The notes under the pieces were generated by a model. It did no database searches. It was given only the letters and a program-made list of their open reading frames with translations, and was not told the DNA's origin. Positions 1 to 64,000 of a DNA stretch of 64,000 bases are shown here, piece by piece (within the stretch, counting starts at the first letter, position 1; every line of letters begins with the position of its first letter). The stretch comes from Actinomycetaceae bacterium (GTDB lineage: Bacteria > Actinomycetota > Actinomycetes > Actinomycetales > Actinomycetaceae), in the NCBI GenBank assembly GCA_030524055.1, contig JAUNHH010000001.1, forward strand, positions 1-64,000, in the 5' to 3' direction. Position numbers and translations under genes: made by a program.

Positions 1-1004
1 GTTTCCCCCGCACCTGCGGGGATGATCCTCTGCCGCGATGACGAATTGGTAATGACCGACAGTTTCCCCCGCACCTGCGGGGATGATCCGGTGGCCTCTA
101 CGCCCTGCCCTAAGCGCTTCTCGTTTCCCCCGCACCTGCGGGGATGATCCGCACATTCTGCTCTAGTATGCAAGTCACTCCCCGTTTCCCCCGCACCTGC
201 GGGGATGATCCCATGCGCACTCTGACAGAAGCCGCCGGGTACTCGTTTCCCCCGCACCTGCGGGGATGATCCCCATCAAGCTCACAATCCCCGACGGCAC
301 CATTCGTTTCCCCCGCACCTGCGGGGATGATCCGCGCACACAGCAGGACAAAGTCAGCGACCATGTGTTTCCCCCGCACCTGCGGGGATGATCCGATTTC
401 GGGGTCTCCTACGGTGCGGCAGCCAGCGTTTCCCCCGCACCTGCGGGGATGATCCGCCTTTCATCTTGCCGATTGCTTAGTTCACGCGGTTTCCCCCGCA
501 CCTGCGGGGATGATCCCGCTGGCCTTGCCAGCATTGCCCGCGTTGCTGGGTTTCCCCCGCACCTGCGGGGATGATCCGTTCCCGGTCCCACCGGTCACCG
601 TCCCAATAGTGTTTCCCCCGCACCTGCGGGGATGATCCGAGAAGCTACAGGGCAGCTTCAAGGACCTCGCGGTTTCCCCCGCACCTGCGGGGATGATCCG
701 GTTTCGGTGGTGAGTTTGCCGCCTGGGGTGAGGTTTCCCCCGCACCTGCGGGGATGATCCCAGCTTCACGCCCTTGGCGGATGAGGTCATTCAGTTTCCC
801 CCGCACCTGCGGGGATGATCCGTGAGATAGGACCGTGCAGGCCCCGTCGGTCGCGTTTCCCCCGCACCTGCGGGGATGATCCCACTCCCTTCTCAGGCCA
901 AAGGTAAGGGGCCAGGTTTCCCCCGCACCTGCGGGGATGATCCCCGTCAATATCGACGCCGTTAAAGTCGGCACCCGTTTCCCCCGCACCTGCGGGGATG
1001 ATCC
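1..1004 (+). CRISPR. Type I-E-like CRISPR array (partial, 17 repeats, 16 spacers in window)
   Basis: Seventeen 28-bp repeats start at 1, 62, 123, 184, 245, 306, 367, 428, 489, 550, 611, 672, 733, 794, 855, 916 and 977, an exact 61-bp period with 33-bp spacers. Each repeat begins GTTTCCCCCGC and ends GCGGGGATGATCC; the two GC-rich arms form the short hairpin of type I-E repeats. By analogy with E. coli I-E repeats (GAGTTCCCC...GGGGATAAACC) transcription should run left to right, with the leader and cas genes to the left of the window. The base after each repeat varies (T, G or C). All repeats are intact up to the trailer end at 1004, so decay starts abruptly after it. No cas gene is visible here. 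Confidence 0.97.
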
Positions 1005-1391
1005 CAAAGCTGGTACATCCAGCGTTTTTCCTCACTGAGGGCTGGGGAGATCCAGCGCTCATGCGGCAATATCGATGGGGTCAGCCATGACCGAGCATCC
1101 TCAGTGGACCCTGTGTGCAGCAGGCGATACCTCATGACTCATACTCCCTAAAACCAAGCTCCGAGCACTCCCCCCATATCTGGTGTACCGGGTAGACCAT
1201 GAGGATAGGGGATACTTAGATAGCGAGACTATCCTAGGGAAGTTCAACCCTAAAAGCACTCCCCTATGGAAGCTTCGCCTGGTCTATCGGGTATGGCCGG
1301 ACCGATCTCTAGATCTCGGACCTACCACTATAGTGGTCCCGCTAGCTACTCAGGACCGATCACATACACCTCACCTCCGAAATGCCCAAGC
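1005..1391. other. Foreign-looking DNA between intact and decayed CRISPR repeats
   Basis: This is the first part of the 843-bp segment between the last intact repeat (1004) and the first decayed one (1848). It is rich in CTA, TAG and CTAG words, unlike the flanking chromosome. It holds a perfect 14-bp palindrome ACCACTATAGTGGT (1325-1338), a near-palindrome around 1299-1322, and a direct repeat GGACCGATC near 1299 and 1353, which look operator-like. A 70-codon open frame (1183-1395, first residues MYRVDHEDRGYLD) covers it and ends in TGA overlapping the GTG start of the next ORF. Whether it is translated is unclear. Confidence 0.4.
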
Positions 1392-1823
1392 GTGACTAGA
1401 CAATACATCTCACGCCCCGCCCTAGCCGCTATCCGCGCTGGTCTGATCAATCAGGGCATCTCGCCAATAGCGGCAGATCAGGCCGCCGCTACCCTCGCGC
1501 GCGTCATCTCCGGCTCACGTGGGCATCATCTGCCCGCGCCTGACCAGACTATCCGCGTGCCCGTGACGCCTACAGCCACCGCGTCCATCTACTACTACCC
1601 TCACCGCGGCTGGAGGCTAGCAGAGATCACCGCGCCTGACTCGCCACCTACGTATCTCGCGCGCTGGATAGTACCGAATCCGCGGCGGCGCCTCACGCTC
1701 ACGCCGCTAGCTCACGGACTGGTATCAGTCCAGCTAGGCCGCACCGCTGAGGTAGGTACGCTCTCGGAGGACGGCACTCTTATTATCGATATACCCGACC
1801 ACTCAGACCTGGAGGATATCTAG
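1392..1823 (+). CDS. Hypothetical protein inside the interrupted CRISPR locus
   Basis: A 143-residue protein is predicted from GTG at 1392. The GTG overlaps the TGA of the upstream frame (GTGA), suggesting coupling, and there is no clear Shine-Dalgarno. An in-frame ATG at 1266 would give 185 residues, but its extra part lies over palindromic DNA. The protein begins VTRQYISRPALAAIRAGL, has an alanine-rich helical N-terminal third, a Tyr/Pro/Arg-rich middle (SIYYYPHRGWRLAEI) and an acidic tail (DIPDHSDLEDI). I recognise no family. Its place between repeats and its unusual codon use (ATA and CTA frequent) point to phage or plasmid origin. It could be cargo of an insertion; an anti-CRISPR role is only speculation. 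Confidence 0.55.
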   Translation: MTRQYISRPALAAIRAGLINQGISPIAADQAAATLARVISGSRGHHLPAPDQTIRVPVTPTATASIYYYPHRGWRLAEITAPDSPPTYLARWIVPNPRRRLTLTPLAHGLVSVQLGRTAEVGTLSEDGTLIIDIPDHSDLEDI

Positions 1824-1847
1824 ACATGGCCCCCGAATCTCTCGCCC

Positions 1848-2178
1848 GTTTCCCCCAAACCTGCGGGGATGATCCGGACGGCACGATCTGACAGTCGCAA
1901 TCATGATGGTTTCCCCGCATGGGCGAGGATCTTCCGGATAGTGATTGGGCAGGGCTTCGAGGATGTCGGCTTCCCCCGCGAAGGCGGGGATGATCCGGTC
2001 GCGAAGTCAATCTTGCCTTCGGAGACCATGTTTCCCCCGCGCCTGCGGGGATGATCCTTTTATCAGAGGAGATGGCTACTGATTCCCAGCCTGTCCCCCG
2101 CATAAGCGGGGATGATTCTTGTTTTTGCGTGCTGCTGGTCGCACTGACCGCGTTTCCCTGCATCTACGGGAATGATTC
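1848..2178 (+). CRISPR. Decayed CRISPR remnant, six degenerate repeats
   Basis: Diverged copies of the intact repeat lie at 1848-1875, 1909-1935, 1969-1996, 2030-2057, 2091-2118 and 2152-2178, spaced 60-61 bp. The 2030 copy differs at one base and the 1848 copy at two; the others carry several changes, and the 1909 and 2152 copies are one base shorter. The stem arms survive in most of them, for example CCCCGC and GCGGGG around a changed loop at 2091. The phase and orientation match the array at 1-1004, so this is most simply its oldest trailer end, cut off by the 843-bp segment. Confidence 0.88.
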
Positions 2179-2280
2179 ACAAAAATCAACTCACTGCACA
2201 CAAAGGAGCAGGACCTCCCAGTCTAAATATGCCAATGAGCAGAATCCTCCACTCGACTTATTTAACGCGATGAGAATTTT

Positions 2281-2868
2281 CTACATCCTCTCACCGTCGG
2301 AATTAATAATTGGCTGACATTCCGGTCCAGTTATTACCAGCCCGGAGGGAATTTCACCGATTTCTGCACGCACCTCATCCACATTATCGGCGTAATATAC
2401 AACGGTTCCAGCTGGAATATCTAGGCAATACGGATTCTCTCGCTCCTCAGGGCCACGCCCAATGACTATTCTTTGAGTCCCCGAGGGCGGGGCTTGCTCT
2501 AATAAATTCCAGGCTTGATCGCTATAGGGCCCATCTGCACTCTCATAATGAGTACCTACTGGCACGGGATTTCCATTCCAGTCAAAATCAACGCTGAATG
2601 GCGAATCAACACTCCGGCTCCAATAGTCAATAATTTCGCGCGCTACAGCTAATTCTTCGACCTCGCCAACAAGTTTCGCTTGGCTCCCTAGCCCTCCACC
2701 CTGCGATTCAATAGTCACGCCAATTCCAGAGTGATTACTTTCTGTCCATTCCTTCGCAGAGTCAAGCTCCTCCCGATCCTGTAGCATCTGTGCACACCCA
2801 GACACTAGACCGATAACTAGCAGCGAAGCCAACCCTGCGGCAGCAATCTGCCGGATCTTCCTAGGCAT
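2281..2868 (-). CDS. Putative lipoprotein
   Basis: This 195-residue exported protein has a basic N-terminus (PRKIRQ), a hydrophobic stretch and a lipobox LVSGC at residues 21-25, so the cysteine should be lipidated after signal peptidase II cleavage. Two ATGs are adjacent; the second (2868) is preferred because AAGGGG lies too close to the first (2871). The mature part is acidic and mixed, with no catalytic motif I can name; segments such as ELAVAREIIDYWSRSVDSPFSVDFDW suggest an alpha/beta domain. It lies 62 bp downstream of the barstar gene on the same strand. A link to barstar or the cell envelope cannot be shown. Confidence 0.8.
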   Translation of the reverse strand: MPRKIRQIAAAGLASLLVIGLVSGCAQMLQDREELDSAKEWTESNHSGIGVTIESQGGGLGSQAKLVGEVEELAVAREIIDYWSRSVDSPFSVDFDWNGNPVPVGTHYESADGPYSDQAWNLLEQAPPSGTQRIVIGRGPEERENPYCLDIPAGTVVYYADNVDEVRAEIGEIPSGLVITGPECQPIINSDGERM

Positions 2869-2932
2869 CATGTCCCCTTTGCACAGAGCCTCTTATCGAG
2901 AGTCTACTCCCACACCAGCAGCAGCACCCGTT

Positions 2933-3286
2933 TCACACCAGCATTATTTCTACCCTCGCTTCGGGTTCAATATTTTCCCAATGGTCCATCCACAATTCGA
3001 TAGCGCCACTGAGCCTGCTCCATAATCGCGGCTGCTTTTCTTTTAGCCGGTCACAGCCAGCAATAGCAATGCGCACGTGCCCACCGCCCTTGTGGTCACC
3101 CGCGCACACATCGTCTCTCACCCACGACAAATCCCGCATACACTCATCCAACGCATCCCAGTTATGCCCGAAATAGTCGGGAAAGGCCAGCTCCGCCGCA
3201 AAATAACTAAAAAGCTGCCGCTCGCTGCGAATACCCCCAACATTCAGGGAGTATTCCAGTCCGCCAGGCACCCGTCGGCCGCCCAC
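2933..3286 (-). CDS. Barstar-family ribonuclease inhibitor
   Basis: This 117-residue protein shows the barstar signature YFGHNWDALDECMRDLSW at about residues 38-55, where barstar carries the acidic helix that plugs the barnase active site. Length and predicted alternation of strands and helices fit the family (about 90-130 residues). Start is GTG at 3286, 21 bp after the guaB3 stop, so it is probably co-transcribed with guaB3. No barnase-like RNase or polymorphic toxin is encoded nearby, so the partner is either elsewhere or this is an orphan immunity gene. The family assignment is firm; the role is inferred from the family. Confidence 0.85.
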   Translation of the reverse strand: MGGRRVPGGLEYSLNVGGIRSERQLFSYFAAELAFPDYFGHNWDALDECMRDLSWVRDDVCAGDHKGGGHVRIAIAGCDRLKEKQPRLWSRLSGAIELWMDHWENIEPEARVEIMLV

Positions 3287-3307
3287 AGCGCTACCCCACC
3301 CAGCACA

Positions 3308-4432
3308 CTAACTCGGCTGATAGGGACTAACCACGACTTCCACCCGTTGCAGGTCTTTTACCTCCGAATATCCGGTAGATGCCATAGTCCGTTTCAGTGC
3401 GCCCACAAAATTCAGCGAGCCGTCCGCCCTCGTTGATGGGCCGTAGAGGATTTGCCGCATACTGCCTGATGTGCCCACAAAAACGCGCTGGCCACGCGGC
3501 ATATCCGGGTGGGTGGCTTCGCTTCCCCAATGCCATCCGCGCCCAGGCGCCTCCCCCGCGCGCGCTAGGGCCGCACCCAGCATGACTGCATCAGCCCCGC
3601 AGGCAATAGCGCGCGTTAAATCTCCGCTGCGGCCAATCCCGCCATCTGCAATAACGTGGACATACCGCCCACCCGACTCATCCATATAATCGCGCCTGGC
3701 CGCCGCCACATCGGCAATTGCCGTGGCCATTGGTGCGTGGACCCCTAAAGATTGGCGCGTTGAATGCGCCGCTCCCCCACCAAAGCCGACAAGAATTCCG
3801 GCCGCACCGGTACGCATTAAATGCAATGCGGCAGTGGTCGTCGAAACTCCGCCAACAATAACGGGCACATCCAGCTCGTAAATAAAGCGCTTCAGATTCA
3901 ATGGTTCAGCCCGGGAGGACACATGTTCGGCTGACACCGTTGACCCGCGAATCACAAAAAGATCGACGCCCGCATCCACGACATGGCGCCAATATTTTTG
4001 CGTCCGCTGCGGCGAAAGTTTGCCTGCAACAACAACGCCTGCGTCGCGAATTTGTGCCAAACGCGCAGTAATTAATTCCGGCTGAATAGGCTGAGAATAG
4101 ACCTTCTGCAAATAGGGAATGGATTCCTCCGATCCCATTGCAGATATTTCTTCGAGCAGCGGCTCAGGATTCTCATAGCGCGTCCATAGGCCATCTAAAT
4201 CTAAAACGCCAATTCCCCCGAGTCGCCCAAATTCGATAGCCGTTTCGGGGGACATTACTGAATCCATTGGGGCGGCCATAATCGGAATATCGACATGGTG
4301 AGCATCAATTTGCCACCCCACATTTACGTCCTCAGGATCACGGGTCCGCCTCGCCGGCACCAACGCAATATCGTCTAAAGAGTAGGCGCGCCGCCCTCGT
4401 TTACCGCGTCCGATTTCGATTTCATTGCTCAC
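3308..4432 (-). CDS. guaB3: GuaB3-type IMP dehydrogenase family protein
   Basis: A 374-residue IMPDH/GMP-reductase TIM barrel without CBS domains. It begins with a short lead (EIEIGRGKRGRRAYSLDDIALVPARRTRDP) typical of the actinobacterial GuaB3 group. Later features are DIPIMAAPMDSV at the barrel start, the phosphate-binding VIADGGIGRSGDL and GADAVMLGAALARAGE. The canonical catalytic GSICTT loop of GuaB is not present; the equivalent stretch reads VGFGGGAAHSTR. Start is GTG at 4432. The true guaB lies 3.5 kb away (7976-9499). The exact reaction of GuaB3 in actinobacteria is less settled than that of GuaB, so a nucleotide-metabolism role is family-based. Confidence 0.9.
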   Translation of the reverse strand: MSNEIEIGRGKRGRRAYSLDDIALVPARRTRDPEDVNVGWQIDAHHVDIPIMAAPMDSVMSPETAIEFGRLGGIGVLDLDGLWTRYENPEPLLEEISAMGSEESIPYLQKVYSQPIQPELITARLAQIRDAGVVVAGKLSPQRTQKYWRHVVDAGVDLFVIRGSTVSAEHVSSRAEPLNLKRFIYELDVPVIVGGVSTTTAALHLMRTGAAGILVGFGGGAAHSTRQSLGVHAPMATAIADVAAARRDYMDESGGRYVHVIADGGIGRSGDLTRAIACGADAVMLGAALARAGEAPGRGWHWGSEATHPDMPRGQRVFVGTSGSMRQILYGPSTRADGSLNFVGALKRTMASTGYSEVKDLQRVEVVVSPYQPS

Positions 4433-4445
4433 GTGAACGATCCTA

Positions 4446-4521
4446 GAACGAGGGCGGGGCTGCGCCTAGTTGGCGGGGCCGGATCAACGCAATGCGCTGA
4501 TGGTGCCACTCCGACCCCGCC
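4446..4521. repeat. Structured intergenic repeat, copy A
   Basis: It lies between the mmpL and guaB3 genes. Positions 4446-4503 match 7018-7075 at 51 of 58 bases. Both copies begin with GAACGAGGGCGGGGCTGCGCC, hence with the overrepresented 12-mer (4448-4459), and both contain a stem around CGCAATGCGCT. In this copy GGCGGGG (about 4472) can also pair with CCCCGCC (about 4515). It may end mmpL transcription or be a REP/MITE-like element. Confidence 0.75.
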
Positions 4522-4541
4522 CGCTTCTGATGGGTCCTTTC

Positions 4542-6692
4542 TTAGCGGACCTTCTTCCCTGGCCACCACCAATTCGCTTCTCCCATAACCTTCATGGCGG
4601 TCGGCAGTAATACCAACCTCAAAAGCGTGGCATCCAGAGCAATCACCAACGCCATCCCAATAGCCAGCATCTTCAAATAGGCAATCGACGAGGTGAGATA
4701 CACGAGGAAGGAGGCGGCAAGAATACCCGCAGCTGCCGTCACCAGCGGGGCCGAACGGTCAAGTCCAATCGCCACGGAATCGTCAAGGTTTTTCCCCTTC
4801 CGATGCTCATCAAAGATACGCAGGATCAGCAGCACCTCGTAGTCCATTGACAGCCCAAAAGCCAGGCAGGTCATGAGAATCGGAATCGACAAGTCGAGGG
4901 TTCCTGTTGGCGTTACCCCTATTAGCGAGGCAAAATTGCCTTCCTGGAAAACAAAGACCATCACGCCACCAAGAATCGACAGTGATGCGACATTCAGCGC
5001 TGCCGCTTTGAGGGGCAAAACAATGGTGCGGGTGGCCGCAATCAGCACCACGGTACTGGCGACAAGTAGGGTCAACAGCACCAAGGGCAAGCGCTCCGCC
5101 AAAGCCTGACGATAGTCCGCGAGCTCCGCGGGATATCCGCCGACCACCATTCCTTCAGGAGGCGGAATTTGCCGCACCTCGGCGACAAGCCCATAGGGGT
5201 CCGTTTCCATACGTTCTTCGGTCGGAACAATAATCCGCGTCACGTCAACGGGAACGCCCTGCTGAACGGGCTCCACCACCTGCGCAACACCAGGAATCTG
5301 CGCAAGACGCTGACTGTAGGTCGCGATAGCTCCCTCGTCGCCTCCATGTCCTGACCCGGGCGCGCTCCCGCCCTCGCGATTAATCACCAATAGCATGTCA
5401 TCGACATCTGCACTATAGGTGTCGCGCAGAGTTTGAGTCACTACCCGGCTGGTCGCATCGGGTGGCAAAATCCTGTCATCAGGCGGGCCAATGCGAATAC
5501 CTGTCAGCGGCGCGGCAAAGACAGTCACAACGGCGATACCCAGAACGAGATAGATGACGGGGTGTTTCATTGTGGCGCGCGCTGCCCGCCCAAAAATTCC
5601 CTCATGCTGCGGATCACGCACCACACGTGAATCCACCCACCTGCCCACAACCGCCAAAAGGGCTGGCATCACAATAATCGCCAGCAGTGTGGCCACCACA
5701 ACCACAGCCATTCCGGCATAGGCAAGTGAGCGCAGGAAAGAAAAAGGCAGTAGCACCATTGACGCCAATGCCACCACAACGGCTGCCGCAGAAACAACCA
5801 CGGTATGGCCTGCTCCGCGAAGAGCTTCCACTGGCGCTTCAGTCAGGGAGATTCCCTCCGCCCTGGCCTCGCGGTAGCGCGCAATAACGAAAAATCCGTA
5901 ATCCACGCCCAAGGCAATCCCCATGATGAGCACCAGATTCGCCGCGAAGGTGGACATTTCAACAATCGCCGCCAGGCCTCGCACAATTGCGAGGGATCCA
6001 ATGACAGAGACAATCCCTAACGCCAATGTGGTTGCAGCAGCCGCAAAACGACGGAGAATCAGGAGAAGCAGAAGGAAAACCCCGGGAATAATAATCGCCT
6101 CAGCCCGCACAAAGTCTGCTCGGGCCTGGTCTGCAGCCTGCCGGAAGACTTCTTCACTGCCGCCCACCTGGATCTCAATGGCACCGTGATTGCCGTCCAA
6201 TTCGGGCGAGAGTGAATCAAGGAGGGTGCGTGTGCGCGTTGGATCACCCACCAGGCGCGCCATAATCAGCGCAGATTCGCCATTATCAGCGGCTAAAAGT
6301 GCCCATTCCCCGGCAGACCAGTAGGAAAAGACGTCCTCGACTCCCGCAGTTGAGCGCAACGTTTCTTCAATCTGCCCGGCGGCCTCTTTGACTTCCGGAT
6401 CGCCGAGAGTTTTGCCCTGGGCAGGGCGCACAAGAAGTGTCAGATTAGGCCGGCCAGTGCCGCGCTGGGCAAGTTGCTCGGCCGCTTCAACAGAGGGTGA
6501 GCCAGGGACTTCAAAACGTGCGAGCTGTAAAGCAGACAGTGCTCCGGCAGCCACAATGGCACTCACCACTGTCACTAGCGCAGTCACCACAAGCACTGAA
6601 CGGCGATAACGAATAGACCACCGCGCAATTGCGGTCAGGATTTTCTCGATTCTACCGACAGGCGCTTCTGAGGTATTTCCATGAGCAGGCAT
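4542..6692 (-). CDS. MMPL family RND-type transporter
   Basis: A 716-residue inner-membrane transporter with the duplicated MMPL layout. TM1 is at about residues 33-58, followed by an extracellular loop, then five TMs, a second loop around 400-510 and six more TMs. Each half carries the conserved proton-relay region, GIALGVDYGFFVIARYREAR in the first and LAFGLSMDYEVLLILRIFDE in the second. Such proteins export lipids, siderophores or drugs with proton motive force; the substrate is not evident and no lipid or NRPS genes lie nearby. ATG at 6692 is preceded by AGGA. It stands alone, with a 428-bp AT-richer upstream region and structured repeats on both sides. Confidence 0.93.
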   Translation of the reverse strand: MPAHGNTSEAPVGRIEKILTAIARWSIRYRRSVLVVTALVTVVSAIVAAGALSALQLARFEVPGSPSVEAAEQLAQRGTGRPNLTLLVRPAQGKTLGDPEVKEAAGQIEETLRSTAGVEDVFSYWSAGEWALLAADNGESALIMARLVGDPTRTRTLLDSLSPELDGNHGAIEIQVGGSEEVFRQAADQARADFVRAEAIIIPGVFLLLLLILRRFAAAATTLALGIVSVIGSLAIVRGLAAIVEMSTFAANLVLIMGIALGVDYGFFVIARYREARAEGISLTEAPVEALRGAGHTVVVSAAAVVVALASMVLLPFSFLRSLAYAGMAVVVVATLLAIIVMPALLAVVGRWVDSRVVRDPQHEGIFGRAARATMKHPVIYLVLGIAVVTVFAAPLTGIRIGPPDDRILPPDATSRVVTQTLRDTYSADVDDMLLVINREGGSAPGSGHGGDEGAIATYSQRLAQIPGVAQVVEPVQQGVPVDVTRIIVPTEERMETDPYGLVAEVRQIPPPEGMVVGGYPAELADYRQALAERLPLVLLTLLVASTVVLIAATRTIVLPLKAAALNVASLSILGGVMVFVFQEGNFASLIGVTPTGTLDLSIPILMTCLAFGLSMDYEVLLILRIFDEHRKGKNLDDSVAIGLDRSAPLVTAAAGILAASFLVYLTSSIAYLKMLAIGMALVIALDATLLRLVLLPTAMKVMGEANWWWPGKKVR

Positions 6693-7120
6693 GGAACAAA
6701 TCCTAGGGAAAATATGGCGCTAAGCAATTCGAATCCTATGGCATTTATCTCCGAATATTAATGCGCAGAATTCTCACTTTCCGCGAGATAATAGGGGTAT
6801 TTTTTCTTCCAACAGAAGGGGAAAGTGAACTTTGATCACACTTCGTTTCCGCCTATATATACAGCATTTCCGGCCGTCACTACTACAATACACCACAATT
6901 CAGATAACGCAACTGGCAAATGCGACAAAAGCGGAGAAATCACAGAAGAAAATAGGCGTTAGCGTGCCTGGGAAATAAAAGGAAGGAGGTGACGATAAAG
7001 GGCATTGTGCCAATCATGAACGAGGGCGGGGCTGCGCCTCGTTGGCGGGGGTGGATTAGCGCAATGCGCTAATGCGCCCCCGCATCTCCAAATGTGGGAG
7101 CTATAAGGGACACTAGAGTC
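6693..7120. other. Divergent intergenic region between mmpL and exonuclease
   Basis: The 428 bp are AT-richer than the genes and should hold the divergent promoters of mmpL (minus) and the exonuclease (plus). Near 6980 there is an unusually strong ribosome-binding-like word GGAAGGAGGTGAC. A GTG within it (6989) opens a short frame that reads through repeat copy B to a TAA near 7069; I see no protein family in it. No other gene is apparent. Confidence 0.5.
7018..7083. repeat. Structured intergenic repeat, copy B
   Basis: Second copy of the element at 4446-4521, 88 percent identical over 58 bases, in the same orientation on the other side of mmpL. It contains the exact 12-mer ACGAGGGCGGGG (7020-7031), a perfect stem ATTAGCGCA/TGCGCTAAT around a single base, and an outer stem GCGGGGG/CCCCCGC. 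It lies just before the exonuclease ribosome-binding site. Confidence 0.75.
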
Positions 7121-7870
7121 ATGTCGAGCAGCGCCCCTTCTTTTACGGACCTCCCCTGGTTGGGTTTTGACACTGAAACCACCGGGGTCAATATTCATCA
7201 TGACCGTCTTGTTACTGCTGCCCTTGTCTTACGCAGGGGCGGCGCTCACCCCGCTGGCCCTGATTTAGTGCGCACCTGGCTGGCAGACCCGGGCGTCCCC
7301 ATTCCTGAAACAGCCACTGAAGTCCACGGGATTTCCACCGAATACGCCCAGGCACATGGCCGCCCAGTCAAGGAAGTTCTGGAGGAAGTGGCCGCCACTT
7401 TGGTGGATCATTGGCACAGGGGTTTTCCGGTGGTTGCTTTTAATGCGACCTACGATCTGTCCCTGATGGAGGCCGAACTTTCGCGTCATGGCCTGCCGAC
7501 CTTAACCCAGCGCCTGGGCCACTCCCCCGCCCCGATTATTGATCCACTGACTTTAGATCGGGCGTTGGATCGTTACCGTAAGGGCAAAAAGACTCTGCTT
7601 TTAATGGCGCCCGTGTATGGGGTAGATGCGGAAGAAAATGCCCATACCGCTGAAGTTGATGTGGCAATGACACTTGATGTGTTGGCGGGGATGGCACAGG
7701 TGCACGCGCAGAAAATTGGCTCCCTCTCAGCCCAGGAGTTACACGATTATCAGATCAGCGCCCATATCGCTTGGGCCGAAGACTTCGAGCAATTCCTGCG
7801 CAGAAAGAATCCTGATGCCCATATTTCCAGGGCATGGCCATTGGAAAAGGCCACTCACAACACACCCTGA
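7121..7870 (+). CDS. DnaQ-like 3'-5' exonuclease (DEDDh)
   Basis: A 249-residue exonuclease of the DNA polymerase III epsilon superfamily. ExoI is GFDTETTGVN (Asp, Glu), ExoII is VAFNATYDLSLM (Asp), and ExoIII is HTAEVDVAMT with the His/Asp pair near residues 182-187, so all DEDDh metal and general-base residues are present. It is the stand-alone form without helicase or polymerase domains, common in actinobacteria, and probably acts in DNA or RNA trimming and repair. ATG at 7121 is chosen because TAAGGGA lies about 10 bases upstream; an in-frame GTG at 7094 has no comparable site. It converges on guaB with a terminator between them. Confidence 0.9.
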   Translation: MSSSAPSFTDLPWLGFDTETTGVNIHHDRLVTAALVLRRGGAHPAGPDLVRTWLADPGVPIPETATEVHGISTEYAQAHGRPVKEVLEEVAATLVDHWHRGFPVVAFNATYDLSLMEAELSRHGLPTLTQRLGHSPAPIIDPLTLDRALDRYRKGKKTLLLMAPVYGVDAEENAHTAEVDVAMTLDVLAGMAQVHAQKIGSLSAQELHDYQISAHIAWAEDFEQFLRRKNPDAHISRAWPLEKATHNTP

Positions 7871-7884
7871 GTGCACACAAAAGA

Positions 7885-7912
7885 GCCGCACCGGGATTCT
7901 TCCCGGTGCGGC
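7885..7912. terminator. Bidirectional terminator between exonuclease and guaB
   Basis: GCCGCACCGGGA and TCCCGGTGCGGC form a perfect 12-bp stem with a 4-base loop. It sits between the ends of two convergent genes (7870 and 7976) and could serve both strands. On the minus strand the hairpin is followed by CTTTTGTG. Confidence 0.85.
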
Positions 7913-7975
7913 CCCAGGGCGCGTCATCTAGATGCTGGCCCGCAGTCAGCGCTGCGCTGAGCGGCAGGGCAGCCT

Positions 7976-9508
<1,533 letters not shown>

Positions 9509-9593
9509 CTAGTCGCCCGCGGGCCCGCCATAATCCCCCTCATCCGCCTTGACCCCGCCCTCGTGGTCGATTCCACACGAGGACGAACCCATC

Positions 9594-10499
9594 TTAGGCA
9601 TCGACAAGGGCAATCAATTCCTCCACAGCAGCGGCTACTGTCCGTACCCGCAACACCCGATCATCTAAAACGGCAGGGGTATCGGTTCCTACCAGAATGA
9701 CATCCAGGCAATGTTCATCAACGAGGGCGGAGATCAGTTCTTCACAACCAATCCCGCTACCAAGCACCATGGCCGCCACAGGCGATAAGGCACCAATATG
9801 GGTAGCCACCCTTTCGCGCACAGTCGTTGCCCCAATGGTGGAGGTTGCCAATACGCGCGCACGAATCCCCGCCTGAGCAAGGGTCACACCAATGACATGA
9901 GCTGCCAACTCTTCAGACAGGTCGGTCAGCAGCATAACTTCGCGGGGCTGCTCGTCACTGCGAGCACTGACCTCGTCATTAATCCGATGAATCACGCTGT
10001 GGAAAGCGTGGGTAAGGTCCAAAGTGGGAGAGTTCCCAGGTTCTTCACCGAGGGCGGAGGAACGCATATTTGATAGTGCGGGGTGAACATAACGTGTCCA
10101 GGCCCGAACTAAGCCATCTTTTTGGGCAAGGATTTCCAGTGCCCGCTCCAGTCCTTCCCGATCACCACTGCGGGTCAGGTGGACAAGGTCATCGGGCCCA
10201 CCCAGGGTCATAGGTTTGCCACTGCCACCGGCATCACTGACCTGACCTGCCCGCACAATGGCTGCAGCATCAGAGGTAGGCACACCAGAATGAATAAGGT
10301 CAACCATCCGCGACAGGCGGGCAACATCATCTGGGAGGTAACGGCGGTGGGAACCTGAGGGTCGATCCCCCGCACCCAATCCATAGCGACGTTCCCATGT
10401 CCGCAGTGTTGAGGGGGAAATCCCTAAACGTAAGGACACAGCTGCTACGGAGAGGGGTGCGTCGTCAGTTGTCACGGCGTAAATACGCGCGGTAGACAT
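9594..10499 (-). CDS. MerR family transcriptional regulator with C-terminal cobalamin-fold-like domain
   Basis: A 301-residue regulator. Residues about 12-80 form a MerR winged helix-turn-helix (LSVAAVSLRLGISPSTLRTWERRYGLGAGDRPSGSHRRY). The C-terminal 120 residues resemble the Rossmann-like B12-binding fold of LitR/CarH-type regulators (VMLLTDLSEELAAHVIGVTLAQAGIRARVLAT), but no cobalamin-binding histidine motif is evident, so the ligand is unknown. ATG at 10499 is chosen because AGGAGAGG lies directly upstream; the frame stays open further upstream without a better site. It is divergent from whiB across about 320 bp. Confidence 0.88.
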   Translation of the reverse strand: MSTARIYAVTTDDAPLSVAAVSLRLGISPSTLRTWERRYGLGAGDRPSGSHRRYLPDDVARLSRMVDLIHSGVPTSDAAAIVRAGQVSDAGGSGKPMTLGGPDDLVHLTRSGDREGLERALEILAQKDGLVRAWTRYVHPALSNMRSSALGEEPGNSPTLDLTHAFHSVIHRINDEVSARSDEQPREVMLLTDLSEELAAHVIGVTLAQAGIRARVLATSTIGATTVRERVATHIGALSPVAAMVLGSGIGCEELISALVDEHCLDVILVGTDTPAVLDDRVLRVRTVAAAVEELIALVDA

Positions 10500-10736
10500 A
10501 CCTCTCCTTTCTCTCCTCAGGTTGCTCCCAGGGGGATGGAGCAACCCTCTGCCCCAATTCTCCGATGGAGTTGGCAAGGCTGCCACTTGGAATCGCGATC
10601 ACACTCAAAGCCAAGCACTATTATCGCAGTTCAACGCCTAATACTTCACTTCTTATCTCACGCCCCCGGGCCGCATTCAGGGTTTTCCCAGGTTCTTAGA
10701 GAGTCTGGGAATTCTCGGAGAAATCTCGAATCGGTC

Positions 10737-10766
10737 TTGAACAAGCTCTGCGCAACTCTCTAGACT
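10737..10766 (+). promoter_or_regulatory. Candidate whiB promoter
   Basis: TTGAAC (10737-10742) and TAGACT (10761-10766) are separated by 18 bp and stand 54 bp before the preferred whiB start, a good match to a vegetative actinobacterial promoter. The remaining MerR-whiB intergenic DNA (10500-10736) holds no recognisable gene and probably contains the divergent regulator promoter. Confidence 0.55.
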
Positions 10767-10819
10767 GACAATCGCCGCTCGGGAAACACTCGAAGGGCGC
10801 CATGAACAGGGGGAACCAC

Positions 10820-11113
10820 ATGACTGACGTCTCGCGACTACCCGGCCCAATGATGGAAGCATGGGAATGGCAATATGACGGAGCGTGCCGCGACCTCGAC
10901 ACGGAAATCTTTTTTCACCCAGAGGGCGAACGTGGTTCCACCCGCCGCCGTCGCGCTGCCAATGCTAAAGCAGTATGCGCCACCTGTCCTGTTATTGAGC
11001 AATGTCGTGAATATGCACTGGCCGCTCAGGAACCCTATGGGATCTGGGGCGGAATGACTGAAGAAGAACGCCGCGAATACGCACGTTCTACCACCCGCCG
11101 CCGCGCCTCCTAA
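10820..11113 (+). CDS. whiB: WhiB family iron-sulfur transcription factor
   Basis: A 97-residue Wbl protein. The four iron-sulfur ligands are Cys23 (DGACRDLD), Cys53 and Cys56 (VCATCPV) and Cys62 (EQC). Next come the GIWGG turn (YGIWGGMTEEERRE) and a basic C-terminus (RSTTRRRAS) that contacts DNA. The order and the FFHPEGERGSTRRRR segment resemble WhiB2/WhmD, which controls septation and division, but subgroup assignment by eye is tentative. ATG at 10820 has AGGGGGAA about 8 bases upstream; an in-frame ATG at 10802 is also possible. A strong terminator follows. Confidence 0.93.
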   Translation: MTDVSRLPGPMMEAWEWQYDGACRDLDTEIFFHPEGERGSTRRRRAANAKAVCATCPVIEQCREYALAAQEPYGIWGGMTEEERREYARSTTRRRAS

Positions 11114-11131
11114 ATCCCTCCCTTTATAAAT

Positions 11132-11166
11132 AAGGCACCGTGTCATTGGGCACGGTGCCTTTTTCT
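11132..11166 (+). terminator. Rho-independent terminator after whiB
   Basis: AAGGCACCGTG pairs with CACGGTGCCTT around an 8-base loop, followed on the plus strand by TTTTTC. It lies 19 bp after the whiB stop. Confidence 0.95.
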
Positions 11167-11257
11167 TGCTCGATTTTTTCTTCTCACAAGCTACCGTTGA
11201 CCTCATATCCAATCTACGTGCGCAACCAATGCTTACGGACTAGGAAGATCATTCTTT

Positions 11258-12079
11258 ATGAGCACCTCCTCCCCTGTTTCGGACGGCAAAAATACAAGCA
11301 ACCCTCGCGTTGTCATTGCCTCACTCCTCGCCGTTATTGCCATCCTTATTGTGGTGATTGCCCTCCTCTTCTTTAATGGCGGCGCCCCTCAGGCTGCTCC
11401 TGCTATGCCATCAGGAAATGCTGGTATGGCCTCTGGCAGCCAATCCGCTGCTCAGTCCGCAACACCACAGAGTGCAGCTCCTGAATTTGCCCCGTCTTAC
11501 CCTGACCCCAAGGGACTGGAGATTATTCGCAAGCAACCTCGCCGCGACGCCGCTGATGGACAGGCAAAAGGCAATGTGGATGCGAAAGTTGTCATGACGG
11601 TCTACTCCGACTTCGCCTGCCCCTATTGCACCTTGCTGGCGCGCGATGTCACCCCCGAACTGCAAGACCTCATTGATGATGGGACCCTGCGTATTGAATG
11701 GCGTGACCTGGCCCAAATTCACCCCACTTCTCCCCTTGCCGCGCAAGCCGGACGCGCTGCCGCCGAGCAAGGTAAGTTCTGGGAATTCCACGATGTGGTC
11801 TATAAGGCCGCTGACCCGAATGAGCACCCGGAATACTCCGAAGAAAAGCTCATTGACTTTGCCACACAGGCCGGCGTTCCTGATATTGAGAAATTCCGCG
11901 CCACGATGAATGCCCAAGAAACAGTGGATGCTGTAAAAACCGCCCAACAGGACGCCTATAAAATCGGCGTTCAAGGTACGCCCTTTATATTTATTGGGGA
12001 TGCAGTAATTAACGGCTACGCCAAGTCTGATTACGTCCGTCGCACCGTCACCGAACAGGCCAAACTCGTCACCAAATAA
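11258..12079 (+). CDS. Membrane-anchored DsbA-like thiol-disulfide oxidoreductase
   Basis: A 273-residue protein. A single N-terminal TM (about 18-40) is followed by a Ser/Ala/Gln-rich linker (41-80) and a DsbA/thioredoxin-fold domain facing outwards. The active site is CPYC at residues 121-124 (YSDFACPYCTLLARDV), with the cis-proline loop IGVQGTPFIFIGD near 240. It probably oxidises or isomerises disulfides in secreted proteins. Its stop overlaps the ccdA start by one base (TAATG), so the two are translated as a unit; CcdA would feed electrons to it. ATG at 11258 has AGGAAG upstream. Actinomyces pilins need such an enzyme (MdbA), but equivalence is not shown. Confidence 0.9.
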   Translation: MSTSSPVSDGKNTSNPRVVIASLLAVIAILIVVIALLFFNGGAPQAAPAMPSGNAGMASGSQSAAQSATPQSAAPEFAPSYPDPKGLEIIRKQPRRDAADGQAKGNVDAKVVMTVYSDFACPYCTLLARDVTPELQDLIDDGTLRIEWRDLAQIHPTSPLAAQAGRAAAEQGKFWEFHDVVYKAADPNEHPEYSEEKLIDFATQAGVPDIEKFRATMNAQETVDAVKTAQQDAYKIGVQGTPFIFIGDAVINGYAKSDYVRRTVTEQAKLVTK

Positions 12080-12999
12080 TGTCTGACATTACTCCTCTTG
12101 CCGCATTACTTGGTGGCTTGCTGACCCTTCTTGCGCCATGTTCGGTCATGCTTCTGCCCACCTTTTTTGCCTACGCCTTTACCTCCCGCACCACCCTGAT
12201 TGGCCGCACCCTTCTTTTCTGGTTGGGTCTGCTGACCACCCTGCTTCCCCTGGGAGCTGCGGCAGGAACTCTGGGCGCTACCTTGCGCGCTTTTGGCCCA
12301 ACCCTGACCCTCATTGCGGCCATCTGCATTATCGCGCTGGGGATTATCCAGATTCTCGCGATTGAACTGCCGAAAATCCGCCTTCCTTGGGCTAAAAGTT
12401 CGGTTGGTGTAGGCGCAGGTGGCGCGGTGGGTCTTGGCGCCCAGCAACGCCAGGGTGATTCCGCCTCTCCCCTGTCAATCTATTTACTGGGCAGTGTGTA
12501 TGGTCTGGCTGGAGTGGGCTGTGCAGGTCCCATCCTTGGCGCCGTCCTTCTGGCAGCCTCCCTTGGCTCTGACCCTCTCCGTGGCGCCTTCATGATGGCC
12601 CTTTACGCCACGGGGATGGCCTTGCCTTTGGGTGTGCTGGCCCTGATGTGGCAGGGATTGGGTGTGGCTCAAAAAGCCTGGCTCCGCCCTCGTCCTTTGG
12701 TTCTTTTTGGCCGACATACGACGTGGACAAATGTCTTCTCCGGGGCTTTCTTCTGCATTCTTGGGGTGGGGCTATTGATTTTCGGCGCCAATAACCCCTT
12801 GGGTTCACTAGTAGGTACCGCTACCCTTGCCTCATGGGAAACGCAGCTTTTGGCCGCAACCGGGCGCATCCCGTGGTGGGTTCTCCTTGTGGTTGTGGTT
12901 TTATTGGGGGCCGCGCTCTTCCTGGTCTTTCCACGTGGCAAGGATGCGTCTCACGAAGGCGGGGCCCCGCCTCAGAGCAAAAGCACTGACCAGCCCTAG
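12079..12999 (+). CDS. ccdA: CcdA-type cytochrome c biogenesis/thiol transporter
   Basis: A 306-residue membrane protein of the DsbD/CcdA family that carries reducing equivalents from cytosolic thioredoxin to the outside. Six or seven TMs are visible. The two redox cysteines lie in LLAPCSVMLLPTFFAYAF (TM1) and GVGCAGPILGAVLLAAS (TM4), each beside a proline, as in CcdA. The C-terminal 30 residues are cytosolic and charged. It overlaps the upstream DsbA-like gene by one base and ends at a bidirectional terminator shared with groES. Confidence 0.9.
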   Translation: MSDITPLAALLGGLLTLLAPCSVMLLPTFFAYAFTSRTTLIGRTLLFWLGLLTTLLPLGAAAGTLGATLRAFGPTLTLIAAICIIALGIIQILAIELPKIRLPWAKSSVGVGAGGAVGLGAQQRQGDSASPLSIYLLGSVYGLAGVGCAGPILGAVLLAASLGSDPLRGAFMMALYATGMALPLGVLALMWQGLGVAQKAWLRPRPLVLFGRHTTWTNVFSGAFFCILGVGLLIFGANNPLGSLVGTATLASWETQLLAATGRIPWWVLLVVVVLLGAALFLVFPRGKDASHEGGAPPQSKSTDQP

Positions 13000-13020
13000 C
13001 CTTCTCTCCTTGCGCAGCAC

Positions 13021-13048
13021 TAAGGCCCGCCTTTTCAGGCGGGCCTTA
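13021..13048. terminator. Bidirectional terminator between ccdA and groES
   Basis: TAAGGCCCGCCT and AGGCGGGCCTTA form a 12-bp stem with a 4-base loop, midway between convergent gene ends at 12999 and 13073. Confidence 0.92.
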
Positions 13049-13072
13049 TGCGTAAACTCTGCGTATCGATTC

Positions 13073-13369
13073 TCAGCGCTCGACAACGGCGAGGACGTCA
13101 CGGGCGGAGAGGATAATGAACTCGTCGCCGTCATACTTGACTTCAGTGCCGCCATAACGGCTGTAGATCACGACATCGCCGACAGCAACATCGACGGGAA
13201 CGCGCTGGCCATTGTCGTCAACGCGGCCGGGGCCCACGGCGAGAACTTCACCCTCCTGGGGCTTTTCCTTAGCGGTGTCGGGTAGGACCAGGCCGGATGC
13301 GGTGACCTGCTCGGCCTCTAGCTGGCGGATGACAATGCGGTCCTCAAGGGGTTTGATGGTGATCGACAC
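13073..13369 (-). CDS. groES: Co-chaperonin GroES
   Basis: The 98-residue 10-kDa chaperonin ([46 protein letters not shown]) has the mobile loop and the [38 protein letters not shown] roof/base region. It caps the GroEL ring during protein folding. Start is GTG at 13369 with AAGGAG about 9 bases upstream. No groEL follows: the gene ends at a terminator and the next gene is convergent, so groEL must lie elsewhere. Transcription should be heat-shock controlled through the CIRCE element 119 bp upstream. Confidence 0.97.
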
Positions 13370-13473
13370 AGTCGTTCACTCCTTCTACTGCAGTTCAGCG
13401 TCTAGTTCCCTGTTCCGCCGTCGCGGGGGTCGGAGGCAGGAGATGATCGCGGCGTCGCCGCGTGTCGCCCCCC

Positions 13474-13514
13474 AGCTTAGAACCCAGTTGGCACTCCGGC
13501 AAGCCGAGTGCCAA
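13474..13514 (-). promoter_or_regulatory. CIRCE operator (HrcA site) and groES promoter
   Basis: TTGGCACTC (13488-13496), a 9-base spacer and GAGTGCCAA (13506-13514) match the CIRCE consensus TTAGCACTC-N9-GAGTGCTAA with one symmetric change. On the minus strand TTGCCG (13502-13497), 17 bp and TAAGCT (13479-13474) form a plausible promoter whose -35 box lies in the CIRCE spacer, so bound HrcA would block it. The site is also 25 bp before the divergent methyltransferase start. Confidence 0.92.
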
Positions 13515-13538
13515 CGTGGCGTGTGGGAGGATGGTCCT

Positions 13539-14804
13539 ATGACTTCGCAGTTGACGCCAATCTTGTCTTCACCCGGGTGGGATATTCTCACCTCCTGGGA
13601 GAATCGCCCTGAGCGCGCAGCGATAGACCCGCTCACCCTGGGGACAATGTTGCGCGCCCAAGGGATCAGCGCCGAGATTGCCACAGCAGTGGCCTCACAA
13701 TTGGCATTGCGCGACGCAGCGGAAGCCAAGTTCGGGCTGATTGCGCGGACTATGGTTTTTACTCGCGAGGGTTTAGAACAGGCCTCCCGCCTCCTCGTCG
13801 CCACCCTTCACGCTGACCGTTTTCGCGCCGCTGGCATTACCCACCTCGCTGATCTTGGCTGCGGGATTGGTACGGAGTCCCTCGCGGCAGCAGGCCTTGG
13901 TCTTGACGTCACCGCTTTTGATATTGACGAGGACGCAGTCGGGGCGGCGGCCGTGAATCTGCGGCACTTTCCCAATGCTCGGGTGGCACGCGCGGATGTC
14001 ACCGACATTGACCTGGCGGATTTAGTGGCCGAGGGCGTGGATGGGATTTTCGCTGACCCCGCCCGCCGCAAAGGCTCTACCCGGATCAAAAATCCGCAAA
14101 ACTGGTCTCCTCCACTGTCCACCGTCTTATCCTGGCGCGACACCATTCCAGCCCTGGGGGTCAAAATGGCACCCGGAATTGACCATTCGGCATTGCCCGC
14201 CGATACCCATGTGCAGTGGGTCAGTATCGATGGGGATCTGGTTGAAGCGGCCCTGTGGACTCCTCCCCTCGCGCCAGAAGGCCCAGGTCGGTCTGCGCAT
14301 ATTATTCGCGATGGGCGTGCCCACATTCTCACTGATCCGGCCCTATTGGCAGCCAATGAACGCCAGCGCCTGGCACCCCATGGGAAGCTCGGAGCATTTC
14401 TTGCTGAAGCTGATGATGCGGTAATTCGGGCGGGGCTTTTAGCAACCCTGGCAGAAAGCGTGGATGGACATCTGATTGACCCCAAGATTGCGTATATAAC
14501 AGCAGACTCCCTGGAGCCCAGTCCCTTTATGCGCATTTTCGACGTGCTGGAAGAATGCCCGCTGCGTCCTAAAGCCATTCGTCCGGTCCTGAAACGCCTG
14601 GGAATCAGCGATATTGAGGTGAAAAAGCGGGGTGCGGATATTGATCCATCGAAGTTCCGCAGTGCGATTCTTGGCTCTTCTGCTCGTAAAGGCGCAGGCG
14701 CTAGCACCGGGGAGGCTGACGCAGACAATTCAGGTGTCGTTTTTGCCACGCGCATTCAGGGCCAGCATCGGGCCATTATTGCTCGCCGCGCAGATCGTGA
14801 CTGA
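13539..14804 (+). CDS. Class I SAM-dependent methyltransferase with THUMP-like domain
   Basis: A 421-residue protein. An N-terminal helical part (residues 1-90) precedes a Rossmann methyltransferase fold with motif I LADLGCGIGTESLAAAGLG, the acidic loop FDIDEDAV and the motif IV region GIFADPARRKGSTR. The C-terminal part (about 250-400) resembles the THUMP-like region found after this domain in actinobacteria. THUMP domains bind RNA, so an RNA target is likely but unproven. ATG at 13539 follows GGAGG by a normal distance. The start lies beside the CIRCE element, so heat-shock repression could reach it. An inverted-repeat terminator follows at once. Confidence 0.85.
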   Translation: MTSQLTPILSSPGWDILTSWENRPERAAIDPLTLGTMLRAQGISAEIATAVASQLALRDAAEAKFGLIARTMVFTREGLEQASRLLVATLHADRFRAAGITHLADLGCGIGTESLAAAGLGLDVTAFDIDEDAVGAAAVNLRHFPNARVARADVTDIDLADLVAEGVDGIFADPARRKGSTRIKNPQNWSPPLSTVLSWRDTIPALGVKMAPGIDHSALPADTHVQWVSIDGDLVEAALWTPPLAPEGPGRSAHIIRDGRAHILTDPALLAANERQRLAPHGKLGAFLAEADDAVIRAGLLATLAESVDGHLIDPKIAYITADSLEPSPFMRIFDVLEECPLRPKAIRPVLKRLGISDIEVKKRGADIDPSKFRSAILGSSARKGAGASTGEADADNSGVVFATRIQGQHRAIIARRADRD

Positions 14805-14807
14805 TGA

Positions 14808-14847
14808 ACGAGGGCGGAGCCACACCCTTAAGTGACCCCGCCCTCGT
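14808..14847. terminator. Inverted 12-mer pair after methyltransferase gene
   Basis: ACGAGGGCGGAG (14808) and CCCCGCCCTCGT (14836) can pair around a 16-base loop, starting 4 bp after the stop codon. The second arm is an exact copy of the overrepresented 12-mer and the first has one mismatch. Confidence 0.75.
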
Positions 14848-14950
14848 TTACTGAGGTCCACGTTGTGACTGTCACCTTCTCCTCCCCTACTTTTCACGGC
14901 ATGATATTTTTCAAGCGCAGAAACTGCCCTTAAACCTGTGGAGGACAGCC

Positions 14951-16168
14951 ATGGCATTGCATTTTGAGGCGTCTGCCCGTTCAACGATTGGGATTGAATG
15001 GGAATTGCAGCTGGTGGATCAGGATGCCAATGATCTTCGGCAATCAGCAAATGCAGTCATGTCGCAAGCCACAATTGATGGTGAGCGTCATCCGCATATT
15101 CACCGGGAAATGCTCCTCAATACGGTGGAAGTTGTTTCTGGAGCGCATTCCACAGTCCGTGAATGCCTCGACGATATTGCTTCAACGGTCACTTTCCTGC
15201 GTCCGATTACTAATGATTTGCGTATTGATATTGCCTCCGCTGGAACGCACCCTTTTGCTGAACCTGCCCACCAGCGCGTCACAGATACCGAGCGGTATGC
15301 GGAATTAGTAGAACGCACCCAATATTGGGGGCGACAAATGCTGCTTTTTGGGGTTCATGTGCACGTAGGTGTCGAGGACCGGAGAAAAGTTCTTCCCCTT
15401 CAGGGCGCTTTAGCGGCGCTGATTGGGCATCTTCAGGCTATTTCTGCTTCTTCCCCTGTATGGGCCGGAATTGATACGGGATATGCGTCAAATCGGGCCA
15501 TGGTCTTCCAACAATTACCCACCGCTGGAATTCCCCGATCTTTTTCCCGCTGGGAGGATTTAGAATCCTATGTCACCGATATGATTCATACCGGCGTGAT
15601 TGACGGATTCGATGAGATCCGCTGGGATATTCGACCCTCACCGAAACTCGGGACGATTGAGAATCGTGTTTTTGATGCCGCGTCGAATATTTTGGAAGTC
15701 GGGGCTTTTGCTGCACTCACCCATTGCCTGGTCGAATATTTTTCTCGGAGCCTGGACCGCGGTGAGACTATTGTTCACCTTCCAGATTGGTTTGTTGCTG
15801 AAAATAAGTGGCGCAGCGCCCGCTATGGGTTGGATGCACGGGTTATTGTTGATTCTTCGGGGCGCCAAGAAGAGGTCCGCACCGATATTGAGCGTCTTTT
15901 AGAGCGCCTCCAGCCCATTGCCCGCGACCTGGATTGCGCAGAGGAGCTAGCTGGAGTTGAAGAGATTCTCCGTGTCGGCGCAGCCTATGAACGTCAACGC
16001 AAAGTTGCGGCCGGGGCCAGCGAGCACCCCCTCGATACGGTGGTGGCTTTCCTCCGGGCAGAAATGCGGGCCGACCGGCCCTTACAGCCAGAAGAATTCC
16101 TCGCAGAACTCGGGCGTAATCACAATGGTGGGGCTCATGCAGATTCCCTGGGGGCTCCTCGCGCATAA
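14951..16168 (+). CDS. YbdK-type carboxylate-amine ligase (glutamate-cysteine ligase family 2)
   Basis: A 405-residue protein of the GCS2/YbdK family. It begins STIGIEWELQLVDQDANDLR, the conserved strand bearing the metal-binding Glu residues. Further motifs are the substrate region MLLNTVEVVSGAH, GVHVHVGVEDRRKV with its His pair, and the FDEIRWDIRPSPKLGTIENRVFDA block with the catalytic Arg residues. Such enzymes ligate glutamate to an amine using ATP; many are not true gamma-glutamylcysteine synthetases, so the product is uncertain. ATG at 14951 follows GGAGG by 7 bases. Monocistronic; an imperfect hairpin containing a 12-mer copy lies between its stop and the convergent tsaD. Confidence 0.9.
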   Translation: MALHFEASARSTIGIEWELQLVDQDANDLRQSANAVMSQATIDGERHPHIHREMLLNTVEVVSGAHSTVRECLDDIASTVTFLRPITNDLRIDIASAGTHPFAEPAHQRVTDTERYAELVERTQYWGRQMLLFGVHVHVGVEDRRKVLPLQGALAALIGHLQAISASSPVWAGIDTGYASNRAMVFQQLPTAGIPRSFSRWEDLESYVTDMIHTGVIDGFDEIRWDIRPSPKLGTIENRVFDAASNILEVGAFAALTHCLVEYFSRSLDRGETIVHLPDWFVAENKWRSARYGLDARVIVDSSGRQEEVRTDIERLLERLQPIARDLDCAEELAGVEEILRVGAAYERQRKVAAGASEHPLDTVVAFLRAEMRADRPLQPEEFLAELGRNHNGGAHADSLGAPRA

Positions 16169-16171
16169 TCG

Positions 16172-16211
16172 TCACGAGGACAGGCCAAGGAATCCGGCCC
16201 CGCCCTCGTGA
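16172..16211. terminator. Hairpin between YbdK-type ligase gene and tsaD
   Basis: TCACGAGG (16172) pairs with CCTCGTGA (16204), with an inner GGCC/GGCC pairing. The right arm contains the exact 12-mer CCCCGCCCTCGT at 16198-16209. It lies between two convergent gene ends. Confidence 0.6.
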
Positions 16212-16220
16212 ATAGTCCCC

Positions 16221-17279
16221 CTACGCGGGCGCCACCGACACCTGCGTCAGCCCCATTGACGAATTCGGTGAAAAGTCAGGATCTGAGGGGGCAACTCCTG
16301 CCCGCACAAGCTCGGCACCCAAGGCCGCAATCTGCGCACCATTATCGGTACAGAAACGCAAAGGCGGAATACGCACCTCAATACCGGCAGCCTCGGCGCG
16401 TTCAGCCAGCAACTCGCGCAGCCGCGAATTCGCACTAAAACCGCCACCCACCACAATCGTGGAACACCCGGTATCGCGGGCCGCGGCCACAGCTTTCGCC
16501 GTCAGCGAGTCATTAATCGCTTCAGAAAAGCCCGCACACACGTCGGCAGCGGGAATCTGCGCGCCGTGCGCCTTGGCAGCCTCCAGATACCTGGCCACCG
16601 CAGTTTTCAGGCCAGAAAAAGAAAAGTCATAGCGGTAGCGATCTTTATCTTTGCCGGCTCCCAAGCCCCGAGGGAAACGAATCGCCTCGCGGTCTCCTTC
16701 ACGCGCTAAACGATCCACATGGGGCCCGCCCGGATAGGGCAAACCCAGCAGGCGCCCCACCTTATCGAAAGCCTCCCCAGCGGCATCATCCAAGGTACCG
16801 CCGAGCTCCGTAATATCTGTCGCAATATCGTTAACCAGCAGCAGATTCGAGTGCCCGCCAGAAACGACCAAGCCAATAAAAGGCTGCGGCAGTGGCCCAT
16901 GCGCCAAGGCATCCACAGCGAGATGCCCAATGACATGATTAACCCCATACAGTGGCTTATCCAAAGCAATAGCCAGGGCCTTGGCCGCACAAATCCCTAC
17001 CGTCAGCGAGCCCACTAGCCCCGGGCCAGCTGCAACAGCCAGGGCGTCCACGTCGGCAAGGGTCACCCCGGCCTCGTCAAGGGCGCTATCAAGGGTAGGA
17101 AGAAAACTTTCCAAGTGAGCGCGGGAGGCAATCTCAGGAATAATCCCCCCATAGCGCACATATTCCTCCATCGAGGTCGCAGTGCGATCGACAAGGAGGT
17201 CACCACCGCGGACGAGGGCGACTCCTGTTTCATCGCAGGTGGATTCAATCCCAAGGATGAGGGGCTGCGTTTGGCTCAC
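16221..17279 (-). CDS. tsaD: tRNA threonylcarbamoyladenosine transferase TsaD
   Basis: A 352-residue ASKHA-fold protein (Gcp/Kae1) that transfers threonylcarbamoyl to A37 of ANN-decoding tRNAs with TsaB and TsaE. Seen are GIESTCDETGVALV at the N-terminus, the metal-binding HLAVDALAHG (H..xxH type) around residue 113, GLVVSGGHSNLLLV, the PYPGGPHVDRLAREG block and the C-terminal GGGFSANSRLRELLAERAE. Full length. Start is GTG at 17279. It is separated from tsaE-tsaB-rimI by the sdhCAB operon and a zinc-ribbon gene, unlike the usual actinobacterial cluster. Confidence 0.97.
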   Translation of the reverse strand: MSQTQPLILGIESTCDETGVALVRGGDLLVDRTATSMEEYVRYGGIIPEIASRAHLESFLPTLDSALDEAGVTLADVDALAVAAGPGLVGSLTVGICAAKALAIALDKPLYGVNHVIGHLAVDALAHGPLPQPFIGLVVSGGHSNLLLVNDIATDITELGGTLDDAAGEAFDKVGRLLGLPYPGGPHVDRLAREGDREAIRFPRGLGAGKDKDRYRYDFSFSGLKTAVARYLEAAKAHGAQIPAADVCAGFSEAINDSLTAKAVAAARDTGCSTIVVGGGFSANSRLRELLAERAEAAGIEVRIPPLRFCTDNGAQIAALGAELVRAGVAPSDPDFSPNSSMGLTQVSVAPA

Positions 17280-17333
17280 GGGGAAAGTGTAGCGGGCGAG
17301 CGCTCAGAGCTGGCCACGCCGCAAGTGCGCCAC

Positions 17334-17894
17334 CTAGGCCATGGGAGCCCCACAGCCGGAACAAAAACGCGCGTCTTCCGTGTCGAGTTCCCCGCAGCTT
17401 CGGCAGCGCACCCGGATCTGCGGCTCACTCCCGCCCCCGCGGCCAGCCAGGGCGTCACGCAGAATCGGGACTTCCTCGAATTTATCCTGCATTTGGGCGC
17501 CTTCACTGCGCTGCCAAGGTTCGGCGTCAGCGACCTCACCTTTAGGCGAAAGAATGACGCCTGACCCTGCGAGACCTTTCTTTCCCAGCCGTGTCAGGAA
17601 GTTCCCGCCAGCAATAAAGAAGAAGCCAACGAAGGACATGGGGATGAGGCGGAAAGCTATGGGGGCGCTGCTAAAGGGGCTTTCCGGCTGAGCGCCAGGA
17701 AGGTTTTCCATCCACTCTGGCGTACCAAATTGGAATAGCGCAAAAGACAGGAAGGGCATGGCGAAAATGAGAAAACCCAGGCCCGTCACCGCCATTCCCA
17801 AGTAGTAGACGACCTTCCGCCAGGTTTGAACATCGTAGCGTTTGGGCTGCGAGGAGTCCTCGTAGGGCGATTGGTAGTTTGGCGTGTTGGACAT
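17334..17894 (-). CDS. Membrane protein with C-terminal zinc ribbon
   Basis: This 186-residue protein has two predicted TM segments (about residues 26-50 and 80-100), a charged cytosolic linker and a zinc ribbon at the end (CRSCGELDTEDARFCSGCGAPMA, four cysteines in two CxxC pairs). Such small membrane proteins are common in actinobacteria and have no assigned function. ATG at 17894 follows AGGGGGA. It lies between the terminator of sdhCAB and tsaD, and may be co-transcribed with tsaD 54 bp downstream. Confidence 0.85.
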   Translation of the reverse strand: MSNTPNYQSPYEDSSQPKRYDVQTWRKVVYYLGMAVTGLGFLIFAMPFLSFALFQFGTPEWMENLPGAQPESPFSSAPIAFRLIPMSFVGFFFIAGGNFLTRLGKKGLAGSGVILSPKGEVADAEPWQRSEGAQMQDKFEEVPILRDALAGRGGGSEPQIRVRCRSCGELDTEDARFCSGCGAPMA

Positions 17895-17956
17895 GTGCTC
17901 CCCCTGTTTTTCTTTTTCATTCCCACCCTAATGGAGATTTTTCGCGCTGTCGTTAG

Positions 17957-18013
17957 ACGAGGGCGGGGCGCGGGTAAAACTGTGTCCCCGACGCTTGGCG
18001 TCGGGGACACAGC
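17957..18013 (-). terminator. Terminator of the sdhCAB operon
   Basis: CTGTGTCCCCGACGC and GCGTCGGGGACACAG (17981-18013) form a perfect 15-bp stem with a 3-base loop. Reading the minus strand it is followed by TTTTACC, and it starts 23 bp after the sdhB stop. A single exact 12-mer copy (17957-17968) lies just beyond. Confidence 0.95.
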
Positions 18014-18035
18014 ATGGAAGTACCGCATGGGCCGA

Positions 18036-18775
18036 TCAGATTCCTGCGAGAACGGCCTTGCCGAGTTGACGGTTGAGAGTGGAAATCACGTCAAGCGGGA
18101 TTTCCTTCGGGCATACGGCAGCACATTCACCAATATTGGTGCAGGTGCCGAAGCCTTCTTCATCCATCTGGTTGAGCATATTGGTCACGCGGCGCAGATT
18201 CTCCGGCTTACCTTGAGGCAGGAGCTGCAGGTGGGTGACCTTTGCTGAGGTAAAGAGCATGGCCGACGCATTCGGGCAGGCTGCCACACAGGCGCCGCAC
18301 CCAATGCAGGCTGCTGCTTCAAAGGCGCGTTCCGCGTCATCTTTTGGAACAGGAGTCGCGTGCGCGTCAGGGGCTGCACCGGTATTGACCGAAATATAGC
18401 CACCAGCTTGGATAATGCGGTCCAAAGCTGAACGATTAACCACCAGGTCTTTAATGACCGGGAAGGCTTCCGCCCGCCACGGTTCAATAGTGATGGTGTC
18501 ACCGTCATTAAAGGTCCGCATATGCAGCTGGCAGGTGGTGGTCACCTCTGGGCCGTGAGCAATGCCGTCAATAACGATGCCGCACTGGCCGCAAATACCT
18601 TCACGGCAGTCAGAATCGAAGGCAATGGGTTCTTCACCGCGGGCAAAGAGTTCCTCATTGAGAACATCGAGCATCTCTAGGAATGAGCTTTCCTCTGAGA
18701 TTCCGCGGATCTGGTATTCATGCATGGCACCGGGGTCATTAGGTCCGCTCTGGCGCCAAATCTTCAGTGTCAGGT

Positions 18776-18779
<4 letters not shown>
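18036..18779 (-). CDS. sdhB: Succinate dehydrogenase iron-sulfur subunit
   Basis: A 247-residue subunit that passes electrons from FAD to quinone. The N-terminal 2Fe-2S domain has [17 protein letters not shown] and CQLHMRTF. The C-terminal domain has two further clusters, [15 protein letters not shown] and [18 protein letters not shown], with a lone Cys-containing segment between. Start is GTG at 18779, which overlaps the sdhA stop (GTGA) and implies translational coupling. The preserved residues point to a working enzyme. Confidence 0.97.
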
Positions 18780-20755
<1,976 letters not shown>

Positions 20756-20774
20756 TTTTCTTTATGACCCTTCC

Positions 20775-21476
20775 TCAGTGAATAAAGCCAAACGCGATGG
20801 CAAGTGGCGGCGCCATAAACATGACGAAAATGAGGACGCCAATCAGGCCCGAAACAATAACAAGTGGTTGGCGGGTGGCCGCGCGGACCCAGCCGAGGGA
20901 TTGGAATGCTGACCAGAATCCGTGGGCGACGTGCAGGCAGGCTGCCCCAACGAAAACAAGGTAGACAATCACCATCAGGGGGTTCTGGAAGGAGTGCACC
21001 ATACGCTCATAGGGCGTATTTTCGGGGGTGAATCCGGTCTGCACGGTGGCAGTGGTGAAGTGGAGGATATGGAAAATAATTAAGCCGAGGAGGAGGACGG
21101 CGGTGACACGCATTGTCCTGGCTGCGTAGGCATCAGCGGCATTTTTCTTCACAACGTAGCTGGAGCGGCGGGCCCTGCGGGAACGTTTCCAGGTTTCTGC
21201 GGCAGCCGCGACATGCACTACGAACATCAGCATCATGGCGCCGCGGAAGACCCAGATAAATGCCCCGTGGGGGAATATCGGGTAGAGCGCATCGTGATGC
21301 AGCCAGTGAGCGTAGGAGTCATACGCTTCTTTTCCGATGAATGCCTTGAGATTTCCGTAGGAATGGAACAGAAGGAAGAGGACGAAGAAAAGACCGGAGA
21401 TCGCCATCAGTTGCTTGACGAACACGGTGGTGGTCCATGCGCGCCTCTTCTTCGTCGCGACTTGTGTGGTGGCCAT
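20775..21476 (-). CDS. sdhC: Succinate dehydrogenase cytochrome b558 subunit
   Basis: A 233-residue integral membrane subunit of the single-polypeptide type, which binds two haems and replaces SdhC plus SdhD. TM1 contains KQLMAISGLFFVLFLLFHSYGNLKAF. Other histidines in or near membrane segments include HVAAAAETWKRSR, IIFHILHFTTA and CLHVAHGFWSAFQSLGW, fitting axial haem ligands. ATG at 21476 begins MATTQVATKKRRAWTTT; the open frame goes further upstream but reads as non-membrane, low-complexity sequence. It is first in sdhCAB, with a 246-bp upstream region likely to hold the promoter. Confidence 0.92.
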   Translation of the reverse strand: MATTQVATKKRRAWTTTVFVKQLMAISGLFFVLFLLFHSYGNLKAFIGKEAYDSYAHWLHHDALYPIFPHGAFIWVFRGAMMLMFVVHVAAAAETWKRSRRARRSSYVVKKNAADAYAARTMRVTAVLLLGLIIFHILHFTTATVQTGFTPENTPYERMVHSFQNPLMVIVYLVFVGAACLHVAHGFWSAFQSLGWVRAATRQPLVIVSGLIGVLIFVMFMAPPLAIAFGFIH

Positions 21477-21722
21477 GAACGTAGGGTACGGCTGCCGTAC
21501 CGTGTTTTTCCGGGACTCATGACCGCCCCGGGTCCTATCCCCTCCCGGTTCTGCCCTGATTTTCCGCGAAATCCCAAGGTTTTCTGACACTCGTGACAGC
21601 TGAGGATTACCTCTAAAAAGTCACCCGCTCGCCAGAAAATTTCCGCCCCAGGCGACGACTTTAAGAAAGGCCATGTTTCTCATTTCCTCATCGCCGCGTG
21701 GCGCCGCCACAAATTCACTGCA

Positions 21723-22193
21723 TTAGCGCAGGACAGAGGGCACTTCAGTCAGGAGTGCCCGCATGGTGACGGCGTCTTCAGTGGGATGGCGGAAATAGCC
21801 TCGTATCTGGCCGATCCGGGTGAATCCTTCACGTTCGTAGAGTCGTTGGGCGCTTTCATTGGAGGCGCGCACTTCGAGGAAGATCCGTTCGGCGCCAGCT
21901 TCGCGTGCAGCGGTAATGAGGTCGCGCAGTAATAGGGTGCCTAGGCCCCGCCCTCGCCAATCGGGAAGGACCCCAATGGTCATAATTTCTGCATCGGGTC
22001 CCAGCGCCACTCCCGCATAGGCAATGAGGTCACCGCCGCCTGCGCGCAACCCCACGTAGTGGCGGGCCCGTGAACGCAACTCTTCGCTGACCATACCCCG
22101 ACTCCAAGGGTCTTCCGGGAAGATGGCGGTCTCTAAGGCGGCCACAGCATCCAGGTCATCAATACTTAGGGGCTCCACGCCCATATGTGTCAT
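21723..22193 (-). CDS. rimI: Ribosomal-protein-alanine N-acetyltransferase RimI-like
   Basis: A 156-residue GNAT acetyltransferase. The acetyl-CoA loop is IGVLPDWRGRGLGTLLLRDL, and the C-terminal motif FLEVRASNESAQRLYEREGFTRIGQIRGYFR is typical of RimI, which acetylates the N-terminus of S18 or related targets. ATG at 22193, 7 bp after the tsaB stop, is preferred over an in-frame start inside tsaB. It belongs to the tsaE-tsaB-rimI run. Confidence 0.9.
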   Translation of the reverse strand: MTHMGVEPLSIDDLDAVAALETAIFPEDPWSRGMVSEELRSRARHYVGLRAGGGDLIAYAGVALGPDAEIMTIGVLPDWRGRGLGTLLLRDLITAAREAGAERIFLEVRASNESAQRLYEREGFTRIGQIRGYFRHPTEDAVTMRALLTEVPSVLR

Positions 22194-22200
22194 CTGCCGC

Positions 22201-22896
22201 TCACATTCGCTGTGGGGCTTGGCCGTGAATATCGGGGCGTCGCAGGTACAGCGGGTCAATACCGAGGGTGGCTTGGTCGTCTTTGGCCAGGCGCGCCGAA
22301 ACGATTCGCGACAAGGCGCTTAAGTCCAGGGCGTCCACGGTGGTGATTTTTTCGCCCGTCAAGATGGCCGCGGCATGGGCTGGCAGGGGTCCTTCGCTGA
22401 TCAGGAGGGCTCCGGCGGCGCTGGCCTGATTGGCCATCTCGCCGGGGGCGCCCACCTCAAGGTCGCCGATGAGACGCAGGTCGTCTGGGCCGTCGCCCTT
22501 AAAAGTGCCCCAGTAGAGTTCTTTGCGGCGAGCATCGGATATGGCGGTGACGGTGGCGTCAGCGTCGGCAAGGTCGAGGGCTTGGCGGGCCATAATGGCC
22601 AGCGAAGGCACCCCCCACAGGGGTAGGCCCGCGGCGCGCGCGAGGACGCGGGCGGTGACCAGGCCAGCGCGGAGTCCGGTAAAGGGGGCGGGGCCTGTGC
22701 CGACGCATATGGCGTCCACTTGTGCCCCCAATGAGGTGGGGTCCAGGCCGGCGTCAGCCAGGACCTGGCGGATCAGAGGAGACAGGGCTTCAACGTGGTG
22801 GCGGGCGCTATCGTGGCGGGCCTGGGCGAGGATATGCCCATCAGCAACGACGGCAACGGAAGTCGCTGAGGATGTGTCAATACAGAGGTGACGCAT
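22201..22896 (-). CDS. tsaB: tRNA threonylcarbamoyladenosine biosynthesis protein TsaB
   Basis: A 231-residue ASKHA paralogue of TsaD without the catalytic metal site. The N-terminus HLCIDTSSATSVAVVADG is the ATPase-like strand-turn, followed by HHVEALSPLIRQVLADAG and CVGTGPAPFTGLRAGLVTARVLAR, both hallmarks of TsaB. It scaffolds TsaD and TsaE in t6A synthesis. It is 21 bp after tsaE and just before rimI. Confidence 0.95.
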   Translation of the reverse strand: MRHLCIDTSSATSVAVVADGHILAQARHDSARHHVEALSPLIRQVLADAGLDPTSLGAQVDAICVGTGPAPFTGLRAGLVTARVLARAAGLPLWGVPSLAIMARQALDLADADATVTAISDARRKELYWGTFKGDGPDDLRLIGDLEVGAPGEMANQASAAGALLISEGPLPAHAAAILTGEKITTVDALDLSALSRIVSARLAKDDQATLGIDPLYLRRPDIHGQAPQRM

Positions 22897-22917
22897 GTGG
22901 TGATCCTTTCGCCGAAG

Positions 22918-23460
22918 TCACAGGGTGGGCATGAGGTGGGGCGCGATCTCGGTGAGGCGGCGCTCCCACTGGCTCCCGTGTGGGGTGAAGGTAATAGTGC
23001 GGGCGCCATCATCGAGGCCACTCAGGTCAATGGTGCCGCCAGCACTATGGGTTGCCGCATTGAGGGCACCTCCAGACTCGCGGTCAATCACAATGTCGAG
23101 ATAGTCGTGGTGGAGGGCGTCAATTGTGGAGGCTCCCCATTCGACGACGGTAATGGCCTCATCCAGGGTGGTATCGAGGTCAAGGGTTTCCAGGTCAGCC
23201 AGGGAGTCAATCCGGTAGGCATCGACATGGACGAGGTCGGGGCCTGCGCCTTTGGAGGGGTGGATGCGGGCGACAATATAGGTCGGTGAGGTGACGGTGC
23301 CCTCCACATTCAGTCCGCTGGCGAGGCCTTGAGTGAAGGTGGTTTTCCCGGCGCCTAGTCCCCCGGTGAGGACGAGGAGGTCTCCAGCGCCTAAGTGGGG
23401 GGCCAGGGCTGCGCCTAGGGCTTGGGTGGCGGTAGCGTCAGGGCAGGTGATGGTCAGCAT
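22918..23460 (-). CDS. tsaE: tRNA threonylcarbamoyladenosine biosynthesis ATPase TsaE
   Basis: A 180-residue P-loop ATPase needed to turn over the TsaBD complex. The Walker A loop is VLTGGLGAGKTTFTQGLASGL (about residues 30-50), and SPTYIVARIH and LVHVDAYRIDSLADLE match switch and Walker B-type blocks of the family. The start ATG overlaps the end of alr (ATGCTGA), so the genes are translationally coupled. Confidence 0.95.
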   Translation of the reverse strand: MLTITCPDATATQALGAALAPHLGAGDLLVLTGGLGAGKTTFTQGLASGLNVEGTVTSPTYIVARIHPSKGAGPDLVHVDAYRIDSLADLETLDLDTTLDEAITVVEWGASTIDALHHDYLDIVIDRESGGALNAATHSAGGTIDLSGLDDGARTITFTPHGSQWERRLTEIAPHLMPTL

Positions 23461-24728
23461 AGGTGGTCCTCATCCAGGGCGGGGCTATAGGTGCGGGTCA
23501 GGCGCGGGCCCAGACGGGTCACGATTTCGTAGTTAATGGTGGAGCAGGCGCGTGCCCAGTCATCAGCGGAGGGTTCGCCTCGGGCGGGGTCGCCAATAAG
23601 GACAACGCGGTCGCCAACGCGGGCAGGCGGGTGGGGGGTGCGCGCACTGGGCAGATCCGTTTCGCCGGCTGCTTCCCCCAGGTCGATCATGATTTGGTCC
23701 ATACAGACTCGGCCAATAATGCGGGTCGGGCGTGGCCCATCATCGGTATAGACGAGGGCGGGGCCGCCATTGGAGGCACTGCGGTCAATCCCGTCGGCGT
23801 AGCCCACAGGGACCAGGCCAACCCAGCGGCGGCTGGGGCTGCGCCAGGTGCCGCCATAGCTGACAGGAGTGTCCTGCTCAATAACTTTGACGCTGGTCAG
23901 GGGCGCTTCTACACGCAGGGCTGGGCGTAGTGGCGCCTCGGAGGGGTAAGTGGCGTCAGGTTCCAGCCCATAAAGGCCTATTCCGGCGCGGACCATGTCA
24001 TAGTGGGCTTCCGGGTGGAAAAGAATGGCGGATGTGGCGCCGAGGTGGCGGATCTGTGGGTGGACCCCGCCCTCGTCACAGATACGTAAAGCCTGCTCAA
24101 AGGCAGCGCAATGGTCCTGGGTGGAGGCAAGACCCGCCTCGCTGGGATCATCCCCGCGGGAAATATGGCTCCACACGCCAACGAGATCTACGAGGCCGCT
24201 CTCGATACTCATCCGAAGAGCAGACACAAGGGCGGGAAGATCGGCGAGGGTGGCGCCCGCCCGGGACATTCCCGTATCGACTTTCAGGTGCAGACGTGCC
24301 ACCTTTCCGCTATCGCGCGCTGCGGCTGTGATTTCTGCCAGGGTCGTGGTAGTCCCCACCGACAGGTCGAGGTCAGCTTCTAATGCGCAGGTCCAATCGG
24401 TGTCGGGACCTGAAATCCACGTCAGGATGGGGGCCGTGTCGCGGGCAATCCCCACCTGATCCAGGCCTGCGCGCAGCTCCAGTGCTTCGCTGAGTTGGGC
24501 CACCCCCAGCCAGTGGGCACCGGCCGCGAGCGCCGCGCGCGCCACTGGAATCAGACCATGCCCGTAGGCGTTGGCTTTGACGACGGCCATATGCTGGCAG
24601 GTCGGGGCAAGCTTCGCGAGGGTGCGGAAATTGTGGGCAATGGCGTCCAGGTCTACGGTCACCACACCCGGGTGGGTGGGCGCGGCAGGGCAGGCAGACG
24701 CGGGGGTGTGATCCGACGAAAGCGTCAT
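23454..24728 (-). CDS. alr: Alanine racemase
   Basis: A 424-residue PLP enzyme that makes D-alanine for peptidoglycan. The PLP lysine lies in MAVVKANAYGHGLIPVA (near residue 51). The TIM barrel contains LHLKVDTGMSRAGA, and the C-terminal domain has the catalytic Tyr in DTPVSYGGTWRS plus GRVCMDQIMIDLG. The N-terminus has an extra 20 residues rich in Ala/Pro. The gene contains two exact copies of the overrepresented 12-mer, read as GPALV (near 23752) and DEGGV (near 24065). Coupled to tsaE downstream. Confidence 0.96.
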   Translation of the reverse strand: MTLSSDHTPASACPAAPTHPGVVTVDLDAIAHNFRTLAKLAPTCQHMAVVKANAYGHGLIPVARAALAAGAHWLGVAQLSEALELRAGLDQVGIARDTAPILTWISGPDTDWTCALEADLDLSVGTTTTLAEITAAARDSGKVARLHLKVDTGMSRAGATLADLPALVSALRMSIESGLVDLVGVWSHISRGDDPSEAGLASTQDHCAAFEQALRICDEGGVHPQIRHLGATSAILFHPEAHYDMVRAGIGLYGLEPDATYPSEAPLRPALRVEAPLTSVKVIEQDTPVSYGGTWRSPSRRWVGLVPVGYADGIDRSASNGGPALVYTDDGPRPTRIIGRVCMDQIMIDLGEAAGETDLPSARTPHPPARVGDRVVLIGDPARGEPSADDWARACSTINYEIVTRLGPRLTRTYSPALDEDHLC

Positions 24729-24758
24729 AGACGTCAGTATCCCATTTGGTGTCCGCTT

Positions 24759-25646
24759 TTAGGTATCGAGGGAACGTGCGACTCCGGACAGGATGGCGCC
24801 GAGGACTACCAGGGTGACGCCAATTGCTGTCCACCACAGTTCTTTACGGGTGCGCTGTTCCCCAAAGAGAACAATGCCACCAATGGTGGAAATAATGACG
24901 CCCAGCTGTGACAGGGTAAAGCCGACGGCTACGCCGACGCGGACCATGGTGATTTGGAGGAGGAGGACTGCGCAGGCCCAGAGCATACCGGTCCCGATTT
25001 GGCGGATAGTGGCTTTCCCCCACCTCATGCCGCGTTCGGCGTGACTGCGGGGCCAGGTCAGTAGTAGGCCTGCACTGAGGTATCCGGCGGCTTGGGGCAG
25101 CAGAACATCTTTACTTTCTATGCCGAACCAGCGGACAAGGAGGAGGTAGCCGACAAGGGTGCAGGTGGAGGTGGCGATCAGGCGGGCACCGCGCGGCCAA
25201 TCGACGGCTGGGCGCTGGCTGCCGGGGACTTTTTCTGTGCGCGATACCGCCCAGACGCCGGCGACCAGGCAGATGACGGCGGCAATGCCGGCGCTCATAG
25301 CGCCCGTGGTATGCCATTCTCCAAAAAGGACTACTCCGCCCAGACTCATGAGCGCTAATTGGGTGCCGGTGGAAATGGGCATCGCTCGTGAGACGCCCAG
25401 GACCCCGAGGGATACGGTTTGGTCATACAGGCCCCAGCCGAGCATCAGCCCAGAAATATAGGCGACAACCAGTGTGGTGGGGGTCCAGTGGGGGCCGAGG
25501 AACGGCGTGGCGAGGGCAGAGAGAGTAAAGGCGCCGATAAAAAGGCCCATGATTTTCTGGCGGTCATTTCCTCCCAGTCCAATCAGGAGGAGAGTCATCA
25601 CCCCAAGAATCAGGGAGGGCACTAGTGCGAGAAGGATATCGGCCAC
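24759..25646 (-). CDS. GRP-family (GlcU-like) sugar transporter
   Basis: About 295 residues with ten TM helices in the drug/metabolite superfamily. Diagnostic GlcU-type stretches are FADILLALVPSLILGVMTLL-like TM1, VAYISGLMLGWGLYDQTVSLGVLGVSRAMPISTGTQLALMSLGGVVLFGEW, and the repeat-like LSQLGVIISTIGGIVLFGEQRTRKE. Known members take up glucose or ribose with protons; the substrate here is unproven. The start is uncertain: GTG at 25646 (VADILLALVPS) gives the family length, but no clear ribosome-binding site precedes it. The frame is open further upstream inside nnr. It separates nnr and alr, which are neighbours in many relatives. Confidence 0.82.
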   Translation of the reverse strand: MADILLALVPSLILGVMTLLLIGLGGNDRQKIMGLFIGAFTLSALATPFLGPHWTPTTLVVAYISGLMLGWGLYDQTVSLGVLGVSRAMPISTGTQLALMSLGGVVLFGEWHTTGAMSAGIAAVICLVAGVWAVSRTEKVPGSQRPAVDWPRGARLIATSTCTLVGYLLLVRWFGIESKDVLLPQAAGYLSAGLLLTWPRSHAERGMRWGKATIRQIGTGMLWACAVLLLQITMVRVGVAVGFTLSQLGVIISTIGGIVLFGEQRTRKELWWTAIGVTLVVLGAILSGVARSLDT

Positions 25647-25702
25647 GAAGGAAGAGTAGTCGGTGAGGGCCGGAAGAATGAAACCGCTCCCACTGGTGGG
25701 GT

Positions 25703-27259
25703 TTAGGTGAGGACCTGCCCAATGACGGAGGCAATAGTGGCGGCAATATCTTCCGGTTGGATGGGTCCGCCGGCATTTCCGTGGGTGTGGGCGGCGCGCC
25801 GGGCTGCTTCGGCGTGAATCCACGCTCCGCGTGCCGCAATAGTGACGAGGTCGGGGCGCACCCCTGCCCCGTCTTTTTCTGCGCGTACTTCAGCGGCGGC
25901 CGCCAATGTGGCGAGAACCCCTGCGAGGACGTCGCCACTGCCAGCTACCCCTGCCCAGCCGCTGCCGGTGGGAATAGTGACGAGTTTCCCATCGGCGCCA
26001 GCGATTACGGTGCGTGCCCCTTTGAGGACCACACACCCCCCTGTCAGGCGTGCCAGGCGCGTAGCCGCAGCAACAGGGGCCGCTTCGACGTCGGCTCGGG
26101 TGGTTTCCTTTTCGCGGTCTAATGCGGACAGCAGAGCTGCGGCCTCGCCCGCATGAGGCGTGAGGATCGCGCGGCGCAGCGGCCCGTGGGCGCGCAGCAG
26201 CGAGGACACTAACCCCAGGGCTTCGGCATCGACCACGATGGGTAGGTTTTTCCTCATGCATTGGGCGGCCAAGGCTTCGGCACGAGGGCGGGCATCCTCA
26301 TCCATTCCTGGCCCCACCACTCCCGCTTGGAAACGGCCGGGCACGGTGACAACGCCAGGGCGGCGAGCCAAAACCAGGGATTCTACGCGGGGGTCGGCAA
26401 GGAGACGCACCATTCCTGGGCCCGCCCCGAGAGCTCCTTCCACGGCGAGGACCCCGGCTCCCGGGTAGGACCTGGAGCCAACAGCTGCGCAGACCACGCC
26501 GCGCGTGTATTTATGGTCGGATGTTCCTGGGATCAAATGCCCTTCAGCAATATCCTGGGCGGTGAGCACCTCCACATAGGGCGGCAGATCCGGGCCCAGC
26601 CCTAAATCAACGACGTGAATCTCGCCGACGCTATAGCACGCTGGCGGTAAAACAAGTGGGGATTTCACGGCCCCCATAGTCACTACTGTGTCAGCGCGCA
26701 AAGTAGGGCCGTCAATGGCCCCGTCCTCGTGCCACATTCCTGACGGCAGGTCAACGGCAATAATGGTGGGCGCATAACTGTGGGCCAGCGTGGCGAGCTG
26801 GTCAATAATGCTGCGGGTCGGTTCGTGGAGGGGACCCATCAGGCCTGTCCCAATAATCCCGTCAATCCAGATCGGTGCGCGCAGGAGACGCAGGTCGCCG
26901 CGGTCCAGGGTAGGGCTAGACGTCCAGGTCCATGCTGACAGTGTGGACACCTCAACGCCCGCGTCTTTCGCGGCTGCTAAGGCACGTTCATGAGGGTGTT
27001 CTGTTGCTAGGCAGGCTTTAACGCTGTAGCCGAATTCTTTAAGGAAAGCCGCAGCGTAGAGGGCATCTCCCCCATTGTCTCCGCCGCCCGCTATTGCGAG
27101 GATCTCCTCGTCTTTATCGGCAATATCCATGGCGCGTGCGGCCACAGCGCGGGCCGCACGCAGCATAAGCCGGTCCGGCTCCCCCTGGTCCGCAGCTTGG
27201 CGCACAAGGATACGTTCAGCGTCGCGGACGCTTCTCGGGGAAGGGACGGCGATAGGCAT
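25703..27259 (-). CDS. nnr: Bifunctional NAD(P)H-hydrate epimerase/dehydratase
   Basis: A 518-residue fusion that repairs damaged NAD(P)H. The N-terminal YjeF_N epimerase (about 1-215) has GGGDNGGDALYAAAFL and the IIAVDLPSGMW block. The C-terminal ribokinase-like dehydratase (about 235-510) has GAGMVRLLAD-type GPGMVRLL, AILTPHAGEAAALL, GCVVLKGARTVIAG and the catalytic GSGWAGVAGSGDVLAGVLATL. Both halves look intact. It is one base from the end of glmS, so a glmS-nnr operon is likely. Confidence 0.95.
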   Translation of the reverse strand: MPIAVPSPRSVRDAERILVRQAADQGEPDRLMLRAARAVAARAMDIADKDEEILAIAGGGDNGGDALYAAAFLKEFGYSVKACLATEHPHERALAAAKDAGVEVSTLSAWTWTSSPTLDRGDLRLLRAPIWIDGIIGTGLMGPLHEPTRSIIDQLATLAHSYAPTIIAVDLPSGMWHEDGAIDGPTLRADTVVTMGAVKSPLVLPPACYSVGEIHVVDLGLGPDLPPYVEVLTAQDIAEGHLIPGTSDHKYTRGVVCAAVGSRSYPGAGVLAVEGALGAGPGMVRLLADPRVESLVLARRPGVVTVPGRFQAGVVGPGMDEDARPRAEALAAQCMRKNLPIVVDAEALGLVSSLLRAHGPLRRAILTPHAGEAAALLSALDREKETTRADVEAAPVAAATRLARLTGGCVVLKGARTVIAGADGKLVTIPTGSGWAGVAGSGDVLAGVLATLAAAAEVRAEKDGAGVRPDLVTIAARGAWIHAEAARRAAHTHGNAGGPIQPEDIAATIASVIGQVLT

Positions 27260-27260
27260 A

Positions 27261-29174
27261 TCACTCCACAGTTACTGATTTCGCGAGGTTACGGGGCTGA
27301 TCCACATCCAGGCCTTTGACTGCGGCAAGTTCGCAGGCAAAGATCTGCAGCGGCACGACAGTCAGCAGCGGCGCGTACAGAGTGGGTGTGGGAGGCACGC
27401 GGAAGACCACTTCAGCAAATTCATCGACGCTGGTATCGCCTTCTTCAGCGACCACAATGGTGCGGGCCCCGCGAGCGCGCACCTGTTTAATATTCGACAC
27501 GACTTTATTGTGTAGTTCAGGGCGGCGCGGCGTTGGCAGGATAGTAATGACGGGCTGGCCGTCATCAATGAGAGCAATAGGGCCGTGTTTGAGTTCCCCT
27601 GCGGCAAATCCTTCCGCGTGGATATAGCAGATTTCTTTGAGCTTTAATGCGCCTTCGAGGGCAACGGGGAATCCGACATGGCGGCCCAGGTAGATGACGG
27701 AGGAGGTGTCTTTCATTGTGCGCGCAGTTTGACGCACTGTTTCACCCTGATCCAGGACGTGTTGGATTTGTTCGGGCACGCGCGCGAGTTTTTCCATATA
27801 GTCCGCGATTTCGTCGGCGTATTTATTGCCGCGCACCTGTGCGAGGTACAGGCCGAGAATAAAGCAGGCGGTGACTTGGGCGGTAAAGGCTTTTGTCGAG
27901 GCCACCGCGATTTCTGGGCCGGCTTTGGTCAGCAGGACCGCGTCCGATTCGCGGGAAATAGTGGATCCGGGGGTGTTGACAATGGCAACAACTTTGGCGC
28001 CCTGTTCGCGGGCGTGGCGGATGGCCATAATCGTGTCCATTGTTTCCCCGGATTGGGAGATAGCCACAACCAGGGTTTTTTCATTAACAACGGGGTCGCG
28101 GTAGCGGAATTCGTGGGCGAGTTCGACTTCCACGGGGATACGGCACCAGTGTTCAATGGCGTAGCGGGCCACCTGGCCTGCGTAGGAGGCGGTGCCGCAG
28201 CCGATAATGATCATCTTGTCGATACTGCGCAGGACGTGTTCTTCAATACGGACTTCGTCAAGAGAGAGGTGGCCGAGGGCGTCGAGACGGTCAGCGAGAG
28301 TGTCAGCCACGCCTTGGGGTTGTTCGTGGATTTCTTTTTCCATAAAGGTGGGCCAGCCGTTTTTTGTGGCCCGGTCAGAAGAAAAGTCCACGGTGAACTC
28401 TTTAGGGGTGATGACCTCGCCCGTGTGGTCAAGGACGGTCACTCCCGTGGCGGTGACGGCCACAATCTGGTCTTGGCCGATTTCCACAGCGCGGTTGGTG
28501 TGTTCCAGGAAGGCCAAGACGTCAGAGCCGAGGAAGTTTTCTCCCTCCCCCAGGCCAATCACCAGGGGCGAGGAGCGGCGGGCAGCAACAATCACGCCAG
28601 GAACGTCAGCAGATTCCAGCAGGAGGGTAAAGGTGCCTTCCAATTGGGCTGCGACGTGACGCATGGCGCCAATCATGCGGGCAGCCCCAGCCTGGGCATC
28701 ATCTGCGGCTCCAGTAACAGTGCCTTCCCAAGCGGGAATATCGGCATTGTCATAGGCCCGTGCCAGGAGGTGGACAACAACTTCGGTATCCGTTTCCGAG
28801 GCGAAAGTCACGCCCTCGGCGCGGAGCTGAGCACGCAGGGCGTCGGCGTTTTCAATAATCCCGTTATGGACGAGGGCGAAGCGCTGATCCTCACTGACAT
28901 GCGGGTGAGCGTTTTCAACGCTGGGCTGGCCGTGGGTGGCCCACCGGGTGTGACCAATAGCGGAGAGGGCAGGCTCGGGGGCAAGGCTTGCGATTTCTTC
29001 GGTGAGACGAGCCAATTTGCCGACGGCTTTAATGGTGTGGAGACGTCCCGGATACCCCAAAGCGATTCCTGCTGAGTCGTATCCGCGATATTCCAAACGC
29101 GCTAAACCACCTGTCACAACCTCGCAGGAGCGGTGAGAGGCGCTAGCGCCAATATGTCCAACAATTCCACACAT
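27261..29174 (-). CDS. glmS: Glutamine-fructose-6-phosphate aminotransferase
   Basis: A 637-residue enzyme that makes glucosamine-6-phosphate, the first step to UDP-GlcNAc. Cys2 (MCGIVGHIGA) is the glutaminase nucleophile, and the N-terminal domain (1-250) also shows HTRWATHG and LVHNGIIENADAL. Two SIS domains follow (GCGTASYAGQVARYAIEHW and LGRHVGFPVALEGALKLKEICYIHAEGFAAGELKHGP). The end DQPRNLAKSVTVE is the conserved C-tail. ATG at 29174. glmM, the next step of the pathway, lies 1.2 kb upstream beyond coaA. Confidence 0.98.
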   Translation of the reverse strand: MCGIVGHIGASASHRSCEVVTGGLARLEYRGYDSAGIALGYPGRLHTIKAVGKLARLTEEIASLAPEPALSAIGHTRWATHGQPSVENAHPHVSEDQRFALVHNGIIENADALRAQLRAEGVTFASETDTEVVVHLLARAYDNADIPAWEGTVTGAADDAQAGAARMIGAMRHVAAQLEGTFTLLLESADVPGVIVAARRSSPLVIGLGEGENFLGSDVLAFLEHTNRAVEIGQDQIVAVTATGVTVLDHTGEVITPKEFTVDFSSDRATKNGWPTFMEKEIHEQPQGVADTLADRLDALGHLSLDEVRIEEHVLRSIDKMIIIGCGTASYAGQVARYAIEHWCRIPVEVELAHEFRYRDPVVNEKTLVVAISQSGETMDTIMAIRHAREQGAKVVAIVNTPGSTISRESDAVLLTKAGPEIAVASTKAFTAQVTACFILGLYLAQVRGNKYADEIADYMEKLARVPEQIQHVLDQGETVRQTARTMKDTSSVIYLGRHVGFPVALEGALKLKEICYIHAEGFAAGELKHGPIALIDDGQPVITILPTPRRPELHNKVVSNIKQVRARGARTIVVAEEGDTSVDEFAEVVFRVPPTPTLYAPLLTVVPLQIFACELAAVKGLDVDQPRNLAKSVTVE

Positions 29175-29286
29175 GGGCTCATTTGATCACAGGGACCCCG
29201 CTCAATCCACTTGTCCGACAGATTCTGGACGCTCCTTGGCCCTTCACATTGCGTCAGTTCGCCCCGGTGGACAACTCCTGCCCCCA

Positions 29287-30252
29287 ATGAGTGAGAATAT
29301 GCTCATGACAACAGCGCCGGCGCCCTCCCCTTTCACGACCTTTGACCGAGAAGCGTGGAATGACCTTGCGGACCGCACTCCCCTACCTCTCAGTGATGCT
29401 GACATTGCGCAGATTGCTTCGCTGGGCGACCCCATTGATATGCATGAAGTGGATGTCATTTACCGTCCGCTGTCTGCTCTTCTTCAGCTCTATATTGCGG
29501 GCCGGCGCCATATTGCTACCCAGCGCAGTGCTTTTCTTGGCCAAACACACGGCGCTATTACTCCTTTTGTCATTGGTATTGCCGGGTCGGTGGCCGTCGG
29601 CAAATCCACGGTGGCCCGCCTCCTCCAACTTCTTCTCTCCCGCGATAGCCGCACCCCACAGGTTGATTTAGTCACGACAGACGGTTTTCTCCTGCCCAAT
29701 GCGGAACTCGAAAAACGAGGATTAACCGCCCGGAAAGGATTCCCAGAATCTTATGACCGCGGCGCCCTGCTCAATTTTTTAGCGGCTGTCAAAGCCGGGC
29801 AATCCCATGTGAAAGCCCCCCTCTATTCCCACGTCACCTATGACGTTCTTCCCGGGGAATATATGACCGTTAATCACCCGGATGTCCTTATTGTCGAAGG
29901 CATTAATGTCCTTCAACCGCCGCGCGTCTACCCCGGATATGTGGGAGTTTCCGTTTCTGACTACTTTGATTTCTCCCTTTATGTTGATGCCAACCCCACC
30001 CATATTGAACAGTGGTATGTCAACCGTTTCCTCACCCTTCGGAAAACGGCCTTCTCCCAAGAGGATTCTTTCTTCCGCACCTATGCGGGCCTGACCGATG
30101 AGGAAGCAGAAACTACAGCCCGAATGGTGTGGCAAGCCATTAACTTGCCCAATCTCAATGAGAATATTCTTCCCACCCGCGAGCGCGCCACAATGATTTT
30201 CACAAAGGGCGCCGACCACCGCGTCCAATCGCTGCGCCTGCGGAAAGAATAA
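29287..30252 (+). CDS. coaA: Type I pantothenate kinase
   Basis: About 321 residues; it phosphorylates pantothenate in the first step of CoA synthesis. The P-loop is GIAGSVAVGKSTVARLLQLLL, followed by VTTDGFLLPNAELEKRGLTARKGFPESYD, SHVTYDVLPGEY and DVLIVEGINVLQ, all standard for the family. The start is unsure: ATG at 29287 (MSENMLMTT), 29299 and 29305 are in frame and none has a good ribosome-binding site, so a leaderless transcript is possible. It is divergent from glmS and converges on glmM, with an inverted 12-mer pair between. Confidence 0.95.
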   Translation: MSENMLMTTAPAPSPFTTFDREAWNDLADRTPLPLSDADIAQIASLGDPIDMHEVDVIYRPLSALLQLYIAGRRHIATQRSAFLGQTHGAITPFVIGIAGSVAVGKSTVARLLQLLLSRDSRTPQVDLVTTDGFLLPNAELEKRGLTARKGFPESYDRGALLNFLAAVKAGQSHVKAPLYSHVTYDVLPGEYMTVNHPDVLIVEGINVLQPPRVYPGYVGVSVSDYFDFSLYVDANPTHIEQWYVNRFLTLRKTAFSQEDSFFRTYAGLTDEEAETTARMVWQAINLPNLNENILPTRERATMIFTKGADHRVQSLRLRKE

Positions 30253-30266
30253 GGCAGAAAATAGGA

Positions 30267-30310
30267 ACGAGGGCGGGGTTTGCGTGTCTATAAACGCACC
30301 CCGCCCTCGT
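30267..30310. terminator. Bidirectional terminator from inverted exact 12-mers
   Basis: ACGAGGGCGGGG (30267-30278) and CCCCGCCCTCGT (30299-30310) are both exact copies of the 12-mer. With the inner TGCGT/ACGCA they make a long stem between the convergent coaA (ends 30252) and glmM (ends 30325). Confidence 0.85.
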
Positions 30311-30324
30311 ATAAGGAACACCCC

Positions 30325-31677
30325 CTACAGCGAAATATGTTCCTTCACCGCATCAGCAAGCGAGGCACACACCCGGTCGGCTTCCTCCTGAGTGGCGGCC
30401 TCAACCATAACGCGCACCAGCGGCTCCGTACCTGAAGGACGCAGCAGAACCCGGCCCGTTTCACCCAACTGCTTTTCCGCAGCCTCCACTGCTTCCTGCA
30501 GGGCCTCATTGGTGGCTGCAGCAGAACGATCCACGCCGGACACATTAATGAGCGTCTGCGGCAGGCGCTGAACAAAACTCGTCAAATCGGCCAGATCCCG
30601 CTGAGAATCCTTCACCATCCGCGCCAGCAACAGCGACGTCAAAATACCGTCACCAGTGGTGGCATGGTCGGAGGCAATAATGTGGCCGGATTGCTCACCG
30701 CCCAGGGTATAGCCGCCGCCCAGCATCGACTCCAGGACATAACGGTCACCCACCGCGGTTTGCACCGTATTAATGCCCTGCTCACGCATCGCCAAAATCA
30801 GGCCAAGATTCGACATGACCGTAACAACAAGAGTGTCTTTCTTGAGTTTGCCCGTATCACGGAAGTTGACCGCAAGAGCGCCCATAATCTTGTCGCCATC
30901 AATGAGATTCCCGTGGCGATCCACCGCCAGGCAGCGATCCGCATCCCCGTCATAGGCCACACCAAAATCTGCTTCTGACGCGACAGTCACCGCTTGGAGC
31001 TGTTCAGGGTGGGTTGAACCCGACTTGTCGTTAATATTGCGGCCATCCGGAGAGGCATTGAGAACCACCACATCCGCGCCGGCTTCGCGCAGCGCTCGCG
31101 GGCCAAGTTCGCTTGCCCCACCATTAGCGCAGTCCACAGCAATACGCAAGCCCCGCAGGGAGGTGCCAACTGCCTCAACGAGGTGGGCAATATAGGAGTC
31201 AATAGCCCAATCGTCTTCATAATCGACTTCACCGACGCCTTCGCCTGTGGGGCGATCCCAGCGGGTGTGGAGGAGTTCCTGAATGCGGTCTTCGACGGAG
31301 TCAGCAAGTTTATAGCCGCCATTGGCAAAGAATTTAATGCCATTATCAGGCATGGGGTTGTGGGAGGCGGAAATCATGACGCCCAGGTCCACATCGTCAT
31401 GTTTAGCGGTGAGGTGAGCCACTGTCGGGGTGGAGACCACGCCGACACGGATCACATCCATTCCTGCGCTGGCCAGGCCCGCGGCGAGCGCGTGGTCAAG
31501 GAATTCGCCGGAAATACGCGTATCGCGGCCGATAACAGCTCGCGGTTTCGTCCCGTCTGCGCGCGGTCCGCCACCCATGAGGCGCGCTGCGGCCTCACCA
31601 AGGTCAAGGGCCAGGGAAGCGGTGATATCAACATTGGCGAGTCCGCGCACGCCGTCTGTGCCGAAAAGTCGGGACAT
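30325..31677 (-). CDS. glmM: Phosphoglucosamine mutase
   Basis: A 450-residue phosphohexomutase that converts glucosamine-6-phosphate to glucosamine-1-phosphate. Present are the N-terminal RLFGTDGVRGLANVDIT, the active phosphoserine loop GVMISASHNPMPDNGIKFF (near residue 102), the metal loop VAYDGDADRCLAVD, the sugar-recognition GGEQSGHII and the phosphate-binding LLRPSGTEPLVRVMVEA. Complete. ATG at 31677. It lies downstream of rplM-rpsI as in many actinobacteria, but beyond their terminator. Confidence 0.98.
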   Translation of the reverse strand: MSRLFGTDGVRGLANVDITASLALDLGEAAARLMGGGPRADGTKPRAVIGRDTRISGEFLDHALAAGLASAGMDVIRVGVVSTPTVAHLTAKHDDVDLGVMISASHNPMPDNGIKFFANGGYKLADSVEDRIQELLHTRWDRPTGEGVGEVDYEDDWAIDSYIAHLVEAVGTSLRGLRIAVDCANGGASELGPRALREAGADVVVLNASPDGRNINDKSGSTHPEQLQAVTVASEADFGVAYDGDADRCLAVDRHGNLIDGDKIMGALAVNFRDTGKLKKDTLVVTVMSNLGLILAMREQGINTVQTAVGDRYVLESMLGGGYTLGGEQSGHIIASDHATTGDGILTSLLLARMVKDSQRDLADLTSFVQRLPQTLINVSGVDRSAAATNEALQEAVEAAEKQLGETGRVLLRPSGTEPLVRVMVEAATQEEADRVCASLADAVKEHISL

Positions 31678-31753
31678 AAAGATTCTCCTGTCGATCGTTG
31701 AAGCACGTCCAAGGGTACTCCCCGCAGGGGGAGGCGGGAAGGAAAAGGAAAGA

Positions 31754-31779
31754 CCCCGTCCTCGTCAACGAGGGCGGGG
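31754..31779 (-). terminator. Terminator of rplM-rpsI from inverted 12-mers
   Basis: CCCCGTCCTCGT and ACGAGGGCGGGG are separated by 2 bases; the second is an exact 12-mer and the first has one mismatch. On the minus strand the stem is followed by a T-rich run (CTTTCCTTTTCC) and lies 24 bp after the rpsI stop, making a classic intrinsic terminator. Confidence 0.9.
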
Positions 31780-31803
31780 TCGATCACAAGCAGCAACCAA
31801 AAA

Positions 31804-32295
31804 TCAGCGCTTTGAGTACTGCGGTGCCTTGCGGGCCTTCTTGAGGCCGGCCTTCTTACGCTCAATGGCGCGGGCATCGCGAGTGAGGTAGCCGGCCTTC
31901 TTCAAGGCGGGGCGGTTGGCCTCACGGTCAATCTCGTTCAGAGCGCGGGCAATACCCAGACGCAAAGCGCCAGCCTGGCCGGAAACGCCGCCACCGTTAA
32001 TACGGGCGATCACGTCGAAGCGGCCATCCAGGTCCAGAAGGACGAAGGGGCTGCGCACCAGCTGCTGGTGCAATTTATTGGGGAAGTAATCTTCCAGGGT
32101 GCGGCCGTTAATGGTCCACTGGCCGGTGCCAGGAACCAGGCGGACGCGGGCAACAGCCTCCTTGCGGCGGCCAAGGCCAGCGCCGGGGGCGGTAATGGAC
32201 TGACCGGCGCCAGCGGGGGCGGTTTCGGTTTCAGTGGTGTACGAGCTAGGGGCAGTTTCCTCTTCTAGCTCGACGGTTTCGGTGGTCTCAGCCAC
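31804..32295 (-). CDS. rpsI: 30S ribosomal protein S9
   Basis: 163 residues. The conserved S9 core ([31 protein letters not shown] onwards, ending KAPQYSKR, the tail that reaches the P-site tRNA) follows an acidic Thr/Ala/Gly-rich extension of about 38 residues, common in actinobacteria. GTG start at 32295. It is second in the rplM-rpsI operon. Confidence 0.98.
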
Positions 32296-32339
32296 AGTTC
32301 TCCTCAGTGATTTCGATCGTGCTCAGAAGCGCGGGGCGC

Positions 32340-32783
32340 TCACTGGGCGACCTGGGTGATCTCGTAGGGAACCGGCATCTGGCCGGCATGGGGATGCTCG
32401 CCTCCGGTGTAGACGTGCAGTTTCTTAAACTGCGCGCGTCCGAGGCTGGTGTGGGGAAGCATGCCACGAATGGCCTTCTCAACCGCACGCTCAGGGCGCT
32501 CAGCCATGAGTTCGCGGTACACGGTCGCAGTTAAACCACCGGGACGACCGGAATGGCGGTAAGCCATCTTCTGGTCAAGTTTCTTACCGGTGAGGACGAC
32601 CTTATCGGCATTAATAATGATGACGTAGTCGCCCATATCCATATGAGGGGCGAACGTCGGCTTGTGCTTCCCACGGAGAATGGCGGCAACCTGAGCCGCC
32701 AGGCGTCCGAGAACGACGTCAGTGGCGTCGATGACATACCACTTCTTGTCCGCATCCCCGGGCTTGGGTGAATAGGTGCGCAC
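32340..32783 (-). CDS. rplM: 50S ribosomal protein L13
   Basis: 147 residues, full length: [43 protein letters not shown], then [24 protein letters not shown] and a C-terminal [17 protein letters not shown]. It binds 23S rRNA early in assembly. GTG start at 32783. It leads the rplM-rpsI operon; the upstream 203 bp to the CPBP gene should carry its promoter. Confidence 0.98.
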
Positions 32784-32986
32784 GGGCGAAACCTTCTATT
32801 CTTCTGGTCGATGGAACGTGGCCTCCCCTACGGGAGCCAGCGTTCTCACAATGGTCGCGCGAGGCGTCAAAACATGCAGCCCCGACGAGTGGGAAAGCAT
32901 CGAAGCGCAGTTGACGCACAGCAAGGGCTAGTCTATGTGGGTAAAACCTGCTCGGTCAAAGCCATCGGGGGTTTGTGGCCGACTCC

Positions 32987-33961
32987 TCAGGCTACTTCCC
33001 GACGCTTTAAGGCACTCACTGCCCCAAAGTTTCCTTTCGGGGAGCCAAAGGGACCATTCATTGCCTCCACACCATGTTCTTTGACGAGAGGACGGCGAAG
33101 CCACCGGTCAGCAATAGCGGTGTAGGCAACTACGATTGATACTGAAATAATGACTCCGACGGGGGTCACGTCACCGTCAAATGGATTACCCCCCAGTAGT
33201 ATCACTGCCACTAGACCCGCCACATTATTGACCACATGCACTCCAATTGCCGCTTCCAAGCCACCTGTTCGCAGGGTCAACCATCCTGCACACAGCCCAA
33301 AGACGGCAACATCAATCAAACCCAGCCAATTGTAGTAGGTATGCCCGACAGTGAAGAGAGCAGTTGGGAGGGCCATTGCAAGCCATGCAGGAACGCCCCA
33401 GCCCCCCAGCATTTGAGGGGCCCATCCTCGAAAAACGTATTCCTCAATTGAGGCCTGAAAGGGGGTCAGTAGCAGGACGAGAAGAATAAAAATCCATATG
33501 CCACCCCTATCCTGTCGTATTCCAGTTGAAGCCACTGAAATCGAATAGAGCGGCACAAAGAAAAGAAGCGAGAGAAGACAAGAGCGAGATAGAAGGTTCC
33601 AGCGAAGTCGGCCTGCGATAGACGACAGTGACCCTGGCCTGCGTCCTTCCACATAGCGCACAGCACAAAATAGCGCCAGGAAAGCAATGAGGAAAGGCAC
33701 CTCAGCCATTACAAACGCCCAGGGATGCTCAAGGACGTGAGCCGCCTGCCGCGCAGCAGTGACTTCTTGCGGAAGAAGCCAGCCGATGACCTGGCGAACC
33801 CCCACAGTTCCAGCAATAAGAATCAGAGCGGCCACGCCAAGGGCTACCAGCGGTTTCCACCACCGATAATTGCGATGCCTCCCGCATTCGACATAGGTGC
33901 GTAGCTGTCCGTCCGCCTCATGCGCTGACGCTTCAGTAGTGGCTGAGTCTGGCAGTGACAT
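32987..33961 (-). CDS. CPBP family intramembrane metalloprotease
   Basis: A 324-residue protein with about eight TMs. The type II CAAX/CPBP motifs are present: the Glu pair and Arg in IEEYVFRGWAP (about residues 192-202), the FTVGHTYYNWLG histidine and the HVVNNVAGL motif. Bacterial members cleave within membranes or protect against bacteriocins; the substrate is unknown. The N-terminal 30 residues are cytosolic and acidic. It lies alone between pulA and rplM on the same strand. Confidence 0.9.
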   Translation of the reverse strand: MSLPDSATTEASAHEADGQLRTYVECGRHRNYRWWKPLVALGVAALILIAGTVGVRQVIGWLLPQEVTAARQAAHVLEHPWAFVMAEVPFLIAFLALFCAVRYVEGRRPGSLSSIAGRLRWNLLSRSCLLSLLFFVPLYSISVASTGIRQDRGGIWIFILLVLLLTPFQASIEEYVFRGWAPQMLGGWGVPAWLAMALPTALFTVGHTYYNWLGLIDVAVFGLCAGWLTLRTGGLEAAIGVHVVNNVAGLVAVILLGGNPFDGDVTPVGVIISVSIVVAYTAIADRWLRRPLVKEHGVEAMNGPFGSPKGNFGAVSALKRREVA

Positions 33962-34147
33962 GAGCTTCCTCCAGGATCTGTCTTTTCCCTTAGCCCTGTC
34001 ACTGTAGGAATCACTCGCGCTCGGCAGCTATCGGGGAAATCCCCGCGATGCCCCGGAAAAATCTTCTGCCACCCCCTACGGCATTAGGGGCCATATTGCA
34101 CCGCGAGTAGTACATCTCCAGATGCAAGCCCCCCAGCCGCCACCATT

Positions 34148-36910
34148 TCAGGTGGTGTGGGTGGGCTCAATAAAGACGGTGGCGCTGGTGGCGGGAAGAG
34201 TGAGAGCGGCGCCGGTTGGGGTGAACGTGGCGGCGCGCAGGGCCGGGTCTGCGCCGCTGGCCTGGATGGGGTGGAGGATGAAGTTTTTTGTATCCAGGCT
34301 TGGCACCTGAAGGGTGACAGGCGTGGGCCAGGGGTTAAAGGCCAGAAGAAGAGTGTCGAGGGCGGGGTCACAATCTGGGCTGGAGTGGGCAGATGAGTCC
34401 TCAATGCGGAGCAGGATGCAGCCAGGTGGGCCCTGATAGGTCGGGAAGGACACTTTCTGGCGGATCAGGTGGGCACTGCCCAACCAGAAGAGCCCGGTGG
34501 AGGCACGTAGGCGCAGAAGATCCAGGCAGGACTCCCGCATAGAGTGCATATCAGCGCTGGTAGGACGCAGTTCCGGATTGCTAAGGAGGGGGCGCATCAG
34601 ATCCCAGCGCCACCCATTATGGGAGTGCCGGGGTAAGCCCACCCCGAAAGTGGAGTCCTGAGCGGTCCAATCCACGGCATTAAAATAATCTCCAGAATCA
34701 AAAGAATCCCGATCCAGGCTTTTCGACCGGAGAATTTCGGTGCCCGCATGCCATAAACACGGCCCTTGCCCGAGGGTCACAACCGCCAAGGACATGAGTG
34801 CATAGCGAATCCGCTCCTCCATGGGGGTAGTAGCAGGTAGCTTCCACGCTAAGATGTCAAAAAGTGTTTCATTGTCGTGGGCATCAACATAGGCCAGGCT
34901 ATCCCCCACTTCAGTGCCCCAGGCAAGAGGGGTGTTCCCCCACGGAATATCGCCTGCACGAATCTCACCGAAGCCCGTGGCGTCCGGCAGAGACATTGCT
35001 GCCAAACCCCCAGCAAGGCTGGAACGGATCGCGCTCGCCTGCAGCCACAGGTGGTGGCGTTGCTCGCGAGTCAGGTCAGTATCCGAGGGCGCCCCGCCCT
35101 CGTCGCATAAGGGAATGGCCAACGGATCGACCCCATTGGGTCTGCCGCACAGACCCGTTGCCCACCCCTGCCAGGCTCGATGGTCGCTATCGAAAGGGCT
35201 GCCGCCGCGCAGCGCGTCGCGCACCCGGTCATCAAAAGCAGCAATATGTCCTCCCACGCAGTGACGCTGGGTTGCCTGAGGGAATAGTGCGTCGCCTGCA
35301 ATCGGGCCGAAATCCCACCCCTCACCGTGGAGGGTCACGGCCCTGCCATCAACCCCATGATCTGAAAGGTTTAGCGCGTCGAGGCTGGCGCGAATCCGGC
35401 GGACTAAAGCAATTGGCATATGGCCCATCAGGTCAAAACGAATCCCATCACAATGGTGGTGCACCACCCAGTGAAGCACCGAAAATTCAATAAGTCGGCC
35501 CACCATGAGATTTTCTGGGGCGGTGTCGTCATTACAGGCTGACCCTTCGATAACGCCCACATCATTACGGCGGTGATAGTAGCCCGGGACAATCTGGTCC
35601 AGAACAGAAAAAGGCCTGCGCCCCGAAGCGGCCATATGGGTAAAAACCCCGTCAATTACTACGCGCAGACCTTCGCGGTGCAAAGCCGCCACCATCTGGC
35701 GGAACTGGAGCAGGCGCCCTCCGCCACCGCGAGCCTCGCGCGTCACATAGGACCCTTCTGGGGCAGCCCAATGAACGGGGTCATAGCCCCAGTTATAGGC
35801 ATCCCGGTCTGCGGTAGCCGAGATCAGCTCTTGGGGAAGAGGACTGGCTGGGTCGGCGGCGGGACTACTCAGGGGGCCGGCCGGGAGGTCTGGGTGGACC
35901 TGGTCCTCCTCATTTTCTGGCACGGTCGCAAAATCGTAGGTCGGGAGCAGCTCCACCGTGGTCAGGCCCGCCTGAGCCAGCCCGCGCAGATGCCGCATTC
36001 CTGCACTGTCCCGGTGAGTAAAAGCCAGGTAGCGGCCGCGATGCTCTGCTGGCACCGCCGCGTCGCGGGCAGAAAAATCGCGGACATGGACTTCCCAGAT
36101 CACCTGGCGGGCCGGATGCGGCACAGCCGGACCCGCATCTGAATGCCACCCCAGCGGGAAATACTGCGGATCAGCCGGGTCCACAAGGACCGAACGGGTC
36201 CCATTGGCTGTCAGTGCCACACTGGCCGGATCGGTGACCTCCACACTTTCACGGTGACGGATGACGCTGAGATCAGCCGTGGCTTCGCTGCGGTCACGGT
36301 GAAGGCGCCACACATACTGGCGGTCTTTCCACTCCGGCGCCCCCACGCAGCGCCAATTCCCGCTGGCCGGGTCAAACTCAGCGGGAATGATCTGCGGGGC
36401 ACATAGTGCGGCCCCGCCCTCGTCAGTCGGCCATAAAAGGAGGTCAACGCTCAGGGCCGTTGGTGCCCATAGGTGGAGGGTAGGTCGCCCTTCCTCCCAG
36501 ATAGTGCCAATGGGGCAGGTCGCAGCCCCAGGGTAGAGCGCGTCAAGAGCTTTAGCGATGTGGGTACCTGTCGCATGGCACAGCGTATTGCCGCAGAAAA
36601 TTTGGAGAACCGGATCGTGGCGGAGACACTCACGGAGCAGATCCGCCGTATCAAGAGGCTGCCCAGGCGAGAAGGCGGCAGCACGCACACGAAATACCTG
36701 CCACCTGCCCTTTTTAAGGCGCCCCACCGCCTGGAGGTGTTCAGCGGTGGGATAACCCGCAGGCAGAAGGGCCAGCTCAGGATGGAATGCAAAACGACAA
36801 TGCGCCTCAAGGGGGACCATGGCCTCGGGAATGGCCAAAGTGTCGCCACTGACCCAGATGGCGCGGGCAGGGCCAGGGGCAACACTAGTGACGAGGGCGG
36901 GGCCAGTCAC
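34148..36910 (-). CDS. pulA: Type I pullulanase (GH13 alpha-1,6-glucosidase)
   Basis: About 920 residues. A CBM48-like domain (around 145-230, TIWEEGRPTLHLWAPTALSVDLLLW) precedes a GH13 barrel. Signatures are YNWGYDPVHW, region I VIDGVFTHMA (His), region II GIRFDLMGHMP (nucleophile Asp), region III LHGEGWDFG (acid/base Glu) and region IV YVDAHDNETLFD. No signal peptide is seen, so it probably debranches glycogen or imported dextrins inside the cell. Start is GTG at 36910, overlapping the truA stop (GTGA) with GAGGA 9 bases upstream; GTG at 36919 is the alternative. Three exact 12-mer copies lie within it (35092, 36412, 36891), and a one-mismatch copy lies near 34356. Confidence 0.92.
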   Translation of the reverse strand: MTGPALVTSVAPGPARAIWVSGDTLAIPEAMVPLEAHCRFAFHPELALLPAGYPTAEHLQAVGRLKKGRWQVFRVRAAAFSPGQPLDTADLLRECLRHDPVLQIFCGNTLCHATGTHIAKALDALYPGAATCPIGTIWEEGRPTLHLWAPTALSVDLLLWPTDEGGAALCAPQIIPAEFDPASGNWRCVGAPEWKDRQYVWRLHRDRSEATADLSVIRHRESVEVTDPASVALTANGTRSVLVDPADPQYFPLGWHSDAGPAVPHPARQVIWEVHVRDFSARDAAVPAEHRGRYLAFTHRDSAGMRHLRGLAQAGLTTVELLPTYDFATVPENEEDQVHPDLPAGPLSSPAADPASPLPQELISATADRDAYNWGYDPVHWAAPEGSYVTREARGGGGRLLQFRQMVAALHREGLRVVIDGVFTHMAASGRRPFSVLDQIVPGYYHRRNDVGVIEGSACNDDTAPENLMVGRLIEFSVLHWVVHHHCDGIRFDLMGHMPIALVRRIRASLDALNLSDHGVDGRAVTLHGEGWDFGPIAGDALFPQATQRHCVGGHIAAFDDRVRDALRGGSPFDSDHRAWQGWATGLCGRPNGVDPLAIPLCDEGGAPSDTDLTREQRHHLWLQASAIRSSLAGGLAAMSLPDATGFGEIRAGDIPWGNTPLAWGTEVGDSLAYVDAHDNETLFDILAWKLPATTPMEERIRYALMSLAVVTLGQGPCLWHAGTEILRSKSLDRDSFDSGDYFNAVDWTAQDSTFGVGLPRHSHNGWRWDLMRPLLSNPELRPTSADMHSMRESCLDLLRLRASTGLFWLGSAHLIRQKVSFPTYQGPPGCILLRIEDSSAHSSPDCDPALDTLLLAFNPWPTPVTLQVPSLDTKNFILHPIQASGADPALRAATFTPTGAALTLPATSATVFIEPTHTT

Positions 36911-37854
36911 GAACAGCACTCCTCGGTGTTTTCTGACTCTGCTGGGCCGGTGGCGCTCGCGGGCCCTTGGCTGTCACGGCGCTGGCGTGCCTGGGCGATC
37001 CGTGTGGCCCACTGGTCCGGCGGCGGATAGGTGACCTTTTCCAGTGTTAAACCATGAGCGGGAGCAATAGGAGCCGCTGATTGACGGGACTGAGCAGCTA
37101 AAAGCTCACCTGGCCACTGCGGTGGGCGCCGCCCGCACCCCACTTCGAGGAGGGCACCCACCAGCGAGCGCACCATTGAGTGGCAAAAAGCGTCCGCGCC
37201 CACATGGAAGGTGAGAATGCCGGCCGTATCACGGTCAATATCGAGCCTGGTGAGGGTGCGAATAGTGGTGGCACCCTCACGGGGGCGGCAATAGGACAGG
37301 AAATCATGGGTCCCGAGGAGTGCCTGGGCGGCGCTGGCCATACGTTCGCCATCCACGGGCGCAGCAATCCACGTCACATCATGGCGACGAAGAGGGTCAT
37401 GACTGGTAGCGTCAGCTACCCGGTAGGAATACTCCCGGCCTGTGGCGGCAAAACGAGCATCGAAAGTGTCATCCACTGCCTGAATCTGGTGGATCACGCA
37501 GTCGGATTGGCCGCGGACAGCGGAAATACCGTGACTGGCTGCCCACTGGCAGTAGGCGTAACTCAACATGCTATTGAGACGGCGGGCAAGTTTAGGGGCG
37601 TGCGAATCTGTTGGGATGTCGCGGCCCGCTTTAGTCTCCCAGAAATCTCGCGGCAGGTCGCAGTGGCAGACCTGGCTTCGCGCATGAACGCCCGCATCGG
37701 TGCGACCAGCAACAGTGAGAGTGACAGGCGTGCGGATAATCGTTGCCAGAGCCGATTCAATCTCGCCTTGGACTGTGCGCAAGTCGGGTTGCGCCGCCCA
37801 TCCATGGAAATGCGTTCCGTCATAAGACAGATCCAGTCGCAGGCGCACAGTCAT
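36907..37854 (-). CDS. truA: tRNA pseudouridine(38-40) synthase
   Basis: A 315-residue enzyme that modifies the anticodon arm. The catalytic Asp lies in TVAGRTDAGVHARSQVCH (near residue 54), after the N-terminal RLDLSYDGTHFHGWAAQ; the C-terminal half has FLSYCRPREGATTIRTL and SMVRSLVGALLEVG. The last 35 residues are an extra Ser/Ala/Glu tail ending ECCS. It follows rplQ as in many bacteria, and its stop overlaps the pulA start. Confidence 0.96.
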   Translation of the reverse strand: MTVRLRLDLSYDGTHFHGWAAQPDLRTVQGEIESALATIIRTPVTLTVAGRTDAGVHARSQVCHCDLPRDFWETKAGRDIPTDSHAPKLARRLNSMLSYAYCQWAASHGISAVRGQSDCVIHQIQAVDDTFDARFAATGREYSYRVADATSHDPLRRHDVTWIAAPVDGERMASAAQALLGTHDFLSYCRPREGATTIRTLTRLDIDRDTAGILTFHVGADAFCHSMVRSLVGALLEVGCGRRPPQWPGELLAAQSRQSAAPIAPAHGLTLEKVTYPPPDQWATRIAQARQRRDSQGPASATGPAESENTEECCS

Positions 37855-37911
37855 AAACCCAGTCTAAACGGCGAGCCCCGCCCTCGTAACTGGGCACAAG
37901 CACATGGAAAA

Positions 37912-37943
37912 GGGGCTGGGGATCGTTGCGATCTCCCAGCCCC
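37912..37943 (-). terminator. Terminator after rplQ
   Basis: On the minus strand GGGGCTGGG pairs with CCCAGCCCC, followed by TTTTCC, 30 bp after the rplQ stop. It ends the alpha operon; truA is then 58 bp further on with one exact 12-mer copy (37876-37887) in between. Confidence 0.9.
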
Positions 37944-37972
37944 TCATCTCAAGGCACAAGTGCCAACTCAGC

Positions 37973-38503
37973 TCACTTCTCGTCAGCCTCAGCGGTTTCC
38001 TCAGCAGCAGCTTCCTCAACCTCAGTCGCTTCTTCAGCAACCTCTTCAGCAGGAGCTTCCTCAGCAGCAGCCTTCTTCTCGTCCTTCTTGGCAGCAGCCT
38101 TAGCGGTCTTCTCAGCGGTAGACACAACCGCCTTCTTTTCGACGCGCTCCATAACGAAGGAAATCTGCATCAGGGGAGCATTGTCGCCCTTACGGTTGCC
38201 CACGCGGATCAGACGGGTGTAGCCACCTTCACGAGTGCCATCCATTTCAGGGACAATCACATCGAAAAGGGTGTAAACGGCGTCACGGTTAGGGATACGA
38301 CGGGCAACGGTACGACGAGCATGCATATCGCCGCGCTTTGCCTTGGTGACGAGCTTTTCCACGAAGGGCTGCAGGACGCGGGCCTTAGCTTCAGTGGTGA
38401 CAATCTGACGGTGCTCAATGAGCTGAACAGCCAGATTAGCCAGAATACGCTTCTGGTGAGCTGGGCTACCGCCCAGGCGAGGGCCCTTCTTAGGGGTAGG
38501 CAT
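37973..38503 (-). CDS. rplQ: 50S ribosomal protein L17
   Basis: 176 residues. The conserved L17 core ([46 protein letters not shown] through [13 protein letters not shown]) is followed by an Ala/Glu/Lys-rich acidic tail of about 50 residues, as in many actinobacteria. It is last in the alpha operon, directly after rpoA and before the terminator. Confidence 0.98.
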
Positions 38504-38546
38504 AGGTGTCTCCTATGGGATTAGGTGCGTCCATCGGACGCTCGGG

Positions 38547-39545
38547 TCAGATGGACTGGTCGTCGCTAAAGTGAATAGAGCCGGACTCACCTTCGCCTGG
38601 CACAGGCATAGCTGAATCCTTCAAGGTCATACCAAGAGTGGCCAGAGACTCCTTGATTTCCTCAATCGACTTGGTGCCGAAGTTACGGATATCGAGGAGG
38701 TCCGCCTCAGAATGAGCAACAAGCTCGCCCACAGTGAGGATTCCGCGACGACGCAGTGCGTTGTAGGAACGCGACTGCAAATTCAAGTTCTCAATTGGCA
38801 GGGCAAGGTCAGCAGCCAAGGTCGCATCGGTGGTGGACGGGCCCACCTCAATGCCTTCGGCTTCCTCATTGAGTTCACGCATCAGGCCGAAGAGCTCAAC
38901 AAGTGTCTTGCCAGCAGAAGCCAGCGCATCACGCGGGGTAATAGCGGGCTTCGTTTCCACATCAATGACGAGACGGTCAAAGTCGGTGCGCTGCTCAACA
39001 CGAGTAGCTTCAACCTTGTAGGTCACCTTCACGACAGGCGAGTAGATGGAGTCCACAGGAATCCGAGAAATCTCAGCCTGAGGATCCTTATTCTGAGCAG
39101 CGGAAACGTAGCCGCGGCCACGCTCAACTGTCAACTCGATCTCTAACTTGCCCTTGTCATTCAAGGTCGCCAGATGCAGCTCGGGATTGTGGATTTCCAC
39201 CCCGGCAGGCGGAGTGATGTCGCCGGCAAGAACCTCGCCGGGCCCTGCTTTACGCAGGTACATCACTACTGGCTCGTCATTCTCGCTGGAGAGAACAATC
39301 TGCTTGATATTGAGGATAATCTCAGCGACATCCTCTTTAACGCCCTCGACAGTGACAAACTCGTGGGGGACGCCGTCAATACGAATTGAGGTAACGGCTG
39401 CACCCGGAATCGACGAGAGAAGAGTACGGCGCAGGGAATTTCCCAGCGTATATCCGAACCCTGGCTCTAGGGGCTCCAGGGTGAAACGGGAGCGGAAGTC
39501 GCTGACCTTTTCTTCGGTCAGGATGGGACGCTCTGCAATGAGCAC
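38547..39545 (-). CDS. rpoA: RNA polymerase alpha subunit
   Basis: 332 residues. The N-terminal dimerisation domain ([44 protein letters not shown]) and C-terminal DNA-contact domain ([48 protein letters not shown]) are both complete, joined by a short acidic linker. GTG start at 39545 with AAGGA upstream. It sits directly after rpsK with no rpsD between, unlike Mycobacterium and E. coli. Confidence 0.98.
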
Positions 39546-39690
39546 GTCGTGGTCCTTTCTTGCCGGCGCCCGCCATATGACGCCGGATCGGGGTCCGCAG
39601 TTGCGGGAAAAGGGATCGGGGACTCAAATGAGTCACCCTGACGTGAGGGCGGGAAAATCCGTGGCGCCGGATTACCCCACCCCGAAACGC

Positions 39691-40098
39691 TCAGACGCGG
39701 CGACGCTTGGGGGGCCGGGCGCCATTGTGGGCCTGAGGAGTCACATCTTGGATGGAACCCACTTCGAGGCCAGCAGCCTGGAGGGAACGGATCGCGGTCT
39801 CACGACCGGAGCCGGGGCCCTTGACGAAAACGTCAACCTTCTTCATGCCGTGCTCTTGGGCGCGACGTGCTGCTGCTTCAGCGGCCAGCTGGGCAGCGAA
39901 GGGGGTGGACTTACGGGAGCCCTTAAAGCCAACCTGACCGGAGGATGCCCATGCAATGACAGCGCCAGTCGGGTCAGTAATAGAGACGATGGTGTTATTG
40001 AACGTCGATTTAATGTAGGCGTGGCCATGGGTGACGTTCTTTGAGATCTTCCGGCGAGGCTTACGTCCTGCACCGGTACGGGTGGTTTTTCCAGCCAT
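39691..40098 (-). CDS. rpsK: 30S ribosomal protein S11
   Basis: 135 residues, starting ATG at 40098 ([31 protein letters not shown]). Conserved blocks [32 protein letters not shown] and the end [16 protein letters not shown] are all present. It is part of the 30S platform. An exact 12-mer copy (40143-40154) lies in the short rpsM-rpsK gap. Confidence 0.98.
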
Positions 40099-40163
40099 GT
40101 GTGTCAGTTCCTTTGAAGTCGTGTAGGGATGTCCCGCCATATACGAGGGCGGGGCGTGGCCTA

Positions 40164-40538
40164 TTACTTGGCCTTCTTCTTACCTGCAACGGTGCGCTTG
40201 GGACCCTTACGGGTACGAGCGTTGGTCTTGGTGCGCTGACCGTGGACCGGCAGGCCACGACGGTGACGGATACCCTGGTAGGAACCGATTTCGATCTTGC
40301 GGCGAATATCTGCTTGGACTTCGCGGCGCAGATCGCCTTCGACCTTGTAGTTATTCTCAATGTAGTCACGAAGCTTGACGAGGTCTTCCTCAGTGGCGTC
40401 CTTGACGCGCAGGTCGGGGCTGACGCCGGTAGCTTCGAGAGTTTCCTTGGCGCGGGTACGCCCAACGCCATAGATGTAGGTAAGCGCGATCTCCATCCGC
40501 TTTTCGCGGGGTAGGTCAACGCCGGCAATACGTGCCAT
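40164..40538 (-). CDS. rpsM: 30S ribosomal protein S13
   Basis: 124 residues from ATG at 40538 ([26 protein letters not shown]), with [20 protein letters not shown] and the [21 protein letters not shown] tail that reaches the P site. It is followed by rpsK and preceded by rpmJ across 143 bp. Confidence 0.98.
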
Positions 40539-40681
40539 ATTGGTGCTCCAGTTGTTCATCGGAGGTCGTCACCGTTGCCTCCGGGTGAGCCACCCGGCCC
40601 CGGCCTCCGAACCGGGGGTCGCCATATGGCGTATGCAACGGAGCTAGTGGGCTCATCGCCCTAGGACAGCAGGTCGAGATT

Positions 40682-40795
40682 TCAGCCCTGACGCTGCTTG
40701 TGCCGTGGGTTGTCACAGATCACCATGACAGTGGCGTGGCGACGGATCACCTTGCACTTGTCACAGATCTTCTTGACACTCGGCTTGACCTTCAT
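40682..40795 (-). CDS. rpmJ: 50S ribosomal protein L36
   Basis: 37 residues: [18 protein letters not shown] at the start and [13 protein letters not shown] at the end. Cys11, Cys14 and Cys27 with His32 form the zinc-ribbon type (C+) L36. It lies between infA and rpsM, its usual place. Start ATG at 40795. Confidence 0.97.
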
Positions 40796-40830
40796 GGTTC
40801 ATTCCTCCACCGCCGAAAAGGCGGACAGTG

Positions 40831-41052
40831 TCACTTGTAGCGGTAGACAATACGACCTCGTGAGAGGTCATAGGGGCTCAACTCGACGACGACCCGGTCC
40901 TCAGGGAGGATACGGATATAGTGTTGCCGCATCTTGCCAGCGATATGGCCAAGAACAATATGACCATTGCTTAACTCCACACGGAACATTGCATTTGGCA
41001 AGGCCTCAATGACCGTGCCTTCAACCTCAATGACGCCGTCTTTCTTCGCCAT
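40831..41052 (-). CDS. infA: Translation initiation factor IF-1
   Basis: 73 residues from ATG at 41052: [72 protein letters not shown] is a complete S1-fold IF-1 (only the family-typical blocks matter here). It blocks the A site during initiation. It heads the infA-rpmJ-rpsM-rpsK-rpoA-rplQ run; the upstream 190 bp holds an inverted 12-mer pair and presumably the promoter. Confidence 0.97.
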
Positions 41053-41205
41053 GTCCCTCCGTCTATCTCCTACATTTGCGGGTGGCTCAACTCCATATGT
41101 GGAATTGAGAGGCGAATCCGCAGACACGCCCAAGGGTCAACTCTACGTGATAATGCACCCAATGTGGTAGTTAGACGGGCTGTCACTTCCCTCACGATTA
41201 ATGCG

Positions 41206-41234
41206 CCCCGCCCTCGTCATTCACGAGGACGGGA
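41206..41234. terminator. Inverted 12-mer pair after the exopolysaccharide-type cluster
   Basis: CCCCGCCCTCGT (41206-41217, exact) and ACGAGGACGGGA (41223-41234, two mismatches) form a hairpin with a short loop, 10 bp after the stop of the DUF2334 gene and before the infA promoter region. Confidence 0.75.
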
Positions 41235-41244
41235 ATGCGAATGA

Positions 41245-43158
41245 CTACCGAAGTTTTTCTGCGGGAACGAAGGTATAGCCAAGCGCGCGAATCCCGACAA
41301 CGGTTTTCTCTAGTTCCTCCACAGGGAAAAATGGGTGATAGAAGAAACTTGCCGTTGCATGCGTCACTACAGTATTTTTCCGCGCTGACTCAATAATGCC
41401 TTCGACCGTTCGCGCCGAATGCTGGTGATGCACCTCTGGCACATAATTCCCTAGATTCTCTGGCAGAACCCGCCCACCATAAAGGTCACTCACCCCATAG
41501 GGGAAGAATTGCCCGTAATAGTCGGTTTTCTCCCCGGGCTGCCCAGAAAGTAAGCCCGAATGGAAAAGGACCCTTTCATAGCGCACCGGATACTCCTGCG
41601 TAATCCCTAGATAGGCATTGCGGGTGGCCGAATAGTGAGGCGTTTCAAAAATAGTGGGCTCTGGCAGGCCAACCTGACGGAAAATCTCTCGCCCTTCACG
41701 CACGCGCGCGGCTGCCGCCTCAGGAGAGTCATCGGGAAGGCTTCCCCCAATATGCACCCAGGAACTTTGGGCACATTCTGTCGGCGGGGCAATACTGGAT
41801 CCTGAATCCGCGCACCAGGAACGAATAAACTCGAAATCATCTGAGGTCACCGCAGAGTAGGGATTATCTTGGGTATCCCATTGGTGGGTTGTCCCATGTT
41901 GAACTAAGGTGCCGCCATCAGCCACAGCATCTTTTAATGCGGCCACTAAAGGCGCATTATCTGCCAGCGTCCACCTCTCCCCTACTCCATTGTTATAGAT
42001 ACCCTGCGGATCGGTATAGACAGGGATGACCGCTAATTGGAAGGGAACACCCAAGGATTGCAAGGTATCGACAATCGCTTGGATTTGTGCACCATCAACG
42101 CCAGGAGAAATATCTTCAATGCGCACTGCGGCTTGTTTTATTGGGGTGGCATCAGGCCAGACAGTATTGAGGACAATATCGGCAGCGGCAATATAGCGAT
42201 CCTGTTCTTCCAGGTAAGACAGGGGGATTTCGCCAATATAGGTGAGATTGCCGCTTTTGATTGCCCAGGGGAATGTGGTGCCTGAACTTTGCGCAATCGG
42301 AGCGCATTCGGTGGGCGTGCCATCCGATTGGGAACATTCAGCCTGACCAAGAATGGTGACCTTTTTGGGCTGAAGAATATTCGGCGCGACAATGCCTCCA
42401 CGATTTTCGCTATGGCGGGTCAGCTTTTGCCCGCCATAATGCACGGCTGTCACCTGATCAGCGACATTAATATAGGAGGTTGCTGCATCCCAGGCGTAAC
42501 GGGAGGTAAAAAGAGCCCGATTTTCTGTGGTCGCACTGAGCTGCCAAATATTAAATCCGGACCATAAAACGGGAATATCACCGGTGAGCACATCGTGAAT
42601 AAAGGCCTGCGGGAGGGGCTCATTGTAGGTTGAGCCACTGTAGATCACCGCAGTAAAAGAACCCGCTAAACCGGGGGTGTAGTGGGCAACTGGCAGTGTG
42701 GTCACTTCACCCGAATGCGAGGCAAGTGCCCCCATTGCCATCGCATAGTATTCGCCAAATTTCCCGTAGGGCCCAGTTGTGTCATAGAGAACCAGGGTGC
42801 GGGCCGGCCCAGCATTGGTGGAAGAAAAGGTCACCGCCTGTGGGGGCAGTGGCGTGCGCGCAGGGGGCAGATCCCGTACCACCGGGGTCACAGCCGAGGG
42901 CGGGGCGTCAATATCCACAGCTGCCGCATTTTCTAGGGGCAGTTTTTCCTCTTCGGCAATGGCGGGCGCAGGTGGTGCTTCCATTGAGGAGGCACCAAGA
43001 TCTGCGAGCGATTGGGCGCCTGAGAGCGGACTTTCCGCACCCCCTGGCGGATTATCGGTCGGAGTTGCATGAGCCTGGCCGGTAACGACGAAGCCAAGAG
43101 CAAGTCCAAAAACCGCCATATAGGTGACGAGGGCACGGAAAGTACTGCGATCAGACAC
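41245..43158 (-). CDS. Exported DUF2334 polysaccharide deacetylase-like protein
   Basis: 637 residues. A signal peptide (about 1-32, ending QAHA) is followed by a Pro/Ala-rich spacer, a middle domain (about 115-330) and a C-terminal DUF2334 domain (about 340-630). Its deacetylase-type blocks are VRIEDISPGVDGAQI with the metal-binding Asp, LVQHGTTHQWD with the His pair and IFETPHYSATRNAYLGI. The fold is related to carbohydrate esterase family 4. GTG start at 43158 with AGGAGG 5 bases upstream. It follows a processive GT2 gene by 15 bp, so it probably modifies the polymer exported by that enzyme, as PgaB/IcaB do; that role is inferred from context. Confidence 0.85.
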   Translation of the reverse strand: MSDRSTFRALVTYMAVFGLALGFVVTGQAHATPTDNPPGGAESPLSGAQSLADLGASSMEAPPAPAIAEEEKLPLENAAAVDIDAPPSAVTPVVRDLPPARTPLPPQAVTFSSTNAGPARTLVLYDTTGPYGKFGEYYAMAMGALASHSGEVTTLPVAHYTPGLAGSFTAVIYSGSTYNEPLPQAFIHDVLTGDIPVLWSGFNIWQLSATTENRALFTSRYAWDAATSYINVADQVTAVHYGGQKLTRHSENRGGIVAPNILQPKKVTILGQAECSQSDGTPTECAPIAQSSGTTFPWAIKSGNLTYIGEIPLSYLEEQDRYIAAADIVLNTVWPDATPIKQAAVRIEDISPGVDGAQIQAIVDTLQSLGVPFQLAVIPVYTDPQGIYNNGVGERWTLADNAPLVAALKDAVADGGTLVQHGTTHQWDTQDNPYSAVTSDDFEFIRSWCADSGSSIAPPTECAQSSWVHIGGSLPDDSPEAAAARVREGREIFRQVGLPEPTIFETPHYSATRNAYLGITQEYPVRYERVLFHSGLLSGQPGEKTDYYGQFFPYGVSDLYGGRVLPENLGNYVPEVHHQHSARTVEGIIESARKNTVVTHATASFFYHPFFPVEELEKTVVGIRALGYTFVPAEKLR

Positions 43159-43173
43159 ACCAACCTCCTTTGG

Positions 43174-44523
43174 TCAGGATGCCGCAAGACTCCCAGGAGC
43201 GAGATTCCCTGCGGGTTTTCCTGAATCTAAGGCAGACAGGGGTGCAGATGCAACACCGTCCGGAGGATCAGCTTCGCGGGCAGTTTTCGCCCAGCCGCGC
43301 TGCGCAGTTAATTGCCTGACCAGGGCACGCCAGCCACTAACATAAGACAACATTCCGTAAAGAATAAAGATATGAGACCAACCAATACAGCTGAGGAGTT
43401 TCGCACCCGATTCACGTTCAATACGCCAATAGACGAGCGCGAAAATCAGTCCCGGGCCAAAAGCAAGAAGATAGGCGCCGAAAACCCAGCCAAAAGGCTG
43501 ACCGCCTACAGTGAGCTGTTGGTGAAGCACCCATAGAAGGCATAGGGCAAAAGAAATAGTCAACAACGAGGCGGCTAGTAGTAAATATGGCGTAATAATT
43601 TGGTAGAGACTGTCAGCCCGCGCCCGCCCCTTTTGATGGCGAATCACATGCCAAATCATCCCGCTGGCCTGCAGATTTCCTTGGAACCAGCGCGTCCGCT
43701 GACGCAAATAGCGACGCAACGAAGTCACACCTTCCTGATGCACACAGGCAAAAGGAGAATACTCGTTAGTCCAGCGCGTGCCATTCAGACGAATCCCAAG
43801 ATCAAAATCTTCGGTCAGGGAATGTGACCAGGGCGCTTCACCTAAAGCATTCAGGGCACTCAGACGCACAAATTGGCCATTTCCACCAAGGCCAACACTG
43901 CCTAGGTGGCGCCGACCGCGTTGGAAGACCTCAGTAAAGACCACGAATTCCATATCCTGCATTCGGGCCAAAAGGGACTTCCGGCGGTTTTCAATACGCA
44001 CACCAATTTGCAGTGCGCCCACCTTAGGGTCAGCAAAAATCTGGCGGGCCTCATTAAAAGCCCAAGGATCCACATGCCCATCAGCATCAACGACGCCAAT
44101 AACGACATTATCTGCAGGAAGATAGCCATACACTCGGCGCACCATTGCCAGGGCGGCATTCAATGCCTCCCCTTTTCCTTTGCGCGCATTGGGCAAAGTC
44201 CTGCGCAAAAGGTGCACTCGTGGGTGGCCAATTTTTTCTACGAGGTCGGCTGTCCCATCATCACTGCCATCATCAATGACCAGAATATGCAGTCGCGATG
44301 TATCGGAATGAAGAAGGCGATTCACCGAATCAATAATGACGCTTGCTTCGTTTAGGCACGGCATAAGGATGACCATTTCAGGGCCATTAGAGGCCAGCCC
44401 CGCCCTCGTCCGTGCCCCTGGGGAACGTCGTGAGGCTACGAGGAGGAGGATCGCATAAACGATCCCCACAATGATCATTGCAATGGCGCCGACATTTCCA
44501 AGAATCTCGACGACACCGCTCAT
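43174..44523 (-). CDS. Processive family 2 glycosyltransferase, membrane
   Basis: 449 residues. One N-terminal TM is followed by a cytosolic GT-A domain (about 50-300) and three or four C-terminal TMs. The processive signatures are VIDDGSDDGT, the DxD VVDADGHVD, the acceptor-site LTEDFDLGIRL (TED) and QRTRWFQGNLQA (QxxRW), as in PgaC, IcaA and cellulose/hyaluronan synthases. It likely polymerises and extrudes a polysaccharide. Its ATG overlaps the stop of the small membrane gene (ATGA), and the DUF2334 gene follows. One exact 12-mer copy is read as TRAGL (near 44398). The sugar is unknown. Confidence 0.9.
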   Translation of the reverse strand: MSGVVEILGNVGAIAMIIVGIVYAILLLVASRRSPGARTRAGLASNGPEMVILMPCLNEASVIIDSVNRLLHSDTSRLHILVIDDGSDDGTADLVEKIGHPRVHLLRRTLPNARKGKGEALNAALAMVRRVYGYLPADNVVIGVVDADGHVDPWAFNEARQIFADPKVGALQIGVRIENRRKSLLARMQDMEFVVFTEVFQRGRRHLGSVGLGGNGQFVRLSALNALGEAPWSHSLTEDFDLGIRLNGTRWTNEYSPFACVHQEGVTSLRRYLRQRTRWFQGNLQASGMIWHVIRHQKGRARADSLYQIITPYLLLAASLLTISFALCLLWVLHQQLTVGGQPFGWVFGAYLLAFGPGLIFALVYWRIERESGAKLLSCIGWSHIFILYGMLSYVSGWRALVRQLTAQRGWAKTAREADPPDGVASAPLSALDSGKPAGNLAPGSLAAS

Positions 44524-44771
44524 GCGGCGACCTCACCTACAGAAGTGAGGTCATCAGATATGTCATTGCGGGCCTTTTCCTCGCTGGTGCGCTTAGACGG
44601 CAGAACCGCCCCAACCACATTAGCCGCAAGGAAAAAGATCGCCACGGTCAGGAAAAAAAGACCAGAAACCTGGAGGAGAATTTTAGCGAGCAGCAATGGC
44701 CCATCAGAAGCGGGAATAAGCAACCCAAGACCACCAAACCCGACGCCGGGCAGGAAGGGAGAATAATGCAC
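44520..44771 (-). CDS. Small two-TM membrane protein of the polysaccharide cluster
   Basis: 83 residues. It has a short N-terminal hydrophobic segment (VGFGGLGLLIPA), a strong TM (LLAKILLQVSGLFFLTVAIFFLAANVVGAVL) and a charged cytosolic tail. GTG start at 44771 with GGAGG 5 bases upstream; it overlaps the GT2 start by 4 bases. I recognise no family, but size and position resemble the accessory subunits PgaD/IcaD that pair with PgaC/IcaA. That likeness is positional, not by sequence. Confidence 0.75.
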   Translation of the reverse strand: MHYSPFLPGVGFGGLGLLIPASDGPLLLAKILLQVSGLFFLTVAIFFLAANVVGAVLPSKRTSEEKARNDISDDLTSVGEVAA

Positions 44772-44957
44772 GGGAACCTCCGAGAGGGTACTTCACACTG
44801 AATGGGAATACGGCGACGCGGGAACCTCGCCTTTCATACAGTCTTACCCTTAATAGTCCTCAACAAGTCGCCAAAGCAAGCGAGGTGAGACACGTTCCTG
44901 AACAATCAGAGACTTGATCTGCATCTTTGCAGATCAGCCACAAGTATGATGTGCGTC

Positions 44958-45854
44958 TCAATCGAGGTCGATAATTGGGACGGAGCCCACATGCGACCCG
45001 AAAAGCCCTCGCCCACCGTCACGATGCGTCAGAACATTGACCCCACCTTCAAGAAGAGCAATTGTATGTTCCCATTGGGCGGCATCCGAACCATCTACCG
45101 TGCGAACAGTCCATTCATCAGCATCAACAGTGGTCTCTGGCGAACCAGTAGTGAGCATGGGTTCAATAGCAAGCACCATTCCGGGGCGGAGTTTATCAGT
45201 TCTTCCTATAACTGGATAGTTATACACTTCAGGGGCCTGATGCATTCGGGTGCCTATGCCGTGACCTGTATATTCTTCGACTATCCCGGCACTCCAACCG
45301 TGCCCGCCGCGGGCATGCTCGTCAACGATCCCCTCCACGGCAATGCCGATGGCTTTCACGCGTTTACCTGACGCAGCCGCTTCAAGGGCGGCTTTCATTG
45401 CATTAAAAGTCAATTCGTCAAGGTCGCGGCGGCGCCGCAGAAGCGTTGAGCCGATTGCTTGTTCGGCGGCACTGGGCGAGGAGGCGTGGCGATCATCGCC
45501 AATAATCATGGTGAAAGCCGCATCCCCGTGCCATTGTTTACCGTCAGCCTCGACATAGGCGCCGCAGTCAAAGGAGACAATATCGCCAGCCTTTAGACGG
45601 CGCTTGCCAGGAATCCCGTGGACGACTTCATCATTGACAGAGATGCACACGGTCGCTGGGAAGCCGTGGTAGCCCAGGAAGTTCGACTTTGCTCCAGCGC
45701 GTGCAATCACCTCACGCACCACGTCATCACATTGGCCGGTGGTGACTCCGGGGGCAGCAAAGTCACGCAGAGCCTGGTGAATATCGGCCACCACCAGTCC
45801 CGCTCGGCGCATATGGCGGATCTGATCGAGGGTCTTATATTCAATGCGTGCCAC
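44958..45854 (-). CDS. map: Type I methionine aminopeptidase
   Basis: 298 residues. The pita-bread fold has the metal ligands in VSFDCGAYVEADGKQWHGDAAFT (two Asp), GHGIGTRMHQAPEVYNY (His), VLAIEPMLTTG (Glu) and DGSDAAQWEHTIALLEG (Glu). It removes N-terminal Met from new proteins. GTG start at 45854 with AAGGAG upstream. It follows adk across a hairpin, and the exopolysaccharide-type genes follow it where infA usually does. Confidence 0.97.
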   Translation of the reverse strand: MARIEYKTLDQIRHMRRAGLVVADIHQALRDFAAPGVTTGQCDDVVREVIARAGAKSNFLGYHGFPATVCISVNDEVVHGIPGKRRLKAGDIVSFDCGAYVEADGKQWHGDAAFTMIIGDDRHASSPSAAEQAIGSTLLRRRRDLDELTFNAMKAALEAAASGKRVKAIGIAVEGIVDEHARGGHGWSAGIVEEYTGHGIGTRMHQAPEVYNYPVIGRTDKLRPGMVLAIEPMLTTGSPETTVDADEWTVRTVDGSDAAQWEHTIALLEGGVNVLTHRDGGRGLFGSHVGSVPIIDLD

Positions 45855-45919
45855 GAGGGCTCCTTCTAGGTCAGGGTGGGCGGGTCAGTCAGGGGGCGCG
45901 GCGGGTGGGCCGGGTATAA

Positions 45920-45959
45920 ACGAGGGCGGGGTCCGCGACTCACGCAGCCCCGCCCTCGT
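45920..45959. terminator. Hairpin of two exact inverted 12-mers between adk and map
   Basis: ACGAGGGCGGGG (45920-45931) and CCCCGCCCTCGT (45948-45959) pair perfectly around a 16-base loop, 10 bp after the adk stop. It would end or weaken transcription from secY-adk into map. Confidence 0.8.
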
Positions 45960-45968
45960 CAAAGACAC

Positions 45969-46559
45969 TCACATCGCAGTTTTTGACGCCACAATACGAT
46001 CGAGAACGTCAGCAATCCTGGCGAAAACTTCATCGGGAGTACCCGACCCATCGACGCTTTCGAGCAGATCCTGATCCGCGTAATAGGTGGCAATAGGTTC
46101 GGTACGTTCCTCATAGACCTCAAGGCGGTGGCGGAACACTGGCTCAGTGTCATCACTGCGATGCTCTTGCTCAGCACGCAGGAGCATCCGCCGGACCAAC
46201 TCATCCTGCTCGACCTCAATATTGAGGACCAGATCCAACGTCACACCGGTATCGGCAAGCAGATCGCGCAGGACATGAGCCTGGTCAAGGGTACGCGGAT
46301 AGCCATCAAGGAGAAATCCTTTAGCAGTATCAGGCGCCGACAAACGGGCCTTCACCATTGGATTTGTCACCGAATCGGGAACAAACTCTCCGCGATCCAT
46401 AAACTCTTGGGCGCGCTTTCCCAGCTCTGTACCCCGGGCCATATTCGACCGGAAAATCTCGCCAGTGGAAATAGCGGGAATACCAAGACGTTCACTAATG
46501 CGTTGGGCTTGTGTGCCCTTTCCGGCCCCAGGAGGACCGAGCAAGATAATGGAAATCAA
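45969..46559 (-). CDS. adk: Adenylate kinase
   Basis: 196 residues of the short (no zinc lid) form. The P-loop is LLGPPGAGKGTQAQRISERLG, the NMP site includes STGEIFRSNMARGTELG, and FLLDGYPRTLDQAHVL precedes the short lid near residue 125. It balances AMP, ADP and ATP. Start is TTG at 46559, overlapping the secY stop (TTGA), with AGGGG upstream. Confidence 0.96.
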   Translation of the reverse strand: MISIILLGPPGAGKGTQAQRISERLGIPAISTGEIFRSNMARGTELGKRAQEFMDRGEFVPDSVTNPMVKARLSAPDTAKGFLLDGYPRTLDQAHVLRDLLADTGVTLDLVLNIEVEQDELVRRMLLRAEQEHRSDDTEPVFRHRLEVYEERTEPIATYYADQDLLESVDGSGTPDEVFARIADVLDRIVASKTAM

Positions 46560-47848
46560 CGAAGGAACCCCTCATAGTGATGCTGCTGCAGTTGGGTGTT
46601 GATTTCCTTGACTGTTTGGAGGCCAACACCGACAACAATCAGCAGTGTAGTACCGCCAAATGGTAACTGTCCGGGAGCAAGGGCCAAGGGAATAAAGACC
46701 AGCGAAGGCAGCAGAGCAATAATGACCAGATAGATGGAGCCAGCAGTGGTCAGTCGGTTAATGACATGACGCAGATATTCAGCGGTGGGACGGCCAGCCC
46801 GGTAGCCGGGAATGAAACCACCATAGCGCTTCATATTGTCTGCAACTTCATCCGGGTTAAAGGTAATTGCCGTATAGAAGAACGCAAAGAAGAGGGTCAT
46901 GAGGCCGTAAGCCAGTAAATAGGGCCAGGCTGTTTGCGAGAAGTTCACCTGAATCCACTGCACCCAGCCGTCAGTGGGATTGCCAAATTGGGCAACTAAA
47001 AGAGGCAGAGCCAGGATTGAGGTGGCGAAAATGACGGGAATAACGCCAGCCATATTAATCTTCAGCGGAATATAGGTGGTGGTGCCACCATATTGACGCC
47101 GGCCCACCATACGCTTGGCGTATTGCACGGGAATACGGCGCTGAGCCTGCTCAATGTAGACCACAACAATGGTCACAGCCAGCAGCATGACAAGGATAAT
47201 TCCCACCGCGCCCCAGCGGCCAGACTGAGCAATAGCAATCAGTTGAGCAGGCATCGTGGCGGCAATAGAGGTGAAAATCAGCAGGGACATACCATTGCCA
47301 ATACCGCGTTCTGTAATAAGTTCACCCAGCCACATGACAACACCGGTTCCGGCGGTCATCACGATCAGCATGAGAATAAACCCAAAGACAGAATGGTCAC
47401 CAATCACCTGTTCCGTACAGCCGGGGAACATTTGGCCAGAACGGGCCAAAGAAATCATGGTGGAGGACTGCAATAGGCCCAAACCAATAGTGGTGTAACG
47501 GGTGTATTGCGTCAGTGTGGATTGCCCAGTTTGACCCTCTTTATGGAGATCATCGAAACGGGGAATAACCACACGAAGAAGCTGAATAATAATAGAGGCC
47601 GTAATATACGGCATAATGCCGAGGGCAAAAATCGATAATTGGAGGAGTGCCCCACCAGAAAAGAGATTAACGAGGTCCAGCAGGGATGCCTCATTCTGGT
47701 TTGCGAGACAGCGCTGAAGGGCCCCTGAATCAACACCGGGGGCAGGAACAGCGGCGCCAAAGCGGTAGGCCGCCATAATGAAGAGGGTGAAGAGCAACTT
47801 CCGACGAAGATCGGGGGTACGGAAGGCCTGTGCGAACGCACTGAGCAA
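46556..47848 (-). CDS. secY: Preprotein translocase subunit SecY
   Basis: 430 residues with ten TMs. Conserved parts include the N-terminus LSAFAQAFRTPDLRRKLLFTLFIMAAYRFGAAVPAPGVD, the plug/TM2 region NLFSGGALLQLSIFALGIMPYITASIIIQLL and the C5 loop IPGYRAGRPTAEYL. It forms the secretion channel. The start is TTG at 47848, supported by AGGAGG 5 bases upstream; an ATG between them is out of frame. It heads secY-adk behind a terminator that isolates it from rplO. Confidence 0.96.
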   Translation of the reverse strand: MLSAFAQAFRTPDLRRKLLFTLFIMAAYRFGAAVPAPGVDSGALQRCLANQNEASLLDLVNLFSGGALLQLSIFALGIMPYITASIIIQLLRVVIPRFDDLHKEGQTGQSTLTQYTRYTTIGLGLLQSSTMISLARSGQMFPGCTEQVIGDHSVFGFILMLIVMTAGTGVVMWLGELITERGIGNGMSLLIFTSIAATMPAQLIAIAQSGRWGAVGIILVMLLAVTIVVVYIEQAQRRIPVQYAKRMVGRRQYGGTTTYIPLKINMAGVIPVIFATSILALPLLVAQFGNPTDGWVQWIQVNFSQTAWPYLLAYGLMTLFFAFFYTAITFNPDEVADNMKRYGGFIPGYRAGRPTAEYLRHVINRLTTAGSIYLVIIALLPSLVFIPLALAPGQLPFGGTTLLIVVGVGLQTVKEINTQLQQHHYEGFLR

Positions 47849-48009
47849 GGCATCCTCCTGAAGTGGTGAGCGCCCATAATGGGCTGTGACGGCGACCGAC
47901 CTAGCCTACCGGAGAGTTCAAACATTTCCTGGGTATCCCCGGGGGATAATGCGGATTTGTCGAATAAGTAAGGCTGGGATTGGGGACGAGGGCGGGGTGC
48001 ACGGCGAAA

Positions 48010-48037
48010 GGGGGTGGTCCGGATCCGGACCACCCCC
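48010..48037 (-). terminator. Perfect palindrome terminator between rplO and secY
   Basis: A 28-bp perfect palindrome centred on GGATCC, with arms starting GGGGGTGGTCC, begins 9 bp after the rplO stop. On the minus strand it is followed by CTTTCG. It separates the ribosomal part of the spc operon from secY. The remaining gap to secY (47849-48009) holds an exact 12-mer (47986) and should contain a secY promoter. Confidence 0.85.
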
Positions 48038-48045
48038 CTCCACTG

Positions 48046-48522
48046 TCAGCGAGCCTGGATCGTTCCGCCAGCGGCGGTGATCTTTGCTTCAGCGGAGGCA
48101 GACCATGAGTCCACCTCAATCTCCAGTTTGACGCTGAGTTCGCCAGAACCAAGCACCTTGACTGGGTGACCATCGCGCACAGCATGCTTAGCAACGAGGT
48201 CTTCCACGGTCACGCGGCCGCCCTCGGGGAAAAGTTCCCCGAGTTTGCCAACGTTAACCACCTGGTATTCAACGCGGAAGGGATTCTTGAAGCCGCGCAG
48301 TTTCGGCAGGCGCATGTGGATCGGCATCTGGCCGCCCTCAAAGCCTACGGGAACCTGGTAGCGGGCCTTCGTGCCCTTGGTACCACGGCCGGCGGTCTTA
48401 CCCTTGGAGCCTTCACCGCGACCCACGCGGGTCTTGGTGGTTTTCGCACCGGGGGCAGGACGGAGGTGATGCAACTTAACGATGTTCACGCTCTCGGACG
48501 CGGATTTCTTGGAGTCCGCCAT
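48046..48522 (-). CDS. rplO: 50S ribosomal protein L15
   Basis: 158 residues. Present are the N-terminal [38 protein letters not shown] basic loop, the [22 protein letters not shown] block and a C-terminal domain ending GGTIQAR. A 13-residue lead ([12 protein letters not shown]) precedes the core. ATG at 48522 with GGAGGTC upstream. Confidence 0.97.
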
Positions 48523-48524
48523 GG

Positions 48525-48707
48525 TCAGTTGACCTCCTCAACCTTGACCAGGTGACGCACAGTGCGGATTGCACCGACAACAGCCGGAGTATCCTCACGC
48601 ACGACCGACTGGCCGATCTTGCGCAGCCCAAGGGTGCGCAGCGTGTCCTTCATATTCTGCTTAGTGCCGATCGTGGACTTGACCTGCGTAATCTTCAGGT
48701 TTGCCAT
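48525..48707 (-). CDS. rpmD: 50S ribosomal protein L30
   Basis: 60 residues ([38 protein letters not shown]...). ATG at 48707 overlaps the rpsE stop by one base (TGATG). It lies between rpsE and rplO as usual. Confidence 0.97.
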
Positions 48708-49399
48708 CACTCACTCACCCCTGCAGCTGCCTTATCGGCCTCAGCCTGGTCGGCCTTGGCGCGCTTTTCGGCTTCGCCCTCGGCGCGGGCGCGCAGCATT
48801 GAGGCTGGGGCGACGCGCTCTAGCGGCAGGCCACGACGGGCTGCCACTGCTTCGGGTTGCTCCAGCTGCTTAAGTGCAGCAACCGTTGCGTGGACGATAT
48901 TGATTGCGTTGTCAGAGCCCAAGGACTTTGTGAGCACGTCGTGAACACCAGCGGCCTCAAGGACAGCGCGCACCGGACCGCCAGCGATAACGCCGGTACC
49001 GGGGGCGGCTGGGCGCAGAAGCACGACGCCAGCTGCGTCACGGCCCTGTACCAAGTGAGTAATGGTGCGACGGATCATGGGGACGCGAATGAAATTCTTC
49101 TTCGCTTCCTCAACGCCCTTGGAAATGGCCTGAGGAACTTCCTTGGCCTTCCCGTAACCAACGCCGACGGTGCCTTCACCATCACCAACAACGACGAGAG
49201 CGGTGAAGGAGAAACGACGTCCACCTTTCACAACCTTCGACACGCGGTTAATGGTGACAACACGTTCGATGTACTGGTCTTTGTTTTCGCTACGGCGATC
49301 GCGGGATTCTCCGCGGCCACCACGACGGTCGCGACGCTCGCCGTCGCCCGAACGCTCAGAGCCTTCCTGACCGTTCCTGCTTCGCTGCTGTGCAGCCAT
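48707..49399 (-). CDS. rpsE: 30S ribosomal protein S5
   Basis: 230 residues. A low-complexity Arg/Gly/Glu/Asp-rich extension (about 1-42) precedes the S5 core ([50 protein letters not shown]). The extension is longer than in E. coli but of a type seen in actinobacteria. ATG at 49399 (MAAQQRSRN) has GGGAAAGAGAG upstream; an in-frame start at 49432 overlaps rplR and has weaker support. Confidence 0.96.
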
Positions 49400-49428
49400 C
49401 AGTTGATCTCTCTTTCCCTGGGATTCGG

Positions 49429-49800
49429 TCACAGCGCGAGTCCGCCCTCACGGGCGGCATCGGCGACAGCCGCAACGCGGCCATGGTACTTATTTCCACC
49501 GCGGTCAAAGACAGCGGTGGTGACACCGGCAGCCTTTGCGCGCTCAGCAATGAGGGTTCCGACCTTGGCAGCCTTTTCAGTCTTGGTGCCAGTGGCCGCC
49601 AGAATATCGGCTTCCATAGTGGAGGCCGATGCCAGGGTGTGCCCAATGGTGTCATCCACCAGCTGAGCCACCATGTGGCGGTTGGATCGGGTTACTACAA
49701 GGCGCGGAACGGAAGCGGTACCGCTGATCTTCTTACGAAGACGCTGGTGACGGCGCTTACGAGCAACGAACTTGCCCTTGCCCTTGACGGAGTAGGACAT
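49429..49800 (-). CDS. rplR: 50S ribosomal protein L18
   Basis: 123 residues: [49 protein letters not shown] and the C-terminal [21 protein letters not shown]-type end that contacts 5S rRNA. ATG at 49800 overlaps the rplF stop (TGATG). Confidence 0.97.
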
Positions 49801-50336
49801 CACTTACCAGCCTTTCCGACCTTGCGACGGATGACCTCACCCACATAGTGAATACCCTTGCCCTTATAGGGTTCAGGCTTCTTCAACTTGCGGATGCGGG
49901 CGGCAGTCTCGCCGACGAGTTGCTTGTCGATGCCACGAACAGTGAACTTGGTGGCAGATTCAACGGTGAACTCGATGCCCTCGGGGGCTTCGACGGGAAC
50001 CGTGTGGGAGAAGCCCAGGGAGAACTCCAGGTTCTTGCCCTTGGCGACCACGCGGTAGCCGGTACCGGTGATTTCGAGCTGCTTAACGTAGCCCTCGGTC
50101 ACACCGATCACCATATTGTTAATGAGGGTGCGGGTCAGTCCGTGAAGGGCGCGGGAGGTGCGCTCATCATCGGGACGGGAGACAACGATTGTGCCTTCCT
50201 CTAGCTTGGCGCTAATGGGGGAAGGAATTTCGTGGCTCAGTTGACCCTTAGGCCCCTTCACGACAACGGAAGCACCGTCAATCGTGACGTCAACCCCGGC
50301 GGGGACGACGATGGGATTCTTACCAATACGCGACAT
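49800..50336 (-). CDS. rplF: 50S ribosomal protein L6
   Basis: 178 residues, two L6 domains: [37 protein letters not shown] and [48 protein letters not shown] with the conserved C-terminal signature. It is followed by rplR with one-base overlap. Confidence 0.98.
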
Positions 50337-50351
50337 TGTCCAGACTCCTTT

Positions 50352-50750
50352 TCACCAGACGTAGGCGAGGACTTCGCCGCCCACGCCCTTGTCGGCTGCC
50401 TGGCGATCGGTGAGCAGACCGGAGGACGTGGACAAAATGGCCACGCCCAGGCCGCCGCGGACCTTAGGCAGGTTGGTGGACTTGGCGTACACGCGCAGGC
50501 CGGGCTTCGACACACGCTGCAGGCCCTGGATAGCGGCCTCGCGATGGTTTCCGTACTTCAGGTTGAGCACAAGGGTCTTGCCAACGCGCGCATCTTCGAC
50601 GGAGATGGAGGCAATGTAGCCTTCCTCCACGAGGATATTGGCGATAGCGGCCTTGAGCTTCGAGTACGGCATAGATACCGAATCGTGGTGGGCCTGGTTC
50701 GCATTACGCAGACGAGTCAGCATGTCTGCGATGGGATCAGTCATTGTCAT
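50352..50750 (-). CDS. rpsH: 30S ribosomal protein S8
   Basis: 132 residues: [45 protein letters not shown] and the C-terminal [36 protein letters not shown] signature. ATG at 50750 is taken; a second ATG at 50744 would remove two residues. In E. coli S8 represses the spc operon. Confidence 0.97.
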
Positions 50751-50814
50751 TTGGGGAGTATCCCCTTCCTCGTCGCGGTTTCTTCACCTGTAGCAAAGAC
50801 CTACGACGTCAGTA

Positions 50815-51000
50815 TTACCAGCTGCTCTTTGTTACGCCGGGGAGTTCACCACGAAGGGCGAGCTCGCGCAGGCACACGCGGCACAGTCCGAACTTGCGGT
50901 ACACGGAGCGGGGGCGACCGCAACGATTGCACCGGGTGTAGGCGCGCACCGCGAACTTGGGCTTGCGGGCAGCCTTAATTTTGAGCGAAGTCTTAGCCAT
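50815..51000 (-). CDS. rpsN: 30S ribosomal protein S14 type Z
   Basis: 61 residues, the short zinc-binding S14 with [25 protein letters not shown] (four cysteines in two CxxC pairs). Relatives often have a second, zinc-free paralogue for zinc starvation; none is in this window. It is 4 bp after rplE. Confidence 0.98.
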
Positions 51001-51003
51001 GGA

Positions 51004-51549
51004 TCAGTCCTCCTTGAAAGGGAAGCCGAGGTGACGCAAAAGGGAACGGCCCTCAGCATCGGTGGAGGCCGAGGTGACAATGGTGATATCCATGCCACGG
51101 ACCCGGTCAATGGAGTCCTGATCGATCTCATGGAACATGGACTGTTCCGTCAGACCGAAGGTGTAGTTGCCATGACCATCGAATTGCTTGGGGGATAAAC
51201 CACGGAAGTCACGGATACGTGGAAGAGCCGTTGACAGCAGACGGTCGAGGAACTCCCACATACGGTCGCCACGCATGGTGACGTGGGCGCCAATGGCCTG
51301 GCCTTCACGCAGTTTGAACTGGGCGATGGACTTGCGGGCCTTGGTGACAGCAGGCTTCTGACCGGTAATGGTGGTGAGGTCGCGAATAGCACCTTCGAGG
51401 GCCTTGGAGTCGCGAGCAGCCTCGCCAACACCCATATTCACAACGATCTTGACGAGTCCGCCAACCTGCATGACATTAGAGTGGTTGAACTCGGCCTGCA
51501 GAGCTGGACGAATCTCAGAGGCGTACTTTTCCTTCAAACGAGGTGCCAT
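51004..51549 (-). CDS. rplE: 50S ribosomal protein L5
   Basis: 181 residues from ATG at 51549 ([46 protein letters not shown]). Further blocks are [42 protein letters not shown] and [26 protein letters not shown]. It binds 5S rRNA and P-site tRNA. It starts 2 bp after rplX ends. Confidence 0.98.
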
Positions 51550-51550
51550 C

Positions 51551-51979
51551 TCAGATCTCCTTACCAGGTTCAACGCCACGCTGGGTGCCACCGCGGGTCA
51601 CGCGGACACGCACCGTGCGGGTACGGCCATGGCGCTCGACAACATCCTCACGGAAGCCAACACGCACACGCTTCTTGGTTTCGGGATCAACCAGAGCAAC
51701 CTTCGCCAGAGAGATTGGTGCTTCGACGGTTTCGATCCCGCCCTCGCGACCCTGACCGGCACGAACGTGACGGGTCTTGAGGTTGACGCCCTCAACGAGG
51801 ACTTTCTGCTCGTCGGGGAAGACGCGGATAACGCGTCCACGCTTGCCCTTATCACCGGGCTTGAGGGGCTCAAGGCCATCCTCAGCGCGACGAGCGTTAC
51901 GCTCTGCGAGCTTCTTTTCATCTGAGGTGCGACCGCGCACTACCTCAACGAGGTCACCCTTACGGATTTTCGCTGCCAT
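51551..51979 (-). CDS. rplX: 50S ribosomal protein L24 (extended)
   Basis: 142 residues against about 105 in most bacteria. The KOW start ([22 protein letters not shown]) is followed by an insertion of about 20 charged residues ([19 protein letters not shown]) before [33 protein letters not shown]-terminal extension (about 115-142, [18 protein letters not shown]) follows the usual end. The reading frame is clean, so these look like lineage features rather than errors. Confidence 0.95.
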
Positions 51980-52347
51980 CAGATCACCTCCTGCGCGAGG
52001 GACACGATCTTCATGAACCTCTTCTCACGCAGTTCGCGGCCCACAGGCCCGAAGATGCGGGTTCCGCGAGGCTCCCCATCACCCTTAAGGATGACGGCGG
52101 CATTCTCGTCGAAACGAATGTAGGAACCGTCGGGACGGCGAGTTTCTTTGCGCGTGCGCACAATAACCGCCTTGACGACGTCTCCCTTCTTGACATTGCC
52201 GCCGGGGATAGCGTCCTTCACGGTGGCGACGATGACGTCACCAATACCCGCGTAGCGCCGACCCGAGCCACCGAGCACACGGATGGTGAGAATTTCCTTC
52301 GCACCCGTGTTGTCGGCGACCTTCAGTCGCGACTCCTGCTGGATCAT
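51979..52347 (-). CDS. rplN: 50S ribosomal protein L14
   Basis: 122 residues: [67 protein letters not shown] and the C-terminal [26 protein letters not shown], a complete L14. AGGAG lies 11 bases before ATG at 52347. It begins the spc operon after an 875-bp gap from rpsQ, so it needs its own promoter. Confidence 0.98.
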
Positions 52348-52508
52348 ATTCTTTGAACTCCTGTTGTCGAGCTGGTTCTCTTGGGCTCATTACTTCCCGC
52401 AAGCCTTGCCGAACGTGCATTGACTATTGCGCATCGGTGCCGACAATAGTGCTGGCGCACTCCCCCACAGGAGGAAATGTTGCTCGCTCGCACTATCGAT
52501 GCTGGCTT

Positions 52509-52537
52509 TGTAAAGCTGACATCACGCAACTTGTCAA
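52509..52537 (-). promoter_or_regulatory. Candidate promoter for rplN/spc operon
   Basis: On the minus strand TTGACA (52537-52532) and TTTACA (52514-52509) are separated by 17 bp. It would give a 5' leader of about 155 bases before rplN, with an inverted-repeat potential (GATAGTGC and GCACTATT) that could regulate translation. Confidence 0.4.
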
Positions 52538-52971
52538 TACTACCGCAGTCGGCAAGTGGGACGAAACCAGCATTGGCGTGAGTTGGCCCATGTGGGAAGT
52601 CATCATTGACGAGGGCGGGGCGCGGGTTGATATACCGCGAATACTGGCAGCAAAAGTCCAAGGCGCCCCGGCTCGCAAACTTCTCGTGCCAGGAGACAAT
52701 AAGGGACACTTATTCTTCGATCAGGTTGACACTGCAATGCGGGCTGCTGGCTGGAAGTATGGGGCGACATCGGAAAGCGCCCGCAGTCCCCTATTAGATC
52801 TCCTTGCCTTACCCGCTTAGGACTGCATCTAGTTACACTCAGCTCTCCTCAAAAAATGTCCCAACTTGTCAATATGTCCCATTTAGAAGCCACAACTCCC
52901 GCCTCCCCTCTCCCTCACCCTGGCCCCACACAAACAAACCGCCACCACAACGAAGATCCGCCGCCCCAAAC

Positions 52972-53117
52972 ACGTCCTCGCGGCGGGTTGTCATCGCGGA
53001 TTGGCAGGGCACTGACGTTTCGGCAGGTACCCAAATCCAGACCCAGCTCTCGGACGGACAAACCGCGTCCACAATGACAATTGCGCACCGAAAATACGTC
53101 CTCGCGGCGGGTTGTCA
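52972..53117. repeat. 22-bp direct repeat in the rpsQ-rplN gap
   Basis: A 22-bp word beginning ACGTCCTCGCGGCGGG occurs at 52972-52993 and 53096-53117, 124 bp apart. On the minus strand both read TTRREDVF, but no supported gene covers them. Function unknown. Confidence 0.85.
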
Positions 53118-53149
53118 GTTCGCACGTCAGGCACTCCCTCTGGATACGC

Positions 53150-53183
53150 CAGTGGCCCCTCCCGAAAACGGAAGGGGCCACTG
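53150..53183 (-). terminator. Hairpin terminating the S10 operon
   Basis: CAGTGGCCCC and GGGGCCACTG pair, with a longer imperfect inner stem and a loop around GAAAACG, 40 bp after the rpsQ stop. No T-run follows, so termination may be partial or factor-assisted. Confidence 0.75.
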
Positions 53184-53222
53184 ATCAGATTCGCAAAGGC
53201 GCGAGGTTACTGCACGCAGAAC

Positions 53223-53498
53223 TCACTTAGCCTTTTCGAGGATTTCCACGACGCGCCAGCGCTTGGTGGCGGAAAGCGGGCGGGTCTCCATAATGAGGAC
53301 CAGATCGCCAATGCCACACTCATTGTTCTCGTCGTGAACCTTGACCTTCTTGCTCTTACGCATGACCTTGCCATACAGAGCGTGCTTGACGCGGTCTTCG
53401 ATTTCGACAACGACGGTCTTATCCATCTTGTCGGAAACGACCAGTCCGCGACGGACCTTGCGCTGGTTGCGGGGGGTGGACTCAGACATCAGGCTCAC
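53223..53498 (-). CDS. rpsQ: 30S ribosomal protein S17
   Basis: 91 residues. The OB-fold core [55 protein letters not shown] is complete and a short N-terminal lead precedes it. Start overlaps the rpmC stop by 4 bases. It is the last gene of the S10 operon here. Confidence 0.97.
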
Positions 53499-53728
53499 TC
53501 CTGGCTGCTCGGGGCGGTGCGGTAGCCAAGCTCCCGCTCACGCGCGATCGTGTAGATGCGGGCGATGTCGCGACGCACGGTCTTCATACGACCGTGGTCT
53601 TCAAGGGAGCCCACAGCCTGCGCGAAACGCAGGTTGAACAGCTCGGCCTTAGCCTTCTCAAGCTCCTTGGACAGCTGGGCGTCGTCCATGGCGTCGAGGT
53701 CAGCAGTGGTCAGACCCTTATCAGCCAT
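53495..53728 (-). CDS. rpmC: 50S ribosomal protein L29
   Basis: 77 residues: [62 protein letters not shown], the two-helix L29, near the exit tunnel. Start overlaps the rplP stop by one base. Confidence 0.97.
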
Positions 53729-54147
53729 TAGAAATCACCACCCTCTCGGACCACGAAACGGGTCTTCATTGGAAGTTTGTGCATTGCGCGGCGCATGGCC
53801 TCGCGGGCGAGGGGCTCGGGAACGCCGGCCAGTTCAAAGAGGATTCGACCTGGCTTGACGGGAGCAACCCACCACTCGACAGCACCCTTACCGGAACCCA
53901 TACGAGTTTCGGCGGGCTTCTTGGTCAGCGGGCGGTCCGGGAAGATATTGATCCAGACCTTACCGCCACGCTTGACGTGACGAGTCATGGCAATACGGGC
54001 TGCCTCAATCTGACGGTTAGTAATGTAGGCAGCTTCCAGGGCCTGAATACCGTACTGGCCGAATGCCAATTCGGTGCCGCCCGAAGCATTGCCGGTGCGG
54101 TGCGGGCGGTGCTGCCTGCGCCACTTAGTACGACGGGGAATGAGCAT
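53728..54147 (-). CDS. rplP: 50S ribosomal protein L16
   Basis: 139 residues: [65 protein letters not shown] and [28 protein letters not shown], complete, at the A-site/peptidyl transferase region. Confidence 0.98.
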
Positions 54148-54152
54148 TGGGC

Positions 54153-54953
54153 TCAGGCCTCCGATCCGGTCTCAGCGGCCGCAGCTGGAGCCTGGGCCGA
54201 GCTATTCTCCTGGGAACGTCCCCCACCGCGGCGGTTTCCGCCACGACGGTCTCCACGGCGGTTTCCGCTGCCGCCACGCCCGGCCTGTTCGGCCTGCTGG
54301 CGAGCGAACTCACGCTCAGTGACGTCACCCTTGTAGATCCATACCTTCACGCCAATACGACCGAAGGTGGTGCGGGCCTCGTGGAAGCCGTAGTCAATAT
54401 TCGCGCGCAGGGTGTGCAGGGGCACACGACCTTCGCGGTAGAACTCGGAGCGGCTCATTTCAGCGCCACCAAGACGGCCCGACACCTGGACACGAATGCC
54501 CTTGGCGCCAGCGCGCTGAGCGGACTGAATACCCTTACGCATTGCACGACGGAAAGACACGCGGGCAGCGAGCTGCTCAGCAATCCCCTGGGCCACAAGC
54601 TGGGCATCCAGATCAGGGTTCTTCACCTCAAGAATATTGAGCTGAACCTGCTTGCCGGTGAGCTTTTCCAGTGACTGACGGAGGCGATCAGCCTCAGCGC
54701 CACGGCGACCAATCACAATACCCGGGCGGGCGGTGTGCAGATCGACGCGCACGCGGTCACGGGTGCGTTCAATATCGACCTTGGCGATACCGGCGCGCTC
54801 AAGGGTCTCCGTGAGGGTCTTACGGATGGCGACATCCTCAGCCACGTAGTCAGCGTAACGCTGACCCTTGGTGGTGGAATCGGAGAACCAGCGGGACCGG
54901 TGATCGGTGGTGATTCCCAGGCGGAACCCAGTGGGGTTGACCTTCTGGCCCAT
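54153..54953 (-). CDS. rpsC: 30S ribosomal protein S3
   Basis: 266 residues. The KH domain includes [34 protein letters not shown], and the C-terminal S3 domain has [12 protein letters not shown]-type [35 protein letters not shown] Gly/Arg-rich tail of about 45 residues ([19 protein letters not shown]) ends in an Ala/acidic stretch. It overlaps rplV by one base. Confidence 0.98.
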
Positions 54954-55324
54954 TACAGGTCTCCCTTCTCTTTATCTTCCTTCGTGCCCACCACAACGGT
55001 GATATGGCTCGAACGCTTCAGAATGCGTCCTGCACGCCCTTGGGCGCGGGGACGGAACCGCTTCATTGTGGGGCCCTCGTCGACATAGGCCTCCAGGATG
55101 AGGAGGTCGGCCTCGTTGAAGGTTTCTCCGGCGAGTTCAGCCTTAACCTTCGAGTTGGCGACGGCGCTGAGGAGCACCTTGCGGACATCAGTGGCGACGG
55201 CCTGCGGGGCGAACCGCAGGATGTCGGCGGCCTCAAGGGCGCGCTTGCCGCGAATTTCATTCACGACGCGACGCGCCTTTTGGGCGGTGACGCGGACATA
55301 CCGCGCCTGCGCCTTGGCTTGCAT
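54953..55324 (-). CDS. rplV: 50S ribosomal protein L22
   Basis: 123 residues: [63 protein letters not shown] and the tunnel-loop region [31 protein letters not shown]. Complete. It follows rpsS across 31 bp. Confidence 0.98.
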
Positions 55325-55355
55325 TTCTTCTGGCCTCTACTTCCCTAAGGCCGGC

Positions 55356-55637
55356 TCAGCGCCGGCGCCCCTTACGGTCGTCCTTATCGTGGCTGCGGAA
55401 GGTCCGCGTGGGAGCGAACTCTCCAAGCTTGTGGCCCACCATCGATTCGGTAATGAAGACGGGCACATGCTTGCGGCCATCGTGCACGGCAAAGGTCAGG
55501 CCAAGGAAGTCCGGGGTAATGACCGAACGGCGAGACCAGGTCTTGATGACATTCTTGGAGCCAGATTCGATGGCGGCATCCACCTTCTTCATCAGGTGGT
55601 CGTCAACGAAGGGGCCCTTCTTTAAACTACGCGGCAT
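55356..55637 (-). CDS. rpsS: 30S ribosomal protein S19
   Basis: 93 residues: [79 protein letters not shown], complete, in the 30S head. It follows rplB by 16 bp. Confidence 0.98.
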
Positions 55638-55653
55638 TGTTCCAGCTCCCTAA

Positions 55654-56490
55654 TCAGCGCTTCTTGCCGGTCTTGCGACGACGCACGATGAGGCGGTCGC
55701 TGGGCTTATTCGGACGGCGGGTACGCCCCTCAGGCTTGCCCCATGGGGACACAGGGTGACGGCCACCGGAGGTACGGCCTTCACCACCACCGTGGGGGTG
55801 ATCAACAGGGTTCATCACAACACCGCGGACGTGGGGGCGACGGCCCTTCCAACGCATACGGCCAGCTTTACCCCAGTTGATATTGGACTGCTCGGCGTTG
55901 CCGACCTCGCCAACAGTGGCGCGGCAGGTGATTTCCACATTGCGGATTTCACCAGAAGGCATACGCAGCTGAGCGAAGCGGCCTTCCTTTGCCACGAGCT
56001 GCACAGAAGTGCCAGCGCTACGAGCAATCTTGGCGCCGCCGCCGGGCTGCAATTCCACAGCGTGGACCACAGTACCGAGGGGGATATTGCGCAGAGGCAG
56101 GTTATTGCCTGGTTTGATGTCGGCGTTGGGGCCGGCCTCAACCATGTCACCCTGGTTCAGCTTGGCTGGGCACAGGATGTAGCGCTTTGCGCCATCAATG
56201 TAATGCAGCAGAGCAATACGAGCGGTGCGGTTGGGGTCGTACTCAATGTGAGCGACCTTGGCGGGCACGCCATCCTTGTCGTGACGACGGAAGTCAATCA
56301 CGCGGTAAGCGCGCTTGTGGCCACCGCCGCGGTGACGAGCAGTGACGCGACCATTGTTATTGCGGCCACCGGTCTTATGGAGGGGGCGAACCAGCGACTT
56401 TTCGGGGTGGTCGCGGGTGATCTCGACAAAGTCGGAGACACTTGCGCCACGGCGTCCCGGAGTCGTGGGCTTGTATTTACGGATTCCCAT
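55654..56490 (-). CDS. rplB: 50S ribosomal protein L2
   Basis: 278 residues. It begins [20 protein letters not shown]; the C-terminal [31 protein letters not shown] carries the universally conserved peptidyl-transferase-associated His. Complete and in normal context. Confidence 0.98.
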
Positions 56491-56513
56491 GATGTTCCTC
56501 TACTTCCGGCGCC

Positions 56514-56819
56514 TCAGGCCTGATCGCCGAAGATATCGATGGTGCCCTCGCGAACAGTCACGATGGCGCGCTTGACGTCCTTGCGACGACCAATTCCGTC
56601 ACGAGTACGGTAGGCCTTGCCCTTGCGGTTCTGGGTGGCAATAGAGCCCACCTTGACGCCGAAAATCGCTTCGATCGCAATCTTGATCTCAGTCTTATTG
56701 GCGCGCGGGTCAACCTCAAAGGTGTACTTGCCCTGGTCCATCAGCACGGAGGACTTTTCCGTAATAACGGGACGCAGGATAATGTCGCGGGGATTCTTTC
56801 CCGCCTCAATGGTGCTCAC
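56514..56819 (-). CDS. rplW: 50S ribosomal protein L23
   Basis: 101 residues: [60 protein letters not shown], complete, at the tunnel exit where SRP and trigger factor dock. Its start overlaps the rplD stop. Confidence 0.98.
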
Positions 56820-57460
56820 TTGGTCTCCTCCTTGGTTCCCAGGAAGGTCTGGAGGGCACCGAGGGTGAAGACCACGTGATCCGCTTCGAGGACGTCGTAG
56901 GTATTCAGCTGGTCAACCCACAGAACGTGGACCTCAGGGACGTTACGCAGTGATAAAGCGGTGACCTCTTCAGTGCGCTCCAGGACAACGAGAGCCTTGC
57001 GTCCCTCGCTAATAGCGCGCACAGCGGCCATACCAGCCTTGGTTGATGGGGTTTCGCCATCGATGAGGCCGGTGACAATGTGAATCCGATCAGCGCGTGC
57101 ACGATCCGACAGAGCAGAACGCAAAGCGCCCTTCTTCATCTTCTTGGGGGTGCGCTGAGAGTAGTCACGCGGCTGAGGGCCGTGAACCGTGCCACCACCG
57201 GTGAACTGGGGTGCGCGGATAGAGCCCTGACGAGCGTTACCGGTGCCCTTCTGACGGAAAGGCTTCTTACCACCGCCGGAAACCTGGCCGCGGGTCTTGG
57301 TGGCGTGGGTACCCTGACGGGCAGCCGCCATCTGAGCCACAACAACCTGGTGCATCAGCGGAATATTGGTGGGGACGTCGAAGATTTCTGCAGGCAACTC
57401 GACAGTGCCCGTCTTCTTTCCCTTCAGGTCGAGGACATCGACCGTGCGGACGTCAGACAT
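56816..57460 (-). CDS. rplD: 50S ribosomal protein L4
   Basis: 214 residues from ATG at 57460 ([29 protein letters not shown]). The tunnel loop [47 protein letters not shown] is intact. In E. coli L4 represses the S10 operon; no evidence for that mechanism is visible here. Confidence 0.98.
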
Positions 57461-57462
57461 GA

Positions 57463-58131
57463 TCACGCACCCTTCACAGAGGAGCGAACCAGGACGACAC
57501 CATTCTTAGGACCGGGAATGGCGCCGCTAATGAGAAGCAGACCCCTTTCGGTATCCACGGCCTGAATCGTCAGGTTCTGGACGGTACGACGCACGCCACC
57601 CATACGGCCGGCCATGCGCTGGCCACGGAAGATGCGGCCCGGAGTCGCGCAGGCGCCGATAGAACCGGGCTTGCGGTGATTGCGGTGGGCGCCGTGTGAG
57701 GCAGAAACGCCAGCGAAGCCATGTCGCTTCATAACACCAGCGAAACCTTTGCCCTTGGTATTGCCGGAAACATCAACGGCAGCGCCAACTTCAAAGAGAG
57801 AGGCGTCAAGTTCCTGGCCGAGTTCATAGGTATCGACCGAGGAAGTACGCACCTCAGCGAGGTGACGCTTAGGGGCAACACCCGCCTTAGCGAAGTGGCC
57901 AGCAAGGGGCTTGGTGACCTTGCGTGCGTCAATATCCTCAAAACCAAGCTGAATAGCGGTGTAGCCATCAACCTCAAGGTCACGGACCTGGGTGACGACA
58001 TTGGTGCCAACCTGCACGACAGTGAGGGGCACGAGACGGCCGTCAGCATCCCATACCTGGGTCATGCCGAGCTTGCGGCCGAGCAGGGCCTTAATGGGCC
58101 TGCCAGCGTGCTGCTTTTTGTCAGTTGTCAT
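57463..58131 (-). CDS. rplC: 50S ribosomal protein L3
   Basis: 222 residues: [29 protein letters not shown], the [23 protein letters not shown] block and [24 protein letters not shown], including the loop that reaches the peptidyl transferase centre. ATG at 58131, 11 bp after rpsJ. Confidence 0.98.
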
Positions 58132-58142
58132 TGCAGATGTCC

Positions 58143-58451
58143 TCAGAGTTTGATCTCGATGTTGACGTCCGCAGGCAGATCGAGACGCATCAGCGAGTCG
58201 ACGGCCTTGGGGGTCGGGTCAATAATGTCGATGAGCCGTTTGTGCGTGCGCATTTCAAAGTGCTCGCGGCTGTCCTTGTACTTGTGGGGCGACCGAATGA
58301 CGACGAAAACGTTCTTTTCGGTCGGCAGCGGAACGGGGCCCACGACAGTGGCGCCTGCGCGCTGCACGGTTTCCACGATTTTCCGCGCGGAGCTGTCGAT
58401 GACCTCATGGTCATACGACTTGAGCCGGATGCGGATCTTCTGTCCCGCCAT
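58143..58451 (-). CDS. rpsJ: 30S ribosomal protein S10
   Basis: 102 residues: [75 protein letters not shown], complete. It is first in the S10 operon and also pairs with NusB in antitermination. Confidence 0.98.
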
Positions 58452-59043
58452 GCCGTCTTACCTCTTCTCGTACAGATCCGTCACCGGTCCCCGCGCTCGG
58501 GCGTGTCGCAATAGCGACCACACGATTCCGCGGTTTTCCCCGTAGGTCGGGGATGGACCGTTGTCTTGTCTAAAGATCTCGGGCCGTTGCGGCCCATGAG
58601 CGCCTAGAGAATCTCTACACACTCAGCCCCACCTGCGCGGGGCAACCTCACCAGTTTGGCAGATTGCACCGATCTCCATCAACTTTGCCTTGCCGCATTC
58701 AGTGTGAAACCACTGACATCACATGGCTTTAGTCAATGTCTCCGCCTTTACCGATTACTCGACGAGGGCGGGGTGAAGCACCGGGGATCTACGCTACCCC
58801 GCACTCGGGCGTGTCGCCAAGTCAAGGTGAGGCATCTCGCGCAGCGCCCCGCCCTCATGAATTCATTGACGAGGGCGGGGGAAATACCTACTCACCTGAC
58901 TAATCAGATATGAAGAGTTGGACATTTATGCAGGTAAAACGGGGTTTTAAGGCGATAAGATCGACAGTTGCATGACCAGGTCCACCTTCGGATTCCTGGC
59001 GCCATCACTGCTCATGCCATCACCTATACGGAGGTTACCGTCC
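58452..59043. other. Divergent region between the S10 operon and adhesin gene
   Basis: 592 bp without a supported gene. It should hold the S10 operon promoter and leader (a GGGCCG/CGGCCC stem lies near 58581-58595) and the promoter of the plus-strand adhesin. An exact 12-mer lies at 58762-58773. A near/exact inverted pair (58847-58858 and 58869-58880) lies roughly midway and may insulate the two divergent units. I could not single out confident -35/-10 boxes. Confidence 0.55.
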
Positions 59044-61845
59044 ATGCCCACACTATCTACCCCGCCCGGCGCATTCTCCGCGCGCCCCGCAGGGAACGGG
59101 CGCCGGAACTCCACACGGTGGGCGCGACTTGGCCGTCATCTCAGTGCCACACTTGCTGCCATATTTTTCTCAGGCACGATGACCTCGATTGCCCCTGCCC
59201 CACCTGCCCACGCTGTTATGGCCACACCAGATGGTGGCGTTGGCAAATTTGAGCAGGTGATCGATTGGATTGATTGGACCGACGGCGGAGAAATCAATAT
59301 TCCTGACGGAAGCACCCACACTACGTGGTCTACCCCAACTCCAATTGCTCCTGATCTCTATCGCGCTTCCCATTGCACAATTTCCAATGTCACATCTTGG
59401 ACTAGCGGTGCAACTCCTGATCGCCGGGCAACAACTAATGCCTTTATTAAAGCGGGATATCAGCCGGGAAGCTGGCATAAAGATGCTCTTGCCCGCCTCT
59501 ATAACGATGGTACAAATTACAGCAATGGGGTGGAAAAACCTGGGCGAAACCAAAGGCAACGACACTCGGGGTTGCCTATTGGTTTATCCACCTCTGCACG
59601 CATCACCAATAATTTCTCCATTGGATGCCGTACCTACATTATTCAATCAGCGACGACGCCCACAAAAAATATGCTGGACGGACTTCCCAAACAGGAAATT
59701 GCTATTAATGGCGTGGTTGTCGCTGATGCTGAATCATCTAACTGGGGCAACGGCAATGAATGGATTACCGCGATTCCCCAGGCAATCGATCCTGCCCAAC
59801 CAACAACGACCCGATTTTTAGAGTCTCTACGTACTCCTGGATGTACCACGAATTCCTGGGCGGGAGTGCGCACTCAGACATTAAAAAATGGGGTTTCCGG
59901 ACAGGGAGTACAACTGCGCCCTGATGCCCCAGAATGCCACACATATGGTCCCGCTTCCGTCCTTTTCTTTGAGAATGCTAATGGCGGCCATTTTGAGGTT
60001 GCTGGCGGCGGAAGTAGCGCAATGGCGATGGGTGTCGTGGTCAATATTGATTTTGGTGACGCTCCAGAAAGCTACGGCACAGCGGGATCTGCATTTCAAC
60101 CTTCATGGGCTGGCGGCGCACTCGGAGCTGATATTCCGATTAGTCGCGCCCCAGTAGCAGGAGGAAACGGGAATTGGTTTAACCTTTCCGCGGCGCAGGC
60201 AGGGAATCAGGGGGCCGAGTCATCCTCAGCGACTGTCGCTTTAGGTTCCTTGACAGATCATGACGCTGATCCCCACGGTGGCGATGGCGCCATAGGCGAC
60301 GATCACACCGGTGAGGGTGGCCAGCCTACGACAACCAGCGACGAGGACGCCTTAGGATCCTGGGATAAGGTCATTGTCTCCACAGCTGCCTCCCAGTGGT
60401 CATTAGCTGTCAATTGTTCTGGCAGTGGCCTCGTTGGCGGGTGGGTTGATTGGAATCGCAATGGATCCTTCGAGGACACTGAAGGTTCCAACCAGGTTGT
60501 GTGCGAGGGCGGGATGGCGCAATTGAAATGGACCATCCCAGCTGACGCAAAGCGCTCTATTGTTGCTGAACGAGGTTCTGCCGCGACCTATATGCGGCTG
60601 CGTATGAGTGACGATTCCGCTGACGGCACCTACCTGCCTTTAAAGCCCACTGGAATCACGCTGAGCGGTGAGGTGGAAGACCACCCTGTTGAGGTCCGAG
60701 TTCCCGCATTAACACTGGTCAATGAGGTGGACAATACCCATGCGGGGACATTGGGGTTAAAACCTGAAGAGTGGACGCTTGAGGCAACTGATACCGCTTC
60801 ACAGGTGGTTGCTTCTGGGAAGGGCCGCATTGAAGCAGCTGCGATGGATAGTGGCGACCACGTCCTATCAGCCACATCCGATCACGCATTTGCTCCAGGT
60901 TATGACCTGACCGGTATTGAATGTCGCCCCCACCCGGACTCAATCGTCCAGAATCCCACATCGACATTTAATGCCGATACGAAAACCCTGACCCTTCAGG
61001 GGCAGGATTGGATGCTGTGTACGGTCAAACATGTGGCAAAACCGGGCACATTAACGTGGACGAAAATTGATTCCTTACACGGGTTTCCTCTGGACGCATC
61101 GAGTTGGCACCTCAAAGGCACAGGAATACCTGCAGGAACTGAGGTTTTTGATTGCGTTGGAGAAGGAACCTGTTTACCTGGGCCGTTCGATGATCGCGAC
61201 GATCGCTCAGGGTATTTCCGAGTTGAGAATGTGCCCTGGGGCACTGATTTTACGCTAAGCGAAAACAACGTACCTTTCGGATACGTGCCAATTGGAGGAG
61301 AGCTCGAACTTTCCCCTATTGATGGTGCTCACTTAGAGAGCACACTAGTGAATCATCCTAATGGCGTGCCAAATGACCGACTAAAGGGATCGGTGTCGTG
61401 GAAAAAGACTGACCCAGAGGGTAATCCTTTAGGTGGGTCATCATGGTTTATTTGGCATGCAGGTATTCCCGGTGGGACCACAGTTGAAGATTGTGTTGCT
61501 GACAGCCCTACCCAGTGCTTAACGTTCTACCCCTATGATTCTGATCCTGCGCCTGGCTCATTCTCTGTCGAAGGCCTTGATTGGGATTGGGCACCATCAG
61601 CCATTCAGGAAGCACGAGCGCCAGAAGGCTATCTCCGCGATGACACACAACATGTCTTTGACGTTACTGGTGGTGCGAATTTTGTCTTCGACCAGCCAAT
61701 GGTGAATCATCGGATTAATGTCCCAGCGATTCCATTAACTGGAGGAATGGCCGAAGATATCTACCGCTATGGTGGCGGGGGTGTTTTGGTAGCAGCTGCT
61801 ATTGGCGGATTTATTGCGTGGAAGAAGCGTCGCCAGAGCGCTTAG
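59044..61845 (+). CDS. LPxTG-type surface adhesin / tip-pilin-like protein
   Basis: About 933 residues. An export signal (basic HLSATLAAIFFSGTMTSIAPAPPAHA) is followed by a large N-terminal adhesive region (about 30-340). A GEVED-type domain (about 345-570) carries DFGDAPESYGTAG, DEDALGSWD and DWNRNGSFEDTEGS. Two Spa/prealbumin-like domains follow (about 685-885, LTWTKIDSLHGFPLDASSWHL and VSWKKTDPEGNPLGGSSWF). The end is a sorting signal IPLTGG near 896, a TM and KKRRQSA. The layout resembles Actinomyces fimbrial tip proteins. ATG at 59044 has CGGAGG 9 bases upstream; an upstream ATG at 58972 lacks one. The 3' end overlaps srtC by 35 bp, tail to tail. Confidence 0.88.
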   Translation: MPTLSTPPGAFSARPAGNGRRNSTRWARLGRHLSATLAAIFFSGTMTSIAPAPPAHAVMATPDGGVGKFEQVIDWIDWTDGGEINIPDGSTHTTWSTPTPIAPDLYRASHCTISNVTSWTSGATPDRRATTNAFIKAGYQPGSWHKDALARLYNDGTNYSNGVEKPGRNQRQRHSGLPIGLSTSARITNNFSIGCRTYIIQSATTPTKNMLDGLPKQEIAINGVVVADAESSNWGNGNEWITAIPQAIDPAQPTTTRFLESLRTPGCTTNSWAGVRTQTLKNGVSGQGVQLRPDAPECHTYGPASVLFFENANGGHFEVAGGGSSAMAMGVVVNIDFGDAPESYGTAGSAFQPSWAGGALGADIPISRAPVAGGNGNWFNLSAAQAGNQGAESSSATVALGSLTDHDADPHGGDGAIGDDHTGEGGQPTTTSDEDALGSWDKVIVSTAASQWSLAVNCSGSGLVGGWVDWNRNGSFEDTEGSNQVVCEGGMAQLKWTIPADAKRSIVAERGSAATYMRLRMSDDSADGTYLPLKPTGITLSGEVEDHPVEVRVPALTLVNEVDNTHAGTLGLKPEEWTLEATDTASQVVASGKGRIEAAAMDSGDHVLSATSDHAFAPGYDLTGIECRPHPDSIVQNPTSTFNADTKTLTLQGQDWMLCTVKHVAKPGTLTWTKIDSLHGFPLDASSWHLKGTGIPAGTEVFDCVGEGTCLPGPFDDRDDRSGYFRVENVPWGTDFTLSENNVPFGYVPIGGELELSPIDGAHLESTLVNHPNGVPNDRLKGSVSWKKTDPEGNPLGGSSWFIWHAGIPGGTTVEDCVADSPTQCLTFYPYDSDPAPGSFSVEGLDWDWAPSAIQEARAPEGYLRDDTQHVFDVTGGANFVFDQPMVNHRINVPAIPLTGGMAEDIYRYGGGGVLVAAAIGGFIAWKKRRQSA

Positions 61846-62755
61846 TGCGGGGCGGGTAGCCTGCCCTCCACACATAAATAATGGCCGCAATAATAATGGC
61901 GGGAATATAGATGGCCCACCATGGAAAACGTGGGATATCTGGGGTGGAACCCGCCTTCGCAATGTCAACAGCTGGGGTGGGAAGCACCCTTTCCCCGGTG
62001 AGCAAAATACGGTGAGAGTTCACCCCTAGCGGCGTACAGGTCACTAATGTGGCGAGGTCGCGGCCTTCTTCTACCCGCAGGGATTCATTTTCATGCGGTT
62101 CCACTACTTGAATGGTGTGCACGCGGTAGGTCAGTACCTCATCGAAGACCTCAATGGTAAAGGTGTCGCCCTCGACAACTTTATCGAGGTCGCTAAAAAG
62201 TCGTGCTTCAGCAAGGCCACGGTGGGCGGTGAGGACACTGCGTGTAGAAGAACCCCCTACGGGTAGTGACGTCCCTTCAAGATGTCCCACGCCCTTGAGG
62301 AGGGTCTCATCACTGGTGCCATGGTAAATCGGCAAATCGACGTCAATACTGGGGATCCGCACCCGCCCCATCAGCCCATTGTCACTGGCTCGTAAGATTG
62401 AGGCATAGTCCAGTTTTTCATTGTCGCTGCTGCCCGTGCCCGTTGGAATATTCGTATGTGCTTCTACTAATGCGCCAGAATGTAGGGCCCCGTTATACGC
62501 ATGCGCCTGTTCGATTTGTGCCTTCGGGTCCGGCTCAACTGTGGCAGCACTCTGAGCCGCCTGGGTAATGATTTTTGACTGGTTATATTGACTGACCCAA
62601 TTCGATATCGTCGGGTAGTTCAGGACAAGGGTGCCAGCAATAGTGAGAATGGCGGTGACAAGCGCTAAATAATCCAAACGCCACCGGCCCTTTTTATGTG
62701 TGCCGTGCATGCGGATTTTCCGGTGATGCGGACCTGGTCGCTGTTGTGAAGTCAT
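61811..62755 (-). CDS. srtC: Class C sortase (pilus polymerase)
   Basis: 314 residues. An N-terminal TM (about 28-50) precedes the catalytic beta-barrel, which has MGRVRIPSIDVDLPIYHGTSDETLLKGVGHLEGTSLPVGG, the His in SVLTAHRGLAEARLF and Cys/Arg in LVTCTPLGVNSHRILLTGER. A second C-terminal TM (FPWWAIYIPAIIIAAIIYVW) is characteristic of class C. It links pilin subunits through a lysine of one and the LPxTG threonine of the next. The usual DPF/DPW lid is not evident. ATG at 62755 (TSQQRPGPHH) follows AAAGG. It is downstream of the shaft pilin gene across a strong hairpin. Confidence 0.93.
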   Translation of the reverse strand: MTSQQRPGPHHRKIRMHGTHKKGRWRLDYLALVTAILTIAGTLVLNYPTISNWVSQYNQSKIITQAAQSAATVEPDPKAQIEQAHAYNGALHSGALVEAHTNIPTGTGSSDNEKLDYASILRASDNGLMGRVRIPSIDVDLPIYHGTSDETLLKGVGHLEGTSLPVGGSSTRSVLTAHRGLAEARLFSDLDKVVEGDTFTIEVFDEVLTYRVHTIQVVEPHENESLRVEEGRDLATLVTCTPLGVNSHRILLTGERVLPTPAVDIAKAGSTPDIPRFPWWAIYIPAIIIAAIIYVWRAGYPPRTKRSGDASSTQ

Positions 62756-62775
62756 ATGCCCTACCTTTCTCACAC

Positions 62776-62810
62776 CAATGTGGCGGGGAGGATTCCTCCC
62801 CGCCACATTG
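62776..62810 (-). terminator. Strong hairpin between pilin and sortase genes
   Basis: CAATGTGGCGGGGAGG and CCTCCCCGCCACATTG make a perfect 16-bp stem with a 3-base loop. It lies 62 bp after the pilin stop and 21 bp before srtC. No long T-run follows on the minus strand, so it may act as a partial terminator or as an RNA stabiliser that keeps pilin above sortase. Confidence 0.88.
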
Positions 62811-62872
62811 ACGGTGCTAATAGTGCGCGCGGTCTAGGTGACCAGGCCTATTCCACTCGCACTATATTCCTT

Positions 62873-64000
62873 TCAGTGCTGTTCTTGACGACGACGCCGT
62901 AGAAGGAAGACGCCAACGGCAAAGAACAACAGTGCACCACCCACAAGGCCCATCAGCACCTCACCATTTGCACCTGTAAGGGGGAGCTGAGGAACAGCTT
63001 GACGGGTATTGGAAATGGGGAAATCAAAAGGAGAATCGGGACCATTGCCAGAGTAGATAGCAATACCACGCGGTGTGGGATCAAGGGCGAAGCCTGCTGG
63101 GGCAACAGTTTCCTGAATCACATAGCAACGGTAGCGATTGGCCACATCGGGTTCATCTGTACCAACACCCTCACCTTTATCCACATAGAGGCCCTCAAGG
63201 GTGACATCACCACCGGCATCACTCTCAAATTCGGTGGCGCCATTAATACTGATGGGATTGTCATCCTTTTTCTGAGCATTGTTACAGTCCGCCGCGTAGG
63301 GCTCAGCAGCTTCAAAGACCTTGAACTTTGCCCCGGCAAGGCCACCATCCTGCGGTGTCTGACCGGCATCATATTTGCGGATGACATAGTCGCCCCAGGT
63401 ACTCACGACCTTGTTACTCGGCACAGTTGAGGCAGTGCCATCCCCTGGATAACGAAGTCCTGGCGGGTTCCCCTTGCCATTAGGCGTTACAGGTTGAGGG
63501 CCAATAGGGGCAGCCGGAGCATCAGGAGAGATCACCGTACTAAAAACTACATACGCTTGGTTATCGAGGTCACCCCCACCCCAAGGGCGTTCTTTAACTT
63601 TCGCGTCAATAGTCAGGCGCAGATAGCGATTTGGTGCAGCTTTCAGTTGGCGCAGTGCTGCCAAATCAGTGGTTTGGCTTGCCGCCCACTGATTGAGTTC
63701 ATCCACTTCAGCACCATACTGACTTGTACTCACAGTGGTATAGATACCGTCCGGATTGGTCGTATCAGACAGAGCAAGACTCTTCACACTAATGTCACTG
63801 TGCTGAGCGCGCATATTGTCCACAATCGAGAAAAAGCGGAAATGCTCATTAGCTCCCAGGCTTGGGATTTTTGTGGTGATCGTATAGGTCACCTGATTGG
63901 CGGTTCCCACACCAGAACTGTTAACGGTCACCGTCTTTTTTGGCGCTTCGGCAACAGTGTTTTTCGGGTAAACATTAACTTCGTACAACCAACCCTGAGA
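62873..64000 (-). CDS. LPLTG-anchored major shaft pilin (5' end outside window)
   Basis: The C-terminal 375 residues or so are present; the frame is open to the right edge. A pilin motif WLYEVNVYPKN (near 63960-63995) supplies the lysine joined by the sortase. An isopeptide-type domain follows. The last domain begins YVIRKYDAGQTPQDGGLAGAKFKVFEA and contains the E-box YRCYVIQETVAPAGFAL. The end is QLPLTG, a TM and RRRRQEQH. This is the SpaA/SpaH/FimA-type shaft subunit. Two cysteines in the last domain (YAADCNN and YRCYV) could form a disulfide, which would need an exported thiol oxidase. Confidence 0.92.
   Translation of the reverse strand, partial: SQGWLYEVNVYPKNTVAEAPKKTVTVNSSGVGTANQVTYTITTKIPSLGANEHFRFFSIVDNMRAQHSDISVKSLALSDTTNPDGIYTTVSTSQYGAEVDELNQWAASQTTDLAALRQLKAAPNRYLRLTIDAKVKERPWGGGDLDNQAYVVFSTVISPDAPAAPIGPQPVTPNGKGNPPGLRYPGDGTASTVPSNKVVSTWGDYVIRKYDAGQTPQDGGLAGAKFKVFEAAEPYAADCNNAQKKDDNPISINGATEFESDAGGDVTLEGLYVDKGEGVGTDEPDVANRYRCYVIQETVAPAGFALDPTPRGIAIYSGNGPDSPFDFPISNTRQAVPQLPLTGANGEVLMGLVGGALLFFAVGVFLLRRRRQEQH

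Follow-up and report, generated by a model that had tools for sequence, protein, structure and literature searches.

A candidate DNA uptake sequence with related species dialects in an actinobacterium

To our knowledge, self-specific uptake words are known only in the Neisseriaceae and Pasteurellaceae, both of which have an outer membrane and type IV pili, and we know of no self-word for Micrococcus luteus. The USS of Haemophilus influenzae occurs in about 1471 copies in 1.8 Mb. Pasteurellaceae USS are described as having a rigid core and a softer flank and as evolving gradually by point mutation (PMC1939737). The account of the DNA uptake sequence (DUS) of Neisseriaceae gives many copies in both genes and spacers, terminator-associated inverted pairs and dialects with a conserved core (PMC3630211). 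M. luteus carries two tad loci alongside comEA and comEC, seems to have no other type IV pilus genes, and requires comEC as well as genes from each tad locus for transformation; the main text of that study does not contain the term "uptake sequence" (PMC4322843). A literature search of titles and abstract openings, mostly open-access and exclusive of bioRxiv preprints, had no actinobacterial DNA uptake sequence among the matches listed.

Here we analyze a word in the draft genome of a monoderm actinobacterium of the Actinomyces family (G000, 3.03 Mb), including a 64,000-nt stretch of it that we call the window. As in the Neisseriaceae DUS, this is a short, abundant word of genes and spacers, with inverted pairs and species dialects that share a conserved core. 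However, the DUS belongs to another phylum and envelope type, works with type IVa pili and has the receptor ComP, whereas the candidate G000 word is unrelated and GC-rich and is accompanied by Tad/Flp loci; the variants in the genus are also patchier, and a clear word is missing from some congeners. Like the Pasteurellaceae USS, the word has a core that is rigid and a flank that is softer, evolves gradually by point mutation and occurs at a copy density of the same order (1001 in 3.03 Mb), but the sequences are unrelated and G000 is without strong AT-rich downstream modules. Like M. luteus, with its Flp-pilus-dependent transformation, G000 has comEA-comEC and two Tad loci. REP/BIME elements with RAYT transposases are likewise dispersed short repeats, many of them extragenic and some paired; G000 differs in that no Y1 transposase was found, in having no longer unit, and in genic copies that fit point mutation.

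Copies in the window and shape of the element

An earlier note on this DNA had reported that a 12-mer, ACGAGGGCGGGG, is hugely overrepresented across the window, with 24 exact copies that are nearly always followed by C or T. Our recount places all 24 at the same coordinates (13 plus, 11 minus) and finds C or T after 23 of them; the word tops the window's 12-mer ranking and occurs in 0 of 100 dinucleotide shuffles of the window. The 12-mers ranked next stem from a CRISPR-like array at about 13-2042. The positions given for one-mismatch copies were correct within one base, but the list omitted 2481, 4389, 9097, 9721 and 17066. The reported division into 18 intergenic and 6 genic copies (two in alr, three in pulA, one in GT2) agrees with ours. 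The heuristic ORF caller, which overcalls ORFs, puts 12 of the 24 exact copies inside ORFs, i.e., the 6 genic copies and 6 others, whose ORFs we judged spurious from their position (e.g., one is antisense to rpsM). The names adk, rpsI, rplO, rpsM and rplN used below come from translations or gene order, not from family searches.

Single exact copies are intergenic at 4448..4459 (plus; a one-mismatch inverted partner is at 4389), 7020..7031 (plus), 9553..9564 (minus) and 17957..17968 (plus), the last adjoining another inverted repeat of 15 bp. The copy at 16198..16209 (minus) is in the convergent spacer following the glutamate-cysteine ligase gene, and that at 37876..37887 (minus) is in the spacer upstream of ORF 36907-37854, an unsure assignment as the caller favored the overlapping ORF 37180-38103. 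Another, at 40143..40154 (plus), is directly downstream of the stop of a putative rpsM, identified by eye from its translation. The copy at 47986..47997 (plus) is in the spacer upstream of secY, with a neighbor read as rplO from gene order, and the copy at 52609..52620 (plus) is upstream of rplN, as judged by eye, and inside a putative ORF without an NCBIfam match; 58762..58773 (plus) is read as spacer. Within genes, alr holds an antisense copy (23752..23763, plus) and a sense copy (24065..24076, minus), pulA holds 35092..35103 and 36412..36423 (both minus) plus an antisense copy at the 5' end of its ORF (36891..36902, plus), and the GT2 glycosyltransferase gene holds 44398..44409 (minus).

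The remaining copies are arranged as inverted pairs. Two pairs are exact: 30267..30310 (30267 plus, 30299 minus), in the convergent spacer after glmM, has a hairpin of -34.8 kcal/mol, and 45920..45959 (45920 plus, 45948 minus), after ORF 45969-46559, which we take to be adk from gene order, has one of -37.5 kcal/mol. At 14808..14847, following an ORF that ends at 14804, a one-mismatch copy (14808, plus) and an exact copy (14836, minus) form a stem-loop, as do an exact copy (41206, minus) and its two-mismatch inverted partner (41223) at 41206..41234. The other arrangement is seen upstream of glmM at 31754..31779 (31754 minus, one mismatch; 31768 plus, exact), where the neighbor is presumably rpsI by gene order. 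The pair at 58847..58880 (58847 minus, one mismatch; 58869 plus, exact) is read as spacer. Alignment of two spacers from the window gave nothing usable.

When 131 copies are aligned, the full signal is approximately ATTR-ACGAGGGCGGGG-Y. The conserved length proposed earlier therefore needs revision: the element measures ~17 bp rather than 12, and its 12-mer form belongs to one species instead of being constant across the genus. Positions -4 to -1 and +13 are likewise under selection. Outside -4 to +13, conservation among the 131 copies is not strong, with A and T just weakly enriched between about +19 and +25, and the copies are not embedded in a conserved palindrome of the 20-40 bp or so that marks REP/BIME elements. 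The word is non-palindromic, and in 122 of 131 one-mismatch copies the mismatch falls at positions 1, 7 or 10-12.

Abundance and placement across the genome

The enrichment, which the earlier note held should extend genome-wide, does so: G000 has 1001 exact 12-mers in 3.03 Mb, 500 forward and 501 reverse, compared to 0 and 1 by strand for the reversed word used as a control. A 464-kb sample contains 131 exact copies vs. 0.31 expected under an order-4 Markov model. Codon or GC bias is excluded as the cause, since resampling of synonymous codons expects less than one copy per class (observed/expected: 37/0.2 sense, 35/0.4 antisense and 56/0.0 intergenic). Strand balance also holds for the relaxed form CGAGG.CGGGG (106/106 in 464 kb; between-stretch heterogeneity, p = 0.93), with no skew within the sampled local stretches of this draft genome, which has no mapped origin. 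The "even spread" noted earlier stands insofar as copies are dispersed over the genome, but they lie at random, not regular, intervals (the number of exact copies per 20 kb is Poisson-like, with a mean of 5.7 and a variance of 5.6).

Spacers make up 10% of the sampled sequence yet hold 59 of the 131 copies, while called ORFs hold 72; this intergenic share (45%) is probably an underestimate because the ORF caller overcalls. Convergent spacers contain 19 of the 59 and divergent spacers 2, and the median distance from spacer copies to neighboring gene 3' ends is 39.5 bp vs. a baseline of 102. The 262 exact and one-mismatch copies include 23 close adjacent pairs, of which 12 have one facing orientation, 10 have the opposite one and 1 is tandem; most copies are unpaired. 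Folding was strong in six out of six inverted pairs, and such hairpin-forming pairs near gene ends are present in G000.

Dialects and competence genes in the genus

Relatives in the genus carry variants of one word, in which the core is common and the 3' half differs by species; base +7, for example, is mostly G in G000 and C or A in some other congeners. This indicates, at the level of sequence, that dialects with a common core exist in related species. Motif fits to 60-80 kb (order-4 background, fixed prior) yield about 500 sites/Mb in most genomes; these small-sample counts were not used, so dialects were read only where k-mer and whole-genome patterns agree.

The form ATNGACGAGGNCGGGG has 285 copies in G000, 233 in G004 and 39-78 in nine other congeners, and its reversed control has 0 in all 35 genomes. 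A GlmM tree, in which the wrongly extracted rows G019 and G017 were disregarded, groups G000 with G033 and G029 (support 85/98); the exact 12-mer counts of these three are 1001, 0 and 0. None of the genomes searched outside the genus has more than 22 copies. G033 has its own form, TTGNCGAGGCGG, with 147 copies, whereas each of the other 34 genomes has 18 or fewer. It was the one such species-specific word put to a whole-genome check, which it passed, and it shows no enrichment in spacers, where 4 of 46 copies lie. The word signal is weak, absent or unclear in G002, G018 and G029. A weaker word in G029, CTGAGGCAAAGG, with 6 copies that each lie antisense within a called ORF, is not claimed here. 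In some congeners, loose patterns reach only ~2x expectation, and outside the genus ACGAGG.CG occurs 69 times in G048 vs. 36 expected. Strands are unequal for the wide form in G005 (43/19) and G027 (37/21) and for the 12-mer in G026 (6/17). An apparent skew in G004, seen as long plus-strand runs, was rejected as a listing effect (eight stretches are balanced, 30/27). The glmM spacers of five genomes were inspected and gave nothing usable.

Following the earlier note's suggestion to look for comEA, comEC and pilus genes, we found comEA-comEC, with SLBB and HhH domains in comEA, and two Tad/Flp pilus loci with pilin genes. G000 has just two PF00437 matches above the cut-off, and these are the ATPases of the two loci. 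By gene content, G000 is thus predicted to have competence machinery. The pilins of both Tad loci offered no clear receptor candidate, as inspection of their sequences and isoelectric points revealed no clear DNA-binding feature. Congeners in which the word is rare or missing, such as G029 and G018, also have comEC and the Tad gene, so the genes and the word do not track each other.

A DNA uptake sequence and its rivals

Altogether, we consider it likely that a competent actinobacterium uses this word as its DNA uptake sequence, and the best reading of the G000 system is that it "works like a DUS." This reading, put forward in the earlier note, is supported by genome-wide enrichment that neither a mobile repeat nor codon or GC bias explains, and additionally by species variants with a common core, inverted pairs, gene-end bias, and comEA-comEC with two Tad loci. 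The REP element and chromosome-organization alternatives fit worse.

A binding site for an intracellular DNA-organizing or repair protein (nucleoid, segregation, recombination hotspot), kept by selection, would also be dispersed, highly specific and strand-balanced genome-wide; a change in the protein could likewise yield species variants, and the unequal strands of G005 and G026 would fit an oriented site there. However, Chi- and KOPS-type sites show replication-linked skew, of which G000 has none in local stretches of a draft genome without a mapped origin. Spacing is random, such a site predicts neither the scarcity in divergent spacers nor the inverted pairs near gene ends, and the very different copy numbers among the three close relatives are odd for a housekeeping site, making this explanation unlikely. 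The high copy number, the frequent location in spacers and the occasional inverted pairing could suggest a REP/BIME-like or other short mobile repeat spread by a transposase, but this origin is strongly disfavored and, in our view, highly improbable. The RAYT-type Y1 transposase (PF01797) has 0 matches in G000 and is matched in 5 of 14 control genomes, copies are mostly single, and conservation is not strong past ~17 bp. In tblastn comparisons of genic copies with homologs lacking the exact word, 38 of 45 alignments are gapless, and the genic copies appear to have arisen in situ by point mutation. These alignments cover 25 out of the 134 genic copies used as queries, after discarding those with <45% identity or <8 residues past the site on either side; the seven not counted as gapless include alignments incomplete near the site. 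Together, these results speak strongly against the longer mobile repeat that the earlier note had considered.

We also give very little weight to a family of intrinsic terminators in which half-hairpins needed at gene ends drive enrichment. The strong folding of inverted pairs and the proximity of spacer copies to gene 3' ends agree with it, but 72 of 131 sampled copies are within called ORFs, copies are mostly unpaired, and terminators do not require a fixed sequence common with coding copies. Termination may instead be a possible secondary use, as described for the Neisseria DUS (PMC3630211). As for an artefact of composition or codons, Asp-Glu-Gly codons of GC-rich genomes do produce GACGAGGGC, and the loose patterns of some congeners amount to just ~2x expectation. 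Yet resampling expects 0.2-0.4 copies vs. 35-37 per strand and the spacers show the largest excess; for G000 the artefact is refuted and has next to no chance of being the explanation.

If the word is indeed an uptake sequence, a surface DNA-binding protein, most likely an Flp minor pilin, would bind it in loose double-stranded DNA, which would be pulled inward via ComEA and ComEC and then recombined. Because word-bearing fragments would be taken up more often, the word would accumulate by molecular drive wherever it is harmless, especially in the spacers close to gene ends. Inverted pairs there would fold to stem-loops that might also act as transcription terminators, and a change of receptor would cause the whole genome to drift toward a new dialect.

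More broadly, sequence and gene content make it likely that this is self-recognizing, Tad/Flp-based uptake in a Gram-positive (monoderm) bacterium, independent of Neisseriaceae and Pasteurellaceae, in which genus dialects favor own DNA and one species carries ~1000 copies. If true, this would be a third, independent origin, meaning that selective uptake needs neither an outer membrane nor those pili, and a sequence-specific receptor, which may be part of the Flp pilus, would be expected. The genus would then be the second group to provide a natural experiment on how dialects act as a gene-flow barrier.

Abundance and form of the 12-mer

All 24 exact copies that the earlier note had placed in the window are present at their positions, and a pyrimidine follows 23 of them, as it had also claimed. 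The enrichment is genome-wide: the source genome G000 (3,034,260 bases in 47 contigs), whose genus is Schaalia-like within the family Actinomycetaceae, contains 1001 exact copies, split 500/501 between the forward and reverse strands, and 0/1 occurrences of the 12-mer read backwards as a control. In a 464-kb sample of G000 (the window plus 20 stretches), the word is the most over-represented 12-mer, with 131 copies vs. 0.31 expected under an order-4 Markov model. Copies with zero, one, and two mismatches number 131, 131, and 147, compared to means of 0.1, 4.8, and 78 for 30 permuted words. The earlier note had named codon or GC bias as something that would refute its reading. Synonymous-codon resampling (30 rounds) gives an expectation of 0.2 genic copies in sense and 0.4 in antisense orientation, where 37 and 35 were observed; for spacers, an order-2 model predicts 0 copies, vs. 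56 observed. These results rule out such an artefact.

Alignment of the 131 copies shows a signal from -4 to +13, with no strong conservation found beyond this extent and weak A/T enrichment downstream, at about +19 to +25. From -4, the 5' flank reads A (67%), T (69%), T (47%), and R; the 12-mer is followed by C or T in 122 copies. Among the 131 one-mismatch copies, 122 deviate at positions 1, 7, or 10-12 and none at positions 3, 4, or 6.

The window also holds a CRISPR-like array (13-2042), in which 17 repeat cores recur every 61 bp between 13 and 989 and outlying cores lie at 1860 and 2042. Its repeat resembles type I-E repeats.

Placement, pairing, and origin of the copies

As assigned by a heuristic gene caller, spacers make up 10% of the 464-kb sample yet hold 59 of the 131 copies. 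Convergent spacers contain 19 of these 59 vs. 17-18% of spacer bases, and divergent spacers contain two vs. 22%. Spacer copies with at most one mismatch lie a median of 39.5 bp from neighbouring gene 3' ends (baseline 102 bp). Of 23 close pairs, 22 are inverted, and chance would yield ~10 close adjacent pairs, all orientations together. Of the 12 inverted pairs with one arrangement, nine have gaps of 15-20 bp, and of the 10 with the opposite arrangement, seven have gaps of 8-12 bp. Folding of six window pairs gave a hairpin each time (z from -3.7 to -7.5).

Usable homologues in sampled congeners (genomes of the same genus) were available for 25 of 134 genic copies in relaxed form. They gave 45 alignments, of which 38 are gapless and seven contain gaps or do not align fully around the site. 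The mismatch rate is 37% inside the 12-mer, comparable to 43% around it. The earlier note had considered a longer mobile repeat; these alignments speak against mobile-unit insertion, and the genic copies probably arose by point mutation. A search of G000 for a Y1/RAYT transposase found none.

Variants of the word among related genomes

Across 35 genus genomes, the exact 12-mer is most frequent in G000 (1001), followed by G004 (190), G028 (157), G015 (135), G014 (108), and G009 (93), and is absent from six. A wider form, ATNGACGAGGNCGGGG, has its highest counts in G000 (285) and G004 (233); nine further genomes have 39-78 copies and the last 24 no more than 18, and the reversed control is absent from all 35. 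Outside the genus, the 12-mer reaches a maximum of 19 in 178 family genomes and 22, in a 4.4-Mb genome, in 389 order genomes (28 within the family).

In genome samples, G predominates at position +7 of the loose core ACGAGG.CG in G000, G009, G014, G015, and G017, C in G006, G024, G013, G010, and G019, and A in G025. The position is mixed in G004 and G028, with no clear base elsewhere; the copies listed for G001 are nearly all of the ..GGCCGGGG form. In ORFs, this core is at least 2.5 standard deviations above codon-aware expectation in 18 of 18 sampled genus genomes, and signals are weak in some congeners. Two genomes from beyond the genus were also sampled: G040 has no excess (18 vs. 23 expected), and G048 has one (69 vs. 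36).

The GlmM of G033 is 88% identical to that of the window (81% for G002, Schaalia canis). G033 has zero exact 12-mers, and its own top words spell ATTGnCGAGGCGG. TTGNCGAGGCGG occurs 147 times in the whole G033 genome (74/73); none of the other 34 genomes has more than 18 copies, and reversed controls never exceed 10. TTG.CGAGGC, picked from the same G033 sample in which it was tested, gives 24 sense copies vs. 1.9, 18 antisense vs. 1.3, and 4 in spacers vs. 0.4 under the codon-aware expectation; the whole-genome count reaches beyond that sample. Spacer enrichment is absent for the G033 word (4 of 46 copies). No clear word was found in G029, the other close relative (49% GC in sample). G018 has seven wide-motif copies vs. 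39-78 in nine relatives of the same group, and a GlmM tree places it with G024, G006, and G020; it may have lost the word recently, and it retains comEC.

Several genomes carry other repeats. The second word of G015, GAGCGGACTTCG (36 copies in its sample; convergent spacers hold 17 of the 21 copies that lie in spacers), forms clusters of a 23-bp tandem unit (stretches L073, L086-L088, L090, and L091). G048 has a similarly arranged 23-bp tandem unit of unrelated sequence, with CGAGATCGGGAC inside it; its 21 copies lie in L287 and L289, two of five sampled stretches. In G002, CGAGTGGTC was rejected as a genome-wide word: all 11 copies form a local repeat in L297, and the other three sampled 20-kb stretches have none. 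A repeat core occurring 62 times within a single G006 stretch (L264, 7730-13428) is perhaps a large CRISPR array.

Competence genes and a predicted role in DNA uptake

The earlier note had suggested looking for competence and pilus genes, and G000 has genes of both kinds. comEA, whose product has SLBB and helix-hairpin-helix domains, adjoins comEC at C46, and two Tad loci encode the ATPases along with TadE/TadG-like proteins, a T2SSF protein, and a pilin-like DUF4244 protein. Inspection of the pilins of both Tad loci yielded no clear candidate receptor for the word. comEC is present in 33 of 35 genus genomes and the Tad T2SSF gene in 34 (each in 32 of 32 good ones); comEC and Tad genes are kept in congeners without a clear word, and therefore the genes alone do not predict it. 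In Micrococcus luteus, according to PMC4322843, transformation was lost when comEC was deleted, and it also depends on genes in both tad loci. Separately, window 62873-63988 matches the C-terminal part of a SpaH/EbpB-family LPXTG-anchored major pilin model, a sortase pilus distinct from Flp pili.

The observed features match the DNA uptake sequences (DUS) of Neisseriaceae, in which, according to PMC3630211, dialects likewise have a common core and inverted pairs are associated with terminators. They also match the gradual accumulation of uptake words through uptake bias and mutation outlined in PMC1939737. The main rival is that the word is a site for an intracellular DNA-binding protein. Several features make this less probable: copies are randomly spaced (counts of exact copies in 20-kb bins follow a Poisson-like distribution with mean 5.7 and variance 5.6), local strand skew is absent, divergent spacers are avoided, and species differ abruptly. 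The relaxed form CGAGG.CGGGG is 106/106 by strand across 21 G000 stretches (heterogeneity p=0.93) and on both strands in 20 of them; because of this local balance, Chi- or KOPS-type sites are disfavoured. Unlike in G000, whole-genome strand counts are unequal for the wide form in G005 (43/19) and G027 (37/21) and for the 12-mer in G026 (6/17).

Altogether, we infer an uptake bias for the word in G000. Among the literature matches listed (titles and abstract openings), none describes an actinobacterial uptake word, and a 2025 review describes Neisseria as an exception to unspecific DNA recognition. Since these matches include no earlier actinobacterial report, we treat the word as a new example of an already known type of element, conditional on its predicted role in uptake.
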